From Metabacillus halosaccharovorans (GTDB lineage: Bacteria; Bacillota; Bacilli; Bacillales; Bacillaceae), in NCBI RefSeq assembly GCF_002019635.1, contig NZ_KV917371.1, positions 1-64,000 on the forward strand: a DNA stretch of 64,000 nt, given 5' to 3'. The notes below the pieces were generated by a model. It searched no databases. It saw only the letters and a list, made by a program, of their open reading frames with translations, and was not told the origin of the DNA. The position numbers and the translations under genes are program-made. Position 1 is the stretch's first letter. Each line of letters starts with the position of its first letter. Of the stretch, positions 1-64,000 are shown one piece after another.

Positions 1-54
1 TTAGCTGACGGGGTCGAAGCCCCACGGGCAGATACGTTCTACCCTGGCTACTGA
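1..54 (+). CDS. 3' end of an unidentified gene
   Basis: Frame 1 is open from the window edge and ends in TGA at 52-54, giving a 17-residue C-terminal tail ending in DTFYPGY. The opposite strand is also open here (stop at 1-3) but has an upstream stop at 70-72 and no start, so the plus frame is preferred. A hairpin follows 20 bases later, as expected after a gene end. The product cannot be identified from so few residues. Confidence 0.35.
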   Translation, partial: LADGVEAPRADTFYPGY

Positions 55-75
55 TATAATAAAACCATTTTAAAA

Positions 76-113
76 AAGGTCAACCAGAAATATTTAGCAT
101 TCTGGCTAACCTT
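76..113. terminator. imperfect hairpin after the leftmost gene end
   Basis: AAGGT..CCAGAA pairs with TTCTGG..ACCTT around an A/T-rich loop. The run of six T is on the minus-strand side; on the plus strand the tail is only TTATAAT. It may act as a bidirectional terminator. Confidence 0.45.
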
Positions 114-123
114 ATAATACGAA

Positions 124-145
124 CGGGGCAGGATAGTTGAACAAG
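124..145 (+). repeat. dispersed repeat A, copy 1
   Basis: The sequence starting GGGGCAGGATAGTTGAACAA matches copies at 783-803 and 1413-1433 in the same orientation. All three lie in intergenic gaps within 1.4 kb, beside small genes. Similar strings occur between Bacillus genes, to my recollection. Confidence 0.55.
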
Positions 146-247
146 GAATTTAAACTATGACTGAAGAAGTATTAATAGTAAGTAAGTTTTTTATATTCCT
201 AAAGTATATTTTAAGATTAATATATTTCTTATTGCGGAGGGGCTTTA

Positions 248-733
248 ATGCAAACTCTTTTTAAATATAACTGGATGATACGAAAAGATTGGTATAACTG
301 GTGTGAAGATTTAAGTGAGGAAGAGCTTTTGCATACTCGAACAGGTGGGATGGGCAGTATTTTACATACACTTTTCCATATTGTTGATGTCGAGTGGAGC
401 TGGATACGTCTATTACAGGGGAAAGCGGACTTTCAGGAGAGTTTTAATTATTATAACAGCTTGGATAAGGTTCGAAAATTGGACGCAGAATTTCATTTAG
501 AAGTAGAGAACTTTGTGAACAACTGGGATGCCAGTATGGAAAATCAATTATTTTACGACACCCTGCCTGATGGAAGAATTGTAACAGATACTTGGGGTGA
601 AGTTATGCGCCATGCCATTGCTCATGAAATTCACCATATAGGACAATTATCAATTTGGGCAAGAGAATTGGGTAGAAAACCTGTTTCTGCAAACCTTATC
701 GGGAGGGGACTTTCCTCTCATTCGACAAAATAA
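248..733 (+). CDS. DinB family protein (four-helix metal-dependent hydrolase fold)
   Basis: This 161-residue protein has the size and pattern of the DinB/YfiT-like superfamily, four-helix bundles holding a metal through three histidines. The candidate ligands are H44 in the SILHTLFH helix and H126/H130 in the late HEIHHIGQL segment. Some members are bacillithiol- or mycothiol-dependent transferases, but the substrate here is unknown. The ATG is preceded by GCGGAGGGG at good spacing. It is monocistronic, with repeat A copies on both sides. A second, unrelated-looking DinB protein is encoded at 48519-48977. The family call is firm; the function is not. Confidence 0.85.
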   Translation: MQTLFKYNWMIRKDWYNWCEDLSEEELLHTRTGGMGSILHTLFHIVDVEWSWIRLLQGKADFQESFNYYNSLDKVRKLDAEFHLEVENFVNNWDASMENQLFYDTLPDGRIVTDTWGEVMRHAIAHEIHHIGQLSIWARELGRKPVSANLIGRGLSSHSTK

Positions 734-782
734 TTCATTAAAGGGTTTGCAGAAGCAGCAGCTTTTTTCTTATTGTACTAAA

Positions 783-803
783 GGGGCAGTTTAGTTCAAC
801 AAG
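783..803 (+). repeat. dispersed repeat A, copy 2
   Basis: GGGGCAGTTTAGTTCAACAA matches copy 1 at most positions and lies 50 bases after the DinB gene. It has no obvious hairpin of its own. Confidence 0.55.
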
Positions 804-1006
804 AATACCTAGCCGATGTTTTGCTCTGTTTAAGAATAATGGTGATTTTTGATAACTCTTCGAAATCTTACTTTCAGTTACCTGTCAGATGGTAAGAGAT
901 ATAGGATTAGTATATTACTGGATTAATAAAATTGAAACAGGAAGAAAAATGAGGTGATTTTATTTTAGAAAAACTCAGGAAAATTAATATAAAAACTGCT
1001 GTATTT

Positions 1007-1363
1007 ATGGGCATTATTTTTTACTCTTTGACTATCTTAATCCACTTTCTTATTATAAGCAAAAGTATTCCATTCAAATGGGTTAATGGTGGAAGGTCTG
1101 AATCATTCGATGAACAGCTACCAATATCTGTTATAAATATCGTTATTTCTATTATTGGAGTAGTTTTTACGTTGATTGTTGGTAGAATTAAACTATATAA
1201 ATACATAAGAGGAATAACCGTTATATGTTGGTTTTTTGTTGTACTTTGGTCTTTTGGATTTATACAACAATTGTTTGGAACACCTTTTGAAAAAATGGTT
1301 TGTTCGTTAGTATTGCTTATTGGAGTTATCTCGAACTTGCGTATGGCGATTGAAAAAAAATAG
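1007..1363 (+). CDS. small hypothetical membrane protein
   Basis: The 118-residue product has an N-terminal hydrophobic segment (about residues 3-20), two more in the middle (about 41-60 and 69-90) and one near the C-terminus (about 97-112), so three or four membrane helices, and ends in a basic tail. No family was recognised. The ATG at 1007 has no ribosome binding site. A GAGGTG lies at 951-956, and the frame stays open back to ATT at 962 and TTA at 965. The true N-terminus may therefore be about 15 residues longer, starting from a rare or mutated start codon. Repeat A copy 3 follows the gene. Confidence 0.6.
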   Translation: MGIIFYSLTILIHFLIISKSIPFKWVNGGRSESFDEQLPISVINIVISIIGVVFTLIVGRIKLYKYIRGITVICWFFVVLWSFGFIQQLFGTPFEKMVCSLVLLIGVISNLRMAIEKK

Positions 1364-1412
1364 ATGTAACTATTTAATTAATAAGTTTGTGAACAAGTAC
1401 ACTTAAACTAAA

Positions 1413-1433
1413 GGGGTGCTTTAGTTGAATAAG
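1413..1433 (+). repeat. dispersed repeat A, copy 3
   Basis: GGGGTGCTTTAGTTGAATAA is a diverged copy of the 124-145 and 783-803 repeats, lying 50 bases after the membrane-protein gene and just before a terminator. Confidence 0.5.
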
Positions 1434-1450
1434 CAAATCCTTAAATAACA

Positions 1451-1479
1451 AAAACTCGCAGTTTTCTAATGCGAGTTTT
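1451..1479. terminator. bidirectional terminator
   Basis: AAAACTCGCA and TGCGAGTTTT form a perfect 10-bp stem with a 9-base loop. A-runs and T-runs on both sides fit termination of the plus gene ending at 1363 and the minus gene ending at 1493. Confidence 0.85.
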
Positions 1480-1492
1480 CTTTGTTATAGCC

Positions 1493-2140
1493 TTATGGTA
1501 TAGCACAATTTTTACGAAAACAGCCTTTACAAATGACCATATTAAAATTAATTGAGGGCTTTCCTTTCATTATCTTATTTGGCTCATCAATTTCTAAAAA
1601 CTCTACTAGTCCATATTTTCCAAAGTCTAATTTTATAGAGTCAGAATCATAAAAATACATTTTTACTCCATCCATTATCTCGAAATAATCCTCATCCAAT
1701 TGTTTACCCTTTCCAAACATTGGGGCTTTTTTTGAAACAGTTGTAAAAATCATATATCCATTTGGTTTTAACTGATTATAGCAATCTTGAATAAATTTTT
1801 CTCTTTCATCTTTATTCAATAAATGAATAAGTGCATGGCTAAATATACCGTCATATTGTTTGTTGTCAAAAGGCATGTCAGATACAGAGCCATGATAAAT
1901 ATTGCAATCAAGGCCGTTTTGCGCTGCCAAATCAATCGCTGTTTTTGAAATTTCAATACCTGTTACATTTATTCCATTGTCAATAAACACCTTTGCATTT
2001 CTGCCATATCCAATACCAGGTATCAGAATTTCTTTCACATTCTTTTCAAGAAAAAAATCCTTAGTTAGGATGGCAGAGTCAGTAGGCTCAAATCCCCACA
2101 TTGTTTGTTTTTCTATAAAACTTGATTCCCAGAATTCCAT
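1493..2140 (-). CDS. class I SAM-dependent methyltransferase (TehB-like)
   Basis: The protein (215 residues from the chosen start) carries the Rossmann methyltransferase motif I as IPGIGYGRNA, an acidic end of strand 2 (TGIEIS), and a motif III/IV region (YDGIFSHALIHLL). This resembles small TehB/UbiE-type enzymes that methylate small molecules. An upstream ATG at 2170 exists, but TAAGGGAGA at 2151-2159 sits correctly only for the ATG at 2140, whose product begins MEFWESS. The last ten or so codons lie inside a dispersed intergenic repeat (1505-1530), giving the Cys/basic tail GCFRKNCAIP. The substrate is unknown. Confidence 0.85.
   Translation of the reverse strand: MEFWESSFIEKQTMWGFEPTDSAILTKDFFLEKNVKEILIPGIGYGRNAKVFIDNGINVTGIEISKTAIDLAAQNGLDCNIYHGSVSDMPFDNKQYDGIFSHALIHLLNKDEREKFIQDCYNQLKPNGYMIFTTVSKKAPMFGKGKQLDEDYFEIMDGVKMYFYDSDSIKLDFGKYGLVEFLEIDEPNKIMKGKPSINFNMVICKGCFRKNCAIP
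1505..1530. repeat. dispersed repeat C inside the end of a gene
   Basis: ACAATTTTTACGAAAACAGC recurs with small changes at 36185-36209, 41531-41555 and 32188-32206, where it is non-coding and follows palindromic repeat B. Here it encodes the C-terminus of the methyltransferase. Confidence 0.6.
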
Positions 2141-2320
2141 TGTATATTTATCTCCCTTAATTAAAGACATAACGACTCTTTAATAACTATAATAAGTATT
2201 CACCTTTTTGTAAATAGGAATTCCTTACACGTATTTTTCTTTTATCTTTTTGTAAGTGGAAGGAATACAGTATAAACTTCTGTTCTTTTTCATCACAGCA
2301 ATTAGGTTAAATATAAAATA

Positions 2321-2347
2321 GTGCGTAATCACTCATGATTAACGCAC
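2321..2347 (-). terminator. terminator of the SDR gene
   Basis: GTGCGTAATCA pairs with TGATTAACGCAC (one bulge). On the minus strand it is followed by TATTTTATATTT and lies 50 bases past the SDR stop. Confidence 0.75.
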
Positions 2348-2398
2348 CATTTACAAGGTTTCTATATTAAGTGTTAATAGTTGAGTATGAGGATCTTT

Positions 2399-3154
2399 CT
2401 ACCCCCGATAAAACCCACCTTCTGAATGGATAACCTGACCTGTTATCCAACCTGCATCCTCACTAGCAAGAAATGAGATGATACGGGCTGCATCATCTGT
2501 TTGACCAATACGACCCATTGGGAATTTAGGTCGGAGATATTCTCTTATCTCATCTGTCATCCAAGTCGAGTCTGTTGGACCAGGATTCACAGCATTTACT
2601 GTAATGCCCAAATGCGCCAATTCAGCAGATAAAGAGAGTGTAAAGGATGAGATTGCACCTTTTGTTGCAACATAGGCTAAATTTCCGGGCATAGGTCCTA
2701 ATTGTTGACCAGAAGTTAAATTAATAATACGTCCAAACTTACTATTCGTTTTCTGTATTAATCTAGCAAACTCTACACAGAGAAGGCTTGTCGCTCTCAC
2801 ATTCACATAATAATGGTCATCCAAAATCTTTGCATCTAAATCCATAAAATTTGAATCAATTGAATGTGCAGCATTATTTACTAATATCGAAGGAATGCCT
2901 AACATATTTGTGACTTCTCTCATCAAAAGCTGGGGTGAATCTCTCTTTGACAAATCTAGTTCGATCCCAACACAGCGGACTCCAGATTTAATCATTTCAC
3001 TTTGAAAAACCTTTTCCCAGTTAGAATCCGCATTCCAATGTGTAAAGAAAATATCTATTCCCTCAGTTGCCAGTCTGCGACATATCGCAGCACCGATTCC
3101 TTTTTCGTTACTAACCCCGGTAATAACCGCAATTTTTTCATTATTACTATTCAT
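2399..3154 (-). CDS. short-chain dehydrogenase/reductase (SDR)
   Basis: This is a classical SDR of about 251 residues. It has the nucleotide-binding motif TGVSNEKGIG near the N-terminus, the NAA structural motif (VNNAAHS), a serine in LTSGQQ, the catalytic YVATK, and the PGPTDS loop after it. Such enzymes reduce or oxidise carbonyl and alcohol groups with NAD(P)H, and the layout is like FabG/3-ketoacyl reductases. The start at 3154 (MNSNNEK) is preferred over an ATG five codons upstream because GGGAGGG lies between the two ATGs. The gene is monocistronic; its substrate is unknown. Confidence 0.88.
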   Translation of the reverse strand: MNSNNEKIAVITGVSNEKGIGAAICRRLATEGIDIFFTHWNADSNWEKVFQSEMIKSGVRCVGIELDLSKRDSPQLLMREVTNMLGIPSILVNNAAHSIDSNFMDLDAKILDDHYYVNVRATSLLCVEFARLIQKTNSKFGRIINLTSGQQLGPMPGNLAYVATKGAISSFTLSLSAELAHLGITVNAVNPGPTDSTWMTDEIREYLRPKFPMGRIGQTDDAARIISFLASEDAGWITGQVIHSEGGFYRG

Positions 3155-3534
3155 TAAAATCCCTCCCATATTAGGGACGGTCTGATTGTGTCAATAAAGA
3201 TGTATTTTTACCCAATAATAAAAGCAGATATACAAAGGTATCTGCTCAAGAATACGGGGGTTTAATTGTCCACACCATGTGTCCCTTGAATGAATTCAGA
3301 TAGACAGTTCCGCATACTTAATAAGCACTTTTTAATATTCCTGTCTCTATCCAATTAATGAATCATTACAAGGCTTTCCACATATGTAGTCTAGATTCCC
3401 CTCTCATTACATCTCTTACTAAATTTTAGCAAAGAAATAACTGTAAAATCAAGGTAATTTCGAGCTTGTTACAGAAAAGAGCTTATATTAAATTGCGGTT
3501 TTGCATTCTAAACCCCTCCTTTCTTAAATTTGGT
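3155..3534. other. 380-base gap: terminator and a degenerate start
   Basis: The gap holds a hairpin at 3223-3246 (AGCAGATA/TATCTGCT, loop of 8) that can end the operon from the right. Just after the flavin reductase stop, on the minus strand, a strong AAAGGAGGGG precedes an ATG at about 3508 whose frame stops after seven codons. The remainder shows no coding pattern. Confidence 0.5.
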
Positions 3535-4152
3535 TTAATTTGGTCGTTCTATCGAAAATATCTCACCTATTTTTGCATAGTTTACACCTGCTAATCGACT
3601 AACGGCTCCTAAGGCCTTTGGATCAATTCTTCCTTTTTCATAAATACTATCTTCAATATGAAATTGAACAACTTTTCCTATGATAAAATCACATCCTGGT
3701 GTATTCACACCGCCCAGTTCTAAAGAATGCTCCAGCACACATTCCATTCGAATTTTAGATTCTTTTACTCCAGGAACTGACACTTTTTCACTTTCAACTG
3801 GAGTTAATTTAGCTACCATTACTTCACTCTGATTAGATGGAAGGGTAGCAGCTGTTTCATTCACCTTTTCAACGTTGTCTTCATCAACGATATGGACAAC
3901 AAACTCTTTTGATTCAATGATGTTTCTTGCTGTATCCTTTTGTCTCTCCTTTGATCGTTGAATGGATAATGAAATCATTGGCGGATTTGAAGATACGATA
4001 TTAAAGTAACTAAATGGGGCGCCGTTTAGAACGCCCTCCTTTGAGCTTGTCGTGACAAATGCAATAGGTCTCGGTATAATGCTACCTATTAAAAATTTGT
4101 AATTCTCTCTTTCGCTATTGTCTGCCGGGTCAATTGATAGCAAAGAAATCAT
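3535..4152 (-). CDS. flavin reductase family protein (FMN-binding split barrel)
   Basis: The 205-residue protein matches the DIM6/NTAB flavin reductase-like family: an N-terminal IIPRPIAFVTT strand-turn, a GAPFSYFNIVSSNPP stretch at the flavin site, and a DFIIGKVV strand. Members bind FMN as dimers and either reduce flavin or act as small oxidoreductases. It is the last of three genes (nitroreductase, dioxygenase, this), with only 14 bases between it and the dioxygenase, so it is probably cotranscribed under the promoter at 6003-6031. In B. subtilis mhqNOP the third gene is a DoxX-type protein, so this gene set differs. Confidence 0.85.
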   Translation of the reverse strand: MISLLSIDPADNSERENYKFLIGSIIPRPIAFVTTSSKEGVLNGAPFSYFNIVSSNPPMISLSIQRSKERQKDTARNIIESKEFVVHIVDEDNVEKVNETAATLPSNQSEVMVAKLTPVESEKVSVPGVKESKIRMECVLEHSLELGGVNTPGCDFIIGKVVQFHIEDSIYEKGRIDPKALGAVSRLAGVNYAKIGEIFSIERPN

Positions 4153-4166
4153 TCCCTTTCAAAAAA

Positions 4167-5114
4167 TTAGTTTAGCTCTCTTACATTAATTGGTATTAAC
4201 CCCTGTTCGATTCGTTCTCTATATTGTTCATACTGATGAGGTAACATCAATTTTTCTCCCATTTTCTCCAATAATTCATCATGTGCAAATCCTGGAGGAT
4301 CTGTTGCAATTTCAAAAAGAATCTCTCCATGTTCTCTAAAGTAAATAGCATTAAAGTAGTTCCTGTCTTGTACAGGTGTAACCTGATAGCCATTCTCTGA
4401 TACATATTTTTGCCAAACTAATTGATCTTGGTCATCAATTGCTCGCCATGCGATGTGATGTACTGTTCCGACGCCCATTTGTCCTCGCCCAATAGGAGTC
4501 TGTTTTAAATCAATGATATTACCAATCTCTGCTGAAGAACGGAAACGACTAAAATCGCCTTCTTTTGCAACAAGTTCAAGTCCCATTACCTTTTCTAATA
4601 ATTCCGCAGTTTTATCTGGCTGGGTTGATAATAAGGTCGCTCCACCAAACCCTTTAATCGCAACTTCAGGGGTTAATCCTCCAAAGTTCCATGTATTAGC
4701 CTCACCCTCTTGTCTCTCAACTATTTCCAAGTGAAGCCCATGTGGATCATCAAATTCCAAGTACTTCTCACCAAATCTATCCATTTCAGTAAATGTTATT
4801 TTGAATGATTCTAATCTTATTTTCCAAAAACCCAAAGCATTTTTTGGAACAACGAAAGATGTAACTCCTACTTGACCGTCTCCTATCACACCTTGGCGTG
4901 CTCCTGCCCATGGAAAGAATGTCATAATTGTGCCTGGTTTACCACCTTCATCACCAAAATAAAGATGGTAAGTCCCTGGATCGTCGAAATTGACCGTTTG
5001 TTTTACTAGACGCAGACCTAACACACCTGCATAAAAATCAACATTCTCTTGAGGATGACCCACGATTGCCGTTATATGGTGTATACCCATTGTTTTTCTA
5101 TTCATTTTATTCAC
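4167..5114 (-). CDS. ring-cleaving extradiol dioxygenase, VOC family (MhqO-like)
   Basis: The 315-residue protein is made of two VOC modules. The first begins MGIHHITAIVGHPQENVDFY and the second VGTVHHIAWRAIDDQDQ, and a late glutamate in ILFEIATDPPGF completes the expected His-His-Glu iron site. This is the layout of MhqO/MhqA/MhqE hydroquinone-type dioxygenases, which open aromatic rings of quinone-derived compounds. The upstream partner is a MhqN-like nitroreductase, as in the B. subtilis mhqNOP operon. The start could be either of two nearby ATGs (MNKMNRK). A role in quinone or electrophile detoxification is inferred from family and context. Confidence 0.88.
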   Translation of the reverse strand: MNKMNRKTMGIHHITAIVGHPQENVDFYAGVLGLRLVKQTVNFDDPGTYHLYFGDEGGKPGTIMTFFPWAGARQGVIGDGQVGVTSFVVPKNALGFWKIRLESFKITFTEMDRFGEKYLEFDDPHGLHLEIVERQEGEANTWNFGGLTPEVAIKGFGGATLLSTQPDKTAELLEKVMGLELVAKEGDFSRFRSSAEIGNIIDLKQTPIGRGQMGVGTVHHIAWRAIDDQDQLVWQKYVSENGYQVTPVQDRNYFNAIYFREHGEILFEIATDPPGFAHDELLEKMGEKLMLPHQYEQYRERIEQGLIPINVRELN

Positions 5115-5157
5115 ACTCCCACTTATTAAGAATTTAACTAAGTTTCTAGCTCATTTG

Positions 5158-5775
5158 TTATAGATAGGTAACAAATTCATTTATTGGTTTACGATAACCT
5201 CGTGCTCTTCTACTCTCTACTTTTTCTTTCCCTATTGTCATCATTAAAACCACTTCATGATGATCATCAATATTTAATATATTCTTGACTGCTTCAGAGT
5301 CAAAGCCAATCATAGGACAGGTATCCCATCCTTTTTCCTTTGCGGCCATCATAAATAGCATCGATGATAAGGAAGCATTTCTAATCGCTTCATCTCTCTG
5401 AAAATCTTGACCTCTAGATTCATAAAATGTCACTGTATCATCGACCATTTGGTCATATTCTTGTTTATTTATAATTCCTAGCATTTTTAACCCAGCATAA
5501 ATATCAGATGCTTGTTGAAATGCTTTTTTATCACCGAGAACAATAATAACCGCAGAAGAACTTGATACTTTATATTGTCCATTAGCAGCCGCCTTTAATT
5601 TCTCTTTCACAACTGGATCTATTACAGTTACATATTTTGTATGTTGAAGATTAAAAGCTGATGGAGCAAGTTTAACTAATTCAAATATTTCATTTAGTTC
5701 TTCTTTTTTTATCGAATGACCAGGAAGAAAGTTATTTGCTGATCGTCTCTCTTTTACTAATTGTATAAAATCCAT
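5158..5775 (-). CDS. NAD(P)H nitroreductase/quinone reductase (MhqN-like)
   Basis: The 205-residue protein has the nitroreductase-fold FMN pattern: RRSANNFLPG near the N-terminus, LAPSAFNLQHTKYV, a GWDTCPMIGFD segment and the terminal RARGYRKPINEFV. Members are FMN enzymes that reduce nitro compounds and quinones by two electrons, avoiding semiquinone radicals. GGAG lies before the ATG. It is the first gene of a three-gene operon with a strong promoter and operator-like palindrome about 200 bases upstream. The MhqN-like call rests on family plus the dioxygenase neighbour. Confidence 0.86.
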   Translation of the reverse strand: MDFIQLVKERRSANNFLPGHSIKKEELNEIFELVKLAPSAFNLQHTKYVTVIDPVVKEKLKAAANGQYKVSSSSAVIIVLGDKKAFQQASDIYAGLKMLGIINKQEYDQMVDDTVTFYESRGQDFQRDEAIRNASLSSMLFMMAAKEKGWDTCPMIGFDSEAVKNILNIDDHHEVVLMMTIGKEKVESRRARGYRKPINEFVTYL

Positions 5776-5873
5776 ATTTTCTAATCTCCTTAATTAAAGA
5801 ATCTCCATATCGAGGTATATTAGAGTGAAAAATAATCATATTATTGCGGACAGTACTGATTAAAGCTGTACCA

Positions 5874-5927
5874 CTATCTATCAATGTTACTTTCTCCACA
5901 CGGATGATTCGAGCAGTTTCTTTCCAT
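5874..5927 (-). other. possible 17-codon leader ORF
   Basis: A strong GGAGGGG at 5932-5938 precedes an ATG at 5927, but the frame stops after 17 codons. The product contains two Cys and one His. The next frame stays open without a start for about 60 codons and runs into the nitroreductase gene, so this could be a leader peptide or a frameshifted small gene. Coding is unproven. Confidence 0.3.
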
Positions 5928-5968
5928 ATGACCCCTCCTATTAAAGGTAAAAAAACTTATAACATCAT

Positions 5969-6031
5969 TTATCTCGAATTAAATAATCTTGAATATGAGA
6001 TAATTTTATTTAATTTATTTCATTTTGTCAA
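5969..6031 (-). promoter_or_regulatory. promoter with MhqR-like operator for the quinone operon
   Basis: On the minus strand TTGACA (6026-6031) and TAAAAT (6003-6008) are separated by 17 bases, a near-ideal sigma-A promoter. Overlapping the expected transcription start is the inverted repeat TTATCTCGAATT (5969-5980) with AATATGAGATAA (5992-6003). The left arm resembles the MhqR box half TATCTCGAATT as I recall it from B. subtilis. The placement fits a repressor. No marR/mhqR gene is in the window. Confidence 0.65.
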
Positions 6032-6065
6032 TATATATAGTCAGTTTTTATATTTCTTCTAAAAA

Positions 6066-6090
6066 GACGATTACTTCTGAGGTAATCGTC
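6066..6090 (-). terminator. terminator of the MetX-like gene
   Basis: GACGATTAC/GTAATCGTC is a 9-bp stem with a 7-base loop, followed on the minus strand by five T. It lies between the end of the MetX-like gene and the next promoter, insulating them. Confidence 0.8.
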
Positions 6091-6240
6091 AATTATACTA
6101 CACTAAAATTTTCAACCATTCGAGAAAAATTACAAGACATTTAAGATAAAATTAATGGATTTAAATCATCAGAATAGATAAATAGAGTAAAGTAGATATT
6201 AGTATCTTACTAGTGTTACTCACTTGGACATGGAAATAAT

Positions 6241-7263
6241 TTACCTATTAGTACGAAGAGCCAATAGGCGCTTTAGTTTGTCATCAATAAATGTATTATC
6301 GGTACTGTTAATTCCACGACCGGCAAAATGACCCCATACTGATTTGATAGAATGATATTCAGCATTAGGTACAAGCTTAGCCTCATATTCGTTATTGTCT
6401 GCAGTACAGAAGAGATCTGTACTTCCAGGCAAGATATAAGTAATCGCTTCAATGCTTTTGAGTGCCTCATCAAACTCTCCATTAAACGTGGGGTTTGCAC
6501 TAATATCTGCATGTTGTCCTGTCCATAACATGGCTAGTACATTGTGCGGATCCATACTCATAAAACTTTTTTCCCAAACCCCAACCGCAAAATCTTCCAA
6601 TGAGTCAAATCCCAGTTCACGAAAAAGTTCTTCTTTATAGAAGGTCTGCGATAATCCCCACCCTGCATAGACACGACCAACAGCACGCATGTCATCAGAA
6701 GTCAACTGGTTTAGCTTAGTAGAATCCGAGCCAACTGAGGCTAGGAGAGCTGCCTTGAGTCCATCGAGGACGACATACGTTTGCGGCCACGTTTTTGCAT
6801 TTCCGCAGAAAGAGGCAATTCGCTCCACCATGTCAGGATAACTTGCCCCCCATTGGAATGATTGGAGACCTCCCAATGACCATCCAACTACAAGAGCAAT
6901 CTTCTGAATACCGAATTTTTCCGTCACCAGTCGATATTGTAATTGAATGTTGTCATAGATGGTTACCTGTGGAAAATTAGCCTTGTCGAATGGTGCAGGC
7001 GTATTACTTGGGGAAGAAGATAATCCGTTCCCTAGCAAATTTGGAACGATAATGAAATATTTCTGTGGATCCAGTGCCATGCCGTTTCCAATTAACCATT
7101 CATTATTAACATGCCGGTCGCCAAAAGCCGTCGGATAAACGATAACATTATCTTTCCTTTCATTCAATTTTCCATAAGTCTTATATGCAAGAAAAGCACT
7201 TGGTAACGTCACTCCGGATTGCAAGGTTACATCACCTAAATTAAAAATCTCAAACTCCTCCAT
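6241..7263 (-). CDS. alpha/beta hydrolase of the MetX (homoserine O-acetyltransferase) family
   Basis: About 340 residues from the start at 7263. It shares the MetX-type beginning (LGDVTLQSGVTLPSAFLAYKTYG written in two pieces: LGDVTLQSGVTL, then AYKTYGKL), an oxyanion-region YPTAFGDRH, the nucleophile elbow GWSLGGLQSFQWG with its serine, and late Asp and His positions (GSTDLFC, VWGHFAGRG). The family includes true acetyltransferases and simple hydrolases; no methionine genes are nearby, so a hydrolase role is as likely. AGAAAGGAG sits correctly for the chosen ATG, not for an upstream one at 7299. It is divergent from a LysR gene that probably controls it. Confidence 0.82.
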   Translation of the reverse strand: MEEFEIFNLGDVTLQSGVTLPSAFLAYKTYGKLNERKDNVIVYPTAFGDRHVNNEWLIGNGMALDPQKYFIIVPNLLGNGLSSSPSNTPAPFDKANFPQVTIYDNIQLQYRLVTEKFGIQKIALVVGWSLGGLQSFQWGASYPDMVERIASFCGNAKTWPQTYVVLDGLKAALLASVGSDSTKLNQLTSDDMRAVGRVYAGWGLSQTFYKEELFRELGFDSLEDFAVGVWEKSFMSMDPHNVLAMLWTGQHADISANPTFNGEFDEALKSIEAITYILPGSTDLFCTADNNEYEAKLVPNAEYHSIKSVWGHFAGRGINSTDNTFIDDKLKRLLALRTNR

Positions 7264-7336
7264 TGAGTTGTCACTCCTTTCTAAATGAAACACATACATT
7301 TAGAATGTATTTCTTGTTATTTAGTATAAAGCCGTG

Positions 7337-7393
7337 TTACTTTCAATAAAAGTGAACAAAATTAAATGTAGTATTCAATAATATTGAAAGTAA
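7337..7393. promoter_or_regulatory. inverted repeat between divergent hydrolase and LysR genes
   Basis: TTACTTTCAAT (7337-7347) and ATTGAAAGTAA (7383-7393) are perfect 11-base complements 35 bases apart. TTCAAT-AAT-ATTGAA forms a second palindrome at 7374-7388. A LysR regulator commonly binds such dyads in its divergent promoter region. Confidence 0.55.
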
Positions 7394-7406
7394 AGGAGGA
7401 ACCCTG

Positions 7407-8312
7407 ATGGAATTGCGCCAACTGTATACGTTTCAAACAGTTGCAACAACTTTAAATTTCAGTAGAGCTGCTGAAGCACTAAACTACGTCCCATCCAACG
7501 TCACAATGCAAATAAAAGCATTGGAGGAAGAACTTGATGTTCGTCTCTTTGATCGCTTAGGAAAGCAGCTCGTTCTCACCACTGAGGGTAAACGTTTTTT
7601 AACTCACGTCCAGGAAATTCTAAACAAATTGGAGGAAGCTCGCAGCGTCCTTCATGATAATGAAATTCTAAGCGGTACCCTAACAATCAGTGCCAATGAG
7701 GTTGTTTGCGCCTATCGACTTCCAGATGTCTTTAAACTTTTTCGTTCGAGGCATCCGGGAGTTCGTATTATCTTCCGCTCCGTTCCAAATCAACTACTCA
7801 AACAAACGCTCTTTGAGGGAACCTCGGATGTTGCCTTTATACTGGACGAACCGATTCGATCAACGGGACTTGCAACGGAACCATTGACGGAAGAAACGTT
7901 TCGCTTTTTCGCCGCACCAGATCACCCACTTGCGAAACAACATGTATTACAGCTTGAAGATTTCCACGAAGAAGTGTTTCTTATTAATGAAAAGGGCTGT
8001 CCCTATCGAACGATGTTTGATCGAACATTTAAGAAAGGAGACATTGATCGTATTTCCTCTTTAGAGTTTCAAAGTGCCGAAGCCATTAAACAATGTGCAA
8101 TTTCGGGAATCGGTATTGCCTTTCTTCCTGAAATAGTAACTAAAGTCGAAGTTGAACGAGGTGAACTTATTGCTCTTCCTTGGCGAATTTCAGACTTGGA
8201 TGTATATACACAGATGTCATGGCATAAAGACAAGTGGCTTTCACCGATCATATTATCTTTCATAGAAGCAGCAAGGGAGGTTTTGAAGATAGAGGAGAAC
8301 AATAAGATCTAA
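7407..8312 (+). CDS. LysR family transcriptional regulator
   Basis: The 301-residue protein has the typical N-terminal winged helix-turn-helix (MELRQLYTFQTVA, then LNFSRAAEALNYVPSNVTMQI) and a periplasmic-binding-like effector domain from about residue 90. AAAGGAGG precedes the ATG. It is transcribed away from the MetX-like hydrolase with a long inverted repeat in between, the classical LysR arrangement for controlling the divergent neighbour. The effector is unknown. It ends in a terminator that includes its stop codon. Confidence 0.92.
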   Translation: MELRQLYTFQTVATTLNFSRAAEALNYVPSNVTMQIKALEEELDVRLFDRLGKQLVLTTEGKRFLTHVQEILNKLEEARSVLHDNEILSGTLTISANEVVCAYRLPDVFKLFRSRHPGVRIIFRSVPNQLLKQTLFEGTSDVAFILDEPIRSTGLATEPLTEETFRFFAAPDHPLAKQHVLQLEDFHEEVFLINEKGCPYRTMFDRTFKKGDIDRISSLEFQSAEAIKQCAISGIGIAFLPEIVTKVEVERGELIALPWRISDLDVYTQMSWHKDKWLSPIILSFIEAAREVLKIEENNKI

Positions 8313-8341
8313 ATAGTGTAAACTATTTAGATCTATTGTTC
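8297..8341. terminator. long bidirectional hairpin overlapping the LysR stop codon
   Basis: AGATCTAAATAGT (8305-8317) and ACTATTTAGATCT (8322-8334) pair perfectly around GTAA. The stem extends outward through GAACAAT/ATTGTTC with one bulged A, giving about 20 bp. A run of T follows at 8344. Confidence 0.85.
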
Positions 8342-8369
8342 TAGATTTTTTTGAGTCGGTCGAAATCGA

Positions 8370-8891
8370 TCATATGCCTTTTTTAATTGGCACAAATAAA
8401 TCGACCTTGCATTTCCCTTCCGGGTCATCCTCGGGATTGTTCATATTAAATTCAAGATTATATCTATCATAGTCTGCATCATAATCACTATTTAGCAGCC
8501 ATTGTTCGAACATGAATTGATATGCAATATTTAATTTTTCAGGTGTATCATAAAATTGATATAAAGCATACAGCCCACCATCTATCATTTTATATTGCAT
8601 ATCATTATGTTTCTTTTTATCAAAATCCTCCGGAATTGTAACACAAGCATCGTGACGACAATTGTAACCTTCCACTAATTCTGGATTGTCTAAAGATATT
8701 CCTATAAAACGTTTATACGGCGAAAAAAGTCCATTATTTACGGCCCAATATATCAATTTCTCCCAATGTTCTTGTGGTTCAAAGTAACTTCCAACACGTC
8801 TAATAAATGCTACTTCGCATTCAGGTAACTCTCTTATTGAAATATTTATTTTCCCAACTCCTCGAATAGAATAGAAATAAACAATCATCAT
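8370..8891 (-). CDS. GyrI-like small-molecule-binding protein
   Basis: The protein (173 residues from the upstream ATG) has the GyrI/SbmC or AraC-effector fold pattern: ISIRELPECEVAFIRRVGSY at the start, a central GYNCRHDACVTIP strand, a GGLYALYQF strand and the final KVDLFVPIKK. Stand-alone members bind toxins, dyes or drugs, and some protect DNA gyrase. The ATG at 8891 has no ribosome binding site. CGAGGAG at 8858-8864 is eight bases before an in-frame ATA at 8849, exactly where family members begin, so the original start codon may have mutated. It is not clearly part of an operon. Confidence 0.78.
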   Translation of the reverse strand: MMIVYFYSIRGVGKINISIRELPECEVAFIRRVGSYFEPQEHWEKLIYWAVNNGLFSPYKRFIGISLDNPELVEGYNCRHDACVTIPEDFDKKKHNDMQYKMIDGGLYALYQFYDTPEKLNIAYQFMFEQWLLNSDYDADYDRYNLEFNMNNPEDDPEGKCKVDLFVPIKKGI

Positions 8892-8932
8892 TTGCTATTC
8901 ATGTTAATTCTCTCTATATATTAAAATCCCTT

Positions 8933-9790
8933 CTAATCTTCCTTTTTCATATTACTAAAAATATTTTTAAGCACTTCTAAGATTCCTTTAGAATAATCTG
9001 ATTGTGTCACCTTATGATGTAAACTCCTAGCTTCTGCAGTTGCATTTGCTAATAAATAGCCATGTTGAACCGTTTTTAGCATTTCTATATCATTACCACT
9101 ATCGCCAAAAGCAATTGTGTTAGTAAGAGGAACTTTGTAAAGGTTCATCACAAACTTTACTACCTCTTTTTTACCTGTATACTTAGGAATAAAGTCAACA
9201 TCAAATGCACTTTCTGGGTCTCCTGCATTTGGATTACAACGGTTTATATTTAATCCAATACCATTTATTTTTGCTAAATGCCTAATTATATTTAAATCAT
9301 GTTGAGTTTGTGTCTGGGAGCTCATATAGTAGTAATAGTTGAATTTGTAACGCTTTTGACCTAATTGTGTTTGCTCTACAAGTTTTATTCTAAATTGATT
9401 ATTAAGTTCTCTCACTAACTCCGTTATCTTGTTGCTTGTGAAATTAGAATTCTGTAATCTGCTTTCCCATTCCTTATTAGCAATTAATTGACCATTTTCT
9501 CTTACATCATAAACTTCAGTTCCTAGGTTACTTGCTATAAAATGAGGACTATAAACCATTTTTGTTCGTTCCACTTTATGAACAATCTGATAAAGATCAC
9601 TACCAGTTATCCATCCAATTTTGACGGCCTGTTCATTGGAAAGTTCGTTTAGGTACTCCTCTAGCTCATATAAACTGTTCAGTTGCTCTTCAGTACAAGC
9701 ATGAGGATAATACGTTTCATCAAAATCAAAAAAGATTAAATACTTGACCTCATTAGAAACAGAAAAAGATTTATTAAGTTTAAAATTCAT
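8933..9790 (-). CDS. HAD-IIB superfamily hydrolase (sugar-phosphate phosphatase-like)
   Basis: The 285-residue protein has HAD motif I as FFDFDETYYP (nucleophile and acid/base Asp), motif II in IGWITGS, a C2-type cap in the middle, and motif IV as FGDSGNDIEML. This fits Cof/sucrose-phosphatase-type enzymes that dephosphorylate sugar phosphates in the cytoplasm. It is divergent from a LacI-family gene, and a LacI-type operator lies between its -35 and -10 elements, so expression is probably repressed until a sugar signal appears. The substrate is not known. Confidence 0.85.
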   Translation of the reverse strand: MNFKLNKSFSVSNEVKYLIFFDFDETYYPHACTEEQLNSLYELEEYLNELSNEQAVKIGWITGSDLYQIVHKVERTKMVYSPHFIASNLGTEVYDVRENGQLIANKEWESRLQNSNFTSNKITELVRELNNQFRIKLVEQTQLGQKRYKFNYYYYMSSQTQTQHDLNIIRHLAKINGIGLNINRCNPNAGDPESAFDVDFIPKYTGKKEVVKFVMNLYKVPLTNTIAFGDSGNDIEMLKTVQHGYLLANATAEARSLHHKVTQSDYSKGILEVLKNIFSNMKKED

Positions 9791-9821
9791 CGTTTACACC
9801 CCAATCATTTACATATTAAAA

Positions 9822-9851
9822 AGATAAATGATGGGAGCGGTCCCAGGTCAA
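9822..9851 (-). promoter_or_regulatory. HAD gene promoter with an embedded LacI-type operator
   Basis: On the minus strand TTGACC (9846-9851) is followed 17-18 bases later by TTTATC/TTATCT (9822-9828). The spacer contains TGGGAGCGGTCCCA (9832-9845), a near-palindrome with a central CG typical of LacI-family operators. The divergent lacI-type gene starts at 9873, so the site could control both genes. Confidence 0.65.
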
Positions 9852-9872
9852 TACTTTTTTTCGAGGTGCATA

Positions 9873-10859
9873 ATGGTTACTATATATGATATTGCGCGAT
9901 TAAGCGGTGTTTCAAAATCTACAGTTTCAAGAGTGCTTAATAACCATCCTTACATTTCAACTGAAAATAGAATGAAGGTCGAAAAAGTTATTGAAGAGCT
10001 AAATTATGTTCCAAATTCTATAGCTAAGCAATTTCGTCAAAAGCAAACAAAGTGTATAGGTATCCTCGTCCCTGATTTAAATCACCCCTATTTCAGCCAA
10101 CTCGTTAGTTCCATTTCTTCGGAATGCAACAGAAAAGGATTTAAAACTGTAGTACATCAAACCTTTTCAAGCAAAAAATTAGAAAGAGAAGTCTATACCC
10201 AACTTCGGAACAAGGAGTTGGATGGGATTATTTTGACATCTTCGCTTTTATCAGAAGAAGAGATTGCTGAATGCACACAGAAGAATTTACTTGTTGCTTG
10301 TAATGAAGATTTTTCAGGAAACTATTTTGACGTCTTTTGCTTGAACGAGGAAAACGTAACCTTTGAAGCAACTACATATCTTCTAAATAAAGGCTTAACA
10401 AAGATAGGATTCTGCTCAGATAATATCGATACTCCTTCTCAACAAGCAAGATTAAGGGGTTTTATTCTTGCTCATGATAAAAAAGGATTAAATCATACTA
10501 AGGATTATATATTTAATCAAATTTCAACTGTAGAAAATGGAATCACATTAGGTCTACGACTTTTCAAAAATCGTTTAGAAATTGAGGGGATTATCGCTGG
10601 AAGTGATTTTGTAGCTGCTGGTTTAATAAAATCTGCAGAAATACATGACATAAAAATACCACAGGATTTTTCAGTTATCGGTTTTGACAATCATCCCATA
10701 TCATTGGCTACTACTCCACAAGTTTCTACTATCTGTAATCGTATAAAGGATATGTCTAATGACTTAGTAGATCATATGGCAAATAAGATTAATGGTAAAA
10801 AACAAATTCCTGTCAAAAAAATCTATAACGGAAAAATTATTATTAGGGAATCTAATTAA
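9873..10859 (+). CDS. LacI family transcriptional regulator
   Basis: About 328 residues from the ATG at 9873. The N-terminus MVTIYDIARLSGVSKSTVSR is the LacI helix-turn-helix, then a hinge (NYVPNSIAKQFR) and a periplasmic-binding-like domain beginning CIGILVPDLNHPYF. An upstream ATG at 9828 would add 15 residues with no homology and would overlap the operator; GAGGTG at 9863-9868 fits the chosen start. It probably represses the divergent HAD phosphatase and itself through the operator at 9832-9845. The ligand is not evident. Confidence 0.92.
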   Translation: MVTIYDIARLSGVSKSTVSRVLNNHPYISTENRMKVEKVIEELNYVPNSIAKQFRQKQTKCIGILVPDLNHPYFSQLVSSISSECNRKGFKTVVHQTFSSKKLEREVYTQLRNKELDGIILTSSLLSEEEIAECTQKNLLVACNEDFSGNYFDVFCLNEENVTFEATTYLLNKGLTKIGFCSDNIDTPSQQARLRGFILAHDKKGLNHTKDYIFNQISTVENGITLGLRLFKNRLEIEGIIAGSDFVAAGLIKSAEIHDIKIPQDFSVIGFDNHPISLATTPQVSTICNRIKDMSNDLVDHMANKINGKKQIPVKKIYNGKIIIRESN

Positions 10860-11010
10860 CAAATTGATTAGATTTGCAAGTCATATATTTACAAATAAAT
10901 TGGCAGCTACTATTGGAGCATTTCATGTTTAATACACTCATAGTATTACATAAACATATTTTCAACTTCATTTCCTACAAGTTTTTTTGATATTTTACAG
11001 TCTACCCATG

Positions 11011-11040
11011 AAAAAGAGCGCTATTGGCTGCGCTCTTTTT
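11011..11040. terminator. bidirectional terminator between lacI-type and hxlR genes
   Basis: AAAAAGAGCGC and GCGCTCTTTTT form a perfect 11-bp stem with an 8-base loop. It serves the two converging genes ending at 10859 and 11084. Confidence 0.9.
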
Positions 11041-11083
11041 GGAGCTTGCCTTATATTACACCTAGCACTCTTTTTAACCATCA

Positions 11084-11449
11084 TTATTTGGCAGCATCCT
11101 CTGTGAATGTTGTGTGTTCTAAATATTTTTTTCGATAATTCTTTCCCCACTCGTACATTGACTCTAAGATCGGCATTAATGTCTTCCCTTGTTCGGTTAA
11201 AGAGTATTCCACTTTTGGAGGTACAACAGCGTATACTTCACGATGGACGATTAAGTCTTCTTCGAGTTCTCTTAACTGATTGACTAACATACGTTGAGTG
11301 ATTCCTGGAATCAATGATTTTAATTGGTTGAAGCGCAGTGTTCCATCCTTTCCTAAATGCCACATGATCAGCATTTTCCACTTTCCGCCAATCACTTGTA
11401 AGGTTAGTTCTTTTTCACAATTAAATATCTTCTCATCAAAACGGCTCAT
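11084..11449 (-). CDS. hxlR: HxlR family regulator, probable activator of hxlAB
   Basis: About 121 residues from the ATG at 11449 (GAAGGAGG before it). The sequence is a textbook HxlR winged helix: [40 protein letters not shown], and [16 protein letters not shown]. In B. subtilis HxlR activates hxlAB in response to formaldehyde through a conserved cysteine; a cysteine is present here near residue 10 (FNCEKE). The gene is divergent from hxlA, as in B. subtilis. The specific symbol rests on this context. Confidence 0.88.
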
Positions 11450-11474
11450 GGGTTCCTCCTTCGTATACTCAATA

Positions 11475-11547
11475 GCAGTTAGTATACTTTTATACACTAT
11501 ATGATTTAAAAGTGCGTACTTTTAGTTTTGAACAATTCTAATATAAT
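11475..11547 (+). promoter_or_regulatory. hxlAB control region
   Basis: The -10 box TATAAT is at 11542-11547. No good -35 is visible 17 bases before it, as expected for an activator-dependent promoter. GTATAC occurs at 11463-11468 and 11482-11487, with a related GCGTACTTTTAG at 11515-11526, candidate HxlR sites between the divergent genes. Confidence 0.55.
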
Positions 11548-11594
11548 TGATACTGTAAGAAAACACAAACAGTCGAGGTTAAGGAGGAAATAAG

Positions 11595-12236
11595 ATGAAA
11601 CTACAACTAGCATTAGATTTAGTTAATATTGAAGAAGCAAAACAAGTGGTGAGTGAAGTTCAGGAATTTATAGATATTGTTGAAATTGGTACACCAGTCG
11701 TTATTAACGAAGGATTAAGAGCGGTGAAAGAAGTAAAAGAAGCATTTCCAGACCTTACAGTATTAGCAGATTTAAAGGTTATGGATGCCGGGAGTTATGA
11801 AGTGTTGAAAGCGTCTGAAGCAGGTGCCGGAATTGTCACAATTCTTGGTGCAACAGATGATGCGACAATTAAAGGTGCGGTTGAGGAAGCGAAAAAGCAC
11901 GGAACTAAAATTCTCGTTGATATGATTAATGTAAAAGATATTGAACAACGTGCAAAAGAAATTGATGGTCTGGGTGTTGATTACATTTGCGTACATACCG
12001 GATATGATCTGCAGGCTGAAGGTGAGAATTCGTTTGAACAACTACGCACAATTAAACGTATTGTATCAAATGCAAAGACTGCTGTAGCTGGCGGTATTAA
12101 ATTAGAAACACTACCAGAAGTTATTGCAGCCGGGCCTGATTTAGTGATTGTTGGCGGCGGGATCACAGGGAAAGATGATAAGAAAGCTGTCGCATCTGAA
12201 ATGCAAAAATTAGTAAAAGAAGCTACTTTAGTCTAA
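11595..12236 (+). CDS. hxlA: 3-hexulose-6-phosphate synthase
   Basis: The 213-residue protein matches HPS over its whole length: MKLQLALDLVNIEEA at the start, the catalytic DxKxxD-type motif in LADLKVMDAG, VDMINVKD, and the phosphate-binding AGGIK and VIVGGGITG near the end. It condenses formaldehyde with ribulose 5-phosphate to 3-hexulose 6-phosphate, the first step of the ribulose-monophosphate route, in the cytoplasm. AAGGAGG precedes the ATG. hxlB follows after 13 bases, so the two form an operon probably switched on by HxlR in response to formaldehyde. Confidence 0.96.
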   Translation: MKLQLALDLVNIEEAKQVVSEVQEFIDIVEIGTPVVINEGLRAVKEVKEAFPDLTVLADLKVMDAGSYEVLKASEAGAGIVTILGATDDATIKGAVEEAKKHGTKILVDMINVKDIEQRAKEIDGLGVDYICVHTGYDLQAEGENSFEQLRTIKRIVSNAKTAVAGGIKLETLPEVIAAGPDLVIVGGGITGKDDKKAVASEMQKLVKEATLV

Positions 12237-12249
12237 TCGGGTCAGTTAT

Positions 12250-12807
12250 ATGGAGACGTCTTATTATCTCTCAAAAGTATTGGAAGAGTTAAACCATTCT
12301 GTTCAATATATCACGGATGCTAATGCCGAGAGTTTAGTTCAAGCCATTAGATCCGCAAATAAAGTGTTTGTTGCCGGTGCTGGCCGTTCAGGTTTTATGG
12401 GGAAATCATTTGCCATGAGAATGATGCATATGGGGATCGATTCATATGTTGTCGGCGAAACAGTTACCGCTAATATTGCAGAAAATGATTTACTTATTAT
12501 TGCATCTGGATCAGGAGAAACAAAAAGCTTAGTATCGATGACTGAGAAAGCAATAGGTTATAGAGCTAAAGTTGCTGTTGTTACTATCAATCCTGAATCC
12601 ACTATTGGAAAACTAGCGGATATTGTTGTCAAAATGCCCGGTTCACCTAAAAACCAGGAAACGAGCGAGTATCAAACCATTCAACCAATGGCATCCCTTT
12701 TTGAACAAACTTTGTTACTGTTTTTCGATAGTTTAATATTAAGATATATGGAACTGGAAGGATTAACTTCTTCGTCTATGTTTAGTAAACATGCTAATCT
12801 CGAATAA
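12250..12807 (+). CDS. hxlB: 6-phospho-3-hexuloisomerase
   Basis: The 185-residue protein is a single SIS domain: VFVAGAGRSGFMGKSFAMRMMH at the sugar-phosphate site (shown in pieces: VFVAGAGRSG, then KSFAMRMMH), DLLIIASGSGETKSL in the middle, and a conserved C-terminal QTLLLFFDSLILRYME (acidic end). PHI converts 3-hexulose 6-phosphate to fructose 6-phosphate, feeding formaldehyde carbon into central metabolism. The ribosome binding site is weak and lies close to the hxlA stop, suggesting translational coupling. Confidence 0.96.
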   Translation: METSYYLSKVLEELNHSVQYITDANAESLVQAIRSANKVFVAGAGRSGFMGKSFAMRMMHMGIDSYVVGETVTANIAENDLLIIASGSGETKSLVSMTEKAIGYRAKVAVVTINPESTIGKLADIVVKMPGSPKNQETSEYQTIQPMASLFEQTLLLFFDSLILRYMELEGLTSSSMFSKHANLE

Positions 12808-12819
12808 CAGAATGTTTTT

Positions 12820-12858
12820 ATAAGCAGAAAGGTAAAGATATCCTACCTTTCTGCTTAT
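12820..12858. terminator. bidirectional terminator after hxlAB
   Basis: ATAAGCAGAAAGGTA and TACCTTTCTGCTTAT are perfect 15-base complements with a 9-base loop, between the convergent hxlB and SDR genes. Confidence 0.9.
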
Positions 12859-12887
12859 ATATTTTGTTCTCACAAAAACATCCTCAA

Positions 12888-13937
12888 TCAAAATGTCTCG
12901 CTTTTCTCCTTTTGGAACCAGGCATCTAGCAACTGTCGCTCTTTTTCACGCGATATCCCTGTTTTTCGTTTTGAATCTTGTCTCTCTTTCTCCCATTGAT
13001 ACACATCACGTATGGTTTCTTTAAGGGGACGGAAGGAAAGCCCGACGTCTAAAGCTTTTTTTATACTAATCCCCATATTCCACGGTTCAGTTTCTCCTTC
13101 TAACGGGAAATGTTCTGGGATCCATAACGGCATTTCCGACCACGGTTGTACTTTGTGATCAAGTACAAATTGTTCATCTACCCAGACAAATTCAGCATCT
13201 CTGTTTGCCACCGCTTTACACGTGTTTAAAAGCTCTTCCATCGACAATTCATAATCAGGGCCTGTCACATTAAACGTTCCAGCTTTCTTTTTTTGCACCA
13301 TATCGAACACCCATGTGGCAATATCTCTTACGTCGAGCAGTTGAATTGGACGTTCCGGTCTTCCCGGTACCACGATCTTTCCACCTTCTGCCACTCGCTG
13401 AACCCAGTACGGAAGCCTATCCGTATAGTCAAACGGTCCGACAAGCTGCCCTGCTCTGATATGCAACACACGCCCCGGCCAGTATTTCTCTGCCTCTGCT
13501 TCACACAGTACTTTTAACGCTCCATATTGCTCATAAGGAGAAATTCTCCCTTCCTCAACGTCTTTCAATATATCTTTCAATCGATCATGTGGGATGGACT
13601 GTAAATGATAGTCCTCCGATATATTAGACGGAACCCAATCTTTATAAACAGAGATGCTAGAAATATATGTATAATGGTCAATTGTTTTCCCTAGCACCGC
13701 TGCAATCTTTTTCATTTGGTGGGGAGCGAATCCACATGTATCCATAACGACATCCCATTTCCTGTTTTCGAGCTGTGATACATCTCCGTCTCTATCACCG
13801 ATGAGCTGCTCCACTTCGGAAAACACCTCTTTATTGTTCCCGCGATTAAATAGAGTGATTTCATGCCCTCTTTTTAATCCTTCTTCTACCAATGCTTTTC
13901 CTAAAAAACGAGTTCCTCCTAATATAAGAACCTTCAT
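12888..13937 (-). CDS. atypical extended SDR / NAD-dependent epimerase-like protein
   Basis: The 349-residue protein starts MKVLILGGTRFLGKAL, a Rossmann GGxxFxG motif, and continues with ITLFNRG, VVMDTCGF and YTYISSISVY, then an YxxxK-type region (YEQYGALK) and PYWVQRVAEGG in the substrate half. This resembles the CSP41/isoflavone reductase-like group of extended SDRs rather than classical epimerases. The product has not been assigned a reaction; neighbours (hxlAB, serine hydrolase) give no pathway. It is monocistronic and convergent with hxlB. Confidence 0.82.
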   Translation of the reverse strand: MKVLILGGTRFLGKALVEEGLKRGHEITLFNRGNNKEVFSEVEQLIGDRDGDVSQLENRKWDVVMDTCGFAPHQMKKIAAVLGKTIDHYTYISSISVYKDWVPSNISEDYHLQSIPHDRLKDILKDVEEGRISPYEQYGALKVLCEAEAEKYWPGRVLHIRAGQLVGPFDYTDRLPYWVQRVAEGGKIVVPGRPERPIQLLDVRDIATWVFDMVQKKKAGTFNVTGPDYELSMEELLNTCKAVANRDAEFVWVDEQFVLDHKVQPWSEMPLWIPEHFPLEGETEPWNMGISIKKALDVGLSFRPLKETIRDVYQWEKERQDSKRKTGISREKERQLLDAWFQKEKSETF

Positions 13938-14176
13938 AATTTCCCTCCATTCCTTTCATTGCCTAAAAAATATATTCGTTTTATCTAACGTTTATCCTTC
14001 TTATAAGGTTTTTTAAATAACGTTTTTTAGATTAAGGACTGAAATCTAAAGCACTCGCTTGCTGGGCATGCATAAAACATAGAATAATTAGAATCTTGTG
14101 ACAAATAGCAATTAATGGTTAAATGGAAGTATCATCTATTTTTTGCAATCCGATGCTTCATAAGGAGGGAATCTGT

Positions 14177-15340
14177 TTGAAATCTTTTGAAAAGCTACAC
14201 CCATTATTAAAAAGCTTTGTCGAGAAAGGTCCTGCTGGATGTGCCTGTTCCGTAACCTATCAAGGGCAAACAGTATTTGAAGATTATATTGGCTATGCTG
14301 ACCTTGAAATGAGAAAACCAATTTCAACAGATACGATTTATAGAATTTATTCAAACACCAAAGTGGTCACATGTGTGGCTGCCCTTATTTTATATGAACG
14401 GGGGATGTTTTTGCTGAACGATCCTCTTGAAGAGTATCTTCCTGAATTCAAAGAACTAAAAGTTTACCATAGAAATCAGAACGGAGAGTTGGCTATCATT
14501 CCCTCTTCAAAATCAATCAGGGTTAAAGATCTCTTCATGATGACCTCTGGTTTAACCTATGGAGGGGAAGGAAATGAAACCGAACGTCAGGTTACATTAG
14601 CACTCAATAACTATAACAACGACAAGGGGTCTGAGAATTTAGATGTAAGAACCCTCTCCAAAATACTAAGCGATATTCCACTTGCCTTTGAACCGGGGAC
14701 AAAATGGCACTATGGTTATAGTCATGACGTATTGGGAGCACTAATTGAAGTATTATCCGGTAAATCATTTGGAACGTTTTTAAAAGATGAAATTTTTGAT
14801 CCCCTGGAAATGAAGGATACATTTTTCAAGGTTCCCGAGGAGAAAAAAGAACGTCTTTGCAGCCTTTATAATCGTAATGAAAATGGGGAGCTAACAATAA
14901 ATTCTTTAATGGATGGGAATTATCAGCCAGAAGCCAGGTTTGAAAGCGGTGGCGGTGGTTTGCTGTCTACGTTAGGCGACTATAGTCGATTTGCCCATAT
15001 GTTGGCAAACGGAGGTGAGCTTAACAATGTCAAGATTTTAAGCAGGAAGACGATTGAACTAATGTCCACCAATCATCTACAGCCAGAAGTGTTGCCATCC
15101 TATAATTGGGACTATCTGAAGGGCTATGGTTATGGATTGGGTGTTAGAGTCATGATCGATCCCGCGTTAGCTGGCAGTAACAGTTCAATCGGAGAATTCG
15201 GATGGTGTGGTTTAGCTGGCACGTGGGTCATGATCGATCCAAAAGAAAAGCTTTCTGCTGTGTATATGCAGCAAATGCTCCCTAACTTTGAGGCTTACCA
15301 TCACCCACGGCTTCGCTCGGTTATTTATAGTTCGATTTGA
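14177..15340 (+). CDS. serine hydrolase, class C beta-lactamase fold
   Basis: The 387-residue protein (TTG start) has the catalytic SxxK in YSNTKVV, a second-motif tyrosine in WHYGYSHDVLG, and a glycine-rich ESGGGGLLSTLGDYSRF region, as in EstB-type esterases and penicillin-binding-protein-like hydrolases. No signal peptide is present, so it is probably a cytoplasmic esterase rather than a beta-lactamase. AAGGAGGG at 14162-14169 is seven bases before TTG at 14177; an ATG at 14123 would add 18 unlikely residues and has no such site. The gene stands alone. Confidence 0.85.
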   Translation: MKSFEKLHPLLKSFVEKGPAGCACSVTYQGQTVFEDYIGYADLEMRKPISTDTIYRIYSNTKVVTCVAALILYERGMFLLNDPLEEYLPEFKELKVYHRNQNGELAIIPSSKSIRVKDLFMMTSGLTYGGEGNETERQVTLALNNYNNDKGSENLDVRTLSKILSDIPLAFEPGTKWHYGYSHDVLGALIEVLSGKSFGTFLKDEIFDPLEMKDTFFKVPEEKKERLCSLYNRNENGELTINSLMDGNYQPEARFESGGGGLLSTLGDYSRFAHMLANGGELNNVKILSRKTIELMSTNHLQPEVLPSYNWDYLKGYGYGLGVRVMIDPALAGSNSSIGEFGWCGLAGTWVMIDPKEKLSAVYMQQMLPNFEAYHHPRLRSVIYSSI

Positions 15341-15399
15341 AAAAAAACGACTTCCCACACCTTTATTGATGAAAATTAACTCCCATATGAAGGTGAAGA

Positions 15400-15436
15400 A
15401 CGGGCCTCCAACTAATGTCGGAAGCCCGTGTTTTTT
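15400..15436. terminator. terminator between serine hydrolase and GH43 genes
   Basis: ACGGGC and GCCCGT pair with extension through TCC/GGA, and the plus side is followed by TTTTTT. It lies between the convergent genes ending at 15340 and 15441. Confidence 0.7.
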
Positions 15437-15440
15437 AGGA

Positions 15441-17459
15441 TTATTCTTTCTCCGTGAATTTCCAATAATCCATATTAAATAAGCTGTTCTCTCCTTCTCC
15501 CTTAAAGATGAAGAAGATATTGCGTGTGCCGCTAACATTCTTGACATTGGTCTTCATCAATTGCCATTCCTGGTCTCCTCCAGTCGGGTTAACGTCGAGC
15601 GTTCCGATCACTTCACCAACTGGGCTGTCTACGCGAATTTCAATCTCACCGCCGACAGTTGAGGCAATATTTGCTACAAAGGATGCAGCACCATTTTTAC
15701 CTAAATCCGCTTGAGAGACTGCCACCCAATCTCCATTATTAATATCGGTTACATTAAGGTTAATGCTTTCAACCATACTGCCAGGTGCTTCGGATTTCTC
15801 AGTTTTAATACCTGCATTCCAGCCGATTGTTTCAGCCTCGTTCCGTTTATACGGGTCAAGGTTTGCTACCTGGGATACACCTTTCATATCAGCTTTGACA
15901 TCTTTCATCTTGCCATTCTCATCATATTCGACTTTATTAATATGAGGAGAACGATAACCTTTAGCTTTGTTCATGGCTTTAGCTACTGTTTGGGCATGGT
16001 ATGTGATATACGTTTGACCCTTGAACTCAAAGAAATCTTGATGGTTATTTCCTCCGACACCGAAGAATACCCATGGGTTCCTAAGTGCTGTCCCCTCATA
16101 CGTCCACGGTCCCATTGGAGAATCACTGGTCATATACGCAATTTCACCTGTCCCCGGATCATCTTCCTGTCGCACACCTGAGAAGTTCGTACTATAAGAG
16201 TAATAGTATTTACCGTTTTTCTTGTGCATACCTGATGCTTCGAACAAGAATGGGGCATCAATGACTTGTGGTTCCCCTACGGTATGAATCATGTCATCAC
16301 TTAGTTTAATGACTCTTGCAGTTGCCGGGTGTTCGGCTTGCTCCTGTGTAGGCGGATTGCCTGGTACTCCTCCACCATAGTACAAATAAGCTTGACCATC
16401 GTCATCGACAAAGCCAGCCGGATCAAATAGCCAGGCAACACCTTGAGCTGCAGGATCATTCCGGCCGATTAACGGCTTACCGAGCGGATCTGTCCATGGC
16501 CCAATCGGACTATCGGATGTAAGAACACCAATGCCTGACGCATTATTAGAAAAATAGAGGAAGAATTTATCTTTTCCATCAATCTCCTTATGTTCAACGG
16601 ATACGGCCCATGATTGAGTTGCCCACTTTGCCGCACCGTTAGGACCCGCTACAGGAATTGCACCGTGATCCGTCCAGTTGATCATATCATCAGATGAGAT
16701 GACATTAACTGTATTGATTTTGCTATAGGTATTATCTATAAGATTTCCGTTTGCATCATATTCGAATTCGTCGTTTGTCATATAAATATAAACTCTACCA
16801 TCATAGACCATCGCATGTGGATCAGCACCAAATTTATGGCTCATCAGCGAATTGGCATAACCAGGAATTTTTGCAATCGCACCTGTATCCAATTGCTTCA
16901 ACCCAATGTTGGCTACTGCTTCATCTACGGAATAGACAATATCCTTGCCATTTCTACGTTCGGCTGTAATAGAATTGGTCCGGATAACATCGGTCCGGTC
17001 GGAGGTCACAAAATCTTTTACTTTTAGTTTGATTGTTGCGAATATATCTGACCCTTTATGCGCAAAACTTACATTCCCACCCTTAACTTGAAGATTTAAA
17101 TTGTCCTTTGAATACGTATAAGAACTGGCTCCACCCATAATGTTTTTCGAATTGAACTCTACCCCAGTCACTGTTAGGCTATCAGGAATATTAAAAGATG
17201 CATGTAAAGATGTGTATTTTCCTTTTGCCAGTTCATCTAATTTCACTTGAACTTCAAGTTCTATATTTGGTGCCCCAATGACTTCAGGAACATCATCCAA
17301 CACAGCTTTCATGATTTGTTCCGCTGAATTTGTACTTACCAGCTTATTTTCAATATTACTTTCATTTTGCTGCGCCGAAGCAATCGACCCATTACTTGGC
17401 ACAAAGTTTAATAGCATGGAAGAAGCCGCAGTAAGGGCTAACAATTTTTTATACACCAT
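15441..17459 (-). CDS. secreted glycoside hydrolase family 43 with C-terminal carbohydrate-binding module
   Basis: The 672-residue protein has an N-terminal signal peptide (basic KK, hydrophobic core to about residue 28). A beta-sandwich at about 62-165 looks cohesin-like. The GH43 five-bladed propeller follows: general base Asp in FGADPHAMVYDGR (about 213), DPAGFVDDDGQAYLYYGG (pKa-modulating Asp), and general acid Glu in LFEASGMHKKNGKYYY. A CBM6-type domain covers the last 140 residues (RNEAETIGW to FNMDYW). GH43 includes beta-xylosidases and arabinofuranosidases, so it probably removes pentose side chains outside the cell. A cre-like site lies about 260 bases upstream. It may belong functionally to the GH92 locus beside it. 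Confidence 0.9.
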   Translation of the reverse strand: MVYKKLLALTAASSMLLNFVPSNGSIASAQQNESNIENKLVSTNSAEQIMKAVLDDVPEVIGAPNIELEVQVKLDELAKGKYTSLHASFNIPDSLTVTGVEFNSKNIMGGASSYTYSKDNLNLQVKGGNVSFAHKGSDIFATIKLKVKDFVTSDRTDVIRTNSITAERRNGKDIVYSVDEAVANIGLKQLDTGAIAKIPGYANSLMSHKFGADPHAMVYDGRVYIYMTNDEFEYDANGNLIDNTYSKINTVNVISSDDMINWTDHGAIPVAGPNGAAKWATQSWAVSVEHKEIDGKDKFFLYFSNNASGIGVLTSDSPIGPWTDPLGKPLIGRNDPAAQGVAWLFDPAGFVDDDGQAYLYYGGGVPGNPPTQEQAEHPATARVIKLSDDMIHTVGEPQVIDAPFLFEASGMHKKNGKYYYSYSTNFSGVRQEDDPGTGEIAYMTSDSPMGPWTYEGTALRNPWVFFGVGGNNHQDFFEFKGQTYITYHAQTVAKAMNKAKGYRSPHINKVEYDENGKMKDVKADMKGVSQVANLDPYKRNEAETIGWNAGIKTEKSEAPGSMVESINLNVTDINNGDWVAVSQADLGKNGAASFVANIASTVGGEIEIRVDSPVGEVIGTLDVNPTGGDQEWQLMKTNVKNVSGTRNIFFIFKGEGENSLFNMDYWKFTEKE

Positions 17460-17583
17460 TATACATCTCCTTCGTCAGTATTTAAAAACCTTATCCATTT
17501 AGCTGCGGTTGTATTTCAATCCGCTGCCAACTCCTGAGTCCCTTATCTACTAATTTAACAATCTATCTTTAATTTTTTTGGCA

Positions 17584-17631
17584 ACACCTCCTGAAAGTCA
17601 GCATATAGAAAAAGCAATTAAATGCTGACTT
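17584..17631 (-). promoter_or_regulatory. leader hairpin followed by a strong ribosome-binding-site-like sequence
   Basis: AAGTCAGCAT (17595-17604) and ATGCTGACTT (17622-17631) can form a perfect 10-bp stem with a 17-base loop. On the minus strand AGGAGGTG (17584-17591) follows within 5 bases, 125 bases ahead of the GH43 start. No proper ORF follows it. It could be an RNA control element in the GH43 leader. Confidence 0.4.
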
Positions 17632-17707
17632 GCCTTGCTTCGTAGAACAATTATTCGCTGCAGCTGACTGTTTACTTTCTATTGAAAAGACTTGAACACT
17701 TTAGAAT

Positions 17708-17722
17708 TATAAAGCGTTTACA
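17708..17722. promoter_or_regulatory. cre-like site (CcpA) upstream of GH43
   Basis: TATAAAGCGTTTACA matches 13 of 15 positions of the catabolite-responsive element consensus WTGNAARCGNWWWCA. The rest of the gap between GH43 and GH92 (17460-17996) shows only A/T-rich DNA, the leader hairpin and the terminator repeat. Confidence 0.55.
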
Positions 17723-17928
17723 TTTGAATAAAAATGGATAATATTTAGAATAAACTATAAATTCCTTTGAACGAAATAAAGAATCTATTAAGATAAGTAG
17801 AAAATATTTAGAAAAAATTGTGTTTTTTTATGGTTTATAAAATTCATCCTAACGGACAAGTTTAGTGATAAAAATAATTTATCTGGCAAAGCCACTGTTA
17901 AAGACTACAATTATTTAAATATAAAACA

Positions 17929-17991
17929 TAAATAAAGTCTGGATCATTTTATGAACCAGACTCTTTTTCTTGTATGAACTTAAGTACCTTT
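17929..17991 (-). terminator. terminator of the GH92 gene; copy 1 of a 63-bp repeat
   Basis: The hairpin AGTCTGG..CCAGACT is followed on both strands by T-rich sequence. The 63 bases from TAAATAAAG to ACCTTT match 32582-32644 with about 10 differences. Both copies sit 6-10 bases past the stop codon of a minus-strand gene. Confidence 0.8.
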
Positions 17992-17996
17992 TACAT

Positions 17997-20900
17997 TTAT
18001 CTCCTGCATGTATTTTTAATATGAATAACTTTTTTCAAAACAAAAATCAGCGCATGTATATTGGCGATCAATTGTTCTTTCTCTCCAGAATCTTTTTCAC
18101 CATTTAATTGATTGATTACCATAATACAGGCTTCTAATTCTATAACAGATAGATTTACTTTGTTTTGATGTAAGTAATCGTATGAACGTGATAAATGATG
18201 TTTAACTTGGTTTTGAATCTCGCTATTTTCTATTTTTTCTGCTAACGATTTCACATACTTACTATTTTCTAATAGATGATCAAATCCGAGCAATTCAATT
18301 TGAGAAAGAGTGGTTACATTTGACCCGCCATTATCAAGGAGTTCAAATCGATAGTGTGAAAAAGCACCTGGATTTTCGATTGTAAAAGCTTTTGTGTATC
18401 TCCTCCATTTAAAATGAACATGTTCTTTTCGATCAAGTACTTCCCAATCCTCTCCGTCATTTGATCCAAGTAACACCCAGCTTTTAGGGTCTTGATTTTC
18501 TTCCAGCCCAGATGTCAGGGTATACAGTAGAGCTTCCTTCTTTCCATCTTCAAATTCGTATTGAACCCAGGGTTTATTATGATTCATTTTCAGTTGCGTA
18601 AGCGAGTTATTATCAAATGCGTTTAGTGCAGGACCATGATCAGAATGATAGGTTCTCCCTTTCATACTATCTGTTAGATCATTTAAACGAGTTGATGAGA
18701 TAGAGGTTCCATTTGTTGAAATGGGTGTTAGTGAAACAGGTAAAGCATTATTACCCGTTCCCCAGTCAGATGGACAATTTCCCATTTCAAACTCTAATGT
18801 TGCTCCATTCGTAAGTGTTTCATGATCAATTGTTACCTTATGATATGGAATTCCATTTACTTTAAGACTTTGAATATATTTGTTTTTATTACTCACATCA
18901 GGTGCAAGAATCGTTATTTCATGACCATTTTCAAGATGGATGATCATTTTTTTAAAATACGGTGCTCCGATTGCATATGATGGTAGGCCCATTTGTAATG
19001 GATAAAAACCGGCTGCACTAAATAAGTACCAGGCAGACATCTCACCATTATCTTCATCACCAGGATAACCCTGACCAATTTCGCTTCCTATATACAATCT
19101 TGATAATACTTCCCGAATCTTTTCCTGTGCTTTTGCTGGCTGACCGACATAATTATACATATACAAAATATGATGAGAAGGCTGATTACTATGTGCATAC
19201 ATCCCCATCCTCACATCACGCGCCTCACGCATCTCATGGATAATTTGTGAATAATGCCCCTTATATAAACCGGTTTCAGGAATGGAGAATAAAGTATCAA
19301 GCTTTTGTGCTAATTCTTTTCGGCCACCATAAAGATTTGCTAAACCTTGACCATCATGTGGAACATGAAATGCCATATTCCATGCATTTGTTTCCGTATA
19401 ATCTCCACCCCACTCTTCAGAATGGAAGGAATCAGCAGACGTTCGCCATTCTCCGGAAGGTTTTTTCCCCATAAAAAACTTTACATCAGGGTGAAACATT
19501 TCCACATAATTTTGAGCTCGTTCTTTATAATAAATAGCATCTGTACAGTATTGTGAGTGCATTGGATCCTTTGGATCGGTTTGTAATGCCAACTCTTTTG
19601 CGAGATTTGCAATAGCAAAGTCATTGATATAACCATCCATAGCCCATGACAAGCCTTCTTCAACGGAATTGTTAGTAAATCGGTCGAAAATGGATGTTGT
19701 TAACCCTTTTCTTCCGACACTTTCATCTTCACTTGCGACAGCTGCGTTTTTAATGGCAGATTCATAAAAAGCGTTCACATCAAAGTTGGTTACTCCTTTT
19801 AAATAGGCATCTGCAAAGGCAACATCTGAACTTGTTCCGACCATTAAATTAGCATAGCCGGGTGATGACCATCTTGATATCCACCCTCCGTCTTTATATT
19901 GCTGAATAAATCCATCGATCATTTCTCCGGCATGTGTTGGACTAAATAAAACGTATGCAGGCCAAGCTGTTCGATATGTGTCCCAAAACCCGTTATTGAT
20001 ATAAGGCTTTCCTTTTAATAGATTTGCTCCTGTTTTTATAGGAGTATCTTTGCCTAATGGTTTTGAAAAAGAACTTGCATACATAAATGTCGGATCATCA
20101 TCTGTTCCTGTATTTTCATAGCCGACATTAGGATACAAAAACAAACGATATAGATTTGAATAAAGTGTTGTTAATTCTTCTTCACTAGCGCCTTCCACTT
20201 TGATTATGTTCAGTTTTTCTTCCCATGCATGTTTGGCTTTGTTTTTTACACTCTCAAATGTATCTTCCTGCTTTATATCCTGATGTAAATTTCTTTTTGC
20301 TTGTTCAACACTAATTAAGGATGTAGCTATATTCATCGTAACGGTTTTATCTGATTCCCCGGTATTAAAGGAAATAAAACCTGCTACATGATCCCTGTTT
20401 TCACCGGTGAGCTTGCCGCTTTTAATCATCTTTTTATTAAAAGTTGCATAAATAAACATTCTTGTTGCACCAACTGATAAATTGCTTTTTACATCAGAAT
20501 AGCCTGTAATGATGTTCTCTTCAGGTAGTATGGTTAACCCTCCAAGATCATTCACATTGTCGAAAATAAGGCTTGAAACATTATCAACAAACGTAAACCT
20601 AAACATTGCTGAACGGTTTGTAGGAGTAAATTCCGTCTTGATTCCATTTTCAAATGTCACTTTATAATAATGAGGTTTTGCCACTTCATTTTTATGCTGA
20701 AACGGGAGTGCTCTTTGTTTTCGATTCACACTAGGATTAACGGATCCAGAAGGCATCACCTGGAAAGTCTGTCGATCGCCCATCCATGGACTTGTTTGAT
20801 GACTTATTGAAAAAGCTTGTAATTCAGGTAAATTATCTGGGTTATTATGTTGTTGATATGAGTATAGCCAGCTTGTAGAACCGGCGTCTGTAACAGGAGT

Positions 20901-21710
20901 CCAAAAGTTAAATCCATGTGGTATGGCTACAGCAGGAAAATTATTTCCTCTTGAGAAAGTAGAATTTGAATTTGTTCCTCTTAAAATGCTCACATAATCG
21001 ATAGGGCTTTTAAAAACCTTTTCACCAGTCATCTCAGCAATACGAATATCATCAATTCTTCCTTTAAAAATACCTGGCCCTTTTGGTTGGTCATATGCAA
21101 CTAATATGCGGAGAATTTTTTTACCACTTGCTACAAGACCGATTTTAGATGTTTTATAATTCCATTGATTCGGATATAGCGTATTAGAATCACCTTGGGC
21201 TATGGGACTCAAACGAACTCCGTGTTGGTCTACTGCTTCATGATCACTTAAATATGTTCCATCACTAAAAGCAAGATCAAGGCTTACATACGTACTTGAG
21301 TAATCTCTTTCTTCTTCGTCGACAAACTCCGGATGGATCAAATAAGAGAGAGAAGTTGCTGGAGTAACATCTATATCCACTTCAAAAAGTTTAATATAGG
21401 AATAAGCTCTGTTGCTTGATACGTGATGACCCGAGTAACTAAGTGCTTTTTGGCCTGACCATCCCACATTTGTTTTACCTGTATAACTATTGAGAGGTCC
21501 TGAATCTACTTCCGTTTTCATCATACCGATTTCTAAGTTTTGATTAGAAAATACTCCTGATGATAATCTCGTACCATTACCCTTTAACTCTACTGAATTT
21601 TCCCAATGCGGCTGTTCTTCTATCGTTTCAAATGAGGAAAAAAAATGAATCTTATCTTTTTCATCTGAAACTTGAAGCACCTTTTTAATGTCAGCTGTTT
21701 TATCATTCAT
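17997..21710 (-). CDS. GH92 alpha-mannosidase with C-terminal discoidin-like domain
   Basis: The 1237-residue protein contains the GH92 hallmarks: SRWSSPGYANLMVGTSSD, the acid-residue region TETNAWNMAFHVPHDGQGL (about residues 765-785), and GYPGDEDNGEMSAWYLFSAA (about 880-900) with the paired Asp bases. GH92 enzymes are calcium-dependent exo-alpha-mannosidases that invert. The first 240 residues form a beta-sandwich-like region. After the catalytic module come an F5/8-type (discoidin) domain (about 1000-1160) and a short helical tail. There is no signal peptide, unusual beside the secreted relatives of Bacteroides, which suggests action on imported manno-oligosaccharides. It is last in a seven-gene minus-strand run. 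Confidence 0.93.
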   Translation of the reverse strand: MNDKTADIKKVLQVSDEKDKIHFFSSFETIEEQPHWENSVELKGNGTRLSSGVFSNQNLEIGMMKTEVDSGPLNSYTGKTNVGWSGQKALSYSGHHVSSNRAYSYIKLFEVDIDVTPATSLSYLIHPEFVDEEERDYSSTYVSLDLAFSDGTYLSDHEAVDQHGVRLSPIAQGDSNTLYPNQWNYKTSKIGLVASGKKILRILVAYDQPKGPGIFKGRIDDIRIAEMTGEKVFKSPIDYVSILRGTNSNSTFSRGNNFPAVAIPHGFNFWTPVTDAGSTSWLYSYQQHNNPDNLPELQAFSISHQTSPWMGDRQTFQVMPSGSVNPSVNRKQRALPFQHKNEVAKPHYYKVTFENGIKTEFTPTNRSAMFRFTFVDNVSSLIFDNVNDLGGLTILPEENIITGYSDVKSNLSVGATRMFIYATFNKKMIKSGKLTGENRDHVAGFISFNTGESDKTVTMNIATSLISVEQAKRNLHQDIKQEDTFESVKNKAKHAWEEKLNIIKVEGASEEELTTLYSNLYRLFLYPNVGYENTGTDDDPTFMYASSFSKPLGKDTPIKTGANLLKGKPYINNGFWDTYRTAWPAYVLFSPTHAGEMIDGFIQQYKDGGWISRWSSPGYANLMVGTSSDVAFADAYLKGVTNFDVNAFYESAIKNAAVASEDESVGRKGLTTSIFDRFTNNSVEEGLSWAMDGYINDFAIANLAKELALQTDPKDPMHSQYCTDAIYYKERAQNYVEMFHPDVKFFMGKKPSGEWRTSADSFHSEEWGGDYTETNAWNMAFHVPHDGQGLANLYGGRKELAQKLDTLFSIPETGLYKGHYSQIIHEMREARDVRMGMYAHSNQPSHHILYMYNYVGQPAKAQEKIREVLSRLYIGSEIGQGYPGDEDNGEMSAWYLFSAAGFYPLQMGLPSYAIGAPYFKKMIIHLENGHEITILAPDVSNKNKYIQSLKVNGIPYHKVTIDHETLTNGATLEFEMGNCPSDWGTGNNALPVSLTPISTNGTSISSTRLNDLTDSMKGRTYHSDHGPALNAFDNNSLTQLKMNHNKPWVQYEFEDGKKEALLYTLTSGLEENQDPKSWVLLGSNDGEDWEVLDRKEHVHFKWRRYTKAFTIENPGAFSHYRFELLDNGGSNVTTLSQIELLGFDHLLENSKYVKSLAEKIENSEIQNQVKHHLSRSYDYLHQNKVNLSVIELEACIMVINQLNGEKDSGEKEQLIANIHALIFVLKKVIHIKNTCRR

Positions 21711-21846
21711 GTATGCTTATAACTCCCTAATTAATATTTATTTAATACAGTGTGGTTGAATGCAGATATTGTTAACCGCGTTCAACCACACTGAAGATGA
21801 ATCTAAGTAGACTCTCTCTAGCATTTACTGTATATTAATGAAAACT

Positions 21847-23883
21847 CTAAAGCTCTGATATAAAATTACGTTCATTTGCCTTTCTATCTTGACTCCCTCT
21901 TGATTCAACATCTGCCAGCATTTTGATGAATAGCCCCCCAACAACCGAACGATTTTGAAAGTTCATTTGCTTTCCGGAAACTGTATCATACCAATCTGTG
22001 AAAGGAACACGGCTTTCTGTTTCATGTAAAAATCTCCAAAGAGGAGCGATCATTTTTTCAAAATCACCTTCTTTAGTTGCCATTGCAGCAGACCAGACAA
22101 GCCAATCGGCCTTTGTATATGTGTTTCTGTTATCAAGAGGTGTTCCGTATTTATTTTGTTTTGAAAGATAATGAGGTATTTCCTTTTGAATGATTTCTTT
22201 TGAGAACAAATTTAACCCGAAGAGGTGATCCCAAATTAAATTGTATTTTAAGCTCCATGTCTCATCTAAACTATCAAATGTTAGTTTGTAATGAGTATTG
22301 GCCGAAGCCATCTCTTCCCATTGCTGGGCCATTTTTTTAGCCATTTGATAGTAGGTTTCGCCATTCTTTTCGTTTAGCATGTTACACATAATTGAATAGG
22401 CTCCAATTCCAAGGATGGCTTTAACAGATAAATTAGCATTATGTGCGAGATGTCCGGCAAAGTCATCTGTACATAGCTGGTTTTCCGGATCAAGTCCGTT
22501 TTCTATTAAATATGTGGCCCATTTTGATAAGTGTTTCCAGTGATCACGTGCAAAATTTGAATCGTTTTCATATAAACATATGGATGCTGCCATAATAAGC
22601 ATGTTTCCACATTCTTCAATTGGCATCTGGTATTCTAGTTTATTTTCTCCATATACCTGACCATTTGCTTTCGGATAACAACCAACATCATGTGGAGCGA
22701 AGTCAAACTGCCATTCCTCACTTTCAGCATAACGAAAGATCGGGCGCATCATTCCTTTCACCATCTCAGGATTGTAAAGCAGGAAAAGTGGAATGGATGG
22801 ATAACTAACGTCAACCGTCGCTATACAACCGTTGCTAAAGTTTTCTTTTGATAAAAATAATAGATGACCATCCTCATCAACTACTGTTTTATGTGCAGCA
22901 ATTGCCTGCCTATATGCTAATGAAAGCAAATCTTTATATGTTTCTCCGCCTATTTCGGTACTTTTGTTTATTAATAATTGATTAAATTGATCACAGCGTT
23001 TTTGAATTTGATCATATTGATCAAAGGCTGTTGCCAGCATCTCTTCAAAGGACTGACCATCTTTACGCCAATAGGCTTTTAACTGGTCTCCAAAGTATTC
23101 AATAGAACGAATATCATCATAAGCAACAGCTAAAAAACAAGAAGATTGTTCCTCACTTATTTCACCTATATCTATGACAGCTGCCATAACTGGCACATCT
23201 AAGCCATCACCTTCTCCACTCGATAAACTTCCAGTCTCTAAGAATCGTTTTCGTACTTGATAGGATTGGATGCTCGTTGATAGGTTTTCAGATTGAGGAG
23301 CAGCTAAATAGCAATATCCCCAGTCTATTCTTGTATCATCACCAACACGTTTTAATATTGGTTGTTCTTTCGTTCCCATATGCATGGCTACTATTTTATT
23401 TAGTATTTGTGTCGTAGACCCTTCAACATCTTGATCAAGTGAATGTACACATAATTCTTTTGATACATCAACGTATAATTTAACACTATGGCTCGTTCCA
23501 TCAATCGAACGTACTCCAAACGTTACATAAGAAACCGGTTTTGATAATAACTCGACATCATCAAGCAGTAAAGGTGTTGTAAATTTAACTTCTAATTCAA
23601 TTCCTTCTCCTTCAAATAGATATGTAGTCGTTAAAGGCTCGACTTTCACATTTTTTTGCTCTAGAAAATCAGGCTCATGGTATGTGGACGTTTCATCCAA
23701 TTCGACCTTCCCCATAAATCTTCGCGGTTTGCCATCGATTAAAAGTAAGCCGACCATACTATTTCGTTTGTTCGTCCAATGGACTGTATGTTCATCATAT
23801 AAATGATCTGAAGGTGACCATACGCTGAAATATGGGTCTACTGTAATAAGTGGTACTGATGGCGGTCTTAATGATTGAGTCAT
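21847..23883 (-). CDS. DUF4964/DUF5127/DUF4965/DUF1793-type protein (glutaminase A-like architecture)
   Basis: The 678-residue protein starts LRPPSVPLITVDPYFSVWS, the DUF4964 signature, then a beta-sandwich region (DUF5127-like) and an all-helical second half with YPSIPLFLLYNPEMVKGMM and FAPHDVGCYPKANGQVYG, matching DUF4965/DUF1793. Fungal relatives are called glutaminases, but bacterial members sit in glycan loci and look like (alpha/alpha)6-barrel glycosidases. No signal peptide is seen, so it is cytoplasmic. AAAGGAGATGG precedes the ATG. Between the importer genes and GH92, a role in intracellular glycan breakdown is inferred; the reaction is not established. Confidence 0.8.
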   Translation of the reverse strand: MTQSLRPPSVPLITVDPYFSVWSPSDHLYDEHTVHWTNKRNSMVGLLLIDGKPRRFMGKVELDETSTYHEPDFLEQKNVKVEPLTTTYLFEGEGIELEVKFTTPLLLDDVELLSKPVSYVTFGVRSIDGTSHSVKLYVDVSKELCVHSLDQDVEGSTTQILNKIVAMHMGTKEQPILKRVGDDTRIDWGYCYLAAPQSENLSTSIQSYQVRKRFLETGSLSSGEGDGLDVPVMAAVIDIGEISEEQSSCFLAVAYDDIRSIEYFGDQLKAYWRKDGQSFEEMLATAFDQYDQIQKRCDQFNQLLINKSTEIGGETYKDLLSLAYRQAIAAHKTVVDEDGHLLFLSKENFSNGCIATVDVSYPSIPLFLLYNPEMVKGMMRPIFRYAESEEWQFDFAPHDVGCYPKANGQVYGENKLEYQMPIEECGNMLIMAASICLYENDSNFARDHWKHLSKWATYLIENGLDPENQLCTDDFAGHLAHNANLSVKAILGIGAYSIMCNMLNEKNGETYYQMAKKMAQQWEEMASANTHYKLTFDSLDETWSLKYNLIWDHLFGLNLFSKEIIQKEIPHYLSKQNKYGTPLDNRNTYTKADWLVWSAAMATKEGDFEKMIAPLWRFLHETESRVPFTDWYDTVSGKQMNFQNRSVVGGLFIKMLADVESRGSQDRKANERNFISEL

Positions 23884-23992
23884 TATTTTCCATCTCCTTT
23901 GGTTTTTGTTTACTAATTTGATCCTCTAAGAAAAGGGAGAGACTATGACTCTCCCTTTTTATTTTTAAAGAGGTTTACTAATATATGTTCGT

Positions 23993-25654
23993 TTAGTTTG
24001 AAGTACGATATCTCATAAATTCTGTACCGTCTTTTGCTTGGTTCGCTATTTCATTATCAATCTCTTCAATCCCTGCACTTTTTAAGGCATCTTGAGATTC
24101 TTTAATTAATTTCTTTGCTTCTTCTTCTGATTTAGAGTGAATAGCCTGAAGCACAACATCACCTAACGTATCGAATATAGGTTGGATTTGTTCATAATTT
24201 GCGTGTTTTTGAAAAACAGTATAAGGGTCTTTCCCTTCAATTGGTGTAATACCATTTGGAGACATAATTTGCTTAAACTCTTCTTCTATTTTATATCTAG
24301 GATCATATTGGTAACCAAACGAACCGCCAGCCAATGAAATGGCACGATGCATTCCGGCTAAAGTTCCGTAAGAAGAGTCAATCCCTTCATTGATTAATGC
24401 TTTTGGGTCATCCTTTAATTTGTCTACCCATTCTTTTTTGGCCTGCACTTTGCCATCAACCATGTCATAATGAACACCTTCAACACCATATTTTGTTAAT
24501 AAGAAGCCTTCATCAGACGCTAAATAATTCAACATTTCCATAATGGTATCTAATTTCTCTTTAGGAACTGATGTAGGTACAGCTATAAGCTGAGATCCTG
24601 TTACATTTACCTCTGTTCTATGTGGATCTCCATTCGCATCATTTAATGGTCCCAAAGGAACATATTTGTCTTGTAAACCAGCTTTTGTTAATCCCGTCCA
24701 TAATCCCGGAAATTGGTTAGGTACAACAGCATATCGACCCTGCATCAATTTCTCCTCTGCAATGGCACCTGTTTGTGTATACGCTTCCGGATCTAGCAAT
24801 CCATCATTCAGCAGTTTTTGCATGTATAAAATATAGTCTTCATATTCACTCGTTAAGAAGTTTAATTTTGTTTCCCCATTATCATCAATCATCCAGCTTG
24901 CAGAGCCTGCAACTGGAACGAACATTTCAGATAAAATATCTAATGGCCATCCATTACCATTTGCACCTAATGGAAAAACAGGGTTTCCATTTGATTCAAG
25001 GTTCGCATCTTTCACTGCTTTTAGAAAATTGTAAAGGTCTTCAGGTGTATGAACAGATTGCGGATCAATACCTACTTGATCGGCAATATCCTTATTCACA
25101 TATAATCCATATAACCAGTTAATGACATCATCTTCAGTTGCAGGATACCCGGCATGCAGCATGAATTGACCACCCTGCTGTTGACTAATGATATTGTCAT
25201 ATAATGATGGAGAGATATTTTCTTCTTTCACTAGATTGGCAAGATTCGGATATTTATCGATATATTCAGTCAAGTCATGTAGTTGACCTTCATTTGCTGC
25301 TTTTAGTAATGTTTCACTTTCTTTTCCCCATGCTGGTCCTGTATATAAATCAGGAAATTCACCTGTTGAAAATACTTGTGTAATTTTTTCTACTTCACTT
25401 AAACCTGTTGGATAATCAAATTCCAGTTTTACCCCTGTTTCTTCTACTATTTTTTTTGCGACAGGATTATTTTCAAAGTCTTTAGGTGCATTTCCTTCTG
25501 ATCCTGCCCAGTTATGAAGTACTTTAACGGTTATTTCACCGTTTTCCCCTTCTTGTGATTCACTGCCGGCTTCTTCATTATTCGTACAGGCTGCTAATAA
25601 TGTAAGTGTAAGAACCAGCATCATTGTCAGGTATAGCTTAAGCTTCTTTTGCAT
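23993..25654 (-). CDS. extracellular sugar-binding lipoprotein of an ABC importer (LplA-like)
   Basis: About 553 residues from the ATG at 25654, which has AAGGGGGAT before it. The N-terminus is a lipoprotein signal with lipobox LLAAC. The mature part fits family 1 solute-binding proteins of the long LplA/YtcQ type (about 500-550 residues), with typical features such as KVLHNWAG, GEFPDLYTGP and GRYAVVPNQFPGLW. It is anchored outside the membrane and captures an oligosaccharide for the two permeases encoded upstream. It lies in the same run as GH92, suggesting mannose-containing glycan fragments as ligand. No dedicated ATPase gene is nearby. Confidence 0.9.
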   Translation of the reverse strand: MQKKLKLYLTMMLVLTLTLLAACTNNEEAGSESQEGENGEITVKVLHNWAGSEGNAPKDFENNPVAKKIVEETGVKLEFDYPTGLSEVEKITQVFSTGEFPDLYTGPAWGKESETLLKAANEGQLHDLTEYIDKYPNLANLVKEENISPSLYDNIISQQQGGQFMLHAGYPATEDDVINWLYGLYVNKDIADQVGIDPQSVHTPEDLYNFLKAVKDANLESNGNPVFPLGANGNGWPLDILSEMFVPVAGSASWMIDDNGETKLNFLTSEYEDYILYMQKLLNDGLLDPEAYTQTGAIAEEKLMQGRYAVVPNQFPGLWTGLTKAGLQDKYVPLGPLNDANGDPHRTEVNVTGSQLIAVPTSVPKEKLDTIMEMLNYLASDEGFLLTKYGVEGVHYDMVDGKVQAKKEWVDKLKDDPKALINEGIDSSYGTLAGMHRAISLAGGSFGYQYDPRYKIEEEFKQIMSPNGITPIEGKDPYTVFQKHANYEQIQPIFDTLGDVVLQAIHSKSEEEAKKLIKESQDALKSAGIEEIDNEIANQAKDGTEFMRYRTSN

Positions 25655-25710
25655 GTTAATCCCCCTTGTACATTTGTATTTATTTGATAAACTTCTTAAA
25701 GTAAGAAGAC

Positions 25711-26607
25711 TCATCCCTTTACAGAACCAATCATGACACCTTTTACAAAGTATTTTTGTAAAAATGGATAAACAAAAAGAATAGGTAATGTCGCTACCAT
25801 TAATGTTGCCATACGCAACGATTCAGGTGTTGTTTGTGCAATGGTTTGTAAGCCCACTGATGTACCTGATTGTGAAGCATTTTTCGCAGCATCTGCTTGT
25901 GCAATTGATTGATTTAACAGATCATTTAATAATGTCTGAACTGGTAGTAAATCTTTGCTTGTTACGAAATACGTACCTGTGAACCAGTCATTCCAATGAA
26001 ATACTCCATTAAATAAGCCAATAGTGGCAAGTACTGGCATTGATAAAGGTAAAATAATTTTTATAAAGATTTTAAAGTCACCACAGCCATCCATTTTAGC
26101 TGATTCTTCAAGTGAACTCGGGATTTGCATGAAGAAAGTTCTCAGCACAATGATGTTGAAAAAATTATATAAAAACGGGATCACATAGACCCAAAACGAA
26201 TCAATCAACCCCAGATCCCGATATAAGACAAATGTTGGAATCATTCCTCCGCTAAATAGTGTTGGAATAAAGATGAAGAAGGTAAAAAAGCTTCTTCCCG
26301 GCAGGGTTTTTTTCGTTAACGCATAAGCAAATAACGCACACAAAAATACATGTAAGGCGGTACCAATTACTGTTCGAAAAATTGTAATTTTATAAGCATC
26401 TAAAAATTTCGTATCTTGGAATATTTGAATATAATTTTCAAATGTAAACCCTCTCGGTAAAAAATAGATTGGGTTTTTCATTGCCTCTACACCATCACTA
26501 AGTGAATACGCTAAAATGTAAATAAACGGGTAGAGAGTAGTGAAAGCGAATATAGCTAACACGGTATAATTCACGATAGAAAACATCGACCATTTTTTTC
26601 TTTTCAC
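25711..26607 (-). CDS. ABC importer permease, LplC/YtcP-like
   Basis: The 298-residue protein has six predicted membrane helices and the permease EAA loop (SLEESAKMDGCGDFKIFIKI, then LPLSMPVLATI). Such permeases pair with an LplB-type partner and a long solute-binding lipoprotein to import oligosaccharides. The start is GTG with AAGGAGGG ten bases before it. It is followed by the lipoprotein gene and preceded by the second permease 15 bases away. The energising ATPase is probably a shared MsmX-type protein from elsewhere in the genome. Confidence 0.92.
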   Translation of the reverse strand: MKRKKWSMFSIVNYTVLAIFAFTTLYPFIYILAYSLSDGVEAMKNPIYFLPRGFTFENYIQIFQDTKFLDAYKITIFRTVIGTALHVFLCALFAYALTKKTLPGRSFFTFFIFIPTLFSGGMIPTFVLYRDLGLIDSFWVYVIPFLYNFFNIIVLRTFFMQIPSSLEESAKMDGCGDFKIFIKIILPLSMPVLATIGLFNGVFHWNDWFTGTYFVTSKDLLPVQTLLNDLLNQSIAQADAAKNASQSGTSVGLQTIAQTTPESLRMATLMVATLPILFVYPFLQKYFVKGVMIGSVKG

Positions 26608-26622
26608 TTGTGACTTCCCTCC

Positions 26623-27588
26623 TTACCATAAAGATGTATCATTCACTTTTTTACTCACCTGATTAGCCGTAATGATGAGGATTAACCCAATGATTCCTTG
26701 GAACAATCCGACTGCTGTTGCATAACTAAATCGCCCTTGCTCTAATCCGGCTTGAATAACATAAACATCTAAAACCGTCCCGATCTTCGCTGTTGCTGGC
26801 GTATTTAATAGTAATAACTGCTCATACCCTGCAGACATGATGCCACCACAAGCAAGAATAAATAACAGGACCATGACTCCTCTAATGGATGGTAGAGTCA
26901 CATGCCAAATTTGCCTAAAGCGATTGGCTCCATCAATCTTTGCCGCTTCATATAGTTGCGGATCAACTCCTGAAATAGCCGCTAAGTAAATGATGGCTCC
27001 CCAACCGATACCCTTCCAAATATCTGAAGCAATGATGACTTGGTAAAAATAATTGATATTTCCTAAGAACTGAATCTTGTCAAATCCGAATGTTGACAGG
27101 AGCTCATTGACCGGGCCACCATACGGAGTTAACATCCTTTGCAAGAGCGTAACAACAACTACCCAAGAAATAAAATGTGGCAGATAGGAAATGGTTTGTA
27201 CTGTTCTTTTGAATTTCGTTACCCTCACTTCATTCAACATTAATGCTAAAATTATCGGCATCGGAAACCCAATTAACAATTTCATCAAACTAATGATCAA
27301 CGTGTTCCTTATAATTTCTCCTGCTTGATAATAATTGAAAAACTGTTCAAAGTATTTCAAGCCTGCCCATGGACTCCCAAGAATTCCTTTCACAAAGTTA
27401 AAATCTTTAAAGGCAATCGTGATGCCATACATCGGAATATACGCAAAGATAAAAAACCAAATAATTCCCGGAAGTAAGAATAAATAAAACACCCTGTGCT
27501 GCCATATTCTAAACCAAATACTTTTCTTATTTGTCTTTATGATCAATTCTTGGTGGGAAGCTATCTTCACTTCAGAGTCACCTTTCAT
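26623..27588 (-). CDS. ABC importer permease, LplB/YteP-like
   Basis: About 321 residues with six predicted helices and an EAA loop (DPQLYEAAKIDGANRFRQIW, then HVTLPSIRG). It carries the N-terminal extension and PGIIWFFIFAYIPMYGI segment usual in LplB/YteP proteins. Two in-frame ATGs lie near the ribosome binding site AAGGGGAG; the second (27588) has the better spacing. It forms the channel with the permease just downstream. Confidence 0.92.
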   Translation of the reverse strand: MKGDSEVKIASHQELIIKTNKKSIWFRIWQHRVFYLFLLPGIIWFFIFAYIPMYGITIAFKDFNFVKGILGSPWAGLKYFEQFFNYYQAGEIIRNTLIISLMKLLIGFPMPIILALMLNEVRVTKFKRTVQTISYLPHFISWVVVVTLLQRMLTPYGGPVNELLSTFGFDKIQFLGNINYFYQVIIASDIWKGIGWGAIIYLAAISGVDPQLYEAAKIDGANRFRQIWHVTLPSIRGVMVLLFILACGGIMSAGYEQLLLLNTPATAKIGTVLDVYVIQAGLEQGRFSYATAVGLFQGIIGLILIITANQVSKKVNDTSLW

Positions 27589-27627
27589 TGCCATCCACTC
27601 CCCTTACATCGCGACACTTAAAAAGTT

Positions 27628-29808
27628 TCACGACCATTTCACTGAAATTTTCGTTGAATCTGTTGAACTATGAAAATATTGGACAAAAATAGTTTTCGAT
27701 TCTTCATGCCAATCCCATTCAATAGATTTGCTTTTATGACCAATGATAAGATTTGCTTGAACCGGCTTTTTAGGACAAAATATACGGGCTACTGCCTTTA
27801 TTTTTTCCGGACCTTTTACAACCATTTCAAATCCAGAATCATGATTTATGACATCTTCTATCCTTGATGAGGCTGCAATGACCTTCATCTCTGTTTCAGG
27901 CATGTCATCGTCTAAATCGTATAATAGAGTCATATCTTCAGGACCTAGTTGTAGTTGAGTGATGACTGGTAAAGCTGGATCAAATAAATTAACGAAATGT
28001 CCATTCAATTTCAACGGTGCAGCAGAAATTGATTCATCCATGACTGCCGCGATTCGATAAGGCCCTCTTTTAACCATAAAATAATTCTTCTCTTCCAACT
28101 CAACTTGGTGATTGTTCGTGTTCAAGCATTTCGTAATTAAGTCTCTATACATGTCTGCGCTTTTTCTGTCATTAGCACAATCCTCTGGGGAAATGTTCAA
28201 AAATCCCAATACCCCTTTACCAATTTCATATATGCTTTGTTCCTTTTCATTTGATAATCCTAAGATTTCAAACAAATGTTCTCTAGGAACATCATATTTT
28301 ATCTTTCCGGTATTCCACCATTCTCTTACATAGTGATATGGATCTTGATCATTCCCTACATAAATTAAAACTCCACCTTCTCTTACCCATTTAGCAAGTG
28401 CCATATGTAAATCAGGGTACTCCGGTTTTTGAAATTCATAGCTTAAGATTAAGAGGCGATAATCATTCAGGTAATTTGAAAACCGTCGAACATTATCAAA
28501 TTGAACAGGTCTAACCATAATTCCTCTCTTTATTAGCGGTAGCGCTAATCCATAAAAATGAGAGAAATTTAAAAGGTCAATGTCATCCTCATTTGTCACA
28601 GTATTTGTGTCTGTACCATCATAGCGTTCGGATGAATCCTTATCATCGGTATGGAAATTTTTACGTTGATACATCATAGAATCTGAAACAAGAACCCCGA
28701 TTTTTTCTGCCATTCCGTATTCTTTAACATCATCTTGATTCATATCCCCGAGGGTGTGCATAATCGTTAACAGTGTTGTCGCATAATCTTCAGAAATTGC
28801 CTCCTTACCTGTTCCCTCTTCATTTGGATACTTTCCATCAAAAATCCGTTTTGGCCATGGAGATATTTCGTATTGAAAAATTTCAGGATGTAATAATGAA
28901 GCAACAACGGTTTTAAGGTAATTTCTTTTATAATCAGACCAAGTGTATCTAGGATTATCTTCAATAGGATCATGCAAAAACCACATGTTCCGATCTGTTC
29001 CGCTTACTAACTCCTGCATCATCCCATACTCTAATAAAGCGGTTTCAAAAGTTCGTTCCTTCCTTACACCTTCATAAACATTTTTGGTACGTGAGGTACC
29101 AGTCCAAATTTGCGCAATGTACCCATCAATTGCCGGCAGGTCAAGAAGCATCGATTCCGGACTTACAATTCGCCATTGTGTATAATTTATTAAGCTATGA
29201 GTGGGAACGTAAAATCGTAAAAAACGATTGTATTTTACAAGGGCGTATTCTTTTAACTCACTGCAAAGTCGATCTAAACTGCGTTTGTATAAATAAGCTT
29301 TTAGATGTGAAGCACGGTATTGGGCGTCAACCGAATCATGTGGCGGCTGCCATGGTTCTTTGTAATAAACTTGCCATTCTCTTTTAAAGCTTTCTGAATA
29401 TCCTCCATCAACCCAAAACTCCGGTTCCTCTAAATGAATGGCTTCAACTCCAGCATCTACCGCAAGTTTAATGCGACTTGTCAAATACTGTGTAAAAGCA
29501 ACCGTAGGGACCATATAAGGAATATCTTTACCATGAAGGATATGTGATCCTTGTTTATTTTTTTGAGCTTCATCCCAATGTTCGCGACCATCGAATTTTC
29601 CATACAAATAATCTTGATATTCTCCCCATGCAATCCCTGTCATTAAATGAACAACATATCCCTTGTTTTTCCATTCTTGAATTCGCCTTGGCATTGATTC
29701 ATCTATGCCGTAAACCATGACAAAATCGGATTGTAAATCATATGTAGCCTTGTAAGGAGCTGACTCTTGGAAACCTGTCCTTTCTTCTCTGCGATCCCTA
29801 ATGTTCAT
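27628..29808 (-). CDS. unrecognised 726-residue protein, putative glycoside hydrolase
   Basis: I cannot name a family. What can be seen: residues about 1-400 read like a (beta/alpha)8 barrel, with a strand ending GVEAIHLEEPEFW whose two glutamates could be catalytic, and many surface aromatic residues (AWGEYQDYLYGKF, QIWTGTSRTKN). Residues about 440-560 (LLILSYEFQKPEYPDLHM, then WVREGGVLIYVGN) resemble the Rossmann-like domain found after the barrel in GH42-type enzymes. The last 130 residues look like a beta-sandwich. No signal peptide; GGGGAGG precedes the ATG. It sits first in the run after the secreted GxGYxYP gene and before the permeases, so it probably acts on the imported sugar. Confidence 0.6.
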   Translation of the reverse strand: MNIRDRREERTGFQESAPYKATYDLQSDFVMVYGIDESMPRRIQEWKNKGYVVHLMTGIAWGEYQDYLYGKFDGREHWDEAQKNKQGSHILHGKDIPYMVPTVAFTQYLTSRIKLAVDAGVEAIHLEEPEFWVDGGYSESFKREWQVYYKEPWQPPHDSVDAQYRASHLKAYLYKRSLDRLCSELKEYALVKYNRFLRFYVPTHSLINYTQWRIVSPESMLLDLPAIDGYIAQIWTGTSRTKNVYEGVRKERTFETALLEYGMMQELVSGTDRNMWFLHDPIEDNPRYTWSDYKRNYLKTVVASLLHPEIFQYEISPWPKRIFDGKYPNEEGTGKEAISEDYATTLLTIMHTLGDMNQDDVKEYGMAEKIGVLVSDSMMYQRKNFHTDDKDSSERYDGTDTNTVTNEDDIDLLNFSHFYGLALPLIKRGIMVRPVQFDNVRRFSNYLNDYRLLILSYEFQKPEYPDLHMALAKWVREGGVLIYVGNDQDPYHYVREWWNTGKIKYDVPREHLFEILGLSNEKEQSIYEIGKGVLGFLNISPEDCANDRKSADMYRDLITKCLNTNNHQVELEEKNYFMVKRGPYRIAAVMDESISAAPLKLNGHFVNLFDPALPVITQLQLGPEDMTLLYDLDDDMPETEMKVIAASSRIEDVINHDSGFEMVVKGPEKIKAVARIFCPKKPVQANLIIGHKSKSIEWDWHEESKTIFVQYFHSSTDSTKISVKWS

Positions 29809-29906
29809 TCTTTTTGAAGCCTCCCCTTTTTTCCTATGATTTAATTTGGATAGAGCCTCTAAAATTTATAGAGGTTCTATCCTTTCATTTCATGCAGAAA
29901 TCTCGA

Positions 29907-31967
29907 TTATTTTTTCGGTAATCCATTTGCTTCACGTATTAAATCAAAGTATTGATCTCCTCGTACCACTTCATATTCAGGTCCTAAAGAATTCACAATT
30001 TCCTGAATATGGGATGGTGTGACAGACCAGGATAACATCCCCATTGATAAAAATAGTGGTGATTCTCCATCCCAATTTGCTGCTGCCTCTGCAATCGCTT
30101 CTTTCGTTTCAGAAACACTTCCAACACCTCGTAAAATAGATATAGGAAGTTTACCATTCAAAATGGATGTTCCAGTATAATTTTCCCAACTATAGAGAAT
30201 ACCTCTAGGTTTGATATATTTGACATAATCATTCACTTCAGATTCTGTTAATGGAACATTTTGTTCATTTACACGATTAAGTGCATAAATAATATCCATT
30301 CCTGTTAATTTCATATATTTGTTTGTTTGCTTTGCAAAAAGAGGAAACGTATCATCCGGCCATGGTGTTGGATAAATATAACCAGCTCCAGACGGACCGA
30401 CAACTAATAAATCATTCTCTGTTGCAGATTGTTGATAGAAACTAAGCATCGCCGGTGCTGCATCATAGAGTAATGGAGTCGTAGACCAGTTAATTGGAAC
30501 AGACCCTCTCGCTTCATCATCCCAAAGCTGTCGTAGTTTATGCTGATTATATTGGAGATTGTCTCCTTCACCTAATGTAAACGTGACATAGATTTTATTT
30601 TCCAGTTTTGGTGCAGGAAGTGCAGCCTGCTTTTTCATTTTTCCTTTCGTCCCGGAAAAGACGGTCATGTTATTGAACCAGTCAGCCGCAAGAACATAGA
30701 CGCTATGCTCTGAAGCCAATTCAGTTGAACTAAATTCACCTGCAACATCATTGCTGAACCAACCTAAATATGGGGTGTTTGGTTCAACATCAGATAATAT
30801 TTGTTCAAATAATTCTTTTTCTTCAGGTACATTTGTTTCTAACCAAAAGACCATTGCTTTATTTGCGACTGCATAATCTCGTAAAAATCCATATGGTTCT
30901 TTCACTTCTGAAGATAAAGGTTTCACATTTGATACAGAAACTTTAAATTGATTCCACATATCAATCGAAACTTGTAAATCCTCTGTCCCGGCAGGTGGTG
31001 TAAACTTATAGACGAAGTAATTACCGTTATCTGCCCAACGGTGACCACCAAAACGATCATCAGAATTTGAATTGTTACGATCATATAAATAAGGTTCTTC
31101 CTCACTTGTTCCAGGTACAAATTGGGCAATGATTTCACCATCAGCTCTAACGGTTACTTCATGAACAGCTGGACCCCATCCGTCATTCGTGAAGGCATCT
31201 TGAAAACGTAAGTAAACATCTTCTTCACCGAGATAGTTCGATAAATCGAGATCATAAACATCTTGATTTGAGCTGTCTCTAATTTGTTCCTTCTCTTCTA
31301 GAATCGTATCAAAATCATCCCAGTTATCTTTTGGTAACTCTACACTTTTGCTGGGGTTTAACCCAACCAGCATCCGGTGCGTTGTTTTTGGCCAAAGATG
31401 TTCAAGTTGCCATTTATAAGCCTCAAGTCCGTTTTCAAATTTGCCTCGTAAATCTTCAATCACCTTAAAATCGTATGGTGCCTGTTTAAGCTTCTCAGCA
31501 AGCTCCGGACTTACTACTACTGCATTTTCCAATCCTGCCATTGTAGTGGCTACGTTTATGGTATCCTCTACTTCCGGGTCATAAATAATCATGCCAGATA
31601 CGTATTTTTTGTACTTTTTCACTAAGTCCCATGGATCGTCAATCATAGAATAAGGAACATTAATATCGTTTAACCACGTATAATTTCCTTCTTCATAATT
31701 AGATTCAATCAAATAGATCGAGTTTTTTTCTCGATTAACATTTCCTTGGAGTGTTGTAAGAAGAAGTTTTTCATCACCTGAACGCTCTCTTAAATCAACT
31801 ACATCAAGATGCTTTGCTTTCGGAAATGTTGGAAGTGCCTGATTTTTTGGCCATGTAACATTTCCGTTTTTCACCTTATTTGAATCAAGATTTTTCGCAC
31901 TAACAGATGTTACTGATAAAATAAGGGCCAATGCTAAACAGATTTGAATTAGTTTTCGAACCACCAT
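29907..31967 (-). CDS. secreted GxGYxYP-domain protein (putative glycoside hydrolase)
   Basis: The 686-residue protein begins with a signal peptide (KLIQICLALALILSVTSVSA). It contains the family motif as PSGAGYIYPTPWP at about residues 520-535, in a C-terminal half with MLSFYQQSATENDLLVVG and ILYSWENYTG. The N-terminal half (VVDLRERSGDEKLLLTTLQG) fits the matching N-terminal domain. An extra beta-sandwich-like insert of about 130 residues (near 215-345, YLRFQDAFTNDGWGPAVHEV) resembles a carbohydrate-binding jelly roll. No activity is established for the family to my knowledge. GGGAGG precedes the ATG, and a cre-like site lies 125 bases upstream. Confidence 0.85.
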   Translation of the reverse strand: MVVRKLIQICLALALILSVTSVSAKNLDSNKVKNGNVTWPKNQALPTFPKAKHLDVVDLRERSGDEKLLLTTLQGNVNREKNSIYLIESNYEEGNYTWLNDINVPYSMIDDPWDLVKKYKKYVSGMIIYDPEVEDTINVATTMAGLENAVVVSPELAEKLKQAPYDFKVIEDLRGKFENGLEAYKWQLEHLWPKTTHRMLVGLNPSKSVELPKDNWDDFDTILEEKEQIRDSSNQDVYDLDLSNYLGEEDVYLRFQDAFTNDGWGPAVHEVTVRADGEIIAQFVPGTSEEEPYLYDRNNSNSDDRFGGHRWADNGNYFVYKFTPPAGTEDLQVSIDMWNQFKVSVSNVKPLSSEVKEPYGFLRDYAVANKAMVFWLETNVPEEKELFEQILSDVEPNTPYLGWFSNDVAGEFSSTELASEHSVYVLAADWFNNMTVFSGTKGKMKKQAALPAPKLENKIYVTFTLGEGDNLQYNQHKLRQLWDDEARGSVPINWSTTPLLYDAAPAMLSFYQQSATENDLLVVGPSGAGYIYPTPWPDDTFPLFAKQTNKYMKLTGMDIIYALNRVNEQNVPLTESEVNDYVKYIKPRGILYSWENYTGTSILNGKLPISILRGVGSVSETKEAIAEAAANWDGESPLFLSMGMLSWSVTPSHIQEIVNSLGPEYEVVRGDQYFDLIREANGLPKK

Positions 31968-32090
31968 TATTCCTCCCTATAGTAGCTAATCGTTTTTCTT
32001 TGATTCAGACTTCTAAAAGGCCATGAATTGTAAACTATTTAACTATGTATCTACTCAACTATCACCTCCTAAAATGTCGTAGATCAGTTA

Positions 32091-32105
32091 ATGTTAGCGC
32101 TTACT
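32091..32105. promoter_or_regulatory. cre-like site (CcpA) upstream of the GxGYxYP/GH92 operon
   Basis: ATGTTAGCGCTTACT matches 13 of 15 positions of the catabolite-responsive element consensus WTGNAARCGNWWWCA, about 125 bases ahead of the first gene of the operon. Confidence 0.55.
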
Positions 32106-32142
32106 TTTTATTTTTTAATGCAGTTAAATGTGAAAATTAGTT

Positions 32143-32206
32143 CGTTTCATTGCGCTCCACTAAGGATTTAAAATATTATTCAAAGCAACAATCTTTGCGA
32201 AAGCAG
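32143..32206. repeat. partial copy of repeat B followed by repeat C
   Basis: TTCGTTTCATTGCGCTCCAC recurs near 41490 and 52514 and is related to the end of the full element at 36064-36165. ACAATCTTTGCGAAAGCAG (32188-32206) is the C repeat, as at 41531 and 36185. Confidence 0.6.
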
Positions 32207-32581
32207 AATTAAAAAAGGAATAATTTGACGCTTTGTAAAAGTGATAAGATTGGTGAATAGAGTACTTGATTCTCGCTATCTGTTGATTGAGCGATGAACC
32301 TGTCTGTGCATAGCCACTATATGGAACACCGATTATTTAAATATAGTTATTATGGCAATTATGTAATTCTTTTAGAAAAATTGATGAGTTAGGAAGTTAT
32401 TATTTTATTTAAGTAGAAAGTAGTGTCACTCTTAGAAGGATTAGATATGGGTAAATATGTAGAAAGCAACATTTGATATATTTAATTATATTATATAATT
32501 CATTTATGTCAATAATGCTTTTTAAGTTTTTTATACTTTTTAAGAGCGAACAATCTGAATGTGTTTTATAGATCATTAACC

Positions 32582-32644
32582 TAAATAAAGCCTGGATCAT
32601 TAAATGATCCAAGCTCTTTTTCTTGTATTAACTTAAAAACCTTT
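32582..32644 (-). terminator. terminator of the GntR/LacI-type gene; copy 2 of the 63-bp repeat
   Basis: GCCTGGATCATT pairs with ATGATCCAAGC and is flanked by T-rich sequence. The 63 bases match 17929-17991, which lie after the GH92 gene, with about 10 differences and no gaps. Confidence 0.8.
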
Positions 32645-32653
32645 ATCTCTTCC

Positions 32654-33826
32654 TTAAGGTTTTGTTAAAACCCCAGTCGTTTCTTTTATGATTAGTTTAG
32701 GAGTAAGATTTACTTTTTGATACCCCGCGTTAATCATATGATTTTGTTGATTCGTAAGCAATTGAAGTAATATTTTTGCTGCTTCTTGACCCATCATGTA
32801 TTCAGATTGCGAAATATGAGTGTATACTCCAAAGTCATCGTACCCAGATGAAGGATCGTCATAGGTAAGAATTGAAATATCCTCAGGAACTTTAAGTCCC
32901 AGTCTTTTTGATAAGCTTGAAATATACAATCCCAATTTTGCATTAAGTGTAATAAACGCAGTAGCAGATCTCTTTTCCATGAGTTGATATAAAGGATGGT
33001 CCGGCTCAAATTTATCGTAATCCACTCTAAAATCCGAGAGAATGAGGGATGGATCAATCATCGCCCCCTTCTCCTTCAACGCATCCATATAGCCTTTTAT
33101 TCTCAGCTCAACAGAAACTGTCGGTAATGCCGAATCGGAGCATATCGCAATATTCCGATGTCCTAAATCCCAAAGATGAGAAACAGCAAGCTTTGCTCCG
33201 AGAACATTATCAGAATTTACATAATTGGTTTCAACGCCGGGTAAATACCGATCAATTAGAACAAAAGGGAAATGACGAACCTTTAATTCCAAAATATCAT
33301 CATTATATATTTCAGCATCAACCGGGAAGATAAGTAAGCCTTCAGCATGCATGCTCATTAGCTCTCTAATGGCTTCACGCTCTTTTTCCTTTGAATTTTG
33401 ACTAAGTAAGATGACCAAATAATACTCTGATTCTAATAAAACTTTATTAATTCCATTAATCAATCGGATAGCAAAAAAATCATTTATACCAGGCATAATC
33501 AGTCCGATCATTTTACGTTTCTTTTGCCCTTCCATCACCAATTCAGTTGAAGTATGGGTCAGATCCTGATTTTGTACAGTAACATTTGTTAATTGGTGCA
33601 CATCCTCACTAACAAAGCTCCCCTTGCCAGGTACACGGTATATCCATCCCTCTTTTGCTAATTCTGTTAAGGCATTTGCAACCGTAATCCTACTCACATT
33701 AAAGATTTCCATTATTTCTCGTTCTGTAGGAATTTTTTCATTTGGCGATAATCGTTTCGTTACTATTTCATTTTTAAAATAATCTTGAATTTGCAAATAA
33801 AGTGGAGACCTTGATTGATTCTGCAT
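32654..33826 (-). CDS. GntR/LacI-hybrid transcriptional regulator (AraR-like architecture)
   Basis: The 390-residue protein has an N-terminal GntR winged helix (PLYLQIQDYFKNEIVTKRL, then REIMEIFNVSRITVANALTE) and a LacI-type periplasmic-binding-like domain from about residue 95 (RKMIGLIMPGINDFFAIRLI). This arrangement is typical of AraR and related sugar-sensing repressors of Firmicutes. AAGGGG precedes the ATG. It lies at the head of the GH92/GxGYxYP locus in the same direction and probably represses it until a sugar binds. Its operator was not identified. Confidence 0.9.
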   Translation of the reverse strand: MQNQSRSPLYLQIQDYFKNEIVTKRLSPNEKIPTEREIMEIFNVSRITVANALTELAKEGWIYRVPGKGSFVSEDVHQLTNVTVQNQDLTHTSTELVMEGQKKRKMIGLIMPGINDFFAIRLINGINKVLLESEYYLVILLSQNSKEKEREAIRELMSMHAEGLLIFPVDAEIYNDDILELKVRHFPFVLIDRYLPGVETNYVNSDNVLGAKLAVSHLWDLGHRNIAICSDSALPTVSVELRIKGYMDALKEKGAMIDPSLILSDFRVDYDKFEPDHPLYQLMEKRSATAFITLNAKLGLYISSLSKRLGLKVPEDISILTYDDPSSGYDDFGVYTHISQSEYMMGQEAAKILLQLLTNQQNHMINAGYQKVNLTPKLIIKETTGVLTKP

Positions 33827-33920
33827 TCGAAAAACCCCTTCTTTAACCTATATACATTTATTATATCAAATATATCATTTAGTGCAATAAAAGGGTTTTT
33901 AAAACCATTAAATTTGCAGG

Positions 33921-34145
33921 CTACTCATTATGAGTGTCATCATCACTTCTATATTCTAAAATATCGCCAGGCTGACAATCTAAAGCCTTGCAGATTGCCT
34001 CTAAGGTTGAAAATCTGACTGCTTTTGCCTTGCCATTTTTCAAGATCGAAAGGTTGGCCATCGTAATTCCAACTCTCTCCGAAAGTTCTGTTACGCTCAT
34101 TTTCCGTTTTGCCAGCATCACATCAATATTGATAATAATTGCCAT
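33921..34145 (-). CDS. small Xre/Cro-type helix-turn-helix protein (YozG-like)
   Basis: The 74-residue protein is a single helix-turn-helix domain: MLAKRKMSVTELSERVGITM, then LSILKNGKAKAVRFSTLEAI and ALDCQPGDILEY. Such short regulators are often encoded with a DUF2975 membrane protein, as here: the DUF2975 gene ends nine bases upstream and its stop overlaps the GAGGTG of this gene. The two are probably one operon. The target is unknown; it may control its own operon. Confidence 0.88.
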   Translation of the reverse strand: MAIIINIDVMLAKRKMSVTELSERVGITMANLSILKNGKAKAVRFSTLEAICKALDCQPGDILEYRSDDDTHNE

Positions 34146-34154
34146 GTTTTCACC

Positions 34155-34637
34155 TCAGACCGTAAAGTCATTTTCTGATTTTATGTCAATCGCCACTTGT
34201 AAAAGCCTTTGGAGAACAGCCGCAAACACGGCAATGACCATTGAAGCAAAGATAATAACCAGTCCGATGACAATGATTCCCGGGGCATCGTCTACTTCTG
34301 CCATTAAATAAAAGAGTGGCATCCCTGCCGCATAGAAGATACTGATTGTAAATGCACATAACTTTATCTTCTTTAAAGCATTTACAGAAATTTGTGAGAA
34401 CGCATTGTTTCTGTCGATATAGTTCAAAAGTTTATAAGCCTGATACAGCGCAAAATAAAATGGTATCGCTGATGCATACAAATCGATTAAAACGAGATAT
34501 TTGATATAAGCAAAATCCGGAAACAATTCGGCTGCAAAATTTGCAATCTCAGGGACCAAAAATATACAAATTGCGAGAACCGGGATACCAATTAGAATAA
34601 CAGCTATTTTTAAAAATAATGTTGTTCCACGATTCAT
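34155..34637 (-). CDS. DUF2975 membrane protein
   Basis: About 160 residues with four predicted membrane helices (ALFLKIAVILIGIPVLAICI-like start region, YLVLIDLYASAIPFYFALY, KLCAFTISIFYAAGMPLFYL, IIVIGLVIIFASMVIAVFAA). A NAFSQISVNALKKIK stretch between helices 2 and 3 is typical of DUF2975. The ATG at 34637 has AGAGAGGTG at good spacing; a GTG three codons upstream overlaps that site and is less likely. It is paired with the Xre-type gene, a common Firmicute two-gene unit of unknown job. Confidence 0.82.
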   Translation of the reverse strand: MNRGTTLFLKIAVILIGIPVLAICIFLVPEIANFAAELFPDFAYIKYLVLIDLYASAIPFYFALYQAYKLLNYIDRNNAFSQISVNALKKIKLCAFTISIFYAAGMPLFYLMAEVDDAPGIIVIGLVIIFASMVIAVFAAVLQRLLQVAIDIKSENDFTV

Positions 34638-34740
34638 ACATAGCACCTCTCTTCATTATTGTCAGTATGATTTTAACCTATCATTTATTGTTTTTCAATA
34701 AATAATTATTAAAAAAGGACATTTTTATGTTTTTTTCAAT

Positions 34741-34777
34741 AAAAAAAGCATTTTTCCAATGAAAAAATGCTTTTTTT
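34741..34777. terminator. bidirectional terminator after the SET-domain gene
   Basis: AAAAAAAGCATTTTT and AAAAATGCTTTTTTT form a 15-bp stem; it follows the minus-strand SET gene ending at 34793. Confidence 0.85.
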
Positions 34778-34792
34778 GGTACTTGCTATGAC

Positions 34793-35170
34793 TTAATCTT
34801 TATCAAACCAAAGCTTTTCTTGATCATCAACATCGCCGTTATAATTTATGAGAATTTCATCTCCAGCTTTTATATCCGTGTAAGCATAGAAATCAAATGT
34901 GTGATTGTCAAAATTAATCTCGTATGTAGCATTTGGTTCATAAGAATGATTGAATAACATTCCATACCCAAGAAGAATAGCTGTATGATTTATCCCATAC
35001 TCAAATGCGTAATCAGCAAGCAGGGTTTTCTCTATGTATTTATGTTCATCATTTGGATATGCAATAACAGGTGCCTCATGTAAAAGTTGTCCTTTTTTAA
35101 TATCAGTTGTAGCAAATACACCTCTATTAAATTCTCCATCACTTAGTTGCGAATTTTTTACCTCAATCAT
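34793..35170 (-). CDS. SET-domain protein (putative protein lysine methyltransferase)
   Basis: The 125-residue protein shows the SET core in order: NRGVFATTDIKKGQLLHEAP, a central GMLFNHSYEPNATYEIN (the NHS motif of the SAM-binding knot), and the C-terminal GDEILINYNGD with the conserved tyrosine. SET enzymes methylate lysines using SAM; stand-alone bacterial copies of this size are known, but their substrates mostly are not. No post-SET cysteines are seen. It stands alone between the DUF2975 pair and a VOC gene. Confidence 0.85.
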   Translation of the reverse strand: MIEVKNSQLSDGEFNRGVFATTDIKKGQLLHEAPVIAYPNDEHKYIEKTLLADYAFEYGINHTAILLGYGMLFNHSYEPNATYEINFDNHTFDFYAYTDIKAGDEILINYNGDVDDQEKLWFDKD

Positions 35171-35311
35171 ATTAGTCGCCTTCTTACCTTTAAAGTTATT
35201 GTATTCACTATAACATTAATGTAAGCAATTAGCTCTACTTTCAAACGTTTTTCGCAAACTTTGGTGTTTTTTGTTTTTATTCGGTAAAGAAAACTACTAT
35301 ATATCTTATAA

Positions 35312-35683
35312 TTATCTGTGTTGATCTATAAGGATGAGATTACCATCGGGATCTTTCATTGTAAGACTAGCAGGGCCTTCGGTTGTTTCATCAGCTTCTG
35401 ATAATAAATTGAATCCTTTTGATTTAAGTTGTTTTTGGAGATCCCGAATATCTGTATACGAATCGAGATTTTCAGCATTTTGATTCCATCCCGGATTAAA
35501 GGTGAGGATATTATCTTCAAACATTCCTTGGAATAGACCAATTACACTACTTCCGTTCTTCATAATGAGCCAGTTTTGCGTAATATCCCCTCCCAAAACT
35601 TCAAATCCCAGATTTTCGTAAAATGATTTTGATTTGTTAATATCTTTTACACTTAAACTTACAGAGAATGCTCCAAGTTTCAT
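35312..35683 (-). CDS. VOC family protein (glyoxalase/bleomycin-resistance fold)
   Basis: About 123 residues from ATG 35683, which follows AGGAGG; an upstream start at 35743 would add 20 basic residues and is unlikely. The VOC pattern is clear: [20 protein letters not shown] at the start, [16 protein letters not shown] and the final [13 protein letters not shown]. Relatives include glyoxalases, dioxygenases and resistance proteins; no function can be given here. Confidence 0.88.
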
Positions 35684-35780
35684 CTTTTTCCTCCTAAAAA
35701 TTTTTTTCCTATTTGTACTTCTTTGGCTTGAATGTTTATCCACTTTACACCATATAAATTTATTGAAAGGTGGTGATTAC

Positions 35781-35924
35781 GTGTATAAGACAATCACAAA
35801 AAAGACAAAAGCTGTTGTAAAATATTGTCCACAATGTAATAAAGATAACCCTTATTCAATCAATTATGTATCCGGTACTATTTTCTGTGAAAAATGTGGA
35901 TATTGCCATTCATCCCAACATTGA
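35781..35924 (+). CDS. 47-residue zinc-ribbon protein
   Basis: A GTG start at 35781, preceded by AAAGGTGGTGAT, opens a 47-residue frame with two CxxC pairs (KYCPQCNKD and IFCEKCGYC), the pattern of a small zinc ribbon. It is basic at the N-terminus. It is divergent from the VOC gene. The combination of good ribosome binding site and zinc ligands supports a real gene; no function is evident. Confidence 0.65.
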   Translation: MYKTITKKTKAVVKYCPQCNKDNPYSINYVSGTIFCEKCGYCHSSQH

Positions 35925-36063
35925 TACTTACATAATAGAATCCACTAAGTTAAGCTTCTTTCATTTTATCTATCAATCATTTTAGGAAAATAGGATTAAA
36001 ATAGAACATTAGGACTATTTTCGTATAATTATTGTTTATAAGTAGATTTATTTTTAATATAAG

Positions 36064-36209
36064 GTTCGTACCATTGCGCTACATATACTTGCTTTCCGCG
36101 GGGTCTCAGCCTTTCTCACTTCCCCGCAGGAGTCAAGTATATTCCGCTCCATTTCACAAACGCTTTAAAATACGAGTATATATAAACAATTTTTACTAAA
36201 ACAGCTTTA
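36064..36209. repeat. palindromic repeat B (fullest copy) with repeat C
   Basis: CTTGCTTTCCGCGGGG and CCCCGCAGGAGTCAAG form the two halves of an imperfect palindrome around TCTCAGCCTTTCTCACTT. The outer parts read ATTGCGCTACATATACTTG and GTATATTCCGCTCCATTTC. This is the well-known type of GC-richer intergenic repeat in Bacillus relatives, as I recall. Repeat C follows at 36185-36209. The 316-base gap 35925-36240 holds nothing else. Confidence 0.75.
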
Positions 36210-36240
36210 GCAAAGAGAATTTGTAATTCCTTATAAAATG

Positions 36241-37122
36241 TTAATCATTTAGTTCATACCTCACATAAGCAATTTGCTTGCTATCTGGTGACCAGGAATT
36301 CACATTGATTGTACCTTGTCCTCCAAACAGTTTTAGAAGTAAGCGGGATTCACCACCGGAATTTGACATGATGCGTAATTCAACATCCTTATTAGGTGGA
36401 TGATCTCCTGGTTCGACGTCTCCTTTACGATAAGATAGATAGACTACTTTTTCACCATTTGGTGACACATGCGGAAACCAGTTATTACTTTCTTCGAATG
36501 TCATTTGCGTTTGATCACTGCCCATAGCATTCATGCGCCAAATCTGCATAAGTCCTGAACGTGTTGAATTAAACCAGATGTGCCTGCCGTCAGGAGAATA
36601 TTCCGGACCATCATCAAGTCCAGGCAGATCTGTTAACTGTTTTTCAATCCCACCGCTTGTTGGGATTGTATAGATGTCATACTGTCCGTTCCGCTCAGCA
36701 CAGTAAGACAATGTTTTGCCATCTGGTGACCAGCCATGCAAATAAGAAGGTGCCATCGGTGTAATGAGAGTCGGATGACCACCCTTTAGTGGCAAAATAT
36801 AGATGCGAGATTGTCGATCTTCCAACGTATGGTGACTAACTGCAATTTGAGATTCGTCCGGAGACAACACATGGTCATTATTACAAAAGCAAGCAAACCC
36901 CGAATCAATGACATTTCTTTCATTCGTATTGATGTCAAAGGAGTAAATATGTCCCCCGCTGTTATAAATAATCCTGTCATCACGTGTCCAATTAGGTGCT
37001 TCAATAACTTGATCAAAGGTTGCCAATGTTTCTCTTTCACCAGTTTCTACATGTATGATTTCAAGGAAGCTCTTTGTATTTTCCCGTACCGGAAAATCAA
37101 ATGGTTCTTTAAGTGTATCCAT
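36241..37122 (-). CDS. TolB-like beta-propeller (WD40-like PD40 repeats) protein
   Basis: The 293-residue protein is built of repeated PD40 units: [67 protein letters not shown] and [14 protein letters not shown]. It has no signal peptide, so unlike periplasmic TolB it is cytoplasmic or lacks an export signal in this gene model. Such stand-alone propellers occur in Bacillus with unknown function. The 308-base gap to its right (37123-37436) shows only A/T-rich DNA. Confidence 0.85.
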
Positions 37123-37436
37123 CTTTATCCTCCCCCATTATTTAATTCTCCAAAAAATTCCCCACCAGAATTAGGGATGACTGTTTGATTCATCTATCTA
37201 TTTACATAGTATTCGGCTATTAACACCTTAATCCTCCATATGTATCCTACTTAAAGATAAAAAAATACTGTTCATCATAACCATTAGCAATATCTTTCTT
37301 CATGAAGCACTTATACATTGAATTGATCAGTTTGGATATAATATTTTATAAATCTATATAATCAAACTGAATTTATCTTCAAATTATCAAAAAGCACTTG
37401 ATATTTTTTTGTTTTTAATAAGTTGTTGAGGTGAAT

Positions 37437-38444
37437 ATGTTGGCTAAAGATCAATTAAAACTTACATCTTCTGAAATAGGCTCACTATGGGGAGAATATG
37501 TAAATGGTACAATGACTGATGTAGTAAATAAATATATGTTTTCTATCCTTGAGGATGTGCAAATTAAAGCAATTTTCGCAGAGGCTATAGAAATATTTAA
37601 AAGGCAAAAGGAACAAATTAGTTCAATGTTGAAGAATGAGGGCTTTCCAATTCCAATTGGATTTTCTGAATCTGACCTCTTTAAAGGAAAACAACGATTA
37701 TTCACGGATATATTTTGTCTGAATTACTTACATATTATGACGCTGCATGGTTTGCTGGGTCACAGTACTTCCTTAGGTGTATCCGTAAGAAAAGATTTAA
37801 GATTTCTTTATGATTCATTTAATAATGATGCAAAAAATATGTATCATCAAACAGTTGAACTTTTACTTGAAAAAGGTAATTTCCAAAGAGACCCTTTATT
37901 CTATCCAGCTGAAAACCCTGAATATATTTCAAATAAAGACTTCACCGATGGATTTTTTGGCAAAGGTAGAAAGTTAGCTGCTACAGAAATCATTAGCATT
38001 TCCTTTAATCTTAAAAAAAGCATAATGGCTAAAACACTTTCTATTGCATTCAGTCAAGTTGCTCAAGAAAAAGAGGTAAGAAAATTCTTATCCGATTCAG
38101 AGAAAACAGCAGATGGGCAAATAAAAACATTGGCAAAAATCATGCAAGCAGATAACCTACCTGTTCCAAAATCTTGGGAAACAGAAGTAACAACCTCGAC
38201 TGAGTCCCCTTTATCAGATAAATTGATGCTATATCATATTGGATTCTTATTCCAGGCAGCACAGAATTATCACGGGGCAGGTCTTGCATCGGCAATGCGA
38301 ACTGATCTTGTTACTGCTTATGAAGGAACGATATTAAAAAATCTTATGGTTACAAAGAAATGGTTTAATTTGATGGTGAAAAATAAATGGCTAGAACAAC
38401 CACCACTTGCTCCTAATAGAAATAAGATTGCAAGTCAAAAGTAG
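37437..38444 (+). CDS. DUF3231 family protein
   Basis: The product is about 335 residues and consists of two similar four-helix halves, each beginning with a LWGEYVNGTM- or ESPLSDKLMLYHIG-type segment, the pattern of DUF3231 proteins common and multicopy in Bacillaceae. Each half has histidines and acidic residues typical of ferritin-like bundles, but metal binding is only inferred. GAGGTG lies just before the ATG at 37437; the GTG at 37431 overlaps it. The gene is monocistronic and ends at a strong terminator. Confidence 0.85.
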   Translation: MLAKDQLKLTSSEIGSLWGEYVNGTMTDVVNKYMFSILEDVQIKAIFAEAIEIFKRQKEQISSMLKNEGFPIPIGFSESDLFKGKQRLFTDIFCLNYLHIMTLHGLLGHSTSLGVSVRKDLRFLYDSFNNDAKNMYHQTVELLLEKGNFQRDPLFYPAENPEYISNKDFTDGFFGKGRKLAATEIISISFNLKKSIMAKTLSIAFSQVAQEKEVRKFLSDSEKTADGQIKTLAKIMQADNLPVPKSWETEVTTSTESPLSDKLMLYHIGFLFQAAQNYHGAGLASAMRTDLVTAYEGTILKNLMVTKKWFNLMVKNKWLEQPPLAPNRNKIASQK

Positions 38445-38462
38445 TAATCAGAGGCTTTATTT

Positions 38463-38497
38463 TAAAACCAACCTCACAATTCTAGAGGTTGGTTTTA
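38463..38497. terminator. bidirectional terminator
   Basis: TAAAACCAACCTC and GAGGTTGGTTTTA form a perfect 13-bp stem with a 9-base loop between the convergent DUF3231 and LURP genes. Confidence 0.92.
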
Positions 38498-38525
38498 GTA
38501 GGCAGAAACGGCTCATTTCCCTACG

Positions 38526-39026
38526 TTAAATCGTCGATGCTGAGGAAGCGGCGGCGGCTTGATCAGCCTTCACACAATCAATGGCTACAACTAATGCGAT
38601 GATAATGTCGTCCATCTCTTCTTGCAAAATTTGGACCCGATAGCTATCACCCCAACTGAACCACTCCTTGCTCACATTACTTATCACTTCACCATTCTGT
38701 AAAACACAAAAATCCATATCCCACCAATTTCCCTGTACCTCAATTCCTGCCGCATCAATCGTATAACGCGCTTTAAAGAAAGAAAACTCTTTCTTAATCG
38801 TTAGCACCTTACGACTATTTACCTCAACAAAAAACGTCGGTAAAAAGCTAAACACTTTTTTTGATATAACCGCAACTTCTTCTCTTGCTGGATTCATAAT
38901 GGAGAAAGTCTTTGGGATTTGCATAAAGCTTCCCTCCACATAATAAACATCATTCTCCTGCTGATCCTTCACCGTAAACTTGCCGCTTAAACTGAATACC
39001 TTCTGTTTTATATAGAGCTGTTTCAT
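38526..39026 (-). CDS. LURP-one-related (Tubby-like) protein, YxjI type
   Basis: The 166-residue protein shows the LOR pattern: MKQLYIKQKVFSLSGKFTV, VKDQQENDVYYVEG, repeated beta-hairpins such as VAVISKKVFSFLPTFFVEV and YTIDAAGIEVQGNWWDMDF, and a C-terminal hydrophobic helix (IIIALVVAIDCVKA). These are twelve-stranded barrel proteins, perhaps lipid-associated; no role is known in bacteria. AGAAGGAGGTG precedes the ATG. Confidence 0.85.
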   Translation of the reverse strand: MKQLYIKQKVFSLSGKFTVKDQQENDVYYVEGSFMQIPKTFSIMNPAREEVAVISKKVFSFLPTFFVEVNSRKVLTIKKEFSFFKARYTIDAAGIEVQGNWWDMDFCVLQNGEVISNVSKEWFSWGDSYRVQILQEEMDDIIIALVVAIDCVKADQAAAASSASTI

Positions 39027-39266
39027 CCTACACCTCCTTCTATCAATTTATAATTGTCTTTTATGGAAGTACACCTTATTCTTCAATCATTGCTTTTTTT
39101 CTCAAAAAATATAACACTTCAATCGATAACAAGATGATAGATACCCCTATTGAAATAGTCATATTCAGAACTTCATTTAAAATTATGATGAGCCTATTTT
39201 GAATGCTATGAAATTTCATTTTCTAAAGGAAATACGTTTCGGCAACGAGAAAGTTTCATATTTTAT

Positions 39267-40193
39267 CTAAGGAAATAAAATCTTTGAAAGATACACGACC
39301 ACCGTCACTGTGATCATACTACCTATCGTTGACAGCAAGACTGTTTGCGCAGCATAATCAGGGTGATTGTCATATTCCAAAGCAAGTAAAGAACTATTTC
39401 TGGAAGTCGGAAATGAACTAGCGATAAACAAAGCCTGTGCTGTAATTCCTTCCAAGTGAAAAATAGAAATAAAGACGAAGGCAAGACAAGGTGATATGAC
39501 CAGTCTGCCTATTAAGCTTAGAATTAACGGAAGTGATAAGTGGTTAATTTTCAAAAAAGCACTCTGAGCACCAAGTGTAATAAGGGCGATGGCCAAAAAC
39601 GCATTTGAGACTGTTTCAATCGGAGTCCAAATGTATTCAGGGACTTTAATAGCTGTCACATGGAGTAACATTCCTAAGAAAAAGGTATAAATGACGGGAT
39701 TCTTGAAGAATGCCTTCATCGCTTGTAATTTACTACTGCCAACAGAAACGGAATTAAACAATCCATACGTATATGTTAGGAGATTTTGAAAAACCATCAC
39801 AACAATTTGGATAGATGCACCTAATGGGTTATGCTGAAACACAAGCTGACTTACAGGTAATCCGAAATTACCTGAGTTAATTAATACCACACTGTTTTTA
39901 AAAGTGGATGATAACCTGTTCTCGAATTTAAACACCTTTGAAATGACTGATGTAATAATAATTAGACAAAGACTTTGTACCGCAAGAAAGCAAAGGATCT
40001 CCAGGAGTATGTCCCCTCCCATCTTACTTTCATAAACATTAGCAAAACCAACTGCCGGCAAAAGAAGATACGTGTTTAATTTCGATAATGTTCCCATATC
40101 AAAAGTAAATTTCCGATGTAGAAATGCACCAATACCTATTAACGTAAAAACTGGCAAAATAACATGTAATAAAATAAGAAAAAAAACGTCCAT
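39267..40193 (-). CDS. AEC-family transporter (auxin efflux carrier-like)
   Basis: About 308 residues with ten predicted membrane helices in two halves: LLHVILPVFTLIGIGAFLHR at the start, the NSGNFGLPVSQLVF half-helix motif, and ATPQ-like FIASSFPTSRNSSLLAL near the end. AEC proteins export organic acids or other anions in bacteria. ATG 40193 is placed ten bases after GGAGG; an upstream TTG overlaps that site. The LysR gene just upstream in the same direction may regulate it. Confidence 0.88.
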   Translation of the reverse strand: MDVFFLILLHVILPVFTLIGIGAFLHRKFTFDMGTLSKLNTYLLLPAVGFANVYESKMGGDILLEILCFLAVQSLCLIIITSVISKVFKFENRLSSTFKNSVVLINSGNFGLPVSQLVFQHNPLGASIQIVVMVFQNLLTYTYGLFNSVSVGSSKLQAMKAFFKNPVIYTFFLGMLLHVTAIKVPEYIWTPIETVSNAFLAIALITLGAQSAFLKINHLSLPLILSLIGRLVISPCLAFVFISIFHLEGITAQALFIASSFPTSRNSSLLALEYDNHPDYAAQTVLLSTIGSMITVTVVVYLSKILFP

Positions 40194-40429
40194 ATCGCTC
40201 AAACCTCCATTACCATTTACACAAAAGCCATTAACTCCTTTTGATTCTCTGTATCTAAATTATAAGTTCAAAAAATAGTTTATTGAAATACAAATATTTT
40301 ATCGAAAGGTATTCAAAAAACGAATAGTTCTAAGAACAAAAGTGCACTTGCACGTCCTGTGCTTTGGAGCTGGATGTCGCGCGCTTATCCACAGTTTAAA
40401 GATTTTTATAGTTTCCTAGCCGATTAAAA

Positions 40430-40455
40430 AAGTCATGGCAGGATAGCCATGACTT
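40430..40455. terminator. terminator overlapping the LysR stop codon
   Basis: AAGTCATGGC and GCCATGACTT are perfect 10-base complements around AGGATA. On the minus strand it is followed by TTTTTAATC. Its right arm includes bases of the LysR stop codon at 40454-40456. Confidence 0.8.
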
Positions 40456-41326
40456 AAATATCAACCTTTAAATCAAGTTCTTTTACATAATCAACAAATT
40501 CCTTTACAACTTTCATCTCAAGAGATTCCTTATGATATAGCATCCATGTTTTTCTTATTAGAGGAAGGCCTTTTTCGTTTTCAAGATGTATACAATGAAG
40601 ATTCGGATGATTTTCAACAAGAACACTAGGGAGAATTCCATAACCCAATCCATTTAGTACCATTTCCTTACATGTGTCTGCTTTGTCCACTTCCATTCCA
40701 ATGAATGGAGGTGAGGAAAAGGTTCCTGTCCACCAATTATCGATTAGCGTTTTCAATGTCATATCTGTTTCATATTGGATTCTCGGTAATGAAGGCAAAT
40801 CTTCAAGTTCAATTTTCTCTTTTGAGGCAATACAAATCGTTTCTTCAAAAAGCAGTTGCTTGGCATCTGCCCAGTGATAGTCTCCTCGTACAATGCCAAT
40901 ATGGACATCTTGGTTATAAACAAGATGGTATACCTCATGACTCCACCCTGTTGTCACTTTGTAATTTACATTAGGAAATTGTTCACGAAATAGCTTTAAA
41001 AGTCCAGGTAATTTGTGCCTTGTCATATAATTCGAAACCGCTAATCGCAACGTCCCGCCTACCTCCTGAGACATATTTTGGACTGTTTCTTTCATTTCAC
41101 ATAGACGACTAAGCATTTCATCAGCACATTTTACTAGATACTCACCCTGTGGAGTAAAATGAACCCCTTTTGCTCCCCGTGTAATGATCGCCACTTCAAA
41201 CTGTTTTTCTATTTGTTGAATTTTTTTTGTTAATGTTGGCTGTGAGATATATAAACTATGAGCCGCTTTCGTTATATTCTGTTTTTCATAAAGCACCTTT
41301 AAAATCAGCCAATCACGTTCGTCCAT
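40454..41326 (-). CDS. LysR family transcriptional regulator
   Basis: The 290-residue protein has a LysR helix-turn-helix (MDERDWLILKVLYEKQNITK, then AAHSLYISQPTLTKKIQQIE) and an effector domain from about residue 90 (GGTLRLAVSNYMTRHKLPGL). GGAGG precedes the ATG. It is followed, after a terminator, by the AEC transporter gene; regulation of that gene is plausible but not shown by a visible operator. Confidence 0.9.
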   Translation of the reverse strand: MDERDWLILKVLYEKQNITKAAHSLYISQPTLTKKIQQIEKQFEVAIITRGAKGVHFTPQGEYLVKCADEMLSRLCEMKETVQNMSQEVGGTLRLAVSNYMTRHKLPGLLKLFREQFPNVNYKVTTGWSHEVYHLVYNQDVHIGIVRGDYHWADAKQLLFEETICIASKEKIELEDLPSLPRIQYETDMTLKTLIDNWWTGTFSSPPFIGMEVDKADTCKEMVLNGLGYGILPSVLVENHPNLHCIHLENEKGLPLIRKTWMLYHKESLEMKVVKEFVDYVKELDLKVDI

Positions 41327-41483
41327 TTGTTTCCTCCAACGTTCAACTAGTTATCTAGTTTGTTTCTGTCTTTTTGTTTGATTGATTCTATTATTATACC
41401 TGTGTTTCTCTTTTTGTTGCACGTTGATTAAATGGTTTAATAATTTGCTTTTGCATACTTTGTTTTATTACGCAACGTAAAAT

Positions 41484-41555
41484 GTGAAAATTGGTTCATT
41501 TCATTGCGCTCCACTATATGTTAAATTACAACAATCTTACAAAAACAGCCCTAAC
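41484..41555. repeat. partial copy of repeat B followed by repeat C
   Basis: GGTTCATTTCATTGCGCTCC (from about 41487) matches 32143 and 52511, and ACAATCTTACAAAAACAGCC (41531-41550) is repeat C. It lies between the PTS operon end and the LysR start, where nothing else is seen. Confidence 0.6.
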
Positions 41556-41564
41556 CAATTAAAA

Positions 41565-41596
41565 GAGGTCTTAGTAGAATACAACACTAAGACCTC
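41565..41596 (-). terminator. terminator of the alpha-glucoside PTS operon
   Basis: GAGGTCTTAGT and ACTAAGACCTC form a perfect 11-bp stem with a 10-base loop, followed on the minus strand by TTTTAATTGG. Confidence 0.85.
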
Positions 41597-41609
41597 CAAA
41601 ACACAACCA

Positions 41610-42092
41610 TTAAATTTTCGTGATTTCCATAATCACATCTTGACCGCCAGAAACGGACTGATTGTTTTGTTTATTTTCGATTTTAAACTGTTCTCTATTT
41701 AAAAGAATGATCGGTGTGATGATTTTTGTTCCAGTGTTTGATACCTGTTGTATATCAAATTCCGCTATAGGATTTCCTTTTTTAATTTTGTCACCTTCCG
41801 CAACATGTACTTGAAATCCTTCTCCATTTAATTTCACTGTTTCTAGTCCCATGTGAATAAGGATCTCTGCGCCGGATTTTGAACGAATAGTTATCGCGTG
41901 TTTTGTTGGAAACACGCTGACAACCTCACCGTCAACTGGTGAATATACTTGATTTTCCGTTGGTTCGATGGCCATTCCATCTCCCATCATTTTTTCAGAA
42001 AAAACAGGATCCGGAACTTGTTCCAGCGCAACTGCTTTTCCTGTTAAAGGAGCATGAATTGGTTCCTTTTTTTGTGTAAACAATTTGAACAT
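41610..42092 (-). CDS. PTS glucose-type EIIA protein
   Basis: The 160-residue protein is a complete EIIA-Glc domain: PLTGKAVALEQVPDPVFSEK, FPTKHAITIRSKSGAEILIH with the phosphorylated histidine in ILIHMGLETVKLNGEGF, and GNPIAEFD near the end. It takes the phosphate from HPr and passes it to the EIIB domain of the EIIBC protein encoded upstream. GAAGGAG precedes the ATG. A stand-alone EIIA supplied in the same operon fits the EIIBC lacking an A domain. Confidence 0.94.
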   Translation of the reverse strand: MFKLFTQKKEPIHAPLTGKAVALEQVPDPVFSEKMMGDGMAIEPTENQVYSPVDGEVVSVFPTKHAITIRSKSGAEILIHMGLETVKLNGEGFQVHVAEGDKIKKGNPIAEFDIQQVSNTGTKIITPIILLNREQFKIENKQNNQSVSGGQDVIMEITKI

Positions 42093-42114
42093 ATCGCTCT
42101 CTCCTTCGATTTGA

Positions 42115-42900
42115 TTAGATAGTAATCTCTACCCCATAATGATCTGATATAACCGGTTTATTTTCCCCGTTAAAAATAACAGAAGACTTTTGCACATTAA
42201 CTGGAACGTTAGAAAAAATATAATCAATACGCAAATCACGCTTGTTCTTGTCCCAACCGGCAATCTTGCCAGCAACCGTTACCCCGGAATCTTTCTCTTT
42301 AGATAACGAGTAAGAATCATAAAGACCCTTGCTCAGCAAATAATCGTATCCTTCCCCTTTAATATGTGCATCATTATTGAAGTCACCCATAAGAAAATAC
42401 TTTTCATTACCGTTCGCCCTATCACATAAAGCATCGATTTGTTGTTTAAACGGTTCTTCTTCATCGCCCCACCAGCCAAGGTGACACGAATAAAAGCTAA
42501 AAGTATCATCTTCTATCCGAATGTCAGCTCCAACAATTTTTCTTGTTTTCCAATACTCCGTATTTTCTGACTGACTAATAAAAAAGGATGTTGTTTTCTC
42601 GATCGGGTGTTTTGTTAATAGTGCAATACCTTCTTCATATATGTCATATCCAATATGTGAGAAATCCCAAACAAATTGATAATCTGTATTTCCTAATTTT
42701 TTTAATTCTTCAAGTAATACTATAGCAAAATTATCTTTTTTCACTTGTCCATCGATGATTTCGGACTTGATGGATTGACTTACTTCCTGAAGGGCAATCA
42801 CATCATATGACTTTTTCTGAATGGTTTCAGCTAAAATCGATATTTTTGAAAATTGATCCTCTTCCTGCCAGGAATGGCAATTAAGTGTTAATAATTTCAT
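42115..42900 (-). CDS. endonuclease/exonuclease/phosphatase-fold protein
   Basis: The 261-residue protein has the EEP fold: MKLLTLNCHSWQEEDQ at the start, DVIALQEVSQS with the metal-binding Glu, FYSCHLGWWGDEEEPF, LMGDFNNDAH, DYIFSN and the final ISDHYGVEI with the catalytic Asp-His. Members include sphingomyelinase-like phosphodiesterases and nucleases. No signal peptide is seen. It is placed between EIIBC (3-base gap) and EIIA in a PTS operon, so a phosphodiester or phosphosugar substrate is possible; this is inference. Confidence 0.88.
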   Translation of the reverse strand: MKLLTLNCHSWQEEDQFSKISILAETIQKKSYDVIALQEVSQSIKSEIIDGQVKKDNFAIVLLEELKKLGNTDYQFVWDFSHIGYDIYEEGIALLTKHPIEKTTSFFISQSENTEYWKTRKIVGADIRIEDDTFSFYSCHLGWWGDEEEPFKQQIDALCDRANGNEKYFLMGDFNNDAHIKGEGYDYLLSKGLYDSYSLSKEKDSGVTVAGKIAGWDKNKRDLRIDYIFSNVPVNVQKSSVIFNGENKPVISDHYGVEITI

Positions 42901-42903
42901 CGT

Positions 42904-44544
42904 TTAAACCCCTAAACGGTCTTGTATATCTGATTTTAATACGTCAGCTTTTGGTCCATAAATGGCTTGAACACCTTTATCTTTTAGGATTAAGCCTAGC
43001 GCTCCATTTTTCTTCCATTCCTGCTCAGTAGCAACCGCATTCATATCTTTTATTGTAACACGGAGTCGCGTCATACACGCATCAACGTCTTCGATATTCT
43101 CACTTCCACCTAATAACCCGATCACTGTTGTCGCAAGTGATTCGTCCTGTACATTTGCACCGCCTTGTGACGTTGATGGAGCTTCCTCTTCAATATAGTT
43201 TCCTAATCTTCCTGGAGTCGCATATTTAAATTTTTTGATCATGAAATTCGCCACAAAATAGTTTAATGCGAAGAATAGTAAACAAGCGACGACAAAATAC
43301 ACTAAATCCAACCATAAGCCCGCTTTCATAATCATCGGTGTTCTTGTTAATAATTCGATAATTCCAAAGGAATGAATTCGGATATGAACAAGATCAACAA
43401 TCGCAAAAGCTAGTCCTGTCATAACCGCATATGCTACATAAAGGACCGGTGCAACAAACATAAACATAAATTCAATTGGTTCAGTAACACCTGTTAAAAA
43501 TACCGCTAAACCTGCAGAAAAGAACATAGACTTATATTTTGTGCGTTTATCTTTATCAACATTTTTGTACATTGCCAATGCAAGACCAATTAAGGATGCA
43601 CATGATAAAATCATTTGACCCACTTTAAAACGAGCTGGTGTTACTTCATTTAGTAATGCTTCATATCCAGCTGTATCACCTGCAGCTAGTAAATTATTTA
43701 AGTCAGCAATCCATGCAAGCCATAAAGGGTCTTGACCTGAAACCGTTGTACCTGCGCTTGAACCTGTTAAAATCGTATAGGTTCCACCCAATTCAGTATA
43801 GTTCATAGGAACCGTTAACATATGGTGTAAACCGAACGGTAATAAAAGCCTTTCTAATGTTCCGAAAATAAACGGAGCAATAACCGGAGCTGTTTCACGT
43901 GATGAAGCAATCCAGCGGCCGAAATCATTTAGCAGACCTTGAATGAACGGCCATACTACTGAAAGAATAATAGCTGTAACAATAGAACCAACGATCACAA
44001 CGAACGGTACAAAACGCTTTCCATTGAAAAAAGCAAGTGATTGTGGCAGCTTATTAAAGTTATAATATTTATTAAAAATGTTTGCTCCTAAGAAACCGGA
44101 AATGATCCCTACAAACACACCCATATTTAAGGCTGGCGCACCAAGAATCGATACGAAATAATCCTTAACAATTAATTCACTTCCAAAAAGGGATGTAACC
44201 GTCGCTTCCGAATCATTTAACATCTCACTGTTAACACCAAAAATAGCACCCGTGATTCGGTTAATTAGAACGAATGCAATCAGCGCAGCAAATGCCCCAC
44301 CGGCACGTTCTTTCGCCCATGATCCTCCAATTGCCACCGCAAATAGAATGTGGAGATTTCCAATAATTCCCCAACCAATTTCCTCCATCACTAAAGAAAT
44401 CGTTTGCACCAATGCTATATCTCCACTAGCCATTCCAATCAGTTTACCAAGTGAAATCATGATTCCGGCAGCAGGCATAACAGCTACAACAACAAGTAAA
44501 GCTTTTCCGAATTTTTGCCAAAACTCAAACGATATAAATTTCAT
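42904..44544 (-). CDS. PTS EIIBC, alpha-glucoside/maltose type
   Basis: The 546-residue protein has an EIIC domain with about ten membrane helices (WQKFGKALLVVVAVMPAAGI, RLLLPFGLHHMLTVPMNYTE, FLTGVTEPIEFMFMFVAPVL) and an EIIB domain at the C-terminus with the phosphorylated Cys in IEDVDACMTRLRV. The sequence is of the glucose/maltose (MalX/PtsG/GlvC) superfamily. Pairing with a GH13 glucosidase upstream and a stand-alone EIIA downstream points to maltose or a related alpha-glucoside. AGGGAGAG precedes the ATG. Confidence 0.92.
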   Translation of the reverse strand: MKFISFEFWQKFGKALLVVVAVMPAAGIMISLGKLIGMASGDIALVQTISLVMEEIGWGIIGNLHILFAVAIGGSWAKERAGGAFAALIAFVLINRITGAIFGVNSEMLNDSEATVTSLFGSELIVKDYFVSILGAPALNMGVFVGIISGFLGANIFNKYYNFNKLPQSLAFFNGKRFVPFVVIVGSIVTAIILSVVWPFIQGLLNDFGRWIASSRETAPVIAPFIFGTLERLLLPFGLHHMLTVPMNYTELGGTYTILTGSSAGTTVSGQDPLWLAWIADLNNLLAAGDTAGYEALLNEVTPARFKVGQMILSCASLIGLALAMYKNVDKDKRTKYKSMFFSAGLAVFLTGVTEPIEFMFMFVAPVLYVAYAVMTGLAFAIVDLVHIRIHSFGIIELLTRTPMIMKAGLWLDLVYFVVACLLFFALNYFVANFMIKKFKYATPGRLGNYIEEEAPSTSQGGANVQDESLATTVIGLLGGSENIEDVDACMTRLRVTIKDMNAVATEQEWKKNGALGLILKDKGVQAIYGPKADVLKSDIQDRLGV

Positions 44545-44565
44545 CTTTTTTCTCTCCCTATAAAG

Positions 44566-44589
44566 GCAACCGTTTCCACAAACGGTTGC
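44566..44589. promoter_or_regulatory. intercistronic hairpin built from operator-like halves
   Basis: GCAACCGTTT and AAACGGTTGC are perfect 10-base complements around CCAC, between the glucosidase and EIIBC genes. The arms match the GCAACCGTTTGC motif at 46312. It may attenuate transcription, stabilise mRNA ends, or bind a regulator. Confidence 0.5.
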
Positions 44590-44595
44590 AAAATA

Positions 44596-46257
44596 TTATG
44601 TTAATCGATATACTCTTGCTTCAAAAGGTTTTAATACACCATTCATAACTGGCGTTTCAGAAACGTTTTCATTTCCAATCAACAATTCGGCATTTTGATG
44701 TTGCCATTCAGCAGGCAGTTGATAGGAAGCTTCTTCATCAAAAAGATTTGTCATAATTAGAAATGTTTCATCTTTCCATGTTCTTAAGTAAGCAAAAATT
44801 TGGTGATGATTTTCCAAAATAAGCTTAAAACTACCATACACAAGGGTCAAATGCTCTTTCCGTAATTGAATCAATTTCTTATAGTAATAATAAATGGAAT
44901 CCGGGTTATTCATCGCATGTTCTACATTTATTTCGGTGAAATTCGGATTTATTTTTAACCAAGGCTGCCCTGTCGTAAAACCGGCATTCTCACTATTATT
45001 CCATTGCATCGGTGTTCTTGAATTATCGCGGCCGTTTTTCCAAATAATCTCCATCAACTCTTCATGACTTTGACCATCTTCCATTCCGTTTCGATACAAA
45101 TTTTTAATCGCAACATCATTATAGTCGTCAATTGATGGGAACTTAACATTGGTCATTCCAATTTCTTGTCCCTGGTAAATAAACGGTGTTCCCTGCATGA
45201 GAAAATACATCGTCGCAAGACATTTAGCTGATTGTTCCCAGTAGTTCTCACTGTCCCCCCATGTCGAAACAGAACGAGGTTGATCATGATTTTCTAGAAA
45301 CAATGCATTCCAGCCTTTTCCATCAAGTGCTGTTTGCCATGCGTTAAACGTTTCTTTCAATCCTTTAAGATCAATTCCTCCAGATACGCTTTTTCCCCAG
45401 AGATCTAAATGTTCAAATTGAAAAATCATATTAAAAACGCCTTTTTCTTCTCCAACCCACTCTTCAGATTGATTTGGCTTTACACCATTAGCTTCACCGA
45501 CAGTCATAATGTCATATTTAGCAAACGTTTCCCGTTTCAGCTCCTGAAGAAATACATCAATTCCCTCTTGATTCATATGTCCTTCAAATGATGGAACATA
45601 TTTAAGGTTCTTAGGATTTGGTAAATCAGGGAAACCTGCAACTTTCTTAATATGTGATATCGCATCAACCCGAAAACCGTCAATTCCCTTATCAAGCCAC
45701 CAATTGACCATCTCATATAAGTCTTTTCGAACATTTGGGTTTTCCCAGTTTAGATCCGGCTGTTTGCGGGAGAAAACATGCATAAAATATTCTTTCGTCT
45801 CTGGATCATACTCCCAAGCAGACCCTCCAAAAATCGATTCCCAGTTATTAGGTTCCCCATTTTCACCAGGGTGCCATATATAATAATCTCGATACGGACT
45901 TTCTTTTGATGATCGAGATTCAATGAACCAAGGATGTTCATCAGATGTATGGTTAATAACCAAGTCCATGATTAATTTCATCCCGCGCTTATGAACTTCT
46001 TTTAAAAGCAGATCAAAATCGGCCATCGTTCCGAAATCTTCCATAATTCCCTTATAATCGCTTATATCATACCCATTGTCATCATTAGGTGATGTATAAA
46101 TTGGACAAATCCAAATCACATCTATTCCTAAATCCTGCAAATAATCCAGCTTGGACATAATCCCTTGCAAATCACCAATACCATCACCATTAGCATCCAT
46201 AAAGCTGCGAGGGTAGATCTGGTAAGCAACTGCTTCTTTCCACCATATTCTATTCAC
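44596..46257 (-). CDS. GH13 alpha-glucosidase (MalL-type, probably alpha-1,4-preferring)
   Basis: The 553-residue protein is a complete GH13 subfamily 31-type enzyme. Nucleophile D198 is in DGFRVDAISH, general acid E255 in MTVGEANG, and D325 in LENHDQPRS; the N-terminal WWKEAVAYQIYPRSF is typical. Position 199 after the nucleophile is Ala; in this group Val favours alpha-1,6 links and Ala/Thr favours alpha-1,4, so maltose-type sugars or their 6-phosphates are the better guess. The start is GTG, eight bases after GAGGAGG. It is the first gene of the PTS operon. Confidence 0.93.
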   Translation of the reverse strand: MNRIWWKEAVAYQIYPRSFMDANGDGIGDLQGIMSKLDYLQDLGIDVIWICPIYTSPNDDNGYDISDYKGIMEDFGTMADFDLLLKEVHKRGMKLIMDLVINHTSDEHPWFIESRSSKESPYRDYYIWHPGENGEPNNWESIFGGSAWEYDPETKEYFMHVFSRKQPDLNWENPNVRKDLYEMVNWWLDKGIDGFRVDAISHIKKVAGFPDLPNPKNLKYVPSFEGHMNQEGIDVFLQELKRETFAKYDIMTVGEANGVKPNQSEEWVGEEKGVFNMIFQFEHLDLWGKSVSGGIDLKGLKETFNAWQTALDGKGWNALFLENHDQPRSVSTWGDSENYWEQSAKCLATMYFLMQGTPFIYQGQEIGMTNVKFPSIDDYNDVAIKNLYRNGMEDGQSHEELMEIIWKNGRDNSRTPMQWNNSENAGFTTGQPWLKINPNFTEINVEHAMNNPDSIYYYYKKLIQLRKEHLTLVYGSFKLILENHHQIFAYLRTWKDETFLIMTNLFDEEASYQLPAEWQHQNAELLIGNENVSETPVMNGVLKPFEARVYRLT

Positions 46258-46311
46258 GATGCATTCCTCCTCGTAATCTAAAAACTAATATATCAGACTA
46301 TGAGATTATGA

Positions 46312-46359
46312 GCAACCGTTTGCATTAAATTTTTATAAAATATTTGTTAAGGTTTTCAA
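46312..46359 (-). promoter_or_regulatory. promoter and operator of the alpha-glucoside PTS operon
   Basis: On the minus strand TTGAAA (46354-46359) and TATAAA (46332-46337) are 16 bases apart. Just downstream is GCAACCGTTTGC (46312-46323), a LacI-type near-palindrome that also overlaps a cre-like 15-mer. A related ACAATCGTTTGC lies upstream at 46452-46463. The position after the -10 box fits repression by CcpA or a LacI-family protein encoded elsewhere. Confidence 0.65.
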
Positions 46360-46525
46360 TAAATTCTGTTTACACGACCAATATTTGTATATAAGTTATT
46401 GGTTTCGCTCTATTATGCAAAGATTCTATCCTACTAGTCCTCAATTTAAGGACAATCGTTTGCATTAGAGTGGTTGAAATTAGGAGATTTTATTTATGTG
46501 CTATTGAAGCCGTAAACAGAAAAAA

Positions 46526-46547
46526 TGCATCCAGTAAAACAGATGCA
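46526..46547 (-). terminator. terminator after the small membrane fragment
   Basis: TGCATC and GATGCA form a stem with a 10-base loop, followed on the minus strand by ATTTTTTCTG. Confidence 0.65.
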
Positions 46548-46555
46548 CTTTTTCC

Positions 46556-46765
46556 TTAAAACACTTTCCTTTTATAAATCCGAATCGACAGCAGCCATGA
46601 AATCATGTAAATGAAGCCTACTGATATCATCATGTATAAATAAATCTGTATATTATTAAAAGATAAGAATGTTCTAGTCAATTCCCTTATTCTATCATTA
46701 AGATCTACAATAAAATGATTCACAATAACCATATAGACGACAAATGCAAAAATTGATGCGATCAT
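46556..46765 (-). pseudogene. probable C-terminal remnant of an ABC-2-type permease
   Basis: The 69-residue frame encodes two hydrophobic helices and ends RIYKRKVF, an ending common in ABC-2-type exporter permeases. There is no ribosome binding site and an in-frame stop lies a few codons upstream of the first Met, so it looks like the tail of a lost gene rather than an intact one. It still has its own terminator. It could alternatively be a true small membrane protein. Confidence 0.4.
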
Positions 46766-46801
46766 TAAGTACTGACTTTAATTTTTTGACTTCGCTTTAA
46801 A

Positions 46802-47422
46802 CTAATTGTTAACAGCCATTCGGCCAAGAGGTCCATTTTCATCTATGATATCTTGAATTTCATAAACGGATATTGGAAACATGGGAAAACCAAATGCATA
46901 TGGAGTAATGTCGTAAAGTTGAAAATAGATGACCAACGCTTTATCAGCCATGTAAAACTCCTGATCTGGCGAAATTGAAGTAAAGCCATTGAGAATTGGA
47001 ATATCGCGCTCTTTTATTTGCTCCTGGATGATGCTTGAGAGAGTTTTTATATAATCACTTCCAGGTTTAAATAAATCTTTAAGGTTACAAAGCTTTCCCT
47101 TATTGAGATCAAATGTTAAAGACTTAATAATTGTCAACCCATGTGCCGCTTTTTCATGATACGTATAATTTGAAAGTGATAAGCTCAATACTTGACGTTG
47201 GTTGTTTTTGATCTCATATTCTCCGAGCATTTCTTCAACCGTGCTTGGCATATTTCCAACTTGTTGATCGATGAGCTGCTGTGTTGTATATACAATCACC
47301 TGATTGATATATGTTTGCAATTGTTGATTTCGCATGCGAACAACTCTCGGATAAACGACTGCCTTTTTTGGCGCACTGCTAATCTTTATTGTTTTTATGG
47401 CCACAGGTAATGAAACGGACAT
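46802..47422 (-). CDS. DUF3298/DUF4163-type protein
   Basis: The 206-residue protein matches the RsiV/PdaC C-terminal type module: VVYPRVVRMRNQQLQTYINQ at the start (DUF4163-like) and LNKGKLCNLKDLFKPGSDYI with FQLYDITPYAFGFPMFPISV near the end (DUF3298). In RsiV this module binds lysozyme; here no membrane anchor or signal peptide is present, so the protein is probably cytoplasmic or a stand-alone spore/cell protein. AGAAGGTG precedes the ATG. Confidence 0.78.
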   Translation of the reverse strand: MSVSLPVAIKTIKISSAPKKAVVYPRVVRMRNQQLQTYINQVIVYTTQQLIDQQVGNMPSTVEEMLGEYEIKNNQRQVLSLSLSNYTYHEKAAHGLTIIKSLTFDLNKGKLCNLKDLFKPGSDYIKTLSSIIQEQIKERDIPILNGFTSISPDQEFYMADKALVIYFQLYDITPYAFGFPMFPISVYEIQDIIDENGPLGRMAVNN

Positions 47423-47505
47423 TCTTGTATCACCTTCTTATTTTTTACTCATTGTATTCTCAGCTTGAGTAATAATGAGTAAAAATTAAAGGCTTTACAA
47501 AAAGT

Positions 47506-47826
47506 CTATTTTGCTGGTCTCCGGCGATAAATAAACAAAGTAACTCCATTTAATAGTAAGGTCACAATGAGCAGATAAGCACCAACGTATGCAACTGCAC
47601 CAGCTGTGTCCATTAGTGCTGACCAATCCTCAATTTGTACGAGATGATAACTATAGAAAATTTGGAAACATAGTGAAATAGCGCATGCACTTATACTCAA
47701 AACGGAGAGCGTCATCGACTTCCTATTGTTCTGATTTTTAACCTGCACAATATTCACAATTGGAAGGATCCATGCAACAAGTCCAAGCACAAGGCTGCCA
47801 AGATTAAGTAAACCAACCATTTTCAA
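47506..47826 (-). CDS. small membrane protein of unknown function
   Basis: The 106-residue protein has three predicted membrane helices (LGSLVLGLVAWILPIVNIV, LSVLSISACAISLCFQIFYS, AYVGAYLLIVTLLLNGVTLF) and a basic C-terminus. Its start overlaps the end of the NUDIX gene by four bases, so the two are translated together. I do not recognise the family with confidence. Confidence 0.7.
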   Translation of the reverse strand: MKMVGLLNLGSLVLGLVAWILPIVNIVQVKNQNNRKSMTLSVLSISACAISLCFQIFYSYHLVQIEDWSALMDTAGAVAYVGAYLLIVTLLLNGVTLFIYRRRPAK

Positions 47827-48464
47827 ACCCCTATTCTGTCAACACAAAGTTCTTGCAACTTGCCAATCACTTCTTTATAGAAAGAAACTTCATGTGGCAC
47901 AAATTTATCTCTGCTTACATGTTTACGAATGCTACATTTTTCACCTTCATCCGTTAATTCAAATCCACTGATTTCAATTTCATCTTTTTCACCAAACCAT
48001 AGTTGAGCAAAATCAGTAAATTCAGCTCTTACAATACCTGCAACTTCTTCTGATTGAAGTGTGAAATCATCAAAGGTATATTCACTTTTATATAAAAAAA
48101 CGTTTGCTAATTCTTTATCAATAAAACCTTCCTTCGATACACAATACCGGATTTCTCCCAAGTTTATTAATTCATCAAAATCGACACTTACACCTATTTC
48201 TTCTTCTATTTCTCTTACTCCATCCAAAACGGTTTCGTCAGCTAATAAATGCCCGGCAGCCGTGATATCTAATAGATTGGGATAGTCTTTTTTACTTTTA
48301 CTACGAAGCTGTAAATAGATATAATCTACTCCCTCTTCATTTCTAATAAACCAACAGTGAAATACTTCATGCCAAAGCCCAAGTCTATGTACATCACTCC
48401 GGGAAGCGATTCCTATATGGTTTCGATCATCATCAAAAATTTTTAATTTTTCTTGTTCACTCAT
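47823..48464 (-). CDS. NUDIX hydrolase
   Basis: The 213-residue protein has a complete Nudix box within GHLLADETVLDGVREIEEEI-G (Gx5Ex7REUxEExGU) preceded by WHEVFHCWFIRNEEG. This arrangement resembles IPP-isomerase-like NUDIX proteins of Bacillus. It probably cleaves a nucleoside-diphosphate-linked compound; the substrate is unknown. TTAAGGGAG precedes the ATG. It forms a two-gene unit with the small membrane protein downstream. Confidence 0.9.
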   Translation of the reverse strand: MSEQEKLKIFDDDRNHIGIASRSDVHRLGLWHEVFHCWFIRNEEGVDYIYLQLRSKSKKDYPNLLDITAAGHLLADETVLDGVREIEEEIGVSVDFDELINLGEIRYCVSKEGFIDKELANVFLYKSEYTFDDFTLQSEEVAGIVRAEFTDFAQLWFGEKDEIEISGFELTDEGEKCSIRKHVSRDKFVPHEVSFYKEVIGKLQELCVDRIGV

Positions 48465-48518
48465 GATTTTTCTCCCTTAAACGTATTTTTTAGGATTATC
48501 GATATGATATTACTTTTA

Positions 48519-48977
48519 TCAAATTCCTCTTACAAATGTAATGAAGTCAATACCAACAGGTTCCATTCCTTCTGCTCGAAGTTGTAAGTTAACCTGCCCG
48601 CGATGATAATGACCATGTAGAGCAACATGAGTTAAAATATCGATAAGTGTTGTTTGAAATTCCTCACCTTTACTATTTCTGTACTGGACAAGGCCGATAT
48701 GGTTCTCTTCTGATAAATTTGTTAGGATTTCAGAAAAGCCCTTTTCATTTAGTTTTAAAAGTTTCTCACAGTCCTCTAATCCAACATCTGCCCAAATGGG
48801 TAATTTTGAGCTATCCTTTCCTTGAATTCTCGTTAACCATACTTGTTCTGCACAAAGAATATGTGCAAAGAACTGTCTAGCTTTGTGGCTGCCTCTAGGT
48901 TCGTTGGCTTTTAGAGTTTTGAAAATCTGCTGATTAGCCCAATGTAAATGGTCAAACATGCTTTTGATGGTTTTCAT
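48519..48977 (-). CDS. DinB family protein
   Basis: The 152-residue protein shows the DinB four-helix pattern: MFDHLHWANQQIFKTLK at the start, FFAHILCAEQVWLTRIQG in helix 2 with a metal-ligand His, and HVALHGHYHRGQVNLQLRAE with the HxxxH pair in the last helix. It is closer to the YjoA/DinB type than the protein at 248-733. GAGGGGG precedes the ATG. Its role is unknown. Confidence 0.87.
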   Translation of the reverse strand: MKTIKSMFDHLHWANQQIFKTLKANEPRGSHKARQFFAHILCAEQVWLTRIQGKDSSKLPIWADVGLEDCEKLLKLNEKGFSEILTNLSEENHIGLVQYRNSKGEEFQTTLIDILTHVALHGHYHRGQVNLQLRAEGMEPVGIDFITFVRGI

Positions 48978-49005
48978 TTGGACATCCCCCTCAACTTATT
49001 CTCTA

Positions 49006-49608
49006 CTAAATCCACCCTTTTTCCTTCGCTACCGTCACAGCTTCCGTTCGGTTTTTCACTTCTAGTTTGTTGAGTATTTCTGACATATAATTTCGGACAG
49101 TACCTGCTGATAAAAATAATTCTGAAGAGATGTCTTTTGAGGTTTTTCCTTCTGATGCCAATCGTAATACATCCTTTTCACGATCAGTCAACGGGTTATC
49201 TTGCTTCATACTTCCAAAAATCAGTTCCGGAGCAAATTCACGTTTTCCTTTCATAACACTTCGAATCGACTCAGCAAGCTCGTCAATGGAACCGTCTTTT
49301 AACATATAGCCATTTACGCCAATTTTTACTGCCTGCTCAAAATATCCGGGGCGCGCAAACGTTGTTAATATAATGATTTTACAGGTGGAGAATTGTTTTT
49401 TTGCCTCTTCCGCTACATCAAGACCACTCATTAGAGGCATTTCTATATCCATTAAACAAACATCAGGTTTAAGGGAGAGAATCATGTTTAATGCTTCCTT
49501 GCCATTTGATGCCTCCCCTACAATTTTAATATCATCCTCAAAATCTAGTAAAGAGCCTAATGCTCCCCTTAACATCCCTTGATCTTCTGCAATCATCACT
49601 CTAATCAC
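49006..49608 (-). CDS. NarL/FixJ-type response regulator (DesR/YvfU-like)
   Basis: The 200-residue protein has a receiver domain with acidic pocket (IAEDQ), phosphorylation site D54 in CLMDIEMP, and Lys in MLKDGS, followed by a LuxR-type helix-turn-helix (LTDREKDVLRLASEGKTSKD, then GTVRNYMSEILNKLEVKNRT). Its GTG start overlaps the histidine kinase stop by four bases. It is the last of four coupled genes (ATPase, permease, kinase, regulator) like B. subtilis yvfRSTU, and probably activates its own operon through the palindrome near 52470. Confidence 0.93.
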   Translation of the reverse strand: MIRVMIAEDQGMLRGALGSLLDFEDDIKIVGEASNGKEALNMILSLKPDVCLMDIEMPLMSGLDVAEEAKKQFSTCKIIILTTFARPGYFEQAVKIGVNGYMLKDGSIDELAESIRSVMKGKREFAPELIFGSMKQDNPLTDREKDVLRLASEGKTSKDISSELFLSAGTVRNYMSEILNKLEVKNRTEAVTVAKEKGWI

Positions 49609-50741
49609 GATCCAACACCAGCTTTCTTTTCCTTTACAATGATGGGAATAGTAATGAACAGTTTTGTTCCTTTGTGTGAAATAATTTTCATAAATCCATC
49701 TATTAATCTTAAACGTTCGTTAATTCCCTTCAATCCATTGCCGTCCACATTTGTTTCATCAAGCCCTTTCCCGTCGTCTAAAACAGATAATTCAATTTCT
49801 CCATCTCTTTTCACGAGCTGAACGACACAGTTTTTTGCCTGACTATGTTTGACCACATTTGTTACTCCTTCTTTAAGACACATGCTGAGGATATTCTGCG
49901 TGAGTAATGGAACATCTTCCAACTTTGAATCTCCTGTAAATTGATAGGAAACTCCTGCTGCTTGTAAAAGAATTTCCGACTCAATCAGTTCTTCCGCTAC
50001 CGTAATGGCTCTCATATCTGATACCAATTCTCTTACTTGCTTTAGTGCCGAACGGGAAGTTCGTTCAATCTCTTTCGTCTCCAATTTGGCTTTTTCAGTA
50101 TCCTTATTTATTAATTTATGCACGAGCTGACTTTTTAACGTAATGAGTGATAGTGTATGACCTAAATGATCATGAAGATCTCTCGCAATACGCATTCTTT
50201 CATCTCGTTTGACCAATTCTTTAATTTGTTCATTTGCTTCATCCAGCTTTTTCTCCAATTCCATTCTGGTACTCATAGACCTGATGCCGAATGGGGAGAT
50301 GAACATAATGAGGATAAAAATTCCATAATAGTATAGGTCTTGTAACTCCAAGGTCTCTCTTTGAACAATCAACGGTGATATAATGACGATCGCAAACATA
50401 CCCAAAGCGCTGAAAAACGTTCTCTTACTCTTATACCACCCAATAAAATGTGCTGTAAAAAACCCTAAAAAGATGTTATAGAGATTAAATAAGATTGCTA
50501 GAATTAAAATGACAAAAACTTGTATAACGAGCCAATACGTATATGATTTCTTATCAAAGGAGTTATAGAGCTGCCGATATGTGATAAGAAATAACAGCAG
50601 CAACCCGATTCCAATTATTCGTTTCCACCCTTGTGCAATTGCTACATAAAAGGCAGGCATCGCAAGATATATTAAAAACACATATGGAAAGAAACCATAT
50701 CTATCTGGAAAAACCCTAAACCCCTTTAATTTCTGGACCAT
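49605..50741 (-). CDS. sensor histidine kinase, HisKA_3 type (DesK/YvfT-like)
   Basis: The 378-residue protein has about five N-terminal membrane helices, a short coiled linker (KLDEANEQIKELVKRDERMR), the dimerisation/phosphorylation motif ARDLHDHLGHTLSLITLKSQ with the phosphorylated His, and an HATPase_c domain (GVTNVVKHSQA, LDDGKGLDE, GLKGINERL). It phosphorylates the response regulator encoded directly after it. The short loops between helices suggest sensing within the membrane, as in DesK. Confidence 0.93.
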   Translation of the reverse strand: MVQKLKGFRVFPDRYGFFPYVFLIYLAMPAFYVAIAQGWKRIIGIGLLLLFLITYRQLYNSFDKKSYTYWLVIQVFVILILAILFNLYNIFLGFFTAHFIGWYKSKRTFFSALGMFAIVIISPLIVQRETLELQDLYYYGIFILIMFISPFGIRSMSTRMELEKKLDEANEQIKELVKRDERMRIARDLHDHLGHTLSLITLKSQLVHKLINKDTEKAKLETKEIERTSRSALKQVRELVSDMRAITVAEELIESEILLQAAGVSYQFTGDSKLEDVPLLTQNILSMCLKEGVTNVVKHSQAKNCVVQLVKRDGEIELSVLDDGKGLDETNVDGNGLKGINERLRLIDGFMKIISHKGTKLFITIPIIVKEKKAGVGS

Positions 50742-50746
50742 TTAGC

Positions 50747-51487
50747 TTACACCGCCGCTTCTTGTTTTCTCCTAATACAACCTGATATTACCACAAATAG
50801 GAAGAGATACCCAATTAAAAGGATGAAATTAGTCCATTCCGGCTGTTCACTTCGAACGATTTGCCATGCACCATTGCCAAAATGATAAGATGGAAGCCAT
50901 TTCCCAATCGTTTGGACAAAATCCGGCATAATCTCAAGCGGCATCCACATACCACCTGCAATAGCAAGAATCATATACACCATATTTGAAATCCCTGCGG
51001 CTGTATCTACCCTTTTCATTGTTCCTACCAAAGTCCCCAAAGCAAGGAATGGCAAGGAACCAAACAATAGCCACAACCCACACAGTAGCCATTCCACCAC
51101 TGACAGTGAAACCCCATTAATCATTGCTCCAGCTGTAAAAATAACCGCAATCGACAATATATGAATCATTGTTTGCCCGACCATTTTTGCAAAGAAATAG
51201 GCATGATCAGATAAAGGAGTTATCCTCATAAAGGTAGACCACCCTTGAGCTTTTTCTTCAACCAGGCGGATACCAAGAGTCATGATCGCAGAGCCCATCA
51301 AACTAAAGGCTGTCATTGACATTAGATAATGCGCCTGCCATAGTTGTTGATCATCCATTGCAGAGTTAAAAATTCTAGTAAACAGGATATAAAAGGCAAT
51401 AGGCATAAACAATGACCAAAACACGTAATAGGGATTCCGTAAAATCCTCAATACCTCCATCTTACATTGCATCAAAAGTCCGTTCAT
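50747..51487 (-). CDS. ABC-2-type exporter permease (YvfS-like)
   Basis: About 246 residues with six predicted membrane helices, an N-terminal ILRNPYYVFWSLFMPIAFYI and the ABC-2 segment LSVVEWLLCGLWLLFGSLPF then GGMWMPLEIMPDFVQTIGKW. ATG 51487 follows GGAGG by nine bases; the TTG three codons earlier overlaps that site. It works with the ATPase encoded one base upstream; the substrate (drug, lipid or peptide) is unknown. Confidence 0.9.
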   Translation of the reverse strand: MNGLLMQCKMEVLRILRNPYYVFWSLFMPIAFYILFTRIFNSAMDDQQLWQAHYLMSMTAFSLMGSAIMTLGIRLVEEKAQGWSTFMRITPLSDHAYFFAKMVGQTMIHILSIAVIFTAGAMINGVSLSVVEWLLCGLWLLFGSLPFLALGTLVGTMKRVDTAAGISNMVYMILAIAGGMWMPLEIMPDFVQTIGKWLPSYHFGNGAWQIVRSEQPEWTNFILLIGYLFLFVVISGCIRRKQEAAV

Positions 51488-51488
51488 A

Positions 51489-52388
51489 TTAAACAACCTC
51501 CCTTTTTTCCATTACTTGTTCAAACGCATCTTCAAGACGTCCCCGTTCAACTCCAATGTTACGTACTGGAATACCTTTCGCAAATATAGCCTTGAGACAA
51601 TCATCGGGTTGCTCTGTTAAAACATAAAACCGTCCATCTTTTTCGTATACATCAGTTACAAAAGGAAGAACGGTTAATTCCTCATAACGAATGGTTGAAT
51701 CTGCTGAAAATGTTACGGCTTGTTTTGTGAGCTTACTCTTAATATCCAAAGGAGTCCCATCTCCGACAATCTTTCCTTCATGAAAGAGTATCACTCGCTC
51801 AGCAATATCATCTGCTTCCTGTAAATAGTGTGTTGTAAAAATAATTGTTTTTCCCCGTTGTTTTAATTCCTTCACCGTATTCCAAAACACTTTTCTTGAT
51901 GTCACATCCAAGCCAACTGTTGGTTCATCAAAAAATAACACATCAGGATTACCTGCCATCGCAATGGCGAAGCCAAGTCTTCTTTTTTGTCCTCCAGAAA
52001 GCTTATTTGCCCGTTTTTGACATTCATTCTGACTAAAACCGGTTAAATCCACTAGCTCTTCAAAAGACAAGGGATTAGGATAATAGCTTCTAAAAAGGTG
52101 AATCACTTCTTTTACCTTTAAAGCATTAATTACACTTACCTCCTGCAGCATCGCACCAATTTTCTCCCTTACAAATTTATCTTTGGGCTGTTTTTTAAAT
52201 AGTTGGATATTTCCCTCACTAGGCTCTAACAGCCCAAGCATCATATTCATTGTTGTTGTTTTTCCCGCTCCATTAGGTCCCAGGATCGCAACAATTTCTC
52301 CTTTATGAATAGAAAACGAAATCTCATGAACAGCGGTTTTATTTTTAAAAACTTTCGTTACTTTATTTAGCTCAATTATCGGTTCCAT
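51489..52388 (-). CDS. ABC exporter ATP-binding protein (YvfR-like)
   Basis: About 299 residues with Walker A GPNGAGKTTT, signature LSGGQKRRLGFA, Walker B VLFFDEPTVGLD and H-loop FTTHYLQEADD, plus a C-terminal extension typical of DrrA/NatA-type exporters. GGAGGTG lies six bases before ATG 52388; the earlier ATG at 52403 overlaps that site. It heads the four-gene ABC/two-component operon. Confidence 0.94.
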   Translation of the reverse strand: MEPIIELNKVTKVFKNKTAVHEISFSIHKGEIVAILGPNGAGKTTTMNMMLGLLEPSEGNIQLFKKQPKDKFVREKIGAMLQEVSVINALKVKEVIHLFRSYYPNPLSFEELVDLTGFSQNECQKRANKLSGGQKRRLGFAIAMAGNPDVLFFDEPTVGLDVTSRKVFWNTVKELKQRGKTIIFTTHYLQEADDIAERVILFHEGKIVGDGTPLDIKSKLTKQAVTFSADSTIRYEELTVLPFVTDVYEKDGRFYVLTEQPDDCLKAIFAKGIPVRNIGVERGRLEDAFEQVMEKREVV

Positions 52389-52452
52389 TTGTGACACCTC
52401 CATCGTTTATATGGTAATTTTACAATGGAGGAAGGATTTGGATTAGTAGATT

Positions 52453-52480
52453 TTGTCATGATGTGAGGTGACAATTGTCA
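52453..52480 (-). promoter_or_regulatory. response-regulator-like operator upstream of the ABC/two-component operon
   Basis: TTGTCA (52453-52458), TGACAA (52469-52474) and TTGTCA (52475-52480) give one inverted repeat with a 10-base spacer and a perfect palindrome TGACAATTGTCA (52469-52480), 65-92 bases ahead of the ATPase start. NarL-type regulators often bind such dyads to activate linked exporters. Confidence 0.6.
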
Positions 52481-52510
52481 TAAATGATTTGTTGGATATT
52501 AACAGTTAAA

Positions 52511-52545
52511 ATAGAAAACTAGTTCGTTTCATTACGCTCCACTAT
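52511..52545. repeat. partial copy of repeat B
   Basis: AGTTCGTTTCATTACGCTCC matches the fragments near 32143 and 41487 with one base difference from the first. Confidence 0.6.
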
Positions 52546-52560
52546 AGATTTTGAAAAACA

Positions 52561-52612
52561 AAAAAACACACCCACAAACAATATTAATTTAATGTTTGTG
52601 GGTGTGTTTTTT
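52561..52612. terminator. very strong terminator after the GrpB gene
   Basis: The arms at 52561-52580 and 52593-52612 are perfect 20-base complements (ACACACCCACAAAC / GTTTGTGGGTGTGT core) with a 12-base loop and A/T tails on both sides. Confidence 0.93.
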
Positions 52613-52677
52613 TTGATAGTTTGGAACTTAACATTCACCAAATACAAATGAAAAAGTTTTCTAAAATAATTAAGAAC

Positions 52678-53187
52678 TCATTTATCCTCAAACCAACTAA
52701 GTGCTCTCTGCTCCATTTCCTTCACAAATGTTTTTTTTGCTGGACTATATTCACTTGTGAAATCGAAACGTTGAGCCAACCTTTCTTTTAACTTGCTGTA
52801 CTTTTCGACCTCTTTTGGATGAGAGCGCAGGTAATCTCGAAAGATAAGGTGACGGTCAATTTGAGGATTGTTCTTTTGGTAAAAGTGAATATGATGGGTT
52901 CTGTTTTCCCCACCTTTACGGAATAACCTTCTGCCTGCAATGCCCCATTCCCCTGCAACATCATAATCGAGGGAATTCATTTTGGTGTTAAATAAATCAA
53001 TCTTCTCTATGTCTTTAACGATGCACATCATATCAATTACAGGTTTTGCCTTCATGCCGGGAACTGACGTACTTCCAAAATGTTCAAACTTGATGATTTC
53101 ATCTCCAAAAATTGTTTTCAGAAATTGTGCCTCCGTTTGAAACATTCGTGACCAATCTTCACTAAAGTTTGTAAGCCTCACTTTCAT
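52678..53187 (-). CDS. GrpB family protein (UPF0157, nucleotidyltransferase-like fold)
   Basis: About 169 residues from ATG 53187 (AGAGGGGG before it). The GrpB pattern is clear: FEHFGSTSVPGMKAKPVIDM (nucleotidyltransferase GS motif and metal Asp), the EWGIAGRRLFRKGG turn, HHIHFYQKNNP and RDYLRSHPKEVEKYSKLKER. The family is widespread; its activity is not defined. An in-frame ATG 51 bases upstream lacks a proper ribosome binding site. Confidence 0.88.
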   Translation of the reverse strand: MKVRLTNFSEDWSRMFQTEAQFLKTIFGDEIIKFEHFGSTSVPGMKAKPVIDMMCIVKDIEKIDLFNTKMNSLDYDVAGEWGIAGRRLFRKGGENRTHHIHFYQKNNPQIDRHLIFRDYLRSHPKEVEKYSKLKERLAQRFDFTSEYSPAKKTFVKEMEQRALSWFEDK

Positions 53188-53274
53188 AAATAAATCCCCC
53201 TCTATTTCCTTAATCACAATTATATAAAAAAGTGCCAACTTCTATTTAAAAGAAACCGGCACTCTTTGGTAGGC

Positions 53275-53484
53275 TTAACGAGACGCTTTTGGTGGTTGAC
53301 ACACGTCACATTTACGTTGATTATTATTTTTAAATTTCGTGAAGGTTTTCTCAAAATCGTTACCACATGCACACTTAAATTGTAACTTTTGAGAAAAGCC
53401 ATGATATTCTGTCGTTAGTAACTTACTTTCAGAATTATTCTCAACAAAATCTTTAATTTTTCCGATTGTCCATCGTTTATTCAT
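53275..53484 (-). CDS. small treble-clef-like zinc finger protein
   Basis: The 69-residue protein has CxC and CxxC pairs (FKCACGNDFEKTF and KCDVCQPP), suggesting one zinc site, and a basic N-terminus (RWTIGKIKDFV). TAGGAG is nine bases before the ATG. It resembles small zinc-finger modules found in phage and Bacillus proteins; no function is known. Confidence 0.65.
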   Translation of the reverse strand: MNKRWTIGKIKDFVENNSESKLLTTEYHGFSQKLQFKCACGNDFEKTFTKFKNNNQRKCDVCQPPKASR

Positions 53485-53654
53485 TCTTTACAACTCCTAT
53501 TTTTTTCACTGAGCGGAGGCTTTTGTAGGCATCCTGTTATGTTGAACAAAACTTACATTTTCTAAGCTTCTAATTATAGCATGTGTTAACAAATATAGAA
53601 ATTAGGGACTTAAATTTCGTGTATGTACTAATAATAAGTTAAATATTTACTAAC

Positions 53655-54521
53655 CTAATTCATTTTATGAGATAGAAGGAAAGCAATAAGGCTTTTATCA
53701 GTTTCTTCAGAAGATTTCCCTAACCAAATTAAATGCCCCCACGTGTCTAGTAAATGTAATTTGGAAAAAGGAATGTTCTCGTGAGCAAGATTTGGATGTT
53801 CCAATGGTACTGAAGCATCATTTTTACTATGCATAATAAATGTTGGACATTGTACAGCTTGTAAAGTGTCGATCGTAACTTCATTTATCTGAACTAGATC
53901 AAGTAGAAAACCCTTACCAGATCGCTGACGATTGTTCATTTTTCTTATAGCCTCTATATCGTTTACATCTAATTTATCTTTTGCTTGTTTAAATGTGAGT
54001 GTACTAAATGATGGAAGCATTTGTTTGAATATAAACTGCGGGAAAACATTATTCATGATAGAGATGAGCTTCCATGTGAACTTTTCAGTTTTTGGACGGA
54101 ATATTACATTCGCAACCTTGTATTCTATGTCTTTTGGGGTAAGCCATTCTTTTGTAACAGCAGATTGTAATATAAGGGTATGTACGTTTTCCGGATAGGT
54201 TGCAGCGAATAAAATACCACTTGGTCCACCTGCAGATATTGCAAGTATATGAACTTTTTGGGTGTTTAAGTGATCTAGTAACTTTTTATAAAAATGACAT
54301 GCTGATAAGAGGCTTGTTCCGATTTCTTTAGAGGTTTCTCCATAACCCGGTCTTGAAGGAGTAATTAGTGAGAAACCACGTTCAATTAATGCTTTATAAC
54401 CAAATTCTTCATAACAGTTTGAGTGTCCACCATGGAATACAAGTAAGGGCTCTCCTTCACCAATAATAGAATATTCCATCGTTACCCCTTCTATCATCAA
54501 TTTTTCAATTGTTCTTATCAT
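53655..54521 (-). CDS. alpha/beta hydrolase
   Basis: The 288-residue protein has the fold's landmarks: oxyanion HGGHSN after EPLLVF, nucleophile elbow ILAISAGGPSG with the serine, an acidic residue in MHSKNDASVP and a late His in WGHLIWLG. It is cytoplasmic (no signal). The N-terminal strand IEKLMIEGVTMEYSIIG supports the first ATG, although GAAGGGG precedes an internal ATG at 54479. The substrate is unknown. Confidence 0.88.
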   Translation of the reverse strand: MIRTIEKLMIEGVTMEYSIIGEGEPLLVFHGGHSNCYEEFGYKALIERGFSLITPSRPGYGETSKEIGTSLLSACHFYKKLLDHLNTQKVHILAISAGGPSGILFAATYPENVHTLILQSAVTKEWLTPKDIEYKVANVIFRPKTEKFTWKLISIMNNVFPQFIFKQMLPSFSTLTFKQAKDKLDVNDIEAIRKMNNRQRSGKGFLLDLVQINEVTIDTLQAVQCPTFIMHSKNDASVPLEHPNLAHENIPFSKLHLLDTWGHLIWLGKSSEETDKSLIAFLLSHKMN

Positions 54522-54643
54522 TTACCCATCACCCATTCATATGACTTTATAAATAATTAGATACAGATCTATAGATTGCTATTTTATCTTATAAATTTAA
54601 CACATTATCCCAATTTAGTCTTTAAACATTTATCCGTACAAAA

Positions 54644-54673
54644 AACAGGGCTGTCACAACGACTAACCCTGTT
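54644..54673. terminator. terminator of the ATP-grasp gene
   Basis: AACAGGG and CCCTGTT pair; on the minus strand the stem is followed by TTTTTTG, and it lies 20 bases past the stop codon. Confidence 0.75.
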
Positions 54674-54694
54674 GTAACAACCCATTCTAGTATA

Positions 54695-55927
54695 TTATTC
54701 TTTTAAATTAAATCCAGCTCTGTTCATCTCTTCCAACACTTCCTCAACTTCTTCTGCAGAATGCCCTATTACTAGACCGATTATTTTTGTCACTTGATTG
54801 TTATCCGGAAAATATCGTGGATCTAACACACTTAATGGAATAAAGTGTTCCTTATCTAAGAATTTTTCGGCTATCGGAATGGCACTTTCAAAGTTCTCAT
54901 TCCAATCGAAATTACATAAACGCATACACTTTTTGCCAAATCGTTCTTGAATTTCGTTATATAGCAGAAGTCCACATGTTGATGCATTAAAACGGACATT
55001 TAAATCAATAAAATAATATTGACCATTATATAAGAGAACATCGAAGCCGGCTACACCGACATATCCTTTATCAGAAATATTTTTCATCACTTCAAAACCG
55101 GTTTTCACGATATCTGCTATACTGTCATCATAATCAGTGGAAATCCAACTCCCGCAGAAATTACCATCTTCAGTTACAAGTTGCTCTGACTTTCCTAGAA
55201 ATTGAATAACACCGTTTTTGTCTGCCATATAATGAACAGAAATGTTTTGTTCGTATGGAATTTGCTCCTCAACAATGATGGATGTTAAATCTCCAAAGCT
55301 TTCATTAATATCCTCAAGTTGTTTTTCATCATTAATAAGTAAAACTCCATATCCACCTGAAGTTGGACGACCATCACCTGTTTTTAAGACGAATGGCAGT
55401 TGCGGTTTTTCTTCCAAAATTTGTTCCAAGCTCATCATTCTTCGCTTTGGTATATGTTCGGATGGAACAAGTTCAGGTATATTCCGCTTATCACAAAGAT
55501 AGGCTAACACTTCCGGTCCAACCCTGTACAGTTCGGTTGACACCTTATCTTCAGGATGCGGATATTGAAAAATCACCTTTTTCTGTTGTTTTGATAGAAG
55601 CTTAAGAGTTTCAATATATTCTTCTTCATTTCGATACGTGTAAAGCTTTGACGGTAATTGAAGCCCTGCCTTTTTTAACAATTGTAATGCAGGTTTTGTT
55701 GCACATGCCTCATGACATACAACCGGTGTGTTTCCAACAACACTAAGTTCTCTTCCTGTTAACGCATTTAAGCTTAATAGATCTCCTGCAAAATGCTGAT
55801 AGTCTTCAGCATATAATTTCGGATTAAAAATGATTTCTTCACCGTAAATATCTTGAAGTGAATAAACTGGACGGAAATTCAATTGCTGATTTTGTGTAAA
55901 TGTTAGTTTTTTTGCTGCTTCTCCCAT
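54695..55927 (-). CDS. ATP-grasp domain protein (unassigned carboxylate-amine ligase)
   Basis: The 410-residue protein has a pre-ATP-grasp N-terminal part (about 1-120, with VVCHEACATKPALQLLKKAG), the nucleotide-binding loop KTGDGRPTSGGYGV, an IVEEQIPYEQNISVHY hinge, and the metal site YFIDLNVRFNAST. ATP-grasp ligases join a carboxylate to an amine through an acyl phosphate; L-amino-acid ligases are of similar size. AGGAGG precedes the ATG. It is divergent from the T-box/ThrRS gene, so a link to threonine metabolism or a threonine-containing product is possible but unproven. Confidence 0.8.
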   Translation of the reverse strand: MGEAAKKLTFTQNQQLNFRPVYSLQDIYGEEIIFNPKLYAEDYQHFAGDLLSLNALTGRELSVVGNTPVVCHEACATKPALQLLKKAGLQLPSKLYTYRNEEEYIETLKLLSKQQKKVIFQYPHPEDKVSTELYRVGPEVLAYLCDKRNIPELVPSEHIPKRRMMSLEQILEEKPQLPFVLKTGDGRPTSGGYGVLLINDEKQLEDINESFGDLTSIIVEEQIPYEQNISVHYMADKNGVIQFLGKSEQLVTEDGNFCGSWISTDYDDSIADIVKTGFEVMKNISDKGYVGVAGFDVLLYNGQYYFIDLNVRFNASTCGLLLYNEIQERFGKKCMRLCNFDWNENFESAIPIAEKFLDKEHFIPLSVLDPRYFPDNNQVTKIIGLVIGHSAEEVEEVLEEMNRAGFNLKE

Positions 55928-56384
55928 TTTAAATCCTCCTAAAATCTTTTTTTAGTAAAATAATATTTCTTTTATTTATAAGATTTAAAAACATTCTAGT
56001 ATTCTATTTTGATTTCTATTACCTTTTTAATTCACGAAAAAGACAATCCTTAAACCTAATTTTTTCTTTTTTCTACATTATTTTCATTTATTGCTAGAAA
56101 AACAAATAGATAAAATATTATTTTAAAAAAGAAAAAAAGAACCGATAACAGAGGGTTCATCACCCCATGTAACAGTTCTGGTTTATATAAATGAATATCT
56201 CTTAATAAACTATTACCCCGATTAGCTTATAACTTCAACAAATCGTGCATAAAACTCTGGATCAACGAACTAGATAGTTAAAGGTTTTTACAACTTCCTA
56301 ATAAAGTGTAGAAAGTCCAAAACTTATAACATAAATTACTATTTTAACCTATTTATTTGGATTCAAATTCAGAAATTTCAGTAC
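55928..56384. other. 457-base gap between the ATP-grasp gene and the T-box promoter
   Basis: The region is very A/T-rich. An imperfect hairpin lies at about 56139-56182 (AACCGATAACAG region against CAGTTCTGGTT). No promoter for the ATP-grasp gene could be named with confidence and no coding pattern was seen. Confidence 0.5.
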
Positions 56385-56413
56385 TTGACCTTTTCCAATA
56401 TGTGTATTAAAAT
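56385..56413 (+). promoter_or_regulatory. promoter of the triple T-box transcript
   Basis: TTGACC (56385-56390), 17-base spacer, TAAAAT (56408-56413): a good sigma-A promoter about 35 bases ahead of the first T-box. Confidence 0.75.
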
Positions 56414-56447
56414 TGTGAACAACATAAATTACAAATTTAGTAAAGCA

Positions 56448-56697
56448 TTGAAAAGGACATGAATTATTCTTCGTTTTCTTACCAGAGAACAGGGTCATTG
56501 GCTGAAAACCCTGAAGAAAAGGGAATGATTTACCACCTTCGAGCTATTATAGGGAAATGAATTCATCAGAGTATCTATAATCGGGAAATCCGTTATCGTT
56601 TTGAGCATAAAGCATTCTTCTAACATGTTTTATGGAATCTGGGTGGAACCACGACCGCACTCGTCCCTACTTTTGGGAGGAGTGCGGTCTTTTTTTT
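56448..56697 (+). ncRNA. T-box leader 1 (threonine)
   Basis: From TTGAAAAGGACATGAAT through a Stem I with specifier region TTTACCACC (codon ACC, threonine) to the antiterminator bulge GGTGGAACCACG (56642-56653) and the terminator GACCGCACTC/GAGTGCGGTC plus T-run. The bulge TGGA would pair with the 3' end UCCA of an uncharged tRNA. The A usually first in AGGGTGG is T here (TGGGTGG), unlike units 2 and 3. Confidence 0.93.
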
Positions 56698-56720
56698 ATA
56701 TAAAATTAAATAAGTAGGCG

Positions 56721-56969
56721 TTGAAAAGGACATGAATCATTTATCCATTTCTTTACAGAGAGTAGGGTCATTGGCTGAGAGCCCTAGAGAAAAGTAAATG
56801 ATTTACCACCTTCGAGCTATTATAGGGAAATGAGCTTATCAGAGTATCTATAATCGGGAAATCCGTTATCGTTTTGAGCATAAAGCATTCTTCTAACGTG
56901 TTTTATGGAATCAGGGTGGAACCACGACCGCACTCGTCCCTACTTTTGGGAGGAGTGCGGTCTTTTTTT
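56721..56969 (+). ncRNA. T-box leader 2 (threonine)
   Basis: A second complete T-box 273 bases after the first, with the same specifier region TTTACCACC, GGTGGAACCACG at 56915-56926 and terminator at 56926-56962 followed by T7. It is almost identical to unit 3. Confidence 0.94.
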
Positions 56970-56992
56970 ATATAAATTTAAATAAGTAGGCG

Positions 56993-57241
56993 TTGAAAAG
57001 GACATGAATCATTTATCCATTTTCTTTACAGAGAGCAGGGTCATTGGCTGAGAGCCCTGAAGAAAAGTAAATGATTTACCACCTTCGAGCTATTATAGGG
57101 AAATGAATTTATCAGAGTATCTATAATCGGAATATCCGTTATCGTTTTGAGCATAAAACACTCTTATAGTGTGTCTTATGGAATCAGGGTGGAACCACGA
57201 CCGCACTCGTCCCTACTTTTGGGAGGAGTGCGGTCTTTTTT
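56993..57241 (+). ncRNA. T-box leader 3 (threonine)
   Basis: Third complete T-box, 272 bases after unit 2, with GGTGGAACCACG at 57188-57199 and terminator 57199-57235 plus T-run. It ends 29 bases before the ThrRS start. All three must antiterminate for full readthrough, as described for B. subtilis thrZ. Confidence 0.94.
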
Positions 57242-57269
57242 ATGCAAATTAAATTTAGGAGGAATTCAA

Positions 57270-58481
57270 ATGTCAAATCAGTTGGAAGCAGAAAAAAGAA
57301 ATCACAGAAAGCTAGGTCAAGAATTAGAACTATTTACTTCAATGGAAGAAGCTCCAGGAATGCCATTTTTCTTACCAAATGGAATGGTATTTCGAAATGA
57401 ACTTGAAAATTTATGGAGAAAAAAACACCTAAAGGCAAACTATCAGGAAATTAAAACACCTATTATGATGAAACAAGAACTTTGGGAACAATCAGGTCAT
57501 TGGGACCACTATCACGAAAACATGTACTTCACTAATTTAGATGAACAAAATTATGCAATTAAGCCCATGAACTGCCCTGGCGCAATATTAATTTATAATA
57601 GCAAACGAAGAAGTTATCGAGAATTACCTATTCGGTTTGCAGAACTTGGATTAGTTCACAGACACGAACTTTCAGGATCATTAAATGGACTTTTAAGAGT
57701 TCGGTCCTTTACTCAAGACGACGCACATTTATTTGTTCGTGCTGACCAGATTGAAGCTGAAATTGAGAAAGTTCTTGCTTTGATTGATGAGTTTTACTCC
57801 CACTTTGATTTTGACTATAAGGTAGAGCTTTCTACTAGACCTGGAGAATATATGGGGTCTGAAGAAATCTGGGATAATGCTGAATTAGCCTTGGAATCTG
57901 TTTTAAAAGACAAGGGCGTTAATTATCAGATTAATCCTGGTGATGGTGCTTTCTATGGTCCAAAGATAGATTTTCATATATTAGATTCTCTCGGAAGAAG
58001 CTGGCAATGTGGAACTATCCAATTAGATTTTCAAATGCCTGAAAAGTTTAATTGTGCATATGTAGGTGAAGATAATAAACTTCATCGACCAGTTATGATT
58101 CACAGAGCTATCTTTGGTTCAGTAGAACGTTTTATGGCGATATTAATTGAACACTTTGCTGGGGAATTTCCTCTTTGGTTGGCACCAATACAAGCAAAAA
58201 TAATACCTATTTCTGATTCACACGTAGCTTTTGCAAATGATGTCAAATCCCAATTTGACTCAGCAGGATTACGTGTGGAAGTCGATTACAGGGCTGAGAA
58301 AATGGGATTGAAAATTAGAGAAGCTGAAAAACAAAAGATTCCTTATATGATGGTAATCGGTGATAAAGAGAGGGAGAACCAATCCTTGGCGTTAAGAAAA
58401 CGAAAAGAGGGAAATCTTGGTGTGATGAGCATACAAGAGACAATTCAACTCTTTATAAAAGATATTAACCAAAGTAGATAA
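57270..58481 (+). CDS. threonyl-tRNA synthetase, short form without TGS and editing domains
   Basis: The 403-residue protein aligns with the catalytic and anticodon-binding parts of ThrRS only; normal bacterial ThrRS has about 640 residues. It has class II motif 2 in HRHELSGSLNGLLRVRSFTQ, zinc ligands C102 (MNCPG), H153 (QDDAH) and H278 (MIHRAIFGS), and motif 3 ERFMAILIEH. The anticodon domain (APIQAKIIPISDSH) is complete. The TGS domain and the serine-editing domain are absent; the ORF upstream of ATG 57270 is T-box sequence, and AGGAGG precedes that ATG. It charges tRNA-Thr, perhaps with less proofreading, under threonine starvation. Confidence 0.93.
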   Translation: MSNQLEAEKRNHRKLGQELELFTSMEEAPGMPFFLPNGMVFRNELENLWRKKHLKANYQEIKTPIMMKQELWEQSGHWDHYHENMYFTNLDEQNYAIKPMNCPGAILIYNSKRRSYRELPIRFAELGLVHRHELSGSLNGLLRVRSFTQDDAHLFVRADQIEAEIEKVLALIDEFYSHFDFDYKVELSTRPGEYMGSEEIWDNAELALESVLKDKGVNYQINPGDGAFYGPKIDFHILDSLGRSWQCGTIQLDFQMPEKFNCAYVGEDNKLHRPVMIHRAIFGSVERFMAILIEHFAGEFPLWLAPIQAKIIPISDSHVAFANDVKSQFDSAGLRVEVDYRAEKMGLKIREAEKQKIPYMMVIGDKERENQSLALRKRKEGNLGVMSIQETIQLFIKDINQSR

Positions 58482-58558
58482 ACTATATGAAAAGCTCAAA
58501 AGGAATATGGGCTTTCCCTGCTATATTTCTAATATTAGTCAACCTGTAGTATAGAAGA

Positions 58559-58594
58559 AAGTAAAATGGATTATCTCAGCAATCCATTTTACTT
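58559..58594. terminator. bidirectional terminator between ThrRS and exporter genes
   Basis: AAGTAAAATGGATT and AATCCATTTTACTT are perfect 14-base complements with an 8-base loop, between the convergent genes ending at 58481 and 58706. Confidence 0.9.
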
Positions 58595-58705
58595 TCCCCT
58601 CGTTAAGGACTTAATCTAATTGATGTTACGTTCACATCCATTTGATAACAAATATATTCATCATAATGTCTGTCTATTAATTATGCTATTCTCACAATGC
58701 TGTAC

Positions 58706-59455
58706 TTATCCTAGCTGGCGTTTAAATGCTTGATTAGCGAAGAAGTAAGCGATGACCATGATACCGATGCACCAGGCAAGTGCGGTCCAAATATCATTAC
58801 CAACAGTCCCTTCATACAAGAGGACACGAATAGCATTCACTATTGATGTCACGGGCTGGTTCTCAGCGAACGCACGGACAATTTTAGGCATGGTTTCAGT
58901 GGGAACAAAAGCAGAACTTATAAACGGCAGGAAAATCAACGGATACGAGTATGCTGTCGCCCCTTCCATAGACTTCGCTGTTAATCCGGGAATGACTGCT
59001 AACCATGTAAGTGCCAGTGTAAAGAGAGCGAGTATCCCAGCTACCATGAAACAATCCAGGACATCAGCACTGGAACGGAAGCCCATCAATAGTGCGACTA
59101 GGATAACCACCATAACAGTAAGCGCATTGGAAACAAGCGAGGTCAATACATGAGCCCATAACACCGAAGAGCGCTTGATGGGCATGGTAATAAAACGTGC
59201 CATCAGTCCACTCTTTACATCCGTAAACAGCCGCAATGAAGTGTAAGCTACTCCGGAAGCGATAGCCATCAACAAGATTCCCGGCAATAAATAATTGACG
59301 TAGTTATCTGTGCCTGTCTCTATGGCTCCGCCAAATACATAGACAAACAGCAGCATCATCATAATCGGCGTAATCGCCACCGTGATAATCGTATCCGGGC
59401 TGCGCATGATATTCTTCATTAAACGTCCTAGTATTACCCCTGTATTCCTATTCAT
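58706..59455 (-). CDS. ABC-2-type exporter permease (DrrB-like)
   Basis: The 249-residue protein has six predicted helices, starts with ILGRLMKNIMRSPDTIITVA and includes the ABC-2 family segment YSYPLIFLPFISSAFVPTET then MPKIVRAFAENQPVTSIVNA. DrrB-type permeases pump drugs or lipids with a DrrA ATPase, encoded directly upstream. Base composition of this pair is visibly richer in G+C than the flanking genes, hinting at separate origin. Confidence 0.92.
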   Translation of the reverse strand: MNRNTGVILGRLMKNIMRSPDTIITVAITPIMMMLLFVYVFGGAIETGTDNYVNYLLPGILLMAIASGVAYTSLRLFTDVKSGLMARFITMPIKRSSVLWAHVLTSLVSNALTVMVVILVALLMGFRSSADVLDCFMVAGILALFTLALTWLAVIPGLTAKSMEGATAYSYPLIFLPFISSAFVPTETMPKIVRAFAENQPVTSIVNAIRVLLYEGTVGNDIWTALAWCIGIMVIAYFFANQAFKRQLG

Positions 59456-60217
59456 TTACATCTCCTCCTTTTTACCAATAATAGATAGGAAAATTTCCTC
59501 CAATGTCGGCTGCTTCTCGACATACTCTACTTTCGCTGGCGGGAACATCTCCTTAAGTTCAGTAAGAGTACCGGTCGTAATGATTTTTCCGCCATGCAGG
59601 ATAGCAATACGGTCTGCAAGTTGTTCTGCTTCTTCCAGGTACTGGGTCGTCAGCATAATGGTTGTTCCTCCGTTGGCAAGCTCCTTGACAGCATTCCAGA
59701 CTTCAATCCTCGCTTCGGGGTCAAGCCCTGTTGTCGGTTCGTCAAGAAAAATAACTGCTGGCGTCCCGATCAGGCTCATGGCAATGTCAAGCCGGCGCTT
59801 CATCCCTCCGGAATACTTATCGGCGCGGCGGTTGGCCGCATCGTTGAGGCTGAATCTTGCTAGCAATTTGTCGGCGACTTGAAAGGGATTGGAAACTCCC
59901 CGTAACTTGGCGATCAACATCAAGTTTTCCCTCCCGGTGAGCATGCCGTCCAACGCTGCAAACTGCCCTGTCAGGCTGATGCTTTGACGAACATCATCAG
60001 GTTGACGCTGGACGTCATAACCGCAAATACCTACTTCACCGCCATCGGGCTTCATCAACGTCGAGAGGATGTTGACCGTAGTTGTCTTGCCAGCTCCATT
60101 TGAGCCCAACAGTGCGAAAATTTCACCGCGCTGCACTTCAAAATTTACTCCTTTTAAGACTTCCTTGTCTTTAAAGGATTTTTTTAGCTCTTTTACAGAA
60201 ATCGCTGTATTGTTCAT
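59456..60217 (-). CDS. ABC exporter ATP-binding protein (DrrA-like)
   Basis: The 253-residue protein has Walker A GSNGAGKTTTVNIL, signature YSGGMKRRLDIAMS, Walker B VIFLDEPTTGLD and H-loop LTTQYLEEAEQ (Gln where His is usual, common in DrrA). AAGGAGG precedes the ATG. The permease gene starts at the next base after its stop, so the pair is coupled. A PadR-operator-like motif (60282-60310) upstream is shared with the padR/DUF1048 operon, suggesting joint control. Confidence 0.94.
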   Translation of the reverse strand: MNNTAISVKELKKSFKDKEVLKGVNFEVQRGEIFALLGSNGAGKTTTVNILSTLMKPDGGEVGICGYDVQRQPDDVRQSISLTGQFAALDGMLTGRENLMLIAKLRGVSNPFQVADKLLARFSLNDAANRRADKYSGGMKRRLDIAMSLIGTPAVIFLDEPTTGLDPEARIEVWNAVKELANGGTTIMLTTQYLEEAEQLADRIAILHGGKIITTGTLTELKEMFPPAKVEYVEKQPTLEEIFLSIIGKKEEM

Positions 60218-60281
60218 ATTTTTTCCTCCTTATAAAAGTCCAGCAAGGCACAAGATTGCCTAAACTACCCTACTTAGCCTG

Positions 60282-60310
60282 ACTGATAATCAGTATTACT
60301 TACTACCAAG
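60282..60310. promoter_or_regulatory. PadR-operator-like motif ahead of drrAB-type genes
   Basis: ACTGATAATCAGTATTACTT and the following ACTACCAAG resemble 62141-62169 ahead of padR at about 24 of 29 positions. ACTGATAATCAGT (60282-60294) is a perfect palindrome with central A. Confidence 0.6.
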
Positions 60311-60395
60311 TTAAAAATATAACTGAATAGTGAAGGCGCCATCTAATTTGTAACCAGCTATTCAGTCAGAATTATCTATTGAATTTCCTTTTTTC

Positions 60396-60487
60396 CTAAT
60401 CGATCTGATTCATATCTTCACGATACTTGTCGACATAGGTTTTAGCGTTTACCGCAAGTTCGTTGGCAAAGAACATCAAGCGTACCT
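60396..60487 (-). pseudogene. C-terminal remnant of a fourth DUF1048 gene
   Basis: Minus-strand codons read LMFFANELAVNAKTYVDKYR then EDMNQID and stop at 60396. This aligns with the end of the DUF1048 protein at 61403-61738 (AFCDDLVIDAKSWVDKQRQK). There is no start; a stop codon interrupts the frame just upstream, at about 60486. It lies between drrA and the intact DUF1048 genes, so the original cluster probably had four copies. Confidence 0.7.
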
Positions 60488-60676
60488 AGTGATTTCCAAG
60501 AGTTGTCTGCCTTATTCCGCACCGGCATCGAACAACTCAATTTATTCAGACCATCGAGCAGTTTAATTGAAGAAGGAATGAGTAATGTTCAAAAATTGTT
60601 TTTTATAGAAGTGATAAAAATGGGATTTTGTGGAATCAACAAAGTGAATAAAAAACACAATATTATTAAGTTCCTT
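60488..60676. other. junction sequence, possible plus-strand gene fragment
   Basis: On the plus strand a frame reads DFQELSALFRTGIEQLNLFR and runs to 60745, into the end of the DUF1048 gene, without a start codon at a ribosome binding site. It could be the tail of a lost gene (perhaps a regulator) joined to the DUF1048 remnant by deletion. I do not recognise it. Confidence 0.3.
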
Positions 60677-61009
60677 CTATTTTTTCATAGTTTTAATGAC
60701 TTTTTGATTGACCGATTCTTGATAGAGTTCAGCGTAAGTTATTGAATCTTCAATAAGCTCATCACAGAAAGCAGCAACGTCTGTTCCTGTGACTTCAAGT
60801 ACACCTTTCCCAGCAGCTGCACCTTCTTCAAAGAAGCTGAGAATTTCAGAGAGCAGTCCGATACCTTCGTTTAGCTCAACAGGGCCGACTTTGAAGAGAT
60901 ATTTTTGGATCTCTTTATAGACAATTTGGTAATCTTGTGGAAGCTCTTTGACACGCGAAACATGGACTCTCCATTCTTTTTTGCCTTCGATGATTTTTTT
61001 GATACTCAT
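60677..61009 (-). CDS. DUF1048 protein, copy 1
   Basis: The 110-residue protein follows the DUF1048 pattern: KEWRVHVSRVKELPQDYQIV, YKEIQKYLFKVGPV, EGAAAGKGVLEVTGTDVAAF and CDELIEDS. Two related genes lie directly upstream. Its ATG overlaps the stop of copy 2 by four bases, so translation is coupled. DUF1048 proteins are small helical proteins often encoded with PadR regulators and DrrAB exporters; their job is unknown. Confidence 0.88.
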   Translation of the reverse strand: MSIKKIIEGKKEWRVHVSRVKELPQDYQIVYKEIQKYLFKVGPVELNEGIGLLSEILSFFEEGAAAGKGVLEVTGTDVAAFCDELIEDSITYAELYQESVNQKVIKTMKK

Positions 61010-61359
61010 TTTAGTCCTCCCAATTTTCTTGCTACGTTGTTGTTGAGTTGGTCACGCCATTTATCTCTATAAGTTTTTGCTCCTTCGTCACCAACAAGAG
61101 CTGCACAGAATCCTTTAATATCATCTCCTAGTACTTCTTCGATTCTCTGGCAGTCTCCTGATGTAACTTCAAGCAGTTCAAGAGCACTGTCAAGAATCGG
61201 CATCAGATTACGACCGGTGAAATCTCCGTGAATCCAGAGATTACTTATAATTTCTTTCCAAGCAGTTTGATATTCAGCTGGCAAGACTTTTGCTCGCGCT
61301 TCAAAACCTTTCATTGCTTTAGTCATATCACTGCCGGTTATTTTTTCTAAAAAGTTCAT
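61006..61359 (-). CDS. DUF1048 protein, copy 2
   Basis: The 117-residue product (ATG 61359, AAAGGAGACG before it) reads MNFLEKITGSDMTKAMKGFE, ARAKVLPAEYQTAWKEIISN, then TSGDCQRIEEVLGDDIKGFC and DKWRDQLNNN, clearly paralogous to copies 1 and 3. It contains two Cys not conserved in copy 1. Middle gene of the padR-DUF1048 operon. Confidence 0.88.
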   Translation of the reverse strand: MNFLEKITGSDMTKAMKGFEARAKVLPAEYQTAWKEIISNLWIHGDFTGRNLMPILDSALELLEVTSGDCQRIEEVLGDDIKGFCAALVGDEGAKTYRDKWRDQLNNNVARKLGGLK

Positions 61360-61402
61360 TGTCGTCTCCTTTAAGATACTAAGCTGTTTTAGCAAAGTTC
61401 TA

Positions 61403-61738
61403 TTATTTAATCGCATCGTTGAGTTTTTGACGCTGCTTATCAACCCACGATTTTGCATCAATGACAAGATCATCACAGAAGGCTGATACGTCATTGCCAG
61501 TAATTTCCTTAACTCGCTTACCATTAGCTGCGGCTTCTTCAAGAAGGTCGATGATGTGATTAAAGACGAATTTTGTTTCTTGCCAATCCATCACACCGCC
61601 AGTGTTCCAGAGATATTTTTGCATCGCTTTGTAGGCGTTGTAGTAGTCCTCAGGTAAGGCTTTTGCACGTTTTTCCATTTCACGCCATGCTTTCTTTTCG
61701 CTAAAATCGCCAAAGATTTTTTCAAACATACTCATCAT
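61403..61738 (-). CDS. DUF1048 protein, copy 3
   Basis: The 111-residue protein reads MFEKIFGDFSEKKAWREMEK, RAKALPEDYYNAYKAMQKYL, then GKRVKEITGNDVSAFCDDLV and DAKSWVDKQRQ. It begins with two ATGs three codons apart; the first overlaps the padR stop by four bases. First DUF1048 gene after padR. Confidence 0.88.
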   Translation of the reverse strand: MMSMFEKIFGDFSEKKAWREMEKRAKALPEDYYNAYKAMQKYLWNTGGVMDWQETKFVFNHIIDLLEEAAANGKRVKEITGNDVSAFCDDLVIDAKSWVDKQRQKLNDAIK

Positions 61739-62079
61739 ATTACTTCTCCTTTTGATTTTATTTTTGTTTTGAGTTCGTTAATTTTGCTTGATACGAATTC
61801 CCATTTTTTCCAAAAAATTTCAAGATGCTCTTGACCTGCTGCGTTGAGTGTGTAAAATTTTCTCGGTGGTCCCATAGTTGATGGCTTTTTCTCGATGTTC
61901 ACCAGATTGTTTTTCTCAAGTCGCATGGTAATTGTATAAACTGTGCCTTCAACCACATCAGTGAAGCCAAGTTCTCGCAGCTGCTGCGTGATTTCGTAGC
62001 CGTAAGTTTCTCCACGGCTGATGATCTCAAGCACACAACCCTCAAGCACCCCTTTCAGCATTTCTGTAATATTTTCCAA
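61735..62079 (-). CDS. PadR family transcriptional regulator
   Basis: The 114-residue protein is a PadR winged helix: MLKGVLEGCVLEIISRGETY, GYEITQQLRELGFTDVVEGT, VYTITMRLEKNNLVNIEKKP and GPPRKFYTLNAAGQEHLEIF. Small PadR proteins repress adjacent transporter genes and release DNA when a drug or phenolic compound binds. Here it heads an operon of three DUF1048 genes and probably binds the motifs at 62141-62177 and 60282-60310. Confidence 0.93.
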   Translation of the reverse strand: MENITEMLKGVLEGCVLEIISRGETYGYEITQQLRELGFTDVVEGTVYTITMRLEKNNLVNIEKKPSTMGPPRKFYTLNAAGQEHLEIFWKKWEFVSSKINELKTKIKSKGEVI

Positions 62080-62140
62080 CTATTTTCCCTCACTTGTATT
62101 TCATATTTTTTTGTTTTCAGTATCACAGGTATTATGTGCT

Positions 62141-62201
62141 ACTGATATTTAGTATTACTTATTACTAGTATATAGTATTACAGAATACCATCACTTGTCA
62201 A
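62141..62201 (-). promoter_or_regulatory. padR operon promoter and operator
   Basis: On the minus strand TTGACA (62196-62201) and TACTAT (62172-62177) are 18 bases apart. The region at and after the -10 box contains repeated AGTATTAC elements (62151-62158, 62174-62181) and TACTAGTA (62163-62170), and shares ACTGAT...AGTATTACTTA with the sequence ahead of drrA. Autorepression by PadR is likely. The 332-base gap 62080-62411 otherwise holds only the M20 terminator. Confidence 0.65.
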
Positions 62202-62302
62202 TAAAACTTTTAATCAATTAAGCCCAATTTTAATAACATCATACCGGTTCTTTTCTAATTTATATCTCAGAAGTTACTCCTACCTACTGAGTGCTTACAT
62301 AT

Positions 62303-62337
62303 AAAAAGACCAGGATAGTATCCATCCTGATCTTTTT
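62303..62337 (-). terminator. terminator of the M20 peptidase gene
   Basis: AAAAAGA-C-CAGGAT pairs with ATCCTG-A-TCTTTTT around a short loop, with a run of T on the minus strand, 75 bases past the stop. Confidence 0.8.
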
Positions 62338-62411
62338 GTACAAATAGTATACAAGAAAAAATATTGTGACAAGCACGTTTCTGAGCATATTGCTTGAACT
62401 GTAAACAAAAA

Positions 62412-63551
62412 CTATTCACTTAATTTTTCAATCGTTTTTGCAAGTAATGCAGTAAATTGAGGGAATGTCTTTAAGTCAGTATACTCTTCCTTTTCACTAT
62501 GAGAAAACTCCCCCATTGGCCCCATTCCATCTACGGTTGGAATCCCTTCACTTGCTGTAAAAGATGCGTCCGATCCTCCACCTGAGCTTACTTCACGGAT
62601 TGTTATGCCGAGATCATCCGCCACTTCATGGATAACATTCATTAACTGCTCAGTCTCACTTGTCTTTAGCATTGGGGGGCGACTAATATCTCCTTTTAGT
62701 TTGGTAACGGTACCCGAAACATGCTCCTCCTGTGAAATTTCTGTTATTTTCTTCACAATATCTGCAGCCTGTTGTTCATTGTTAAACCTCACATCAATGT
62801 CTGCTCTTGCAACCGAAGGGATCGTATTTGTTGAGGTCCCTCCTTGCACTAATCCAACGTTTACAGATATTCCTTCATCATAATTGTTCAGCTGTTGAAG
62901 TTTCAGAATTTTATGGGAGATTTCCTCAATGGCACTTCTACCCCGCTCAGGATCTACTCCGGAATGAGCACTTTTCCCTTTTACGTCAAGAGTGAATTGG
63001 CCAACCCCTTTGCGCTCAGTTACTAGTCCTCCATTTGGGCGTGAACATTCCACAACAAGTGAATATTGTTTGTTTTCAGCAACCTGTTTGATTAATGGTT
63101 TTGAGGTAGGAGAACCGATTTCTTCGTCACTGTTAAAAATAATATGCACATTTTTATATGCATCAGATCCGGCTTCCTTCAACGCCTTTAGTGCGTATAA
63201 AACTTGAACATGACTCGCTTTTTCATCATTAACACCAGGACCAAATGCTTTGTCACCAATCACTTTAAATGGGCGTTTTTCCGCTTCTCCCTTTGGAAAA
63301 ACGGTGTCCATATGGGCAATGATTAGAATTTTCGGATCAAGATCTCTTGAAGCTTTAATTTCCAAATGATTACCCAGCTTTTCTTCATAATGAACCTTTA
63401 CATCCATACCAATCTCTTCAAATTTTTCTATTAAGATGTCACCAACAGTATCTACACCTTCTTTATCATATGTTCCGCTGTCTGTATTCACTATACGTTC
63501 CAAAAGGTCATACATTTCTTGTTCTTTTGTTTCTAAATAAGTTTCAATCAT
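62412..63551 (-). CDS. M20 family metallopeptidase (carboxypeptidase G2-like)
   Basis: About 379 residues from ATG 63551 (AAGGAGAG before it). The di-zinc site is visible: HMDTVFP, the bridging Asp in GVNDEKASH, FNSDEEIGSP with catalytic/ligand Glu residues, and GGGSDASFTASEG with a late zinc ligand region. A dimerisation domain lies between (GKSAHSGVDPERGRSAIEEI). It lacks a signal peptide, so it is a cytoplasmic peptidase or deacylase cutting small glutamate- or amino-acid-linked substrates. Confidence 0.92.
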   Translation of the reverse strand: MIETYLETKEQEMYDLLERIVNTDSGTYDKEGVDTVGDILIEKFEEIGMDVKVHYEEKLGNHLEIKASRDLDPKILIIAHMDTVFPKGEAEKRPFKVIGDKAFGPGVNDEKASHVQVLYALKALKEAGSDAYKNVHIIFNSDEEIGSPTSKPLIKQVAENKQYSLVVECSRPNGGLVTERKGVGQFTLDVKGKSAHSGVDPERGRSAIEEISHKILKLQQLNNYDEGISVNVGLVQGGTSTNTIPSVARADIDVRFNNEQQAADIVKKITEISQEEHVSGTVTKLKGDISRPPMLKTSETEQLMNVIHEVADDLGITIREVSSGGGSDASFTASEGIPTVDGMGPMGEFSHSEKEEYTDLKTFPQFTALLAKTIEKLSE

Positions 63552-63660
63552 TTTTCTCTCCTTATGCTTGTTTGTAGGTTCATTACCCACTGTATTCTGT
63601 GGGATAAACATATAATTAAGGTCTATACTTTTTTACTTCCGGTTAAATCGGCACAAAAAA

Positions 63661-63688
63661 ATACTCACAAAAACAAAATTGTGAGTAT
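63661..63688 (-). terminator. terminator of the GNAT gene
   Basis: ATACTCACAA and TTGTGAGTAT form a 10-bp stem with an 8-base loop, followed on the minus strand by TTTTTTT. Confidence 0.85.
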
Positions 63689-63694
63689 AAATAT

Positions 63695-64000
63695 CTATTC
63701 ATATTTGTTAATAGTTATTTCTTTTTCAAAATGCACGGTCTGCCATTCATCAAACTCATCCAGTGTTTCGACAAAGCCTTTTTTTCTCCAAAAAGAAAGA
63801 CCGCCTGGTAAAAATTTATGAGTATGTAGATACATTATTTTATATCCTGCTATATTGCTATAGAGTTCAATTGCTTCATATAAAAGTGTTCCAATACCTT
63901 GTCTGCGGGCATTTTTATCAACATAGCATTTAATGATTTCACATGTTTGGTCTAATTCATAGCGATCTTTAAGTGATGATATCCTTCCATCATAAGGACG
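63695..64000 (-). CDS. GNAT family acetyltransferase, C-terminal part (runs off the window)
   Basis: The frame is open from the window edge (64000) to TAG at 63695, giving 101 residues. The acetyl-CoA-binding motif is visible as NARRQGIGTLLYEAIELY, and MYLHTHKFLPGGLSFWRKKG with FVETLDEFDEW complete the fold. The N-terminal part lies outside the window. The acceptor substrate is unknown. Confidence 0.85.
   Translation of the reverse strand, partial: RPYDGRISSLKDRYELDQTCEIIKCYVDKNARRQGIGTLLYEAIELYSNIAGYKIMYLHTHKFLPGGLSFWRKKGFVETLDEFDEWQTVHFEKEITINKYE

Follow-up and report, generated by a model that had tools for sequence, protein, structure and literature searches.

The 64,000-nucleotide stretch of Metabacillus halosaccharovorans DNA analysed here (the window) contains a small, conserved and regulated operon. 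It encodes one transporter and a mannosidase whose type is known, along with members of three families with unknown or disputed functions: GxGYxYP, DUF4965, and a 726-residue protein that we refer to as UNK726. The locus raises the question of which glycan such a set of proteins handles, and what UNK726 contributes. The host is a soil relative of Bacillus.

Gene order, transport and localisation

ORF calls and a Pfam search recovered the genes and order given in the preliminary description, all on the minus strand, beginning with a GntR/LacI regulator and followed by GxGYxYP, UNK726, LplB, LplC, a binding lipoprotein, the DUF4965 protein and GH92 (Table 1). The intergenic gaps from GxGYxYP to GH92 range from a 4 bp overlap to 136 bp, so that a single transcript is plausible. 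The same order, proposed as something to look for in other Firmicutes, is present in the Metabacillus loci G402, G405, G407 and G416 (the G407 regulator being cut at the end of the compared stretch); the Metabacillus locus of G413 is without the transporter genes, and was left out of the tree. Gram-positive polysaccharide-utilisation loci consist of linked CAZymes, a carbohydrate transporter and a regulator, and here a degradative CAZyme, a transporter and a regulator lie within one conserved locus. The route had been called complete, but the Pfam search finds neither a sugar kinase nor an isomerase among the operon genes, and phosphomannose-isomerase-type genes are located elsewhere in the genome. 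The secreted GH43, which had been counted with the route, is situated 537 bp behind GH92 and is rejected as a pathway member: its nearest solved structures, 3c7g and 3c7e, are of what we take to be the B. subtilis arabinoxylan arabinofuranohydrolase, and its presence is patchy, in G402 and G416 but not behind GH92 in the more distant copies of G405, G407 and G413.

Table 1. Features of the operon and its flanks, in window coordinates.
Feature	Coordinates	Strand	Basis
Secreted GH43 with CBM6 (neighbour, not operon member)	15441..17459	-	nearest 3c7g, 1.8e-182
Cytoplasmic multi-domain GH92 alpha-1,2-mannosidase (putative)	17997..21710	-	GH92 1.2e-140; 7nsn_A 1636.7 bits
GtaA/DUF4965-type protein, putative cytoplasmic beta-glycosidase	21847..23883	-	DUF4964, DUF5127, GtaA_6_Hairpin 1.5e-140
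Solute-binding lipoprotein	23993..25714	-	SBP_bac_1 6.6e-15
LplC-type ABC permease	25711..26607	-	BPD_transp_1 9.2e-13
LplB-type ABC permease	26623..27594	-	BPD_transp_1 3.6e-16
UNK726, putative cytoplasmic glycoside hydrolase	27628..29808	-	no family match; GH42M-like region
Secreted GxGYxYP protein, putative extracellular glycosidase	29907..31967	-	four Pfam GxGYxYP domains; signal-like N-terminus
cre-like (CcpA) site AGTAAGCGCTAACA	32092..32105	-	1 mismatch to consensus
Sigma-A-type promoter TTGACA-16-TATAAT, upstream of operon	32485..32512	-	12/12 consensus bases
Terminator-like hairpin behind regulator gene	32587..32617	-	pattern scan
GntR-type HTH + LacI-type sensor regulator (chimera)	32654..33826	-	Pfam GntR 8.8e-19, Peripla_BP_3 6e-17

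In a crude test of hydropathy, used instead of SignalP, a hydrophobic N-terminus is seen in none of six GH92, 28 DUF4965 and 45 UNK726 proteins, nor in 36 GH38 proteins from other loci, as against 19 of 20 GxGYxYP and 27 of 30 solute-binding proteins. This pattern agrees with the earlier statement that GH92 and DUF4965 lack signal peptides, and supports import before cleavage. The lipoprotein likely starts at residue 21 (about 25654), with lipobox LAAC, and the L013, L014 and L017 orthologues align from that residue; its nearest entry in the PDB is 9pmy, a solute-binding protein, followed by AlgQ1/AlgQ2. As previously noted, no ABC ATPase is found by the Pfam search of the operon genes, and the shared MsmX-type ATPase postulated in its place has a counterpart in a UgpC/MsmX-type gene that stands alone in the genome.

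The GH92, DUF4965 and GxGYxYP proteins

The GH92 protein exceeds the curated cut-offs for GH92N (136.3 bits vs 34.5) and GH92 (470 bits vs 24.6), with a sub-threshold F5/8C match, and is laid out as a CBM-like part, GH92, a CBM32-like part and a C-terminal part that aligns to a helix bundle. When residues are counted by hand along the printed 2wvx alignment, the general acid E773 and base pair D885/D887 correspond to E533 and D642/D644 of Bt3990, and the alpha-1,2 (+1) triad W309, H825 and E826 to Trp88, His584 and Glu585; with catalytic and alpha-1,2 residues retained, the protein resembles the alpha-1,2-mannosidase type. It aligns at 1636.7 bits (best stretch residues 62-1222) with NnGH92 of Neobacillus novalis (PDB 7nsn), a solved, secreted alpha-1,2-mannosidase that acts on yeast alpha-mannan, and keeps the catalytic residues and alpha-1,2 triad of that enzyme (PMC10167667). 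Unlike secreted NnGH92, its open frame of 1239 codons leaves no room for a signal peptide, and the alignment skips the first CBM32, which is inserted in the NnGH92 N-terminal domain. A secreted, CBM-bearing type of mannosidase would thus have been re-used in the cytoplasm. GH92 and UNK726 are confined to the same 6 of 21 sampled Metabacillus genomes, that of the window included (Fisher 1.8e-5); a seventh, G399, shows a UNK726 match of 91 residues that is interrupted by stops (E 6e-4). Metabacillus carries GH92 at the position where other lineages carry GH38, the two families occupying the same slot.

The DUF4965 protein carries the DUF4964, DUF5127 and GtaA hairpin domains of the DUF4965/GtaA proteins (the Pfam name GtaA_6_Hairpin replaces DUF4965), which are said to be GH116/GH52-like; labelling of a DUF4965 protein with a glycosidase probe has been described, together with weak beta-galactosidase activity of a homologue (PMC9668830). 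The fungal case in that source is secreted, whereas the window protein is predicted from its N-terminus to be cytoplasmic. Comparison with GH116 gave a weak collinear alignment over 442 columns (E 0.0049, Prob 7; best of six controls 0.013), and a PDB profile search returned no solved relative.

The GxGYxYP protein has the four-domain architecture of its family, with BT2193 (3sgg) as nearest solved structure. The acidic triad of BT2193 is Glu272/Asp331/Asp333 (PMC4071793); equivalents of Asp333 and Asn334 are kept in the window protein, Asp331 is replaced by Glu, and Glu272 has an equivalent only if an alignment gap is shifted by hand. As in Bacteroides and Caldithrix, the gene is found near GH92/GH38, an arrangement on record since Rigden 2014 reported GxGYxYP genes beside GH92 and GH38 (PMC4071793). 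The view that GH92 and GxGYxYP are best known from Bacteroidetes therefore needs a qualifier, both for this adjacency and for the Bacillaceae GH92 of the same architecture already solved and characterised (PMC10167667).

UNK726 and its pairing with DUF4965

The new part of this locus is UNK726. UNK726 had been described as unrecognised, which stands insofar as no catalogued family was found, but it is not a lone orphan: its family is large, common among relatives of Paenibacillus and linked to DUF4965. Of 295 genomes from one Paenibacillaceae-like family, 98 encode a member; a plasmid collection yielded one relative, and a scan of viral contigs none. No significant Pfam or NCBIfam match was obtained for 38 homologues, and no UNK726 match in the PDB, profile search included. 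Weak Pfam matches of individual members (ParE_toxin, best 0.0013, in three members; DUF4350, ASD1_dom, LBP_M and others) were set aside, as were AF2 models from three-sequence alignments (mean pLDDT 39 for UNK726 and 29 for the DUF4965 protein).

By profile-profile comparison only, UNK726 contains a GH42M-like middle domain: over residues 424-629 it can be aligned to the GH42M/C region of 29 proteins (E 1.5e-4, Prob 52), while seven UNK726 and seven GH42 comparisons with unrelated families gave E 0.0088 or worse. One 722-residue protein with a GH42M match aligned with UNK726 at E 6e-6 (Prob 85), and the other 20 ORFs compared, several with weak GH42M matches, at 0.0039 or worse. The likeness to GH42 beta-galactosidases is limited to this middle region; the N-terminal part does not align with their catalytic part, no match to the GH42 catalytic domain was found for the window protein (E up to 10) or 38 members (E up to 1), and no known family matches the N-terminal part. 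Four residues, E127, E128, D280 and D284, are invariant in 46/46 sequences and are candidates for the active site. Long forms account for 13 of 118 UNK726 places, and a signal-like N-terminus is seen by eye in seven of eight; of three of these eight scanned with Pfam, two have CBM9, one of them also SLH, and the third adjoins GH38 and GH2 genes.

In our interpretation UNK726, with its GH42-like middle domain, is most likely a glycoside hydrolase from a family uncatalogued in Pfam, NCBIfam and the PDB. It could instead belong to an existing CAZy family missing from these libraries, as structures are not available for every CAZy family, but with three libraries giving no match we consider this rather unlikely. 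That UNK726 is an accessory carbohydrate-binding or regulatory protein would fit the lack of a significant family match and the unrecognised N-terminal part; the invariant acidic residues, the GH42M-like region and the CBM9-bearing long forms make this an unlikely reading.

Among the 295 genomes, 79 have both UNK726 and DUF4965, 19 UNK726 alone, 11 DUF4965 alone and 186 neither (Fisher 9e-41; 1.2e-29 when stratified by genus, over the 282 genomes whose genus is shown, that of 13 not being shown). For these counts a UNK726 gene found in two pieces was entered once, leaving 118 places, and three short fragment rows were dropped (two of G693, one of G700); without G612, G664 and G693, which carry long forms only, the table becomes 78/17/12/188. 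At 63 of the 118 places there is no DUF4965 within 15 kb, and in one genus it is missing from seven of eight UNK726 genomes. We inspected 47 loci, comprising the window, five of Metabacillus, G066, G888, and 39 further stretches, which account for 40 of the 118 places and were picked by eye for score and genus spread, not at random. A relative of the regulator is present in 42 of these, and GH38 or GH92 lies nearby in 42 and neither in five, GH38 being common regardless (262/295 genomes). GH76 occurs in three loci, and GH125 once among the 84 of 144 neighbour ORFs analysed, 60 having been omitted by eye as presumed shadow frames, ABC-type genes or already-represented gene sets. One GH76 protein also matches GH88 weakly. 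The UNK726 glycosidase family is most likely mostly cytoplasmic, acting with DUF4965 on an imported alpha-mannoside, and the pairing makes the question of DUF4965 function directly testable.

Candidate substrate and control of the operon

The mannose-containing glycan of the preliminary description is supported by a GH92 with alpha-1,2 residues, by GH38 or GH92 at most inspected loci, and by the few GH76 and GH125 genes. We think it probable, on sequence grounds, that the operon is of the Gram-positive polysaccharide-utilisation type and serves an alpha-mannose-containing oligosaccharide, with UNK726 and DUF4965 as a glycosidase pair. The secreted GxGYxYP protein would trim or release the ligand outside the cell, and the AlgQ-like lipoprotein with LplB/LplC would import it, energised by the shared UgpC/MsmX-type ATPase encoded elsewhere. 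In the cytoplasm, GH92 would take off alpha-1,2-linked mannose, and the linked UNK726 and DUF4965 glycosidases would cut other linkages. No single known glycan accounts for the enzyme set. A bolder version, in our estimation somewhat short of probable, is that UNK726, found in about one in three of the Paenibacillaceae-like genomes sampled, is the founding member of a new family of glycoside hydrolases with cytoplasmic and long secreted forms (one S-layer-type), tightly paired with DUF4965 on a mannose heteroglycan not yet recognised as a substrate of Bacilli. If so, solving UNK726 or DUF4965 would de-orphan UNK726, DUF4965 and GxGYxYP together.

A narrower reading is a yeast or fungal cell-wall route, in which alpha-1,6-mannan fragments with alpha-1,2 side chains are taken up. 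The activity of NnGH92 on yeast alpha-mannan (PMC10167667), the GxGYxYP genes of the alpha-mannan PUL69 of B. thetaiotaomicron (PMC4071793), and the GH76 and GH125 neighbours all fit, but the Pfam search finds neither GH76 nor GH125 in the operon itself, GH76 is at just 3/47 loci, and a beta-glycosidase-like DUF4965 protein is superfluous for pure mannan; we regard this route as possible but doubtful. Removal by GH92/GH38 of the inner alpha-mannose of a xanthan-type side chain recalls the Paenibacillus taichungensis I5 cluster, with GH38, GH92, transport and regulator genes and mostly intracellular enzymes (PMC12827396), but is improbable: unlike that cluster, the operon has no GH9, PL8 or GH88, GH9 and PL8 are missing among the 25 commonest of 136 families in the 84 neighbours (where rarer families could be hidden), and GH88 gives three weak matches there, equal to GH76. 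The available text on the cluster makes no mention of UNK726, DUF4965 or GxGYxYP.

For the favoured alpha-mannoside operon, the GntR/LacI regulator may sense a sugar. With 18 terminator-like hairpins in the region, compared with 11.6 (sd 3.5) in shuffled sequence, the one behind the regulator gene is weak evidence alone, and matches to the AraR-type operator consensus show no enrichment in the window. The region has about as many promoter-like sites overall as chance predicts (74 vs 74.5), and both hexamers of the promoter upstream of the operon are kept in five aligned Metabacillus loci. Similarly, cre-like matches in the window occur in chance number (5 found, 5.27 expected), and the position of the site in Table 1 is kept in five Metabacillus loci, with one mismatch in four and two in L014; CcpA may act there as a repressor of the operon.

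Operon layout and localisation

Open reading frame calls and family matches in the window bore out the genes and families of the preliminary description. Judged by sequence, the window is Metabacillus chromosome near M. niabensis EaN21-8 and Bacillus sp. J37, whose UNK726 proteins are 96% and 97% identical, respectively, to that of the window. Transcription order is regulator, GxGYxYP, UNK726, LplB, LplC, binding lipoprotein, DUF4965 protein and GH92. The regulator gene is followed by a terminator-like hairpin and then, in a pattern scan, a perfect sigma-A-type promoter; the positions of both hexamers and of a cre-like site are conserved across five Metabacillus loci, although neither class of match, promoter-like or cre-like, exceeds its chance frequency. 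The leader contains a AGGAGGTGA block about 100 bases upstream of the GxGYxYP start, kept in five Metabacillus loci; short ORFs aside, no gene could be recognised after this block. Two intergenic hairpins are possible partial terminators or processing sites.

Features in the window and in related stretches (L)
Location	Strand	Feature
11595-12807	+	OMPdecase/HUMPS-family gene, then SIS-domain gene
15441-17459	-	GH43
17997-21710	-	GH92
21847-23883	-	DUF4965 protein (DUF4964, DUF5127, GtaA_6_Hairpin)
23930-23960		hairpin, binding lipoprotein/DUF4965 gap
23993-25714	-	solute-binding lipoprotein
27628-29808	-	UNK726 (726 aa)
29848-29882		hairpin, GxGYxYP/UNK726 gap
31968-32480		leader, ~510 bases
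56439-57217, 57147-58481	+	three tandem T-box leaders, then threonyl-tRNA synthetase gene
L014 (G405) 249-2636		GH127-type gene with CBM35, behind GH92
L092 (G416) 1170-3116		GH127-type gene between GH92 and GH43
L133 982-4272		gene behind DUF4965; product matches GH106 and GLMA domains
L134 3805-7101		gene behind DUF4965
L015 (G413) 9374-11932		UNK726 (to ~residue 531) fused in frame to shortened DUF4965 protein

By a simple hydropathy test, hydrophobic N-termini are found in 19/20 GxGYxYP and 27/30 binding proteins, and in none of 45 UNK726, 28 DUF4965, 36 GH38 or 6 GH92 proteins, in agreement with the earlier claim that GH92 and DUF4965 lack signal peptides. The operon indeed encodes no ATPase; the source genome has two OB_MalK ATPases, both UgpC-type; as judged from adjoining ORFs, one stands alone and the other beside permeases and a binding protein of its own. 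In the literature searched, two papers name GxGYxYP and three name DUF4965. The operon was not described in titles or abstract openings on Paenibacillus, Bacillus and Metabacillus mannosidases and alpha-mannan, drawn mostly from outside the subscription literature.

UNK726 and its DUF4965 partner

UNK726 has no match in PDB, and none of the Pfam and NCBIfam hits of 38 members reached E 0.001 (best, ParE_toxin, 0.0013). Six residues (E127, E128, H204, Q233, D280, D284) are invariant across 46 sequences, among them eight long forms containing the whole UNK726 region; seven of these (1027-1786 aa) have signal-like N-termini by eye, and the eighth is a 788-aa frame. Two of three long forms scanned carry CBM9, one with S-layer domains too, and the third adjoins GH38 and GH2 genes. 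In profile comparison, the middle and C-terminal region of 29 GH42 proteins aligns with UNK726 residues 424-629 (E 1.5e-4, Prob 52); controls against unrelated families (seven each for UNK726 and GH42) all gave 0.0088 or worse. Stretches showing weak GH42M matches supplied 21 ORFs, of which one reached 6e-6 (Prob 85) against UNK726 and the others 0.0039 or worse. The invariant residues, the GH42-like region and the long forms with CBM9 or GH38/GH2 neighbours together argue for UNK726 being a putative glycosidase.

Counting the source genome wherever sampled, UNK726 occurs in 2/398 genomes of the phylum (single-sequence search), 11/299 of the class (profile search) and 98/295 of the family of genome G066, three of these 98 having long forms only. 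We take this family as Paenibacillaceae because the sole plasmid-borne homologue with a named host, annotated 'hypothetical protein', is from Paenibacillus cellulositrophicus. At 47 UNK726 loci, picked for score and genus spread, we found a mannosidase at 42 (GH38 36, GH92 6), DUF4965 at 31, GxGYxYP at 21, GH76 at 3, permeases at 43, two kinds of binding protein at 30 and 14, and a regulator at 42; stretches were ~20 kb or shorter, so that more distant genes are missed. In G066 and G486, GxGYxYP and a GH106/GLMA-like gene lie just outside the examined stretch. Two genomes of the G066 genus have a 1096-1098-aa gene behind DUF4965.

Across the 295 genomes, UNK726 and the GtaA hairpin of the DUF4965 family co-occur in 79, with UNK726 alone in 19, GtaA alone in 11 and neither in 186 (Fisher 9e-41); without the three long-form-only genomes the counts are 78/17/12/188 (5e-41). 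A genus-stratified test, handling kinship at genus level, short of full phylogenetic correction, gave 1.2e-29 (282 genomes). Two genera are clear (10/0/0/30 and 16/0/1/21, same order); the worst-fitting, g299, has one genome with both and seven with UNK726 only, and g298 none and three. Because a DUF4965 partner lies within 15 kb at just 55 of 118 UNK726 places, the link is more than adjacency. The G413 locus lacks transporter genes between UNK726 and DUF4965, and its fusion may be either a real deletion or a draft-assembly error.

According to excerpts of PMC9668830, a fungal DUF4965 member is labelled by a glycosidase probe, and a S. misionensis homologue shows no glutaminase and weak beta-galactosidase activity. 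DUF4965 aligns collinearly with GH116 over 442 columns, with weak scores (E 0.0049, Prob 7; best of six DUF4965-profile controls 0.013).

Predicted mannosidases: GH92 in the operon, GH38 elsewhere

The closest solved relative of the window GH92 is 7nsn (1636.7 bits), NnGH92 of Neobacillus novalis. Excerpts of PMC10167667 describe NnGH92 as an alpha-1,2-mannosidase that is secreted, has five domains and owes its specificity to Trp, His and Glu at the +1 subsite. These residues are retained in the window GH92 (W309, H825, E826), together with the acid E773 and bases D885 and D887, equivalences being hand-counted on the alignment; unlike NnGH92, the window protein lacks a signal peptide, and its alignment passes over the first, inserted CBM32. 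From its sequence it is best taken as a cytoplasmic alpha-1,2-mannosidase.

Among 60 relatives (21 Metabacillus, source genome included), GH92 is present in six Metabacillus genomes, the same six with full or nearly full UNK726, and in one genome of another family. A seventh Metabacillus genome, G399, has a short UNK726 match with stops (E 6e-4), and G407 a second GH92. GH127-type genes lie behind GH92 in two genomes. When 44 UNK726 sequences (G413 omitted) were placed in a quick tree, the five Metabacillus rows formed a single clade, with GH92, and all remaining rows that have a mannosidase have GH38. This pattern suggests one exchange of mannosidase; because of two long branches, placements elsewhere are unsure. 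GH38 presence by itself says little, since 262/295 genomes of G066's family have it; we estimate the chance of GH38 in a 20-kb stretch at a few per cent (at most 8 scored copies per roughly 6.5 Mb).

Elsewhere in the window

The threonyl-tRNA synthetase product matches the thrS model (565 positions) from 164 to 559 only and is predicted to be a short form with its N-terminal part missing. The B. subtilis thrZ gene is likewise preceded by a triple T-box. The gene pair at 11595-12807 probably encodes a hexulose-phosphate synthase and isomerase.
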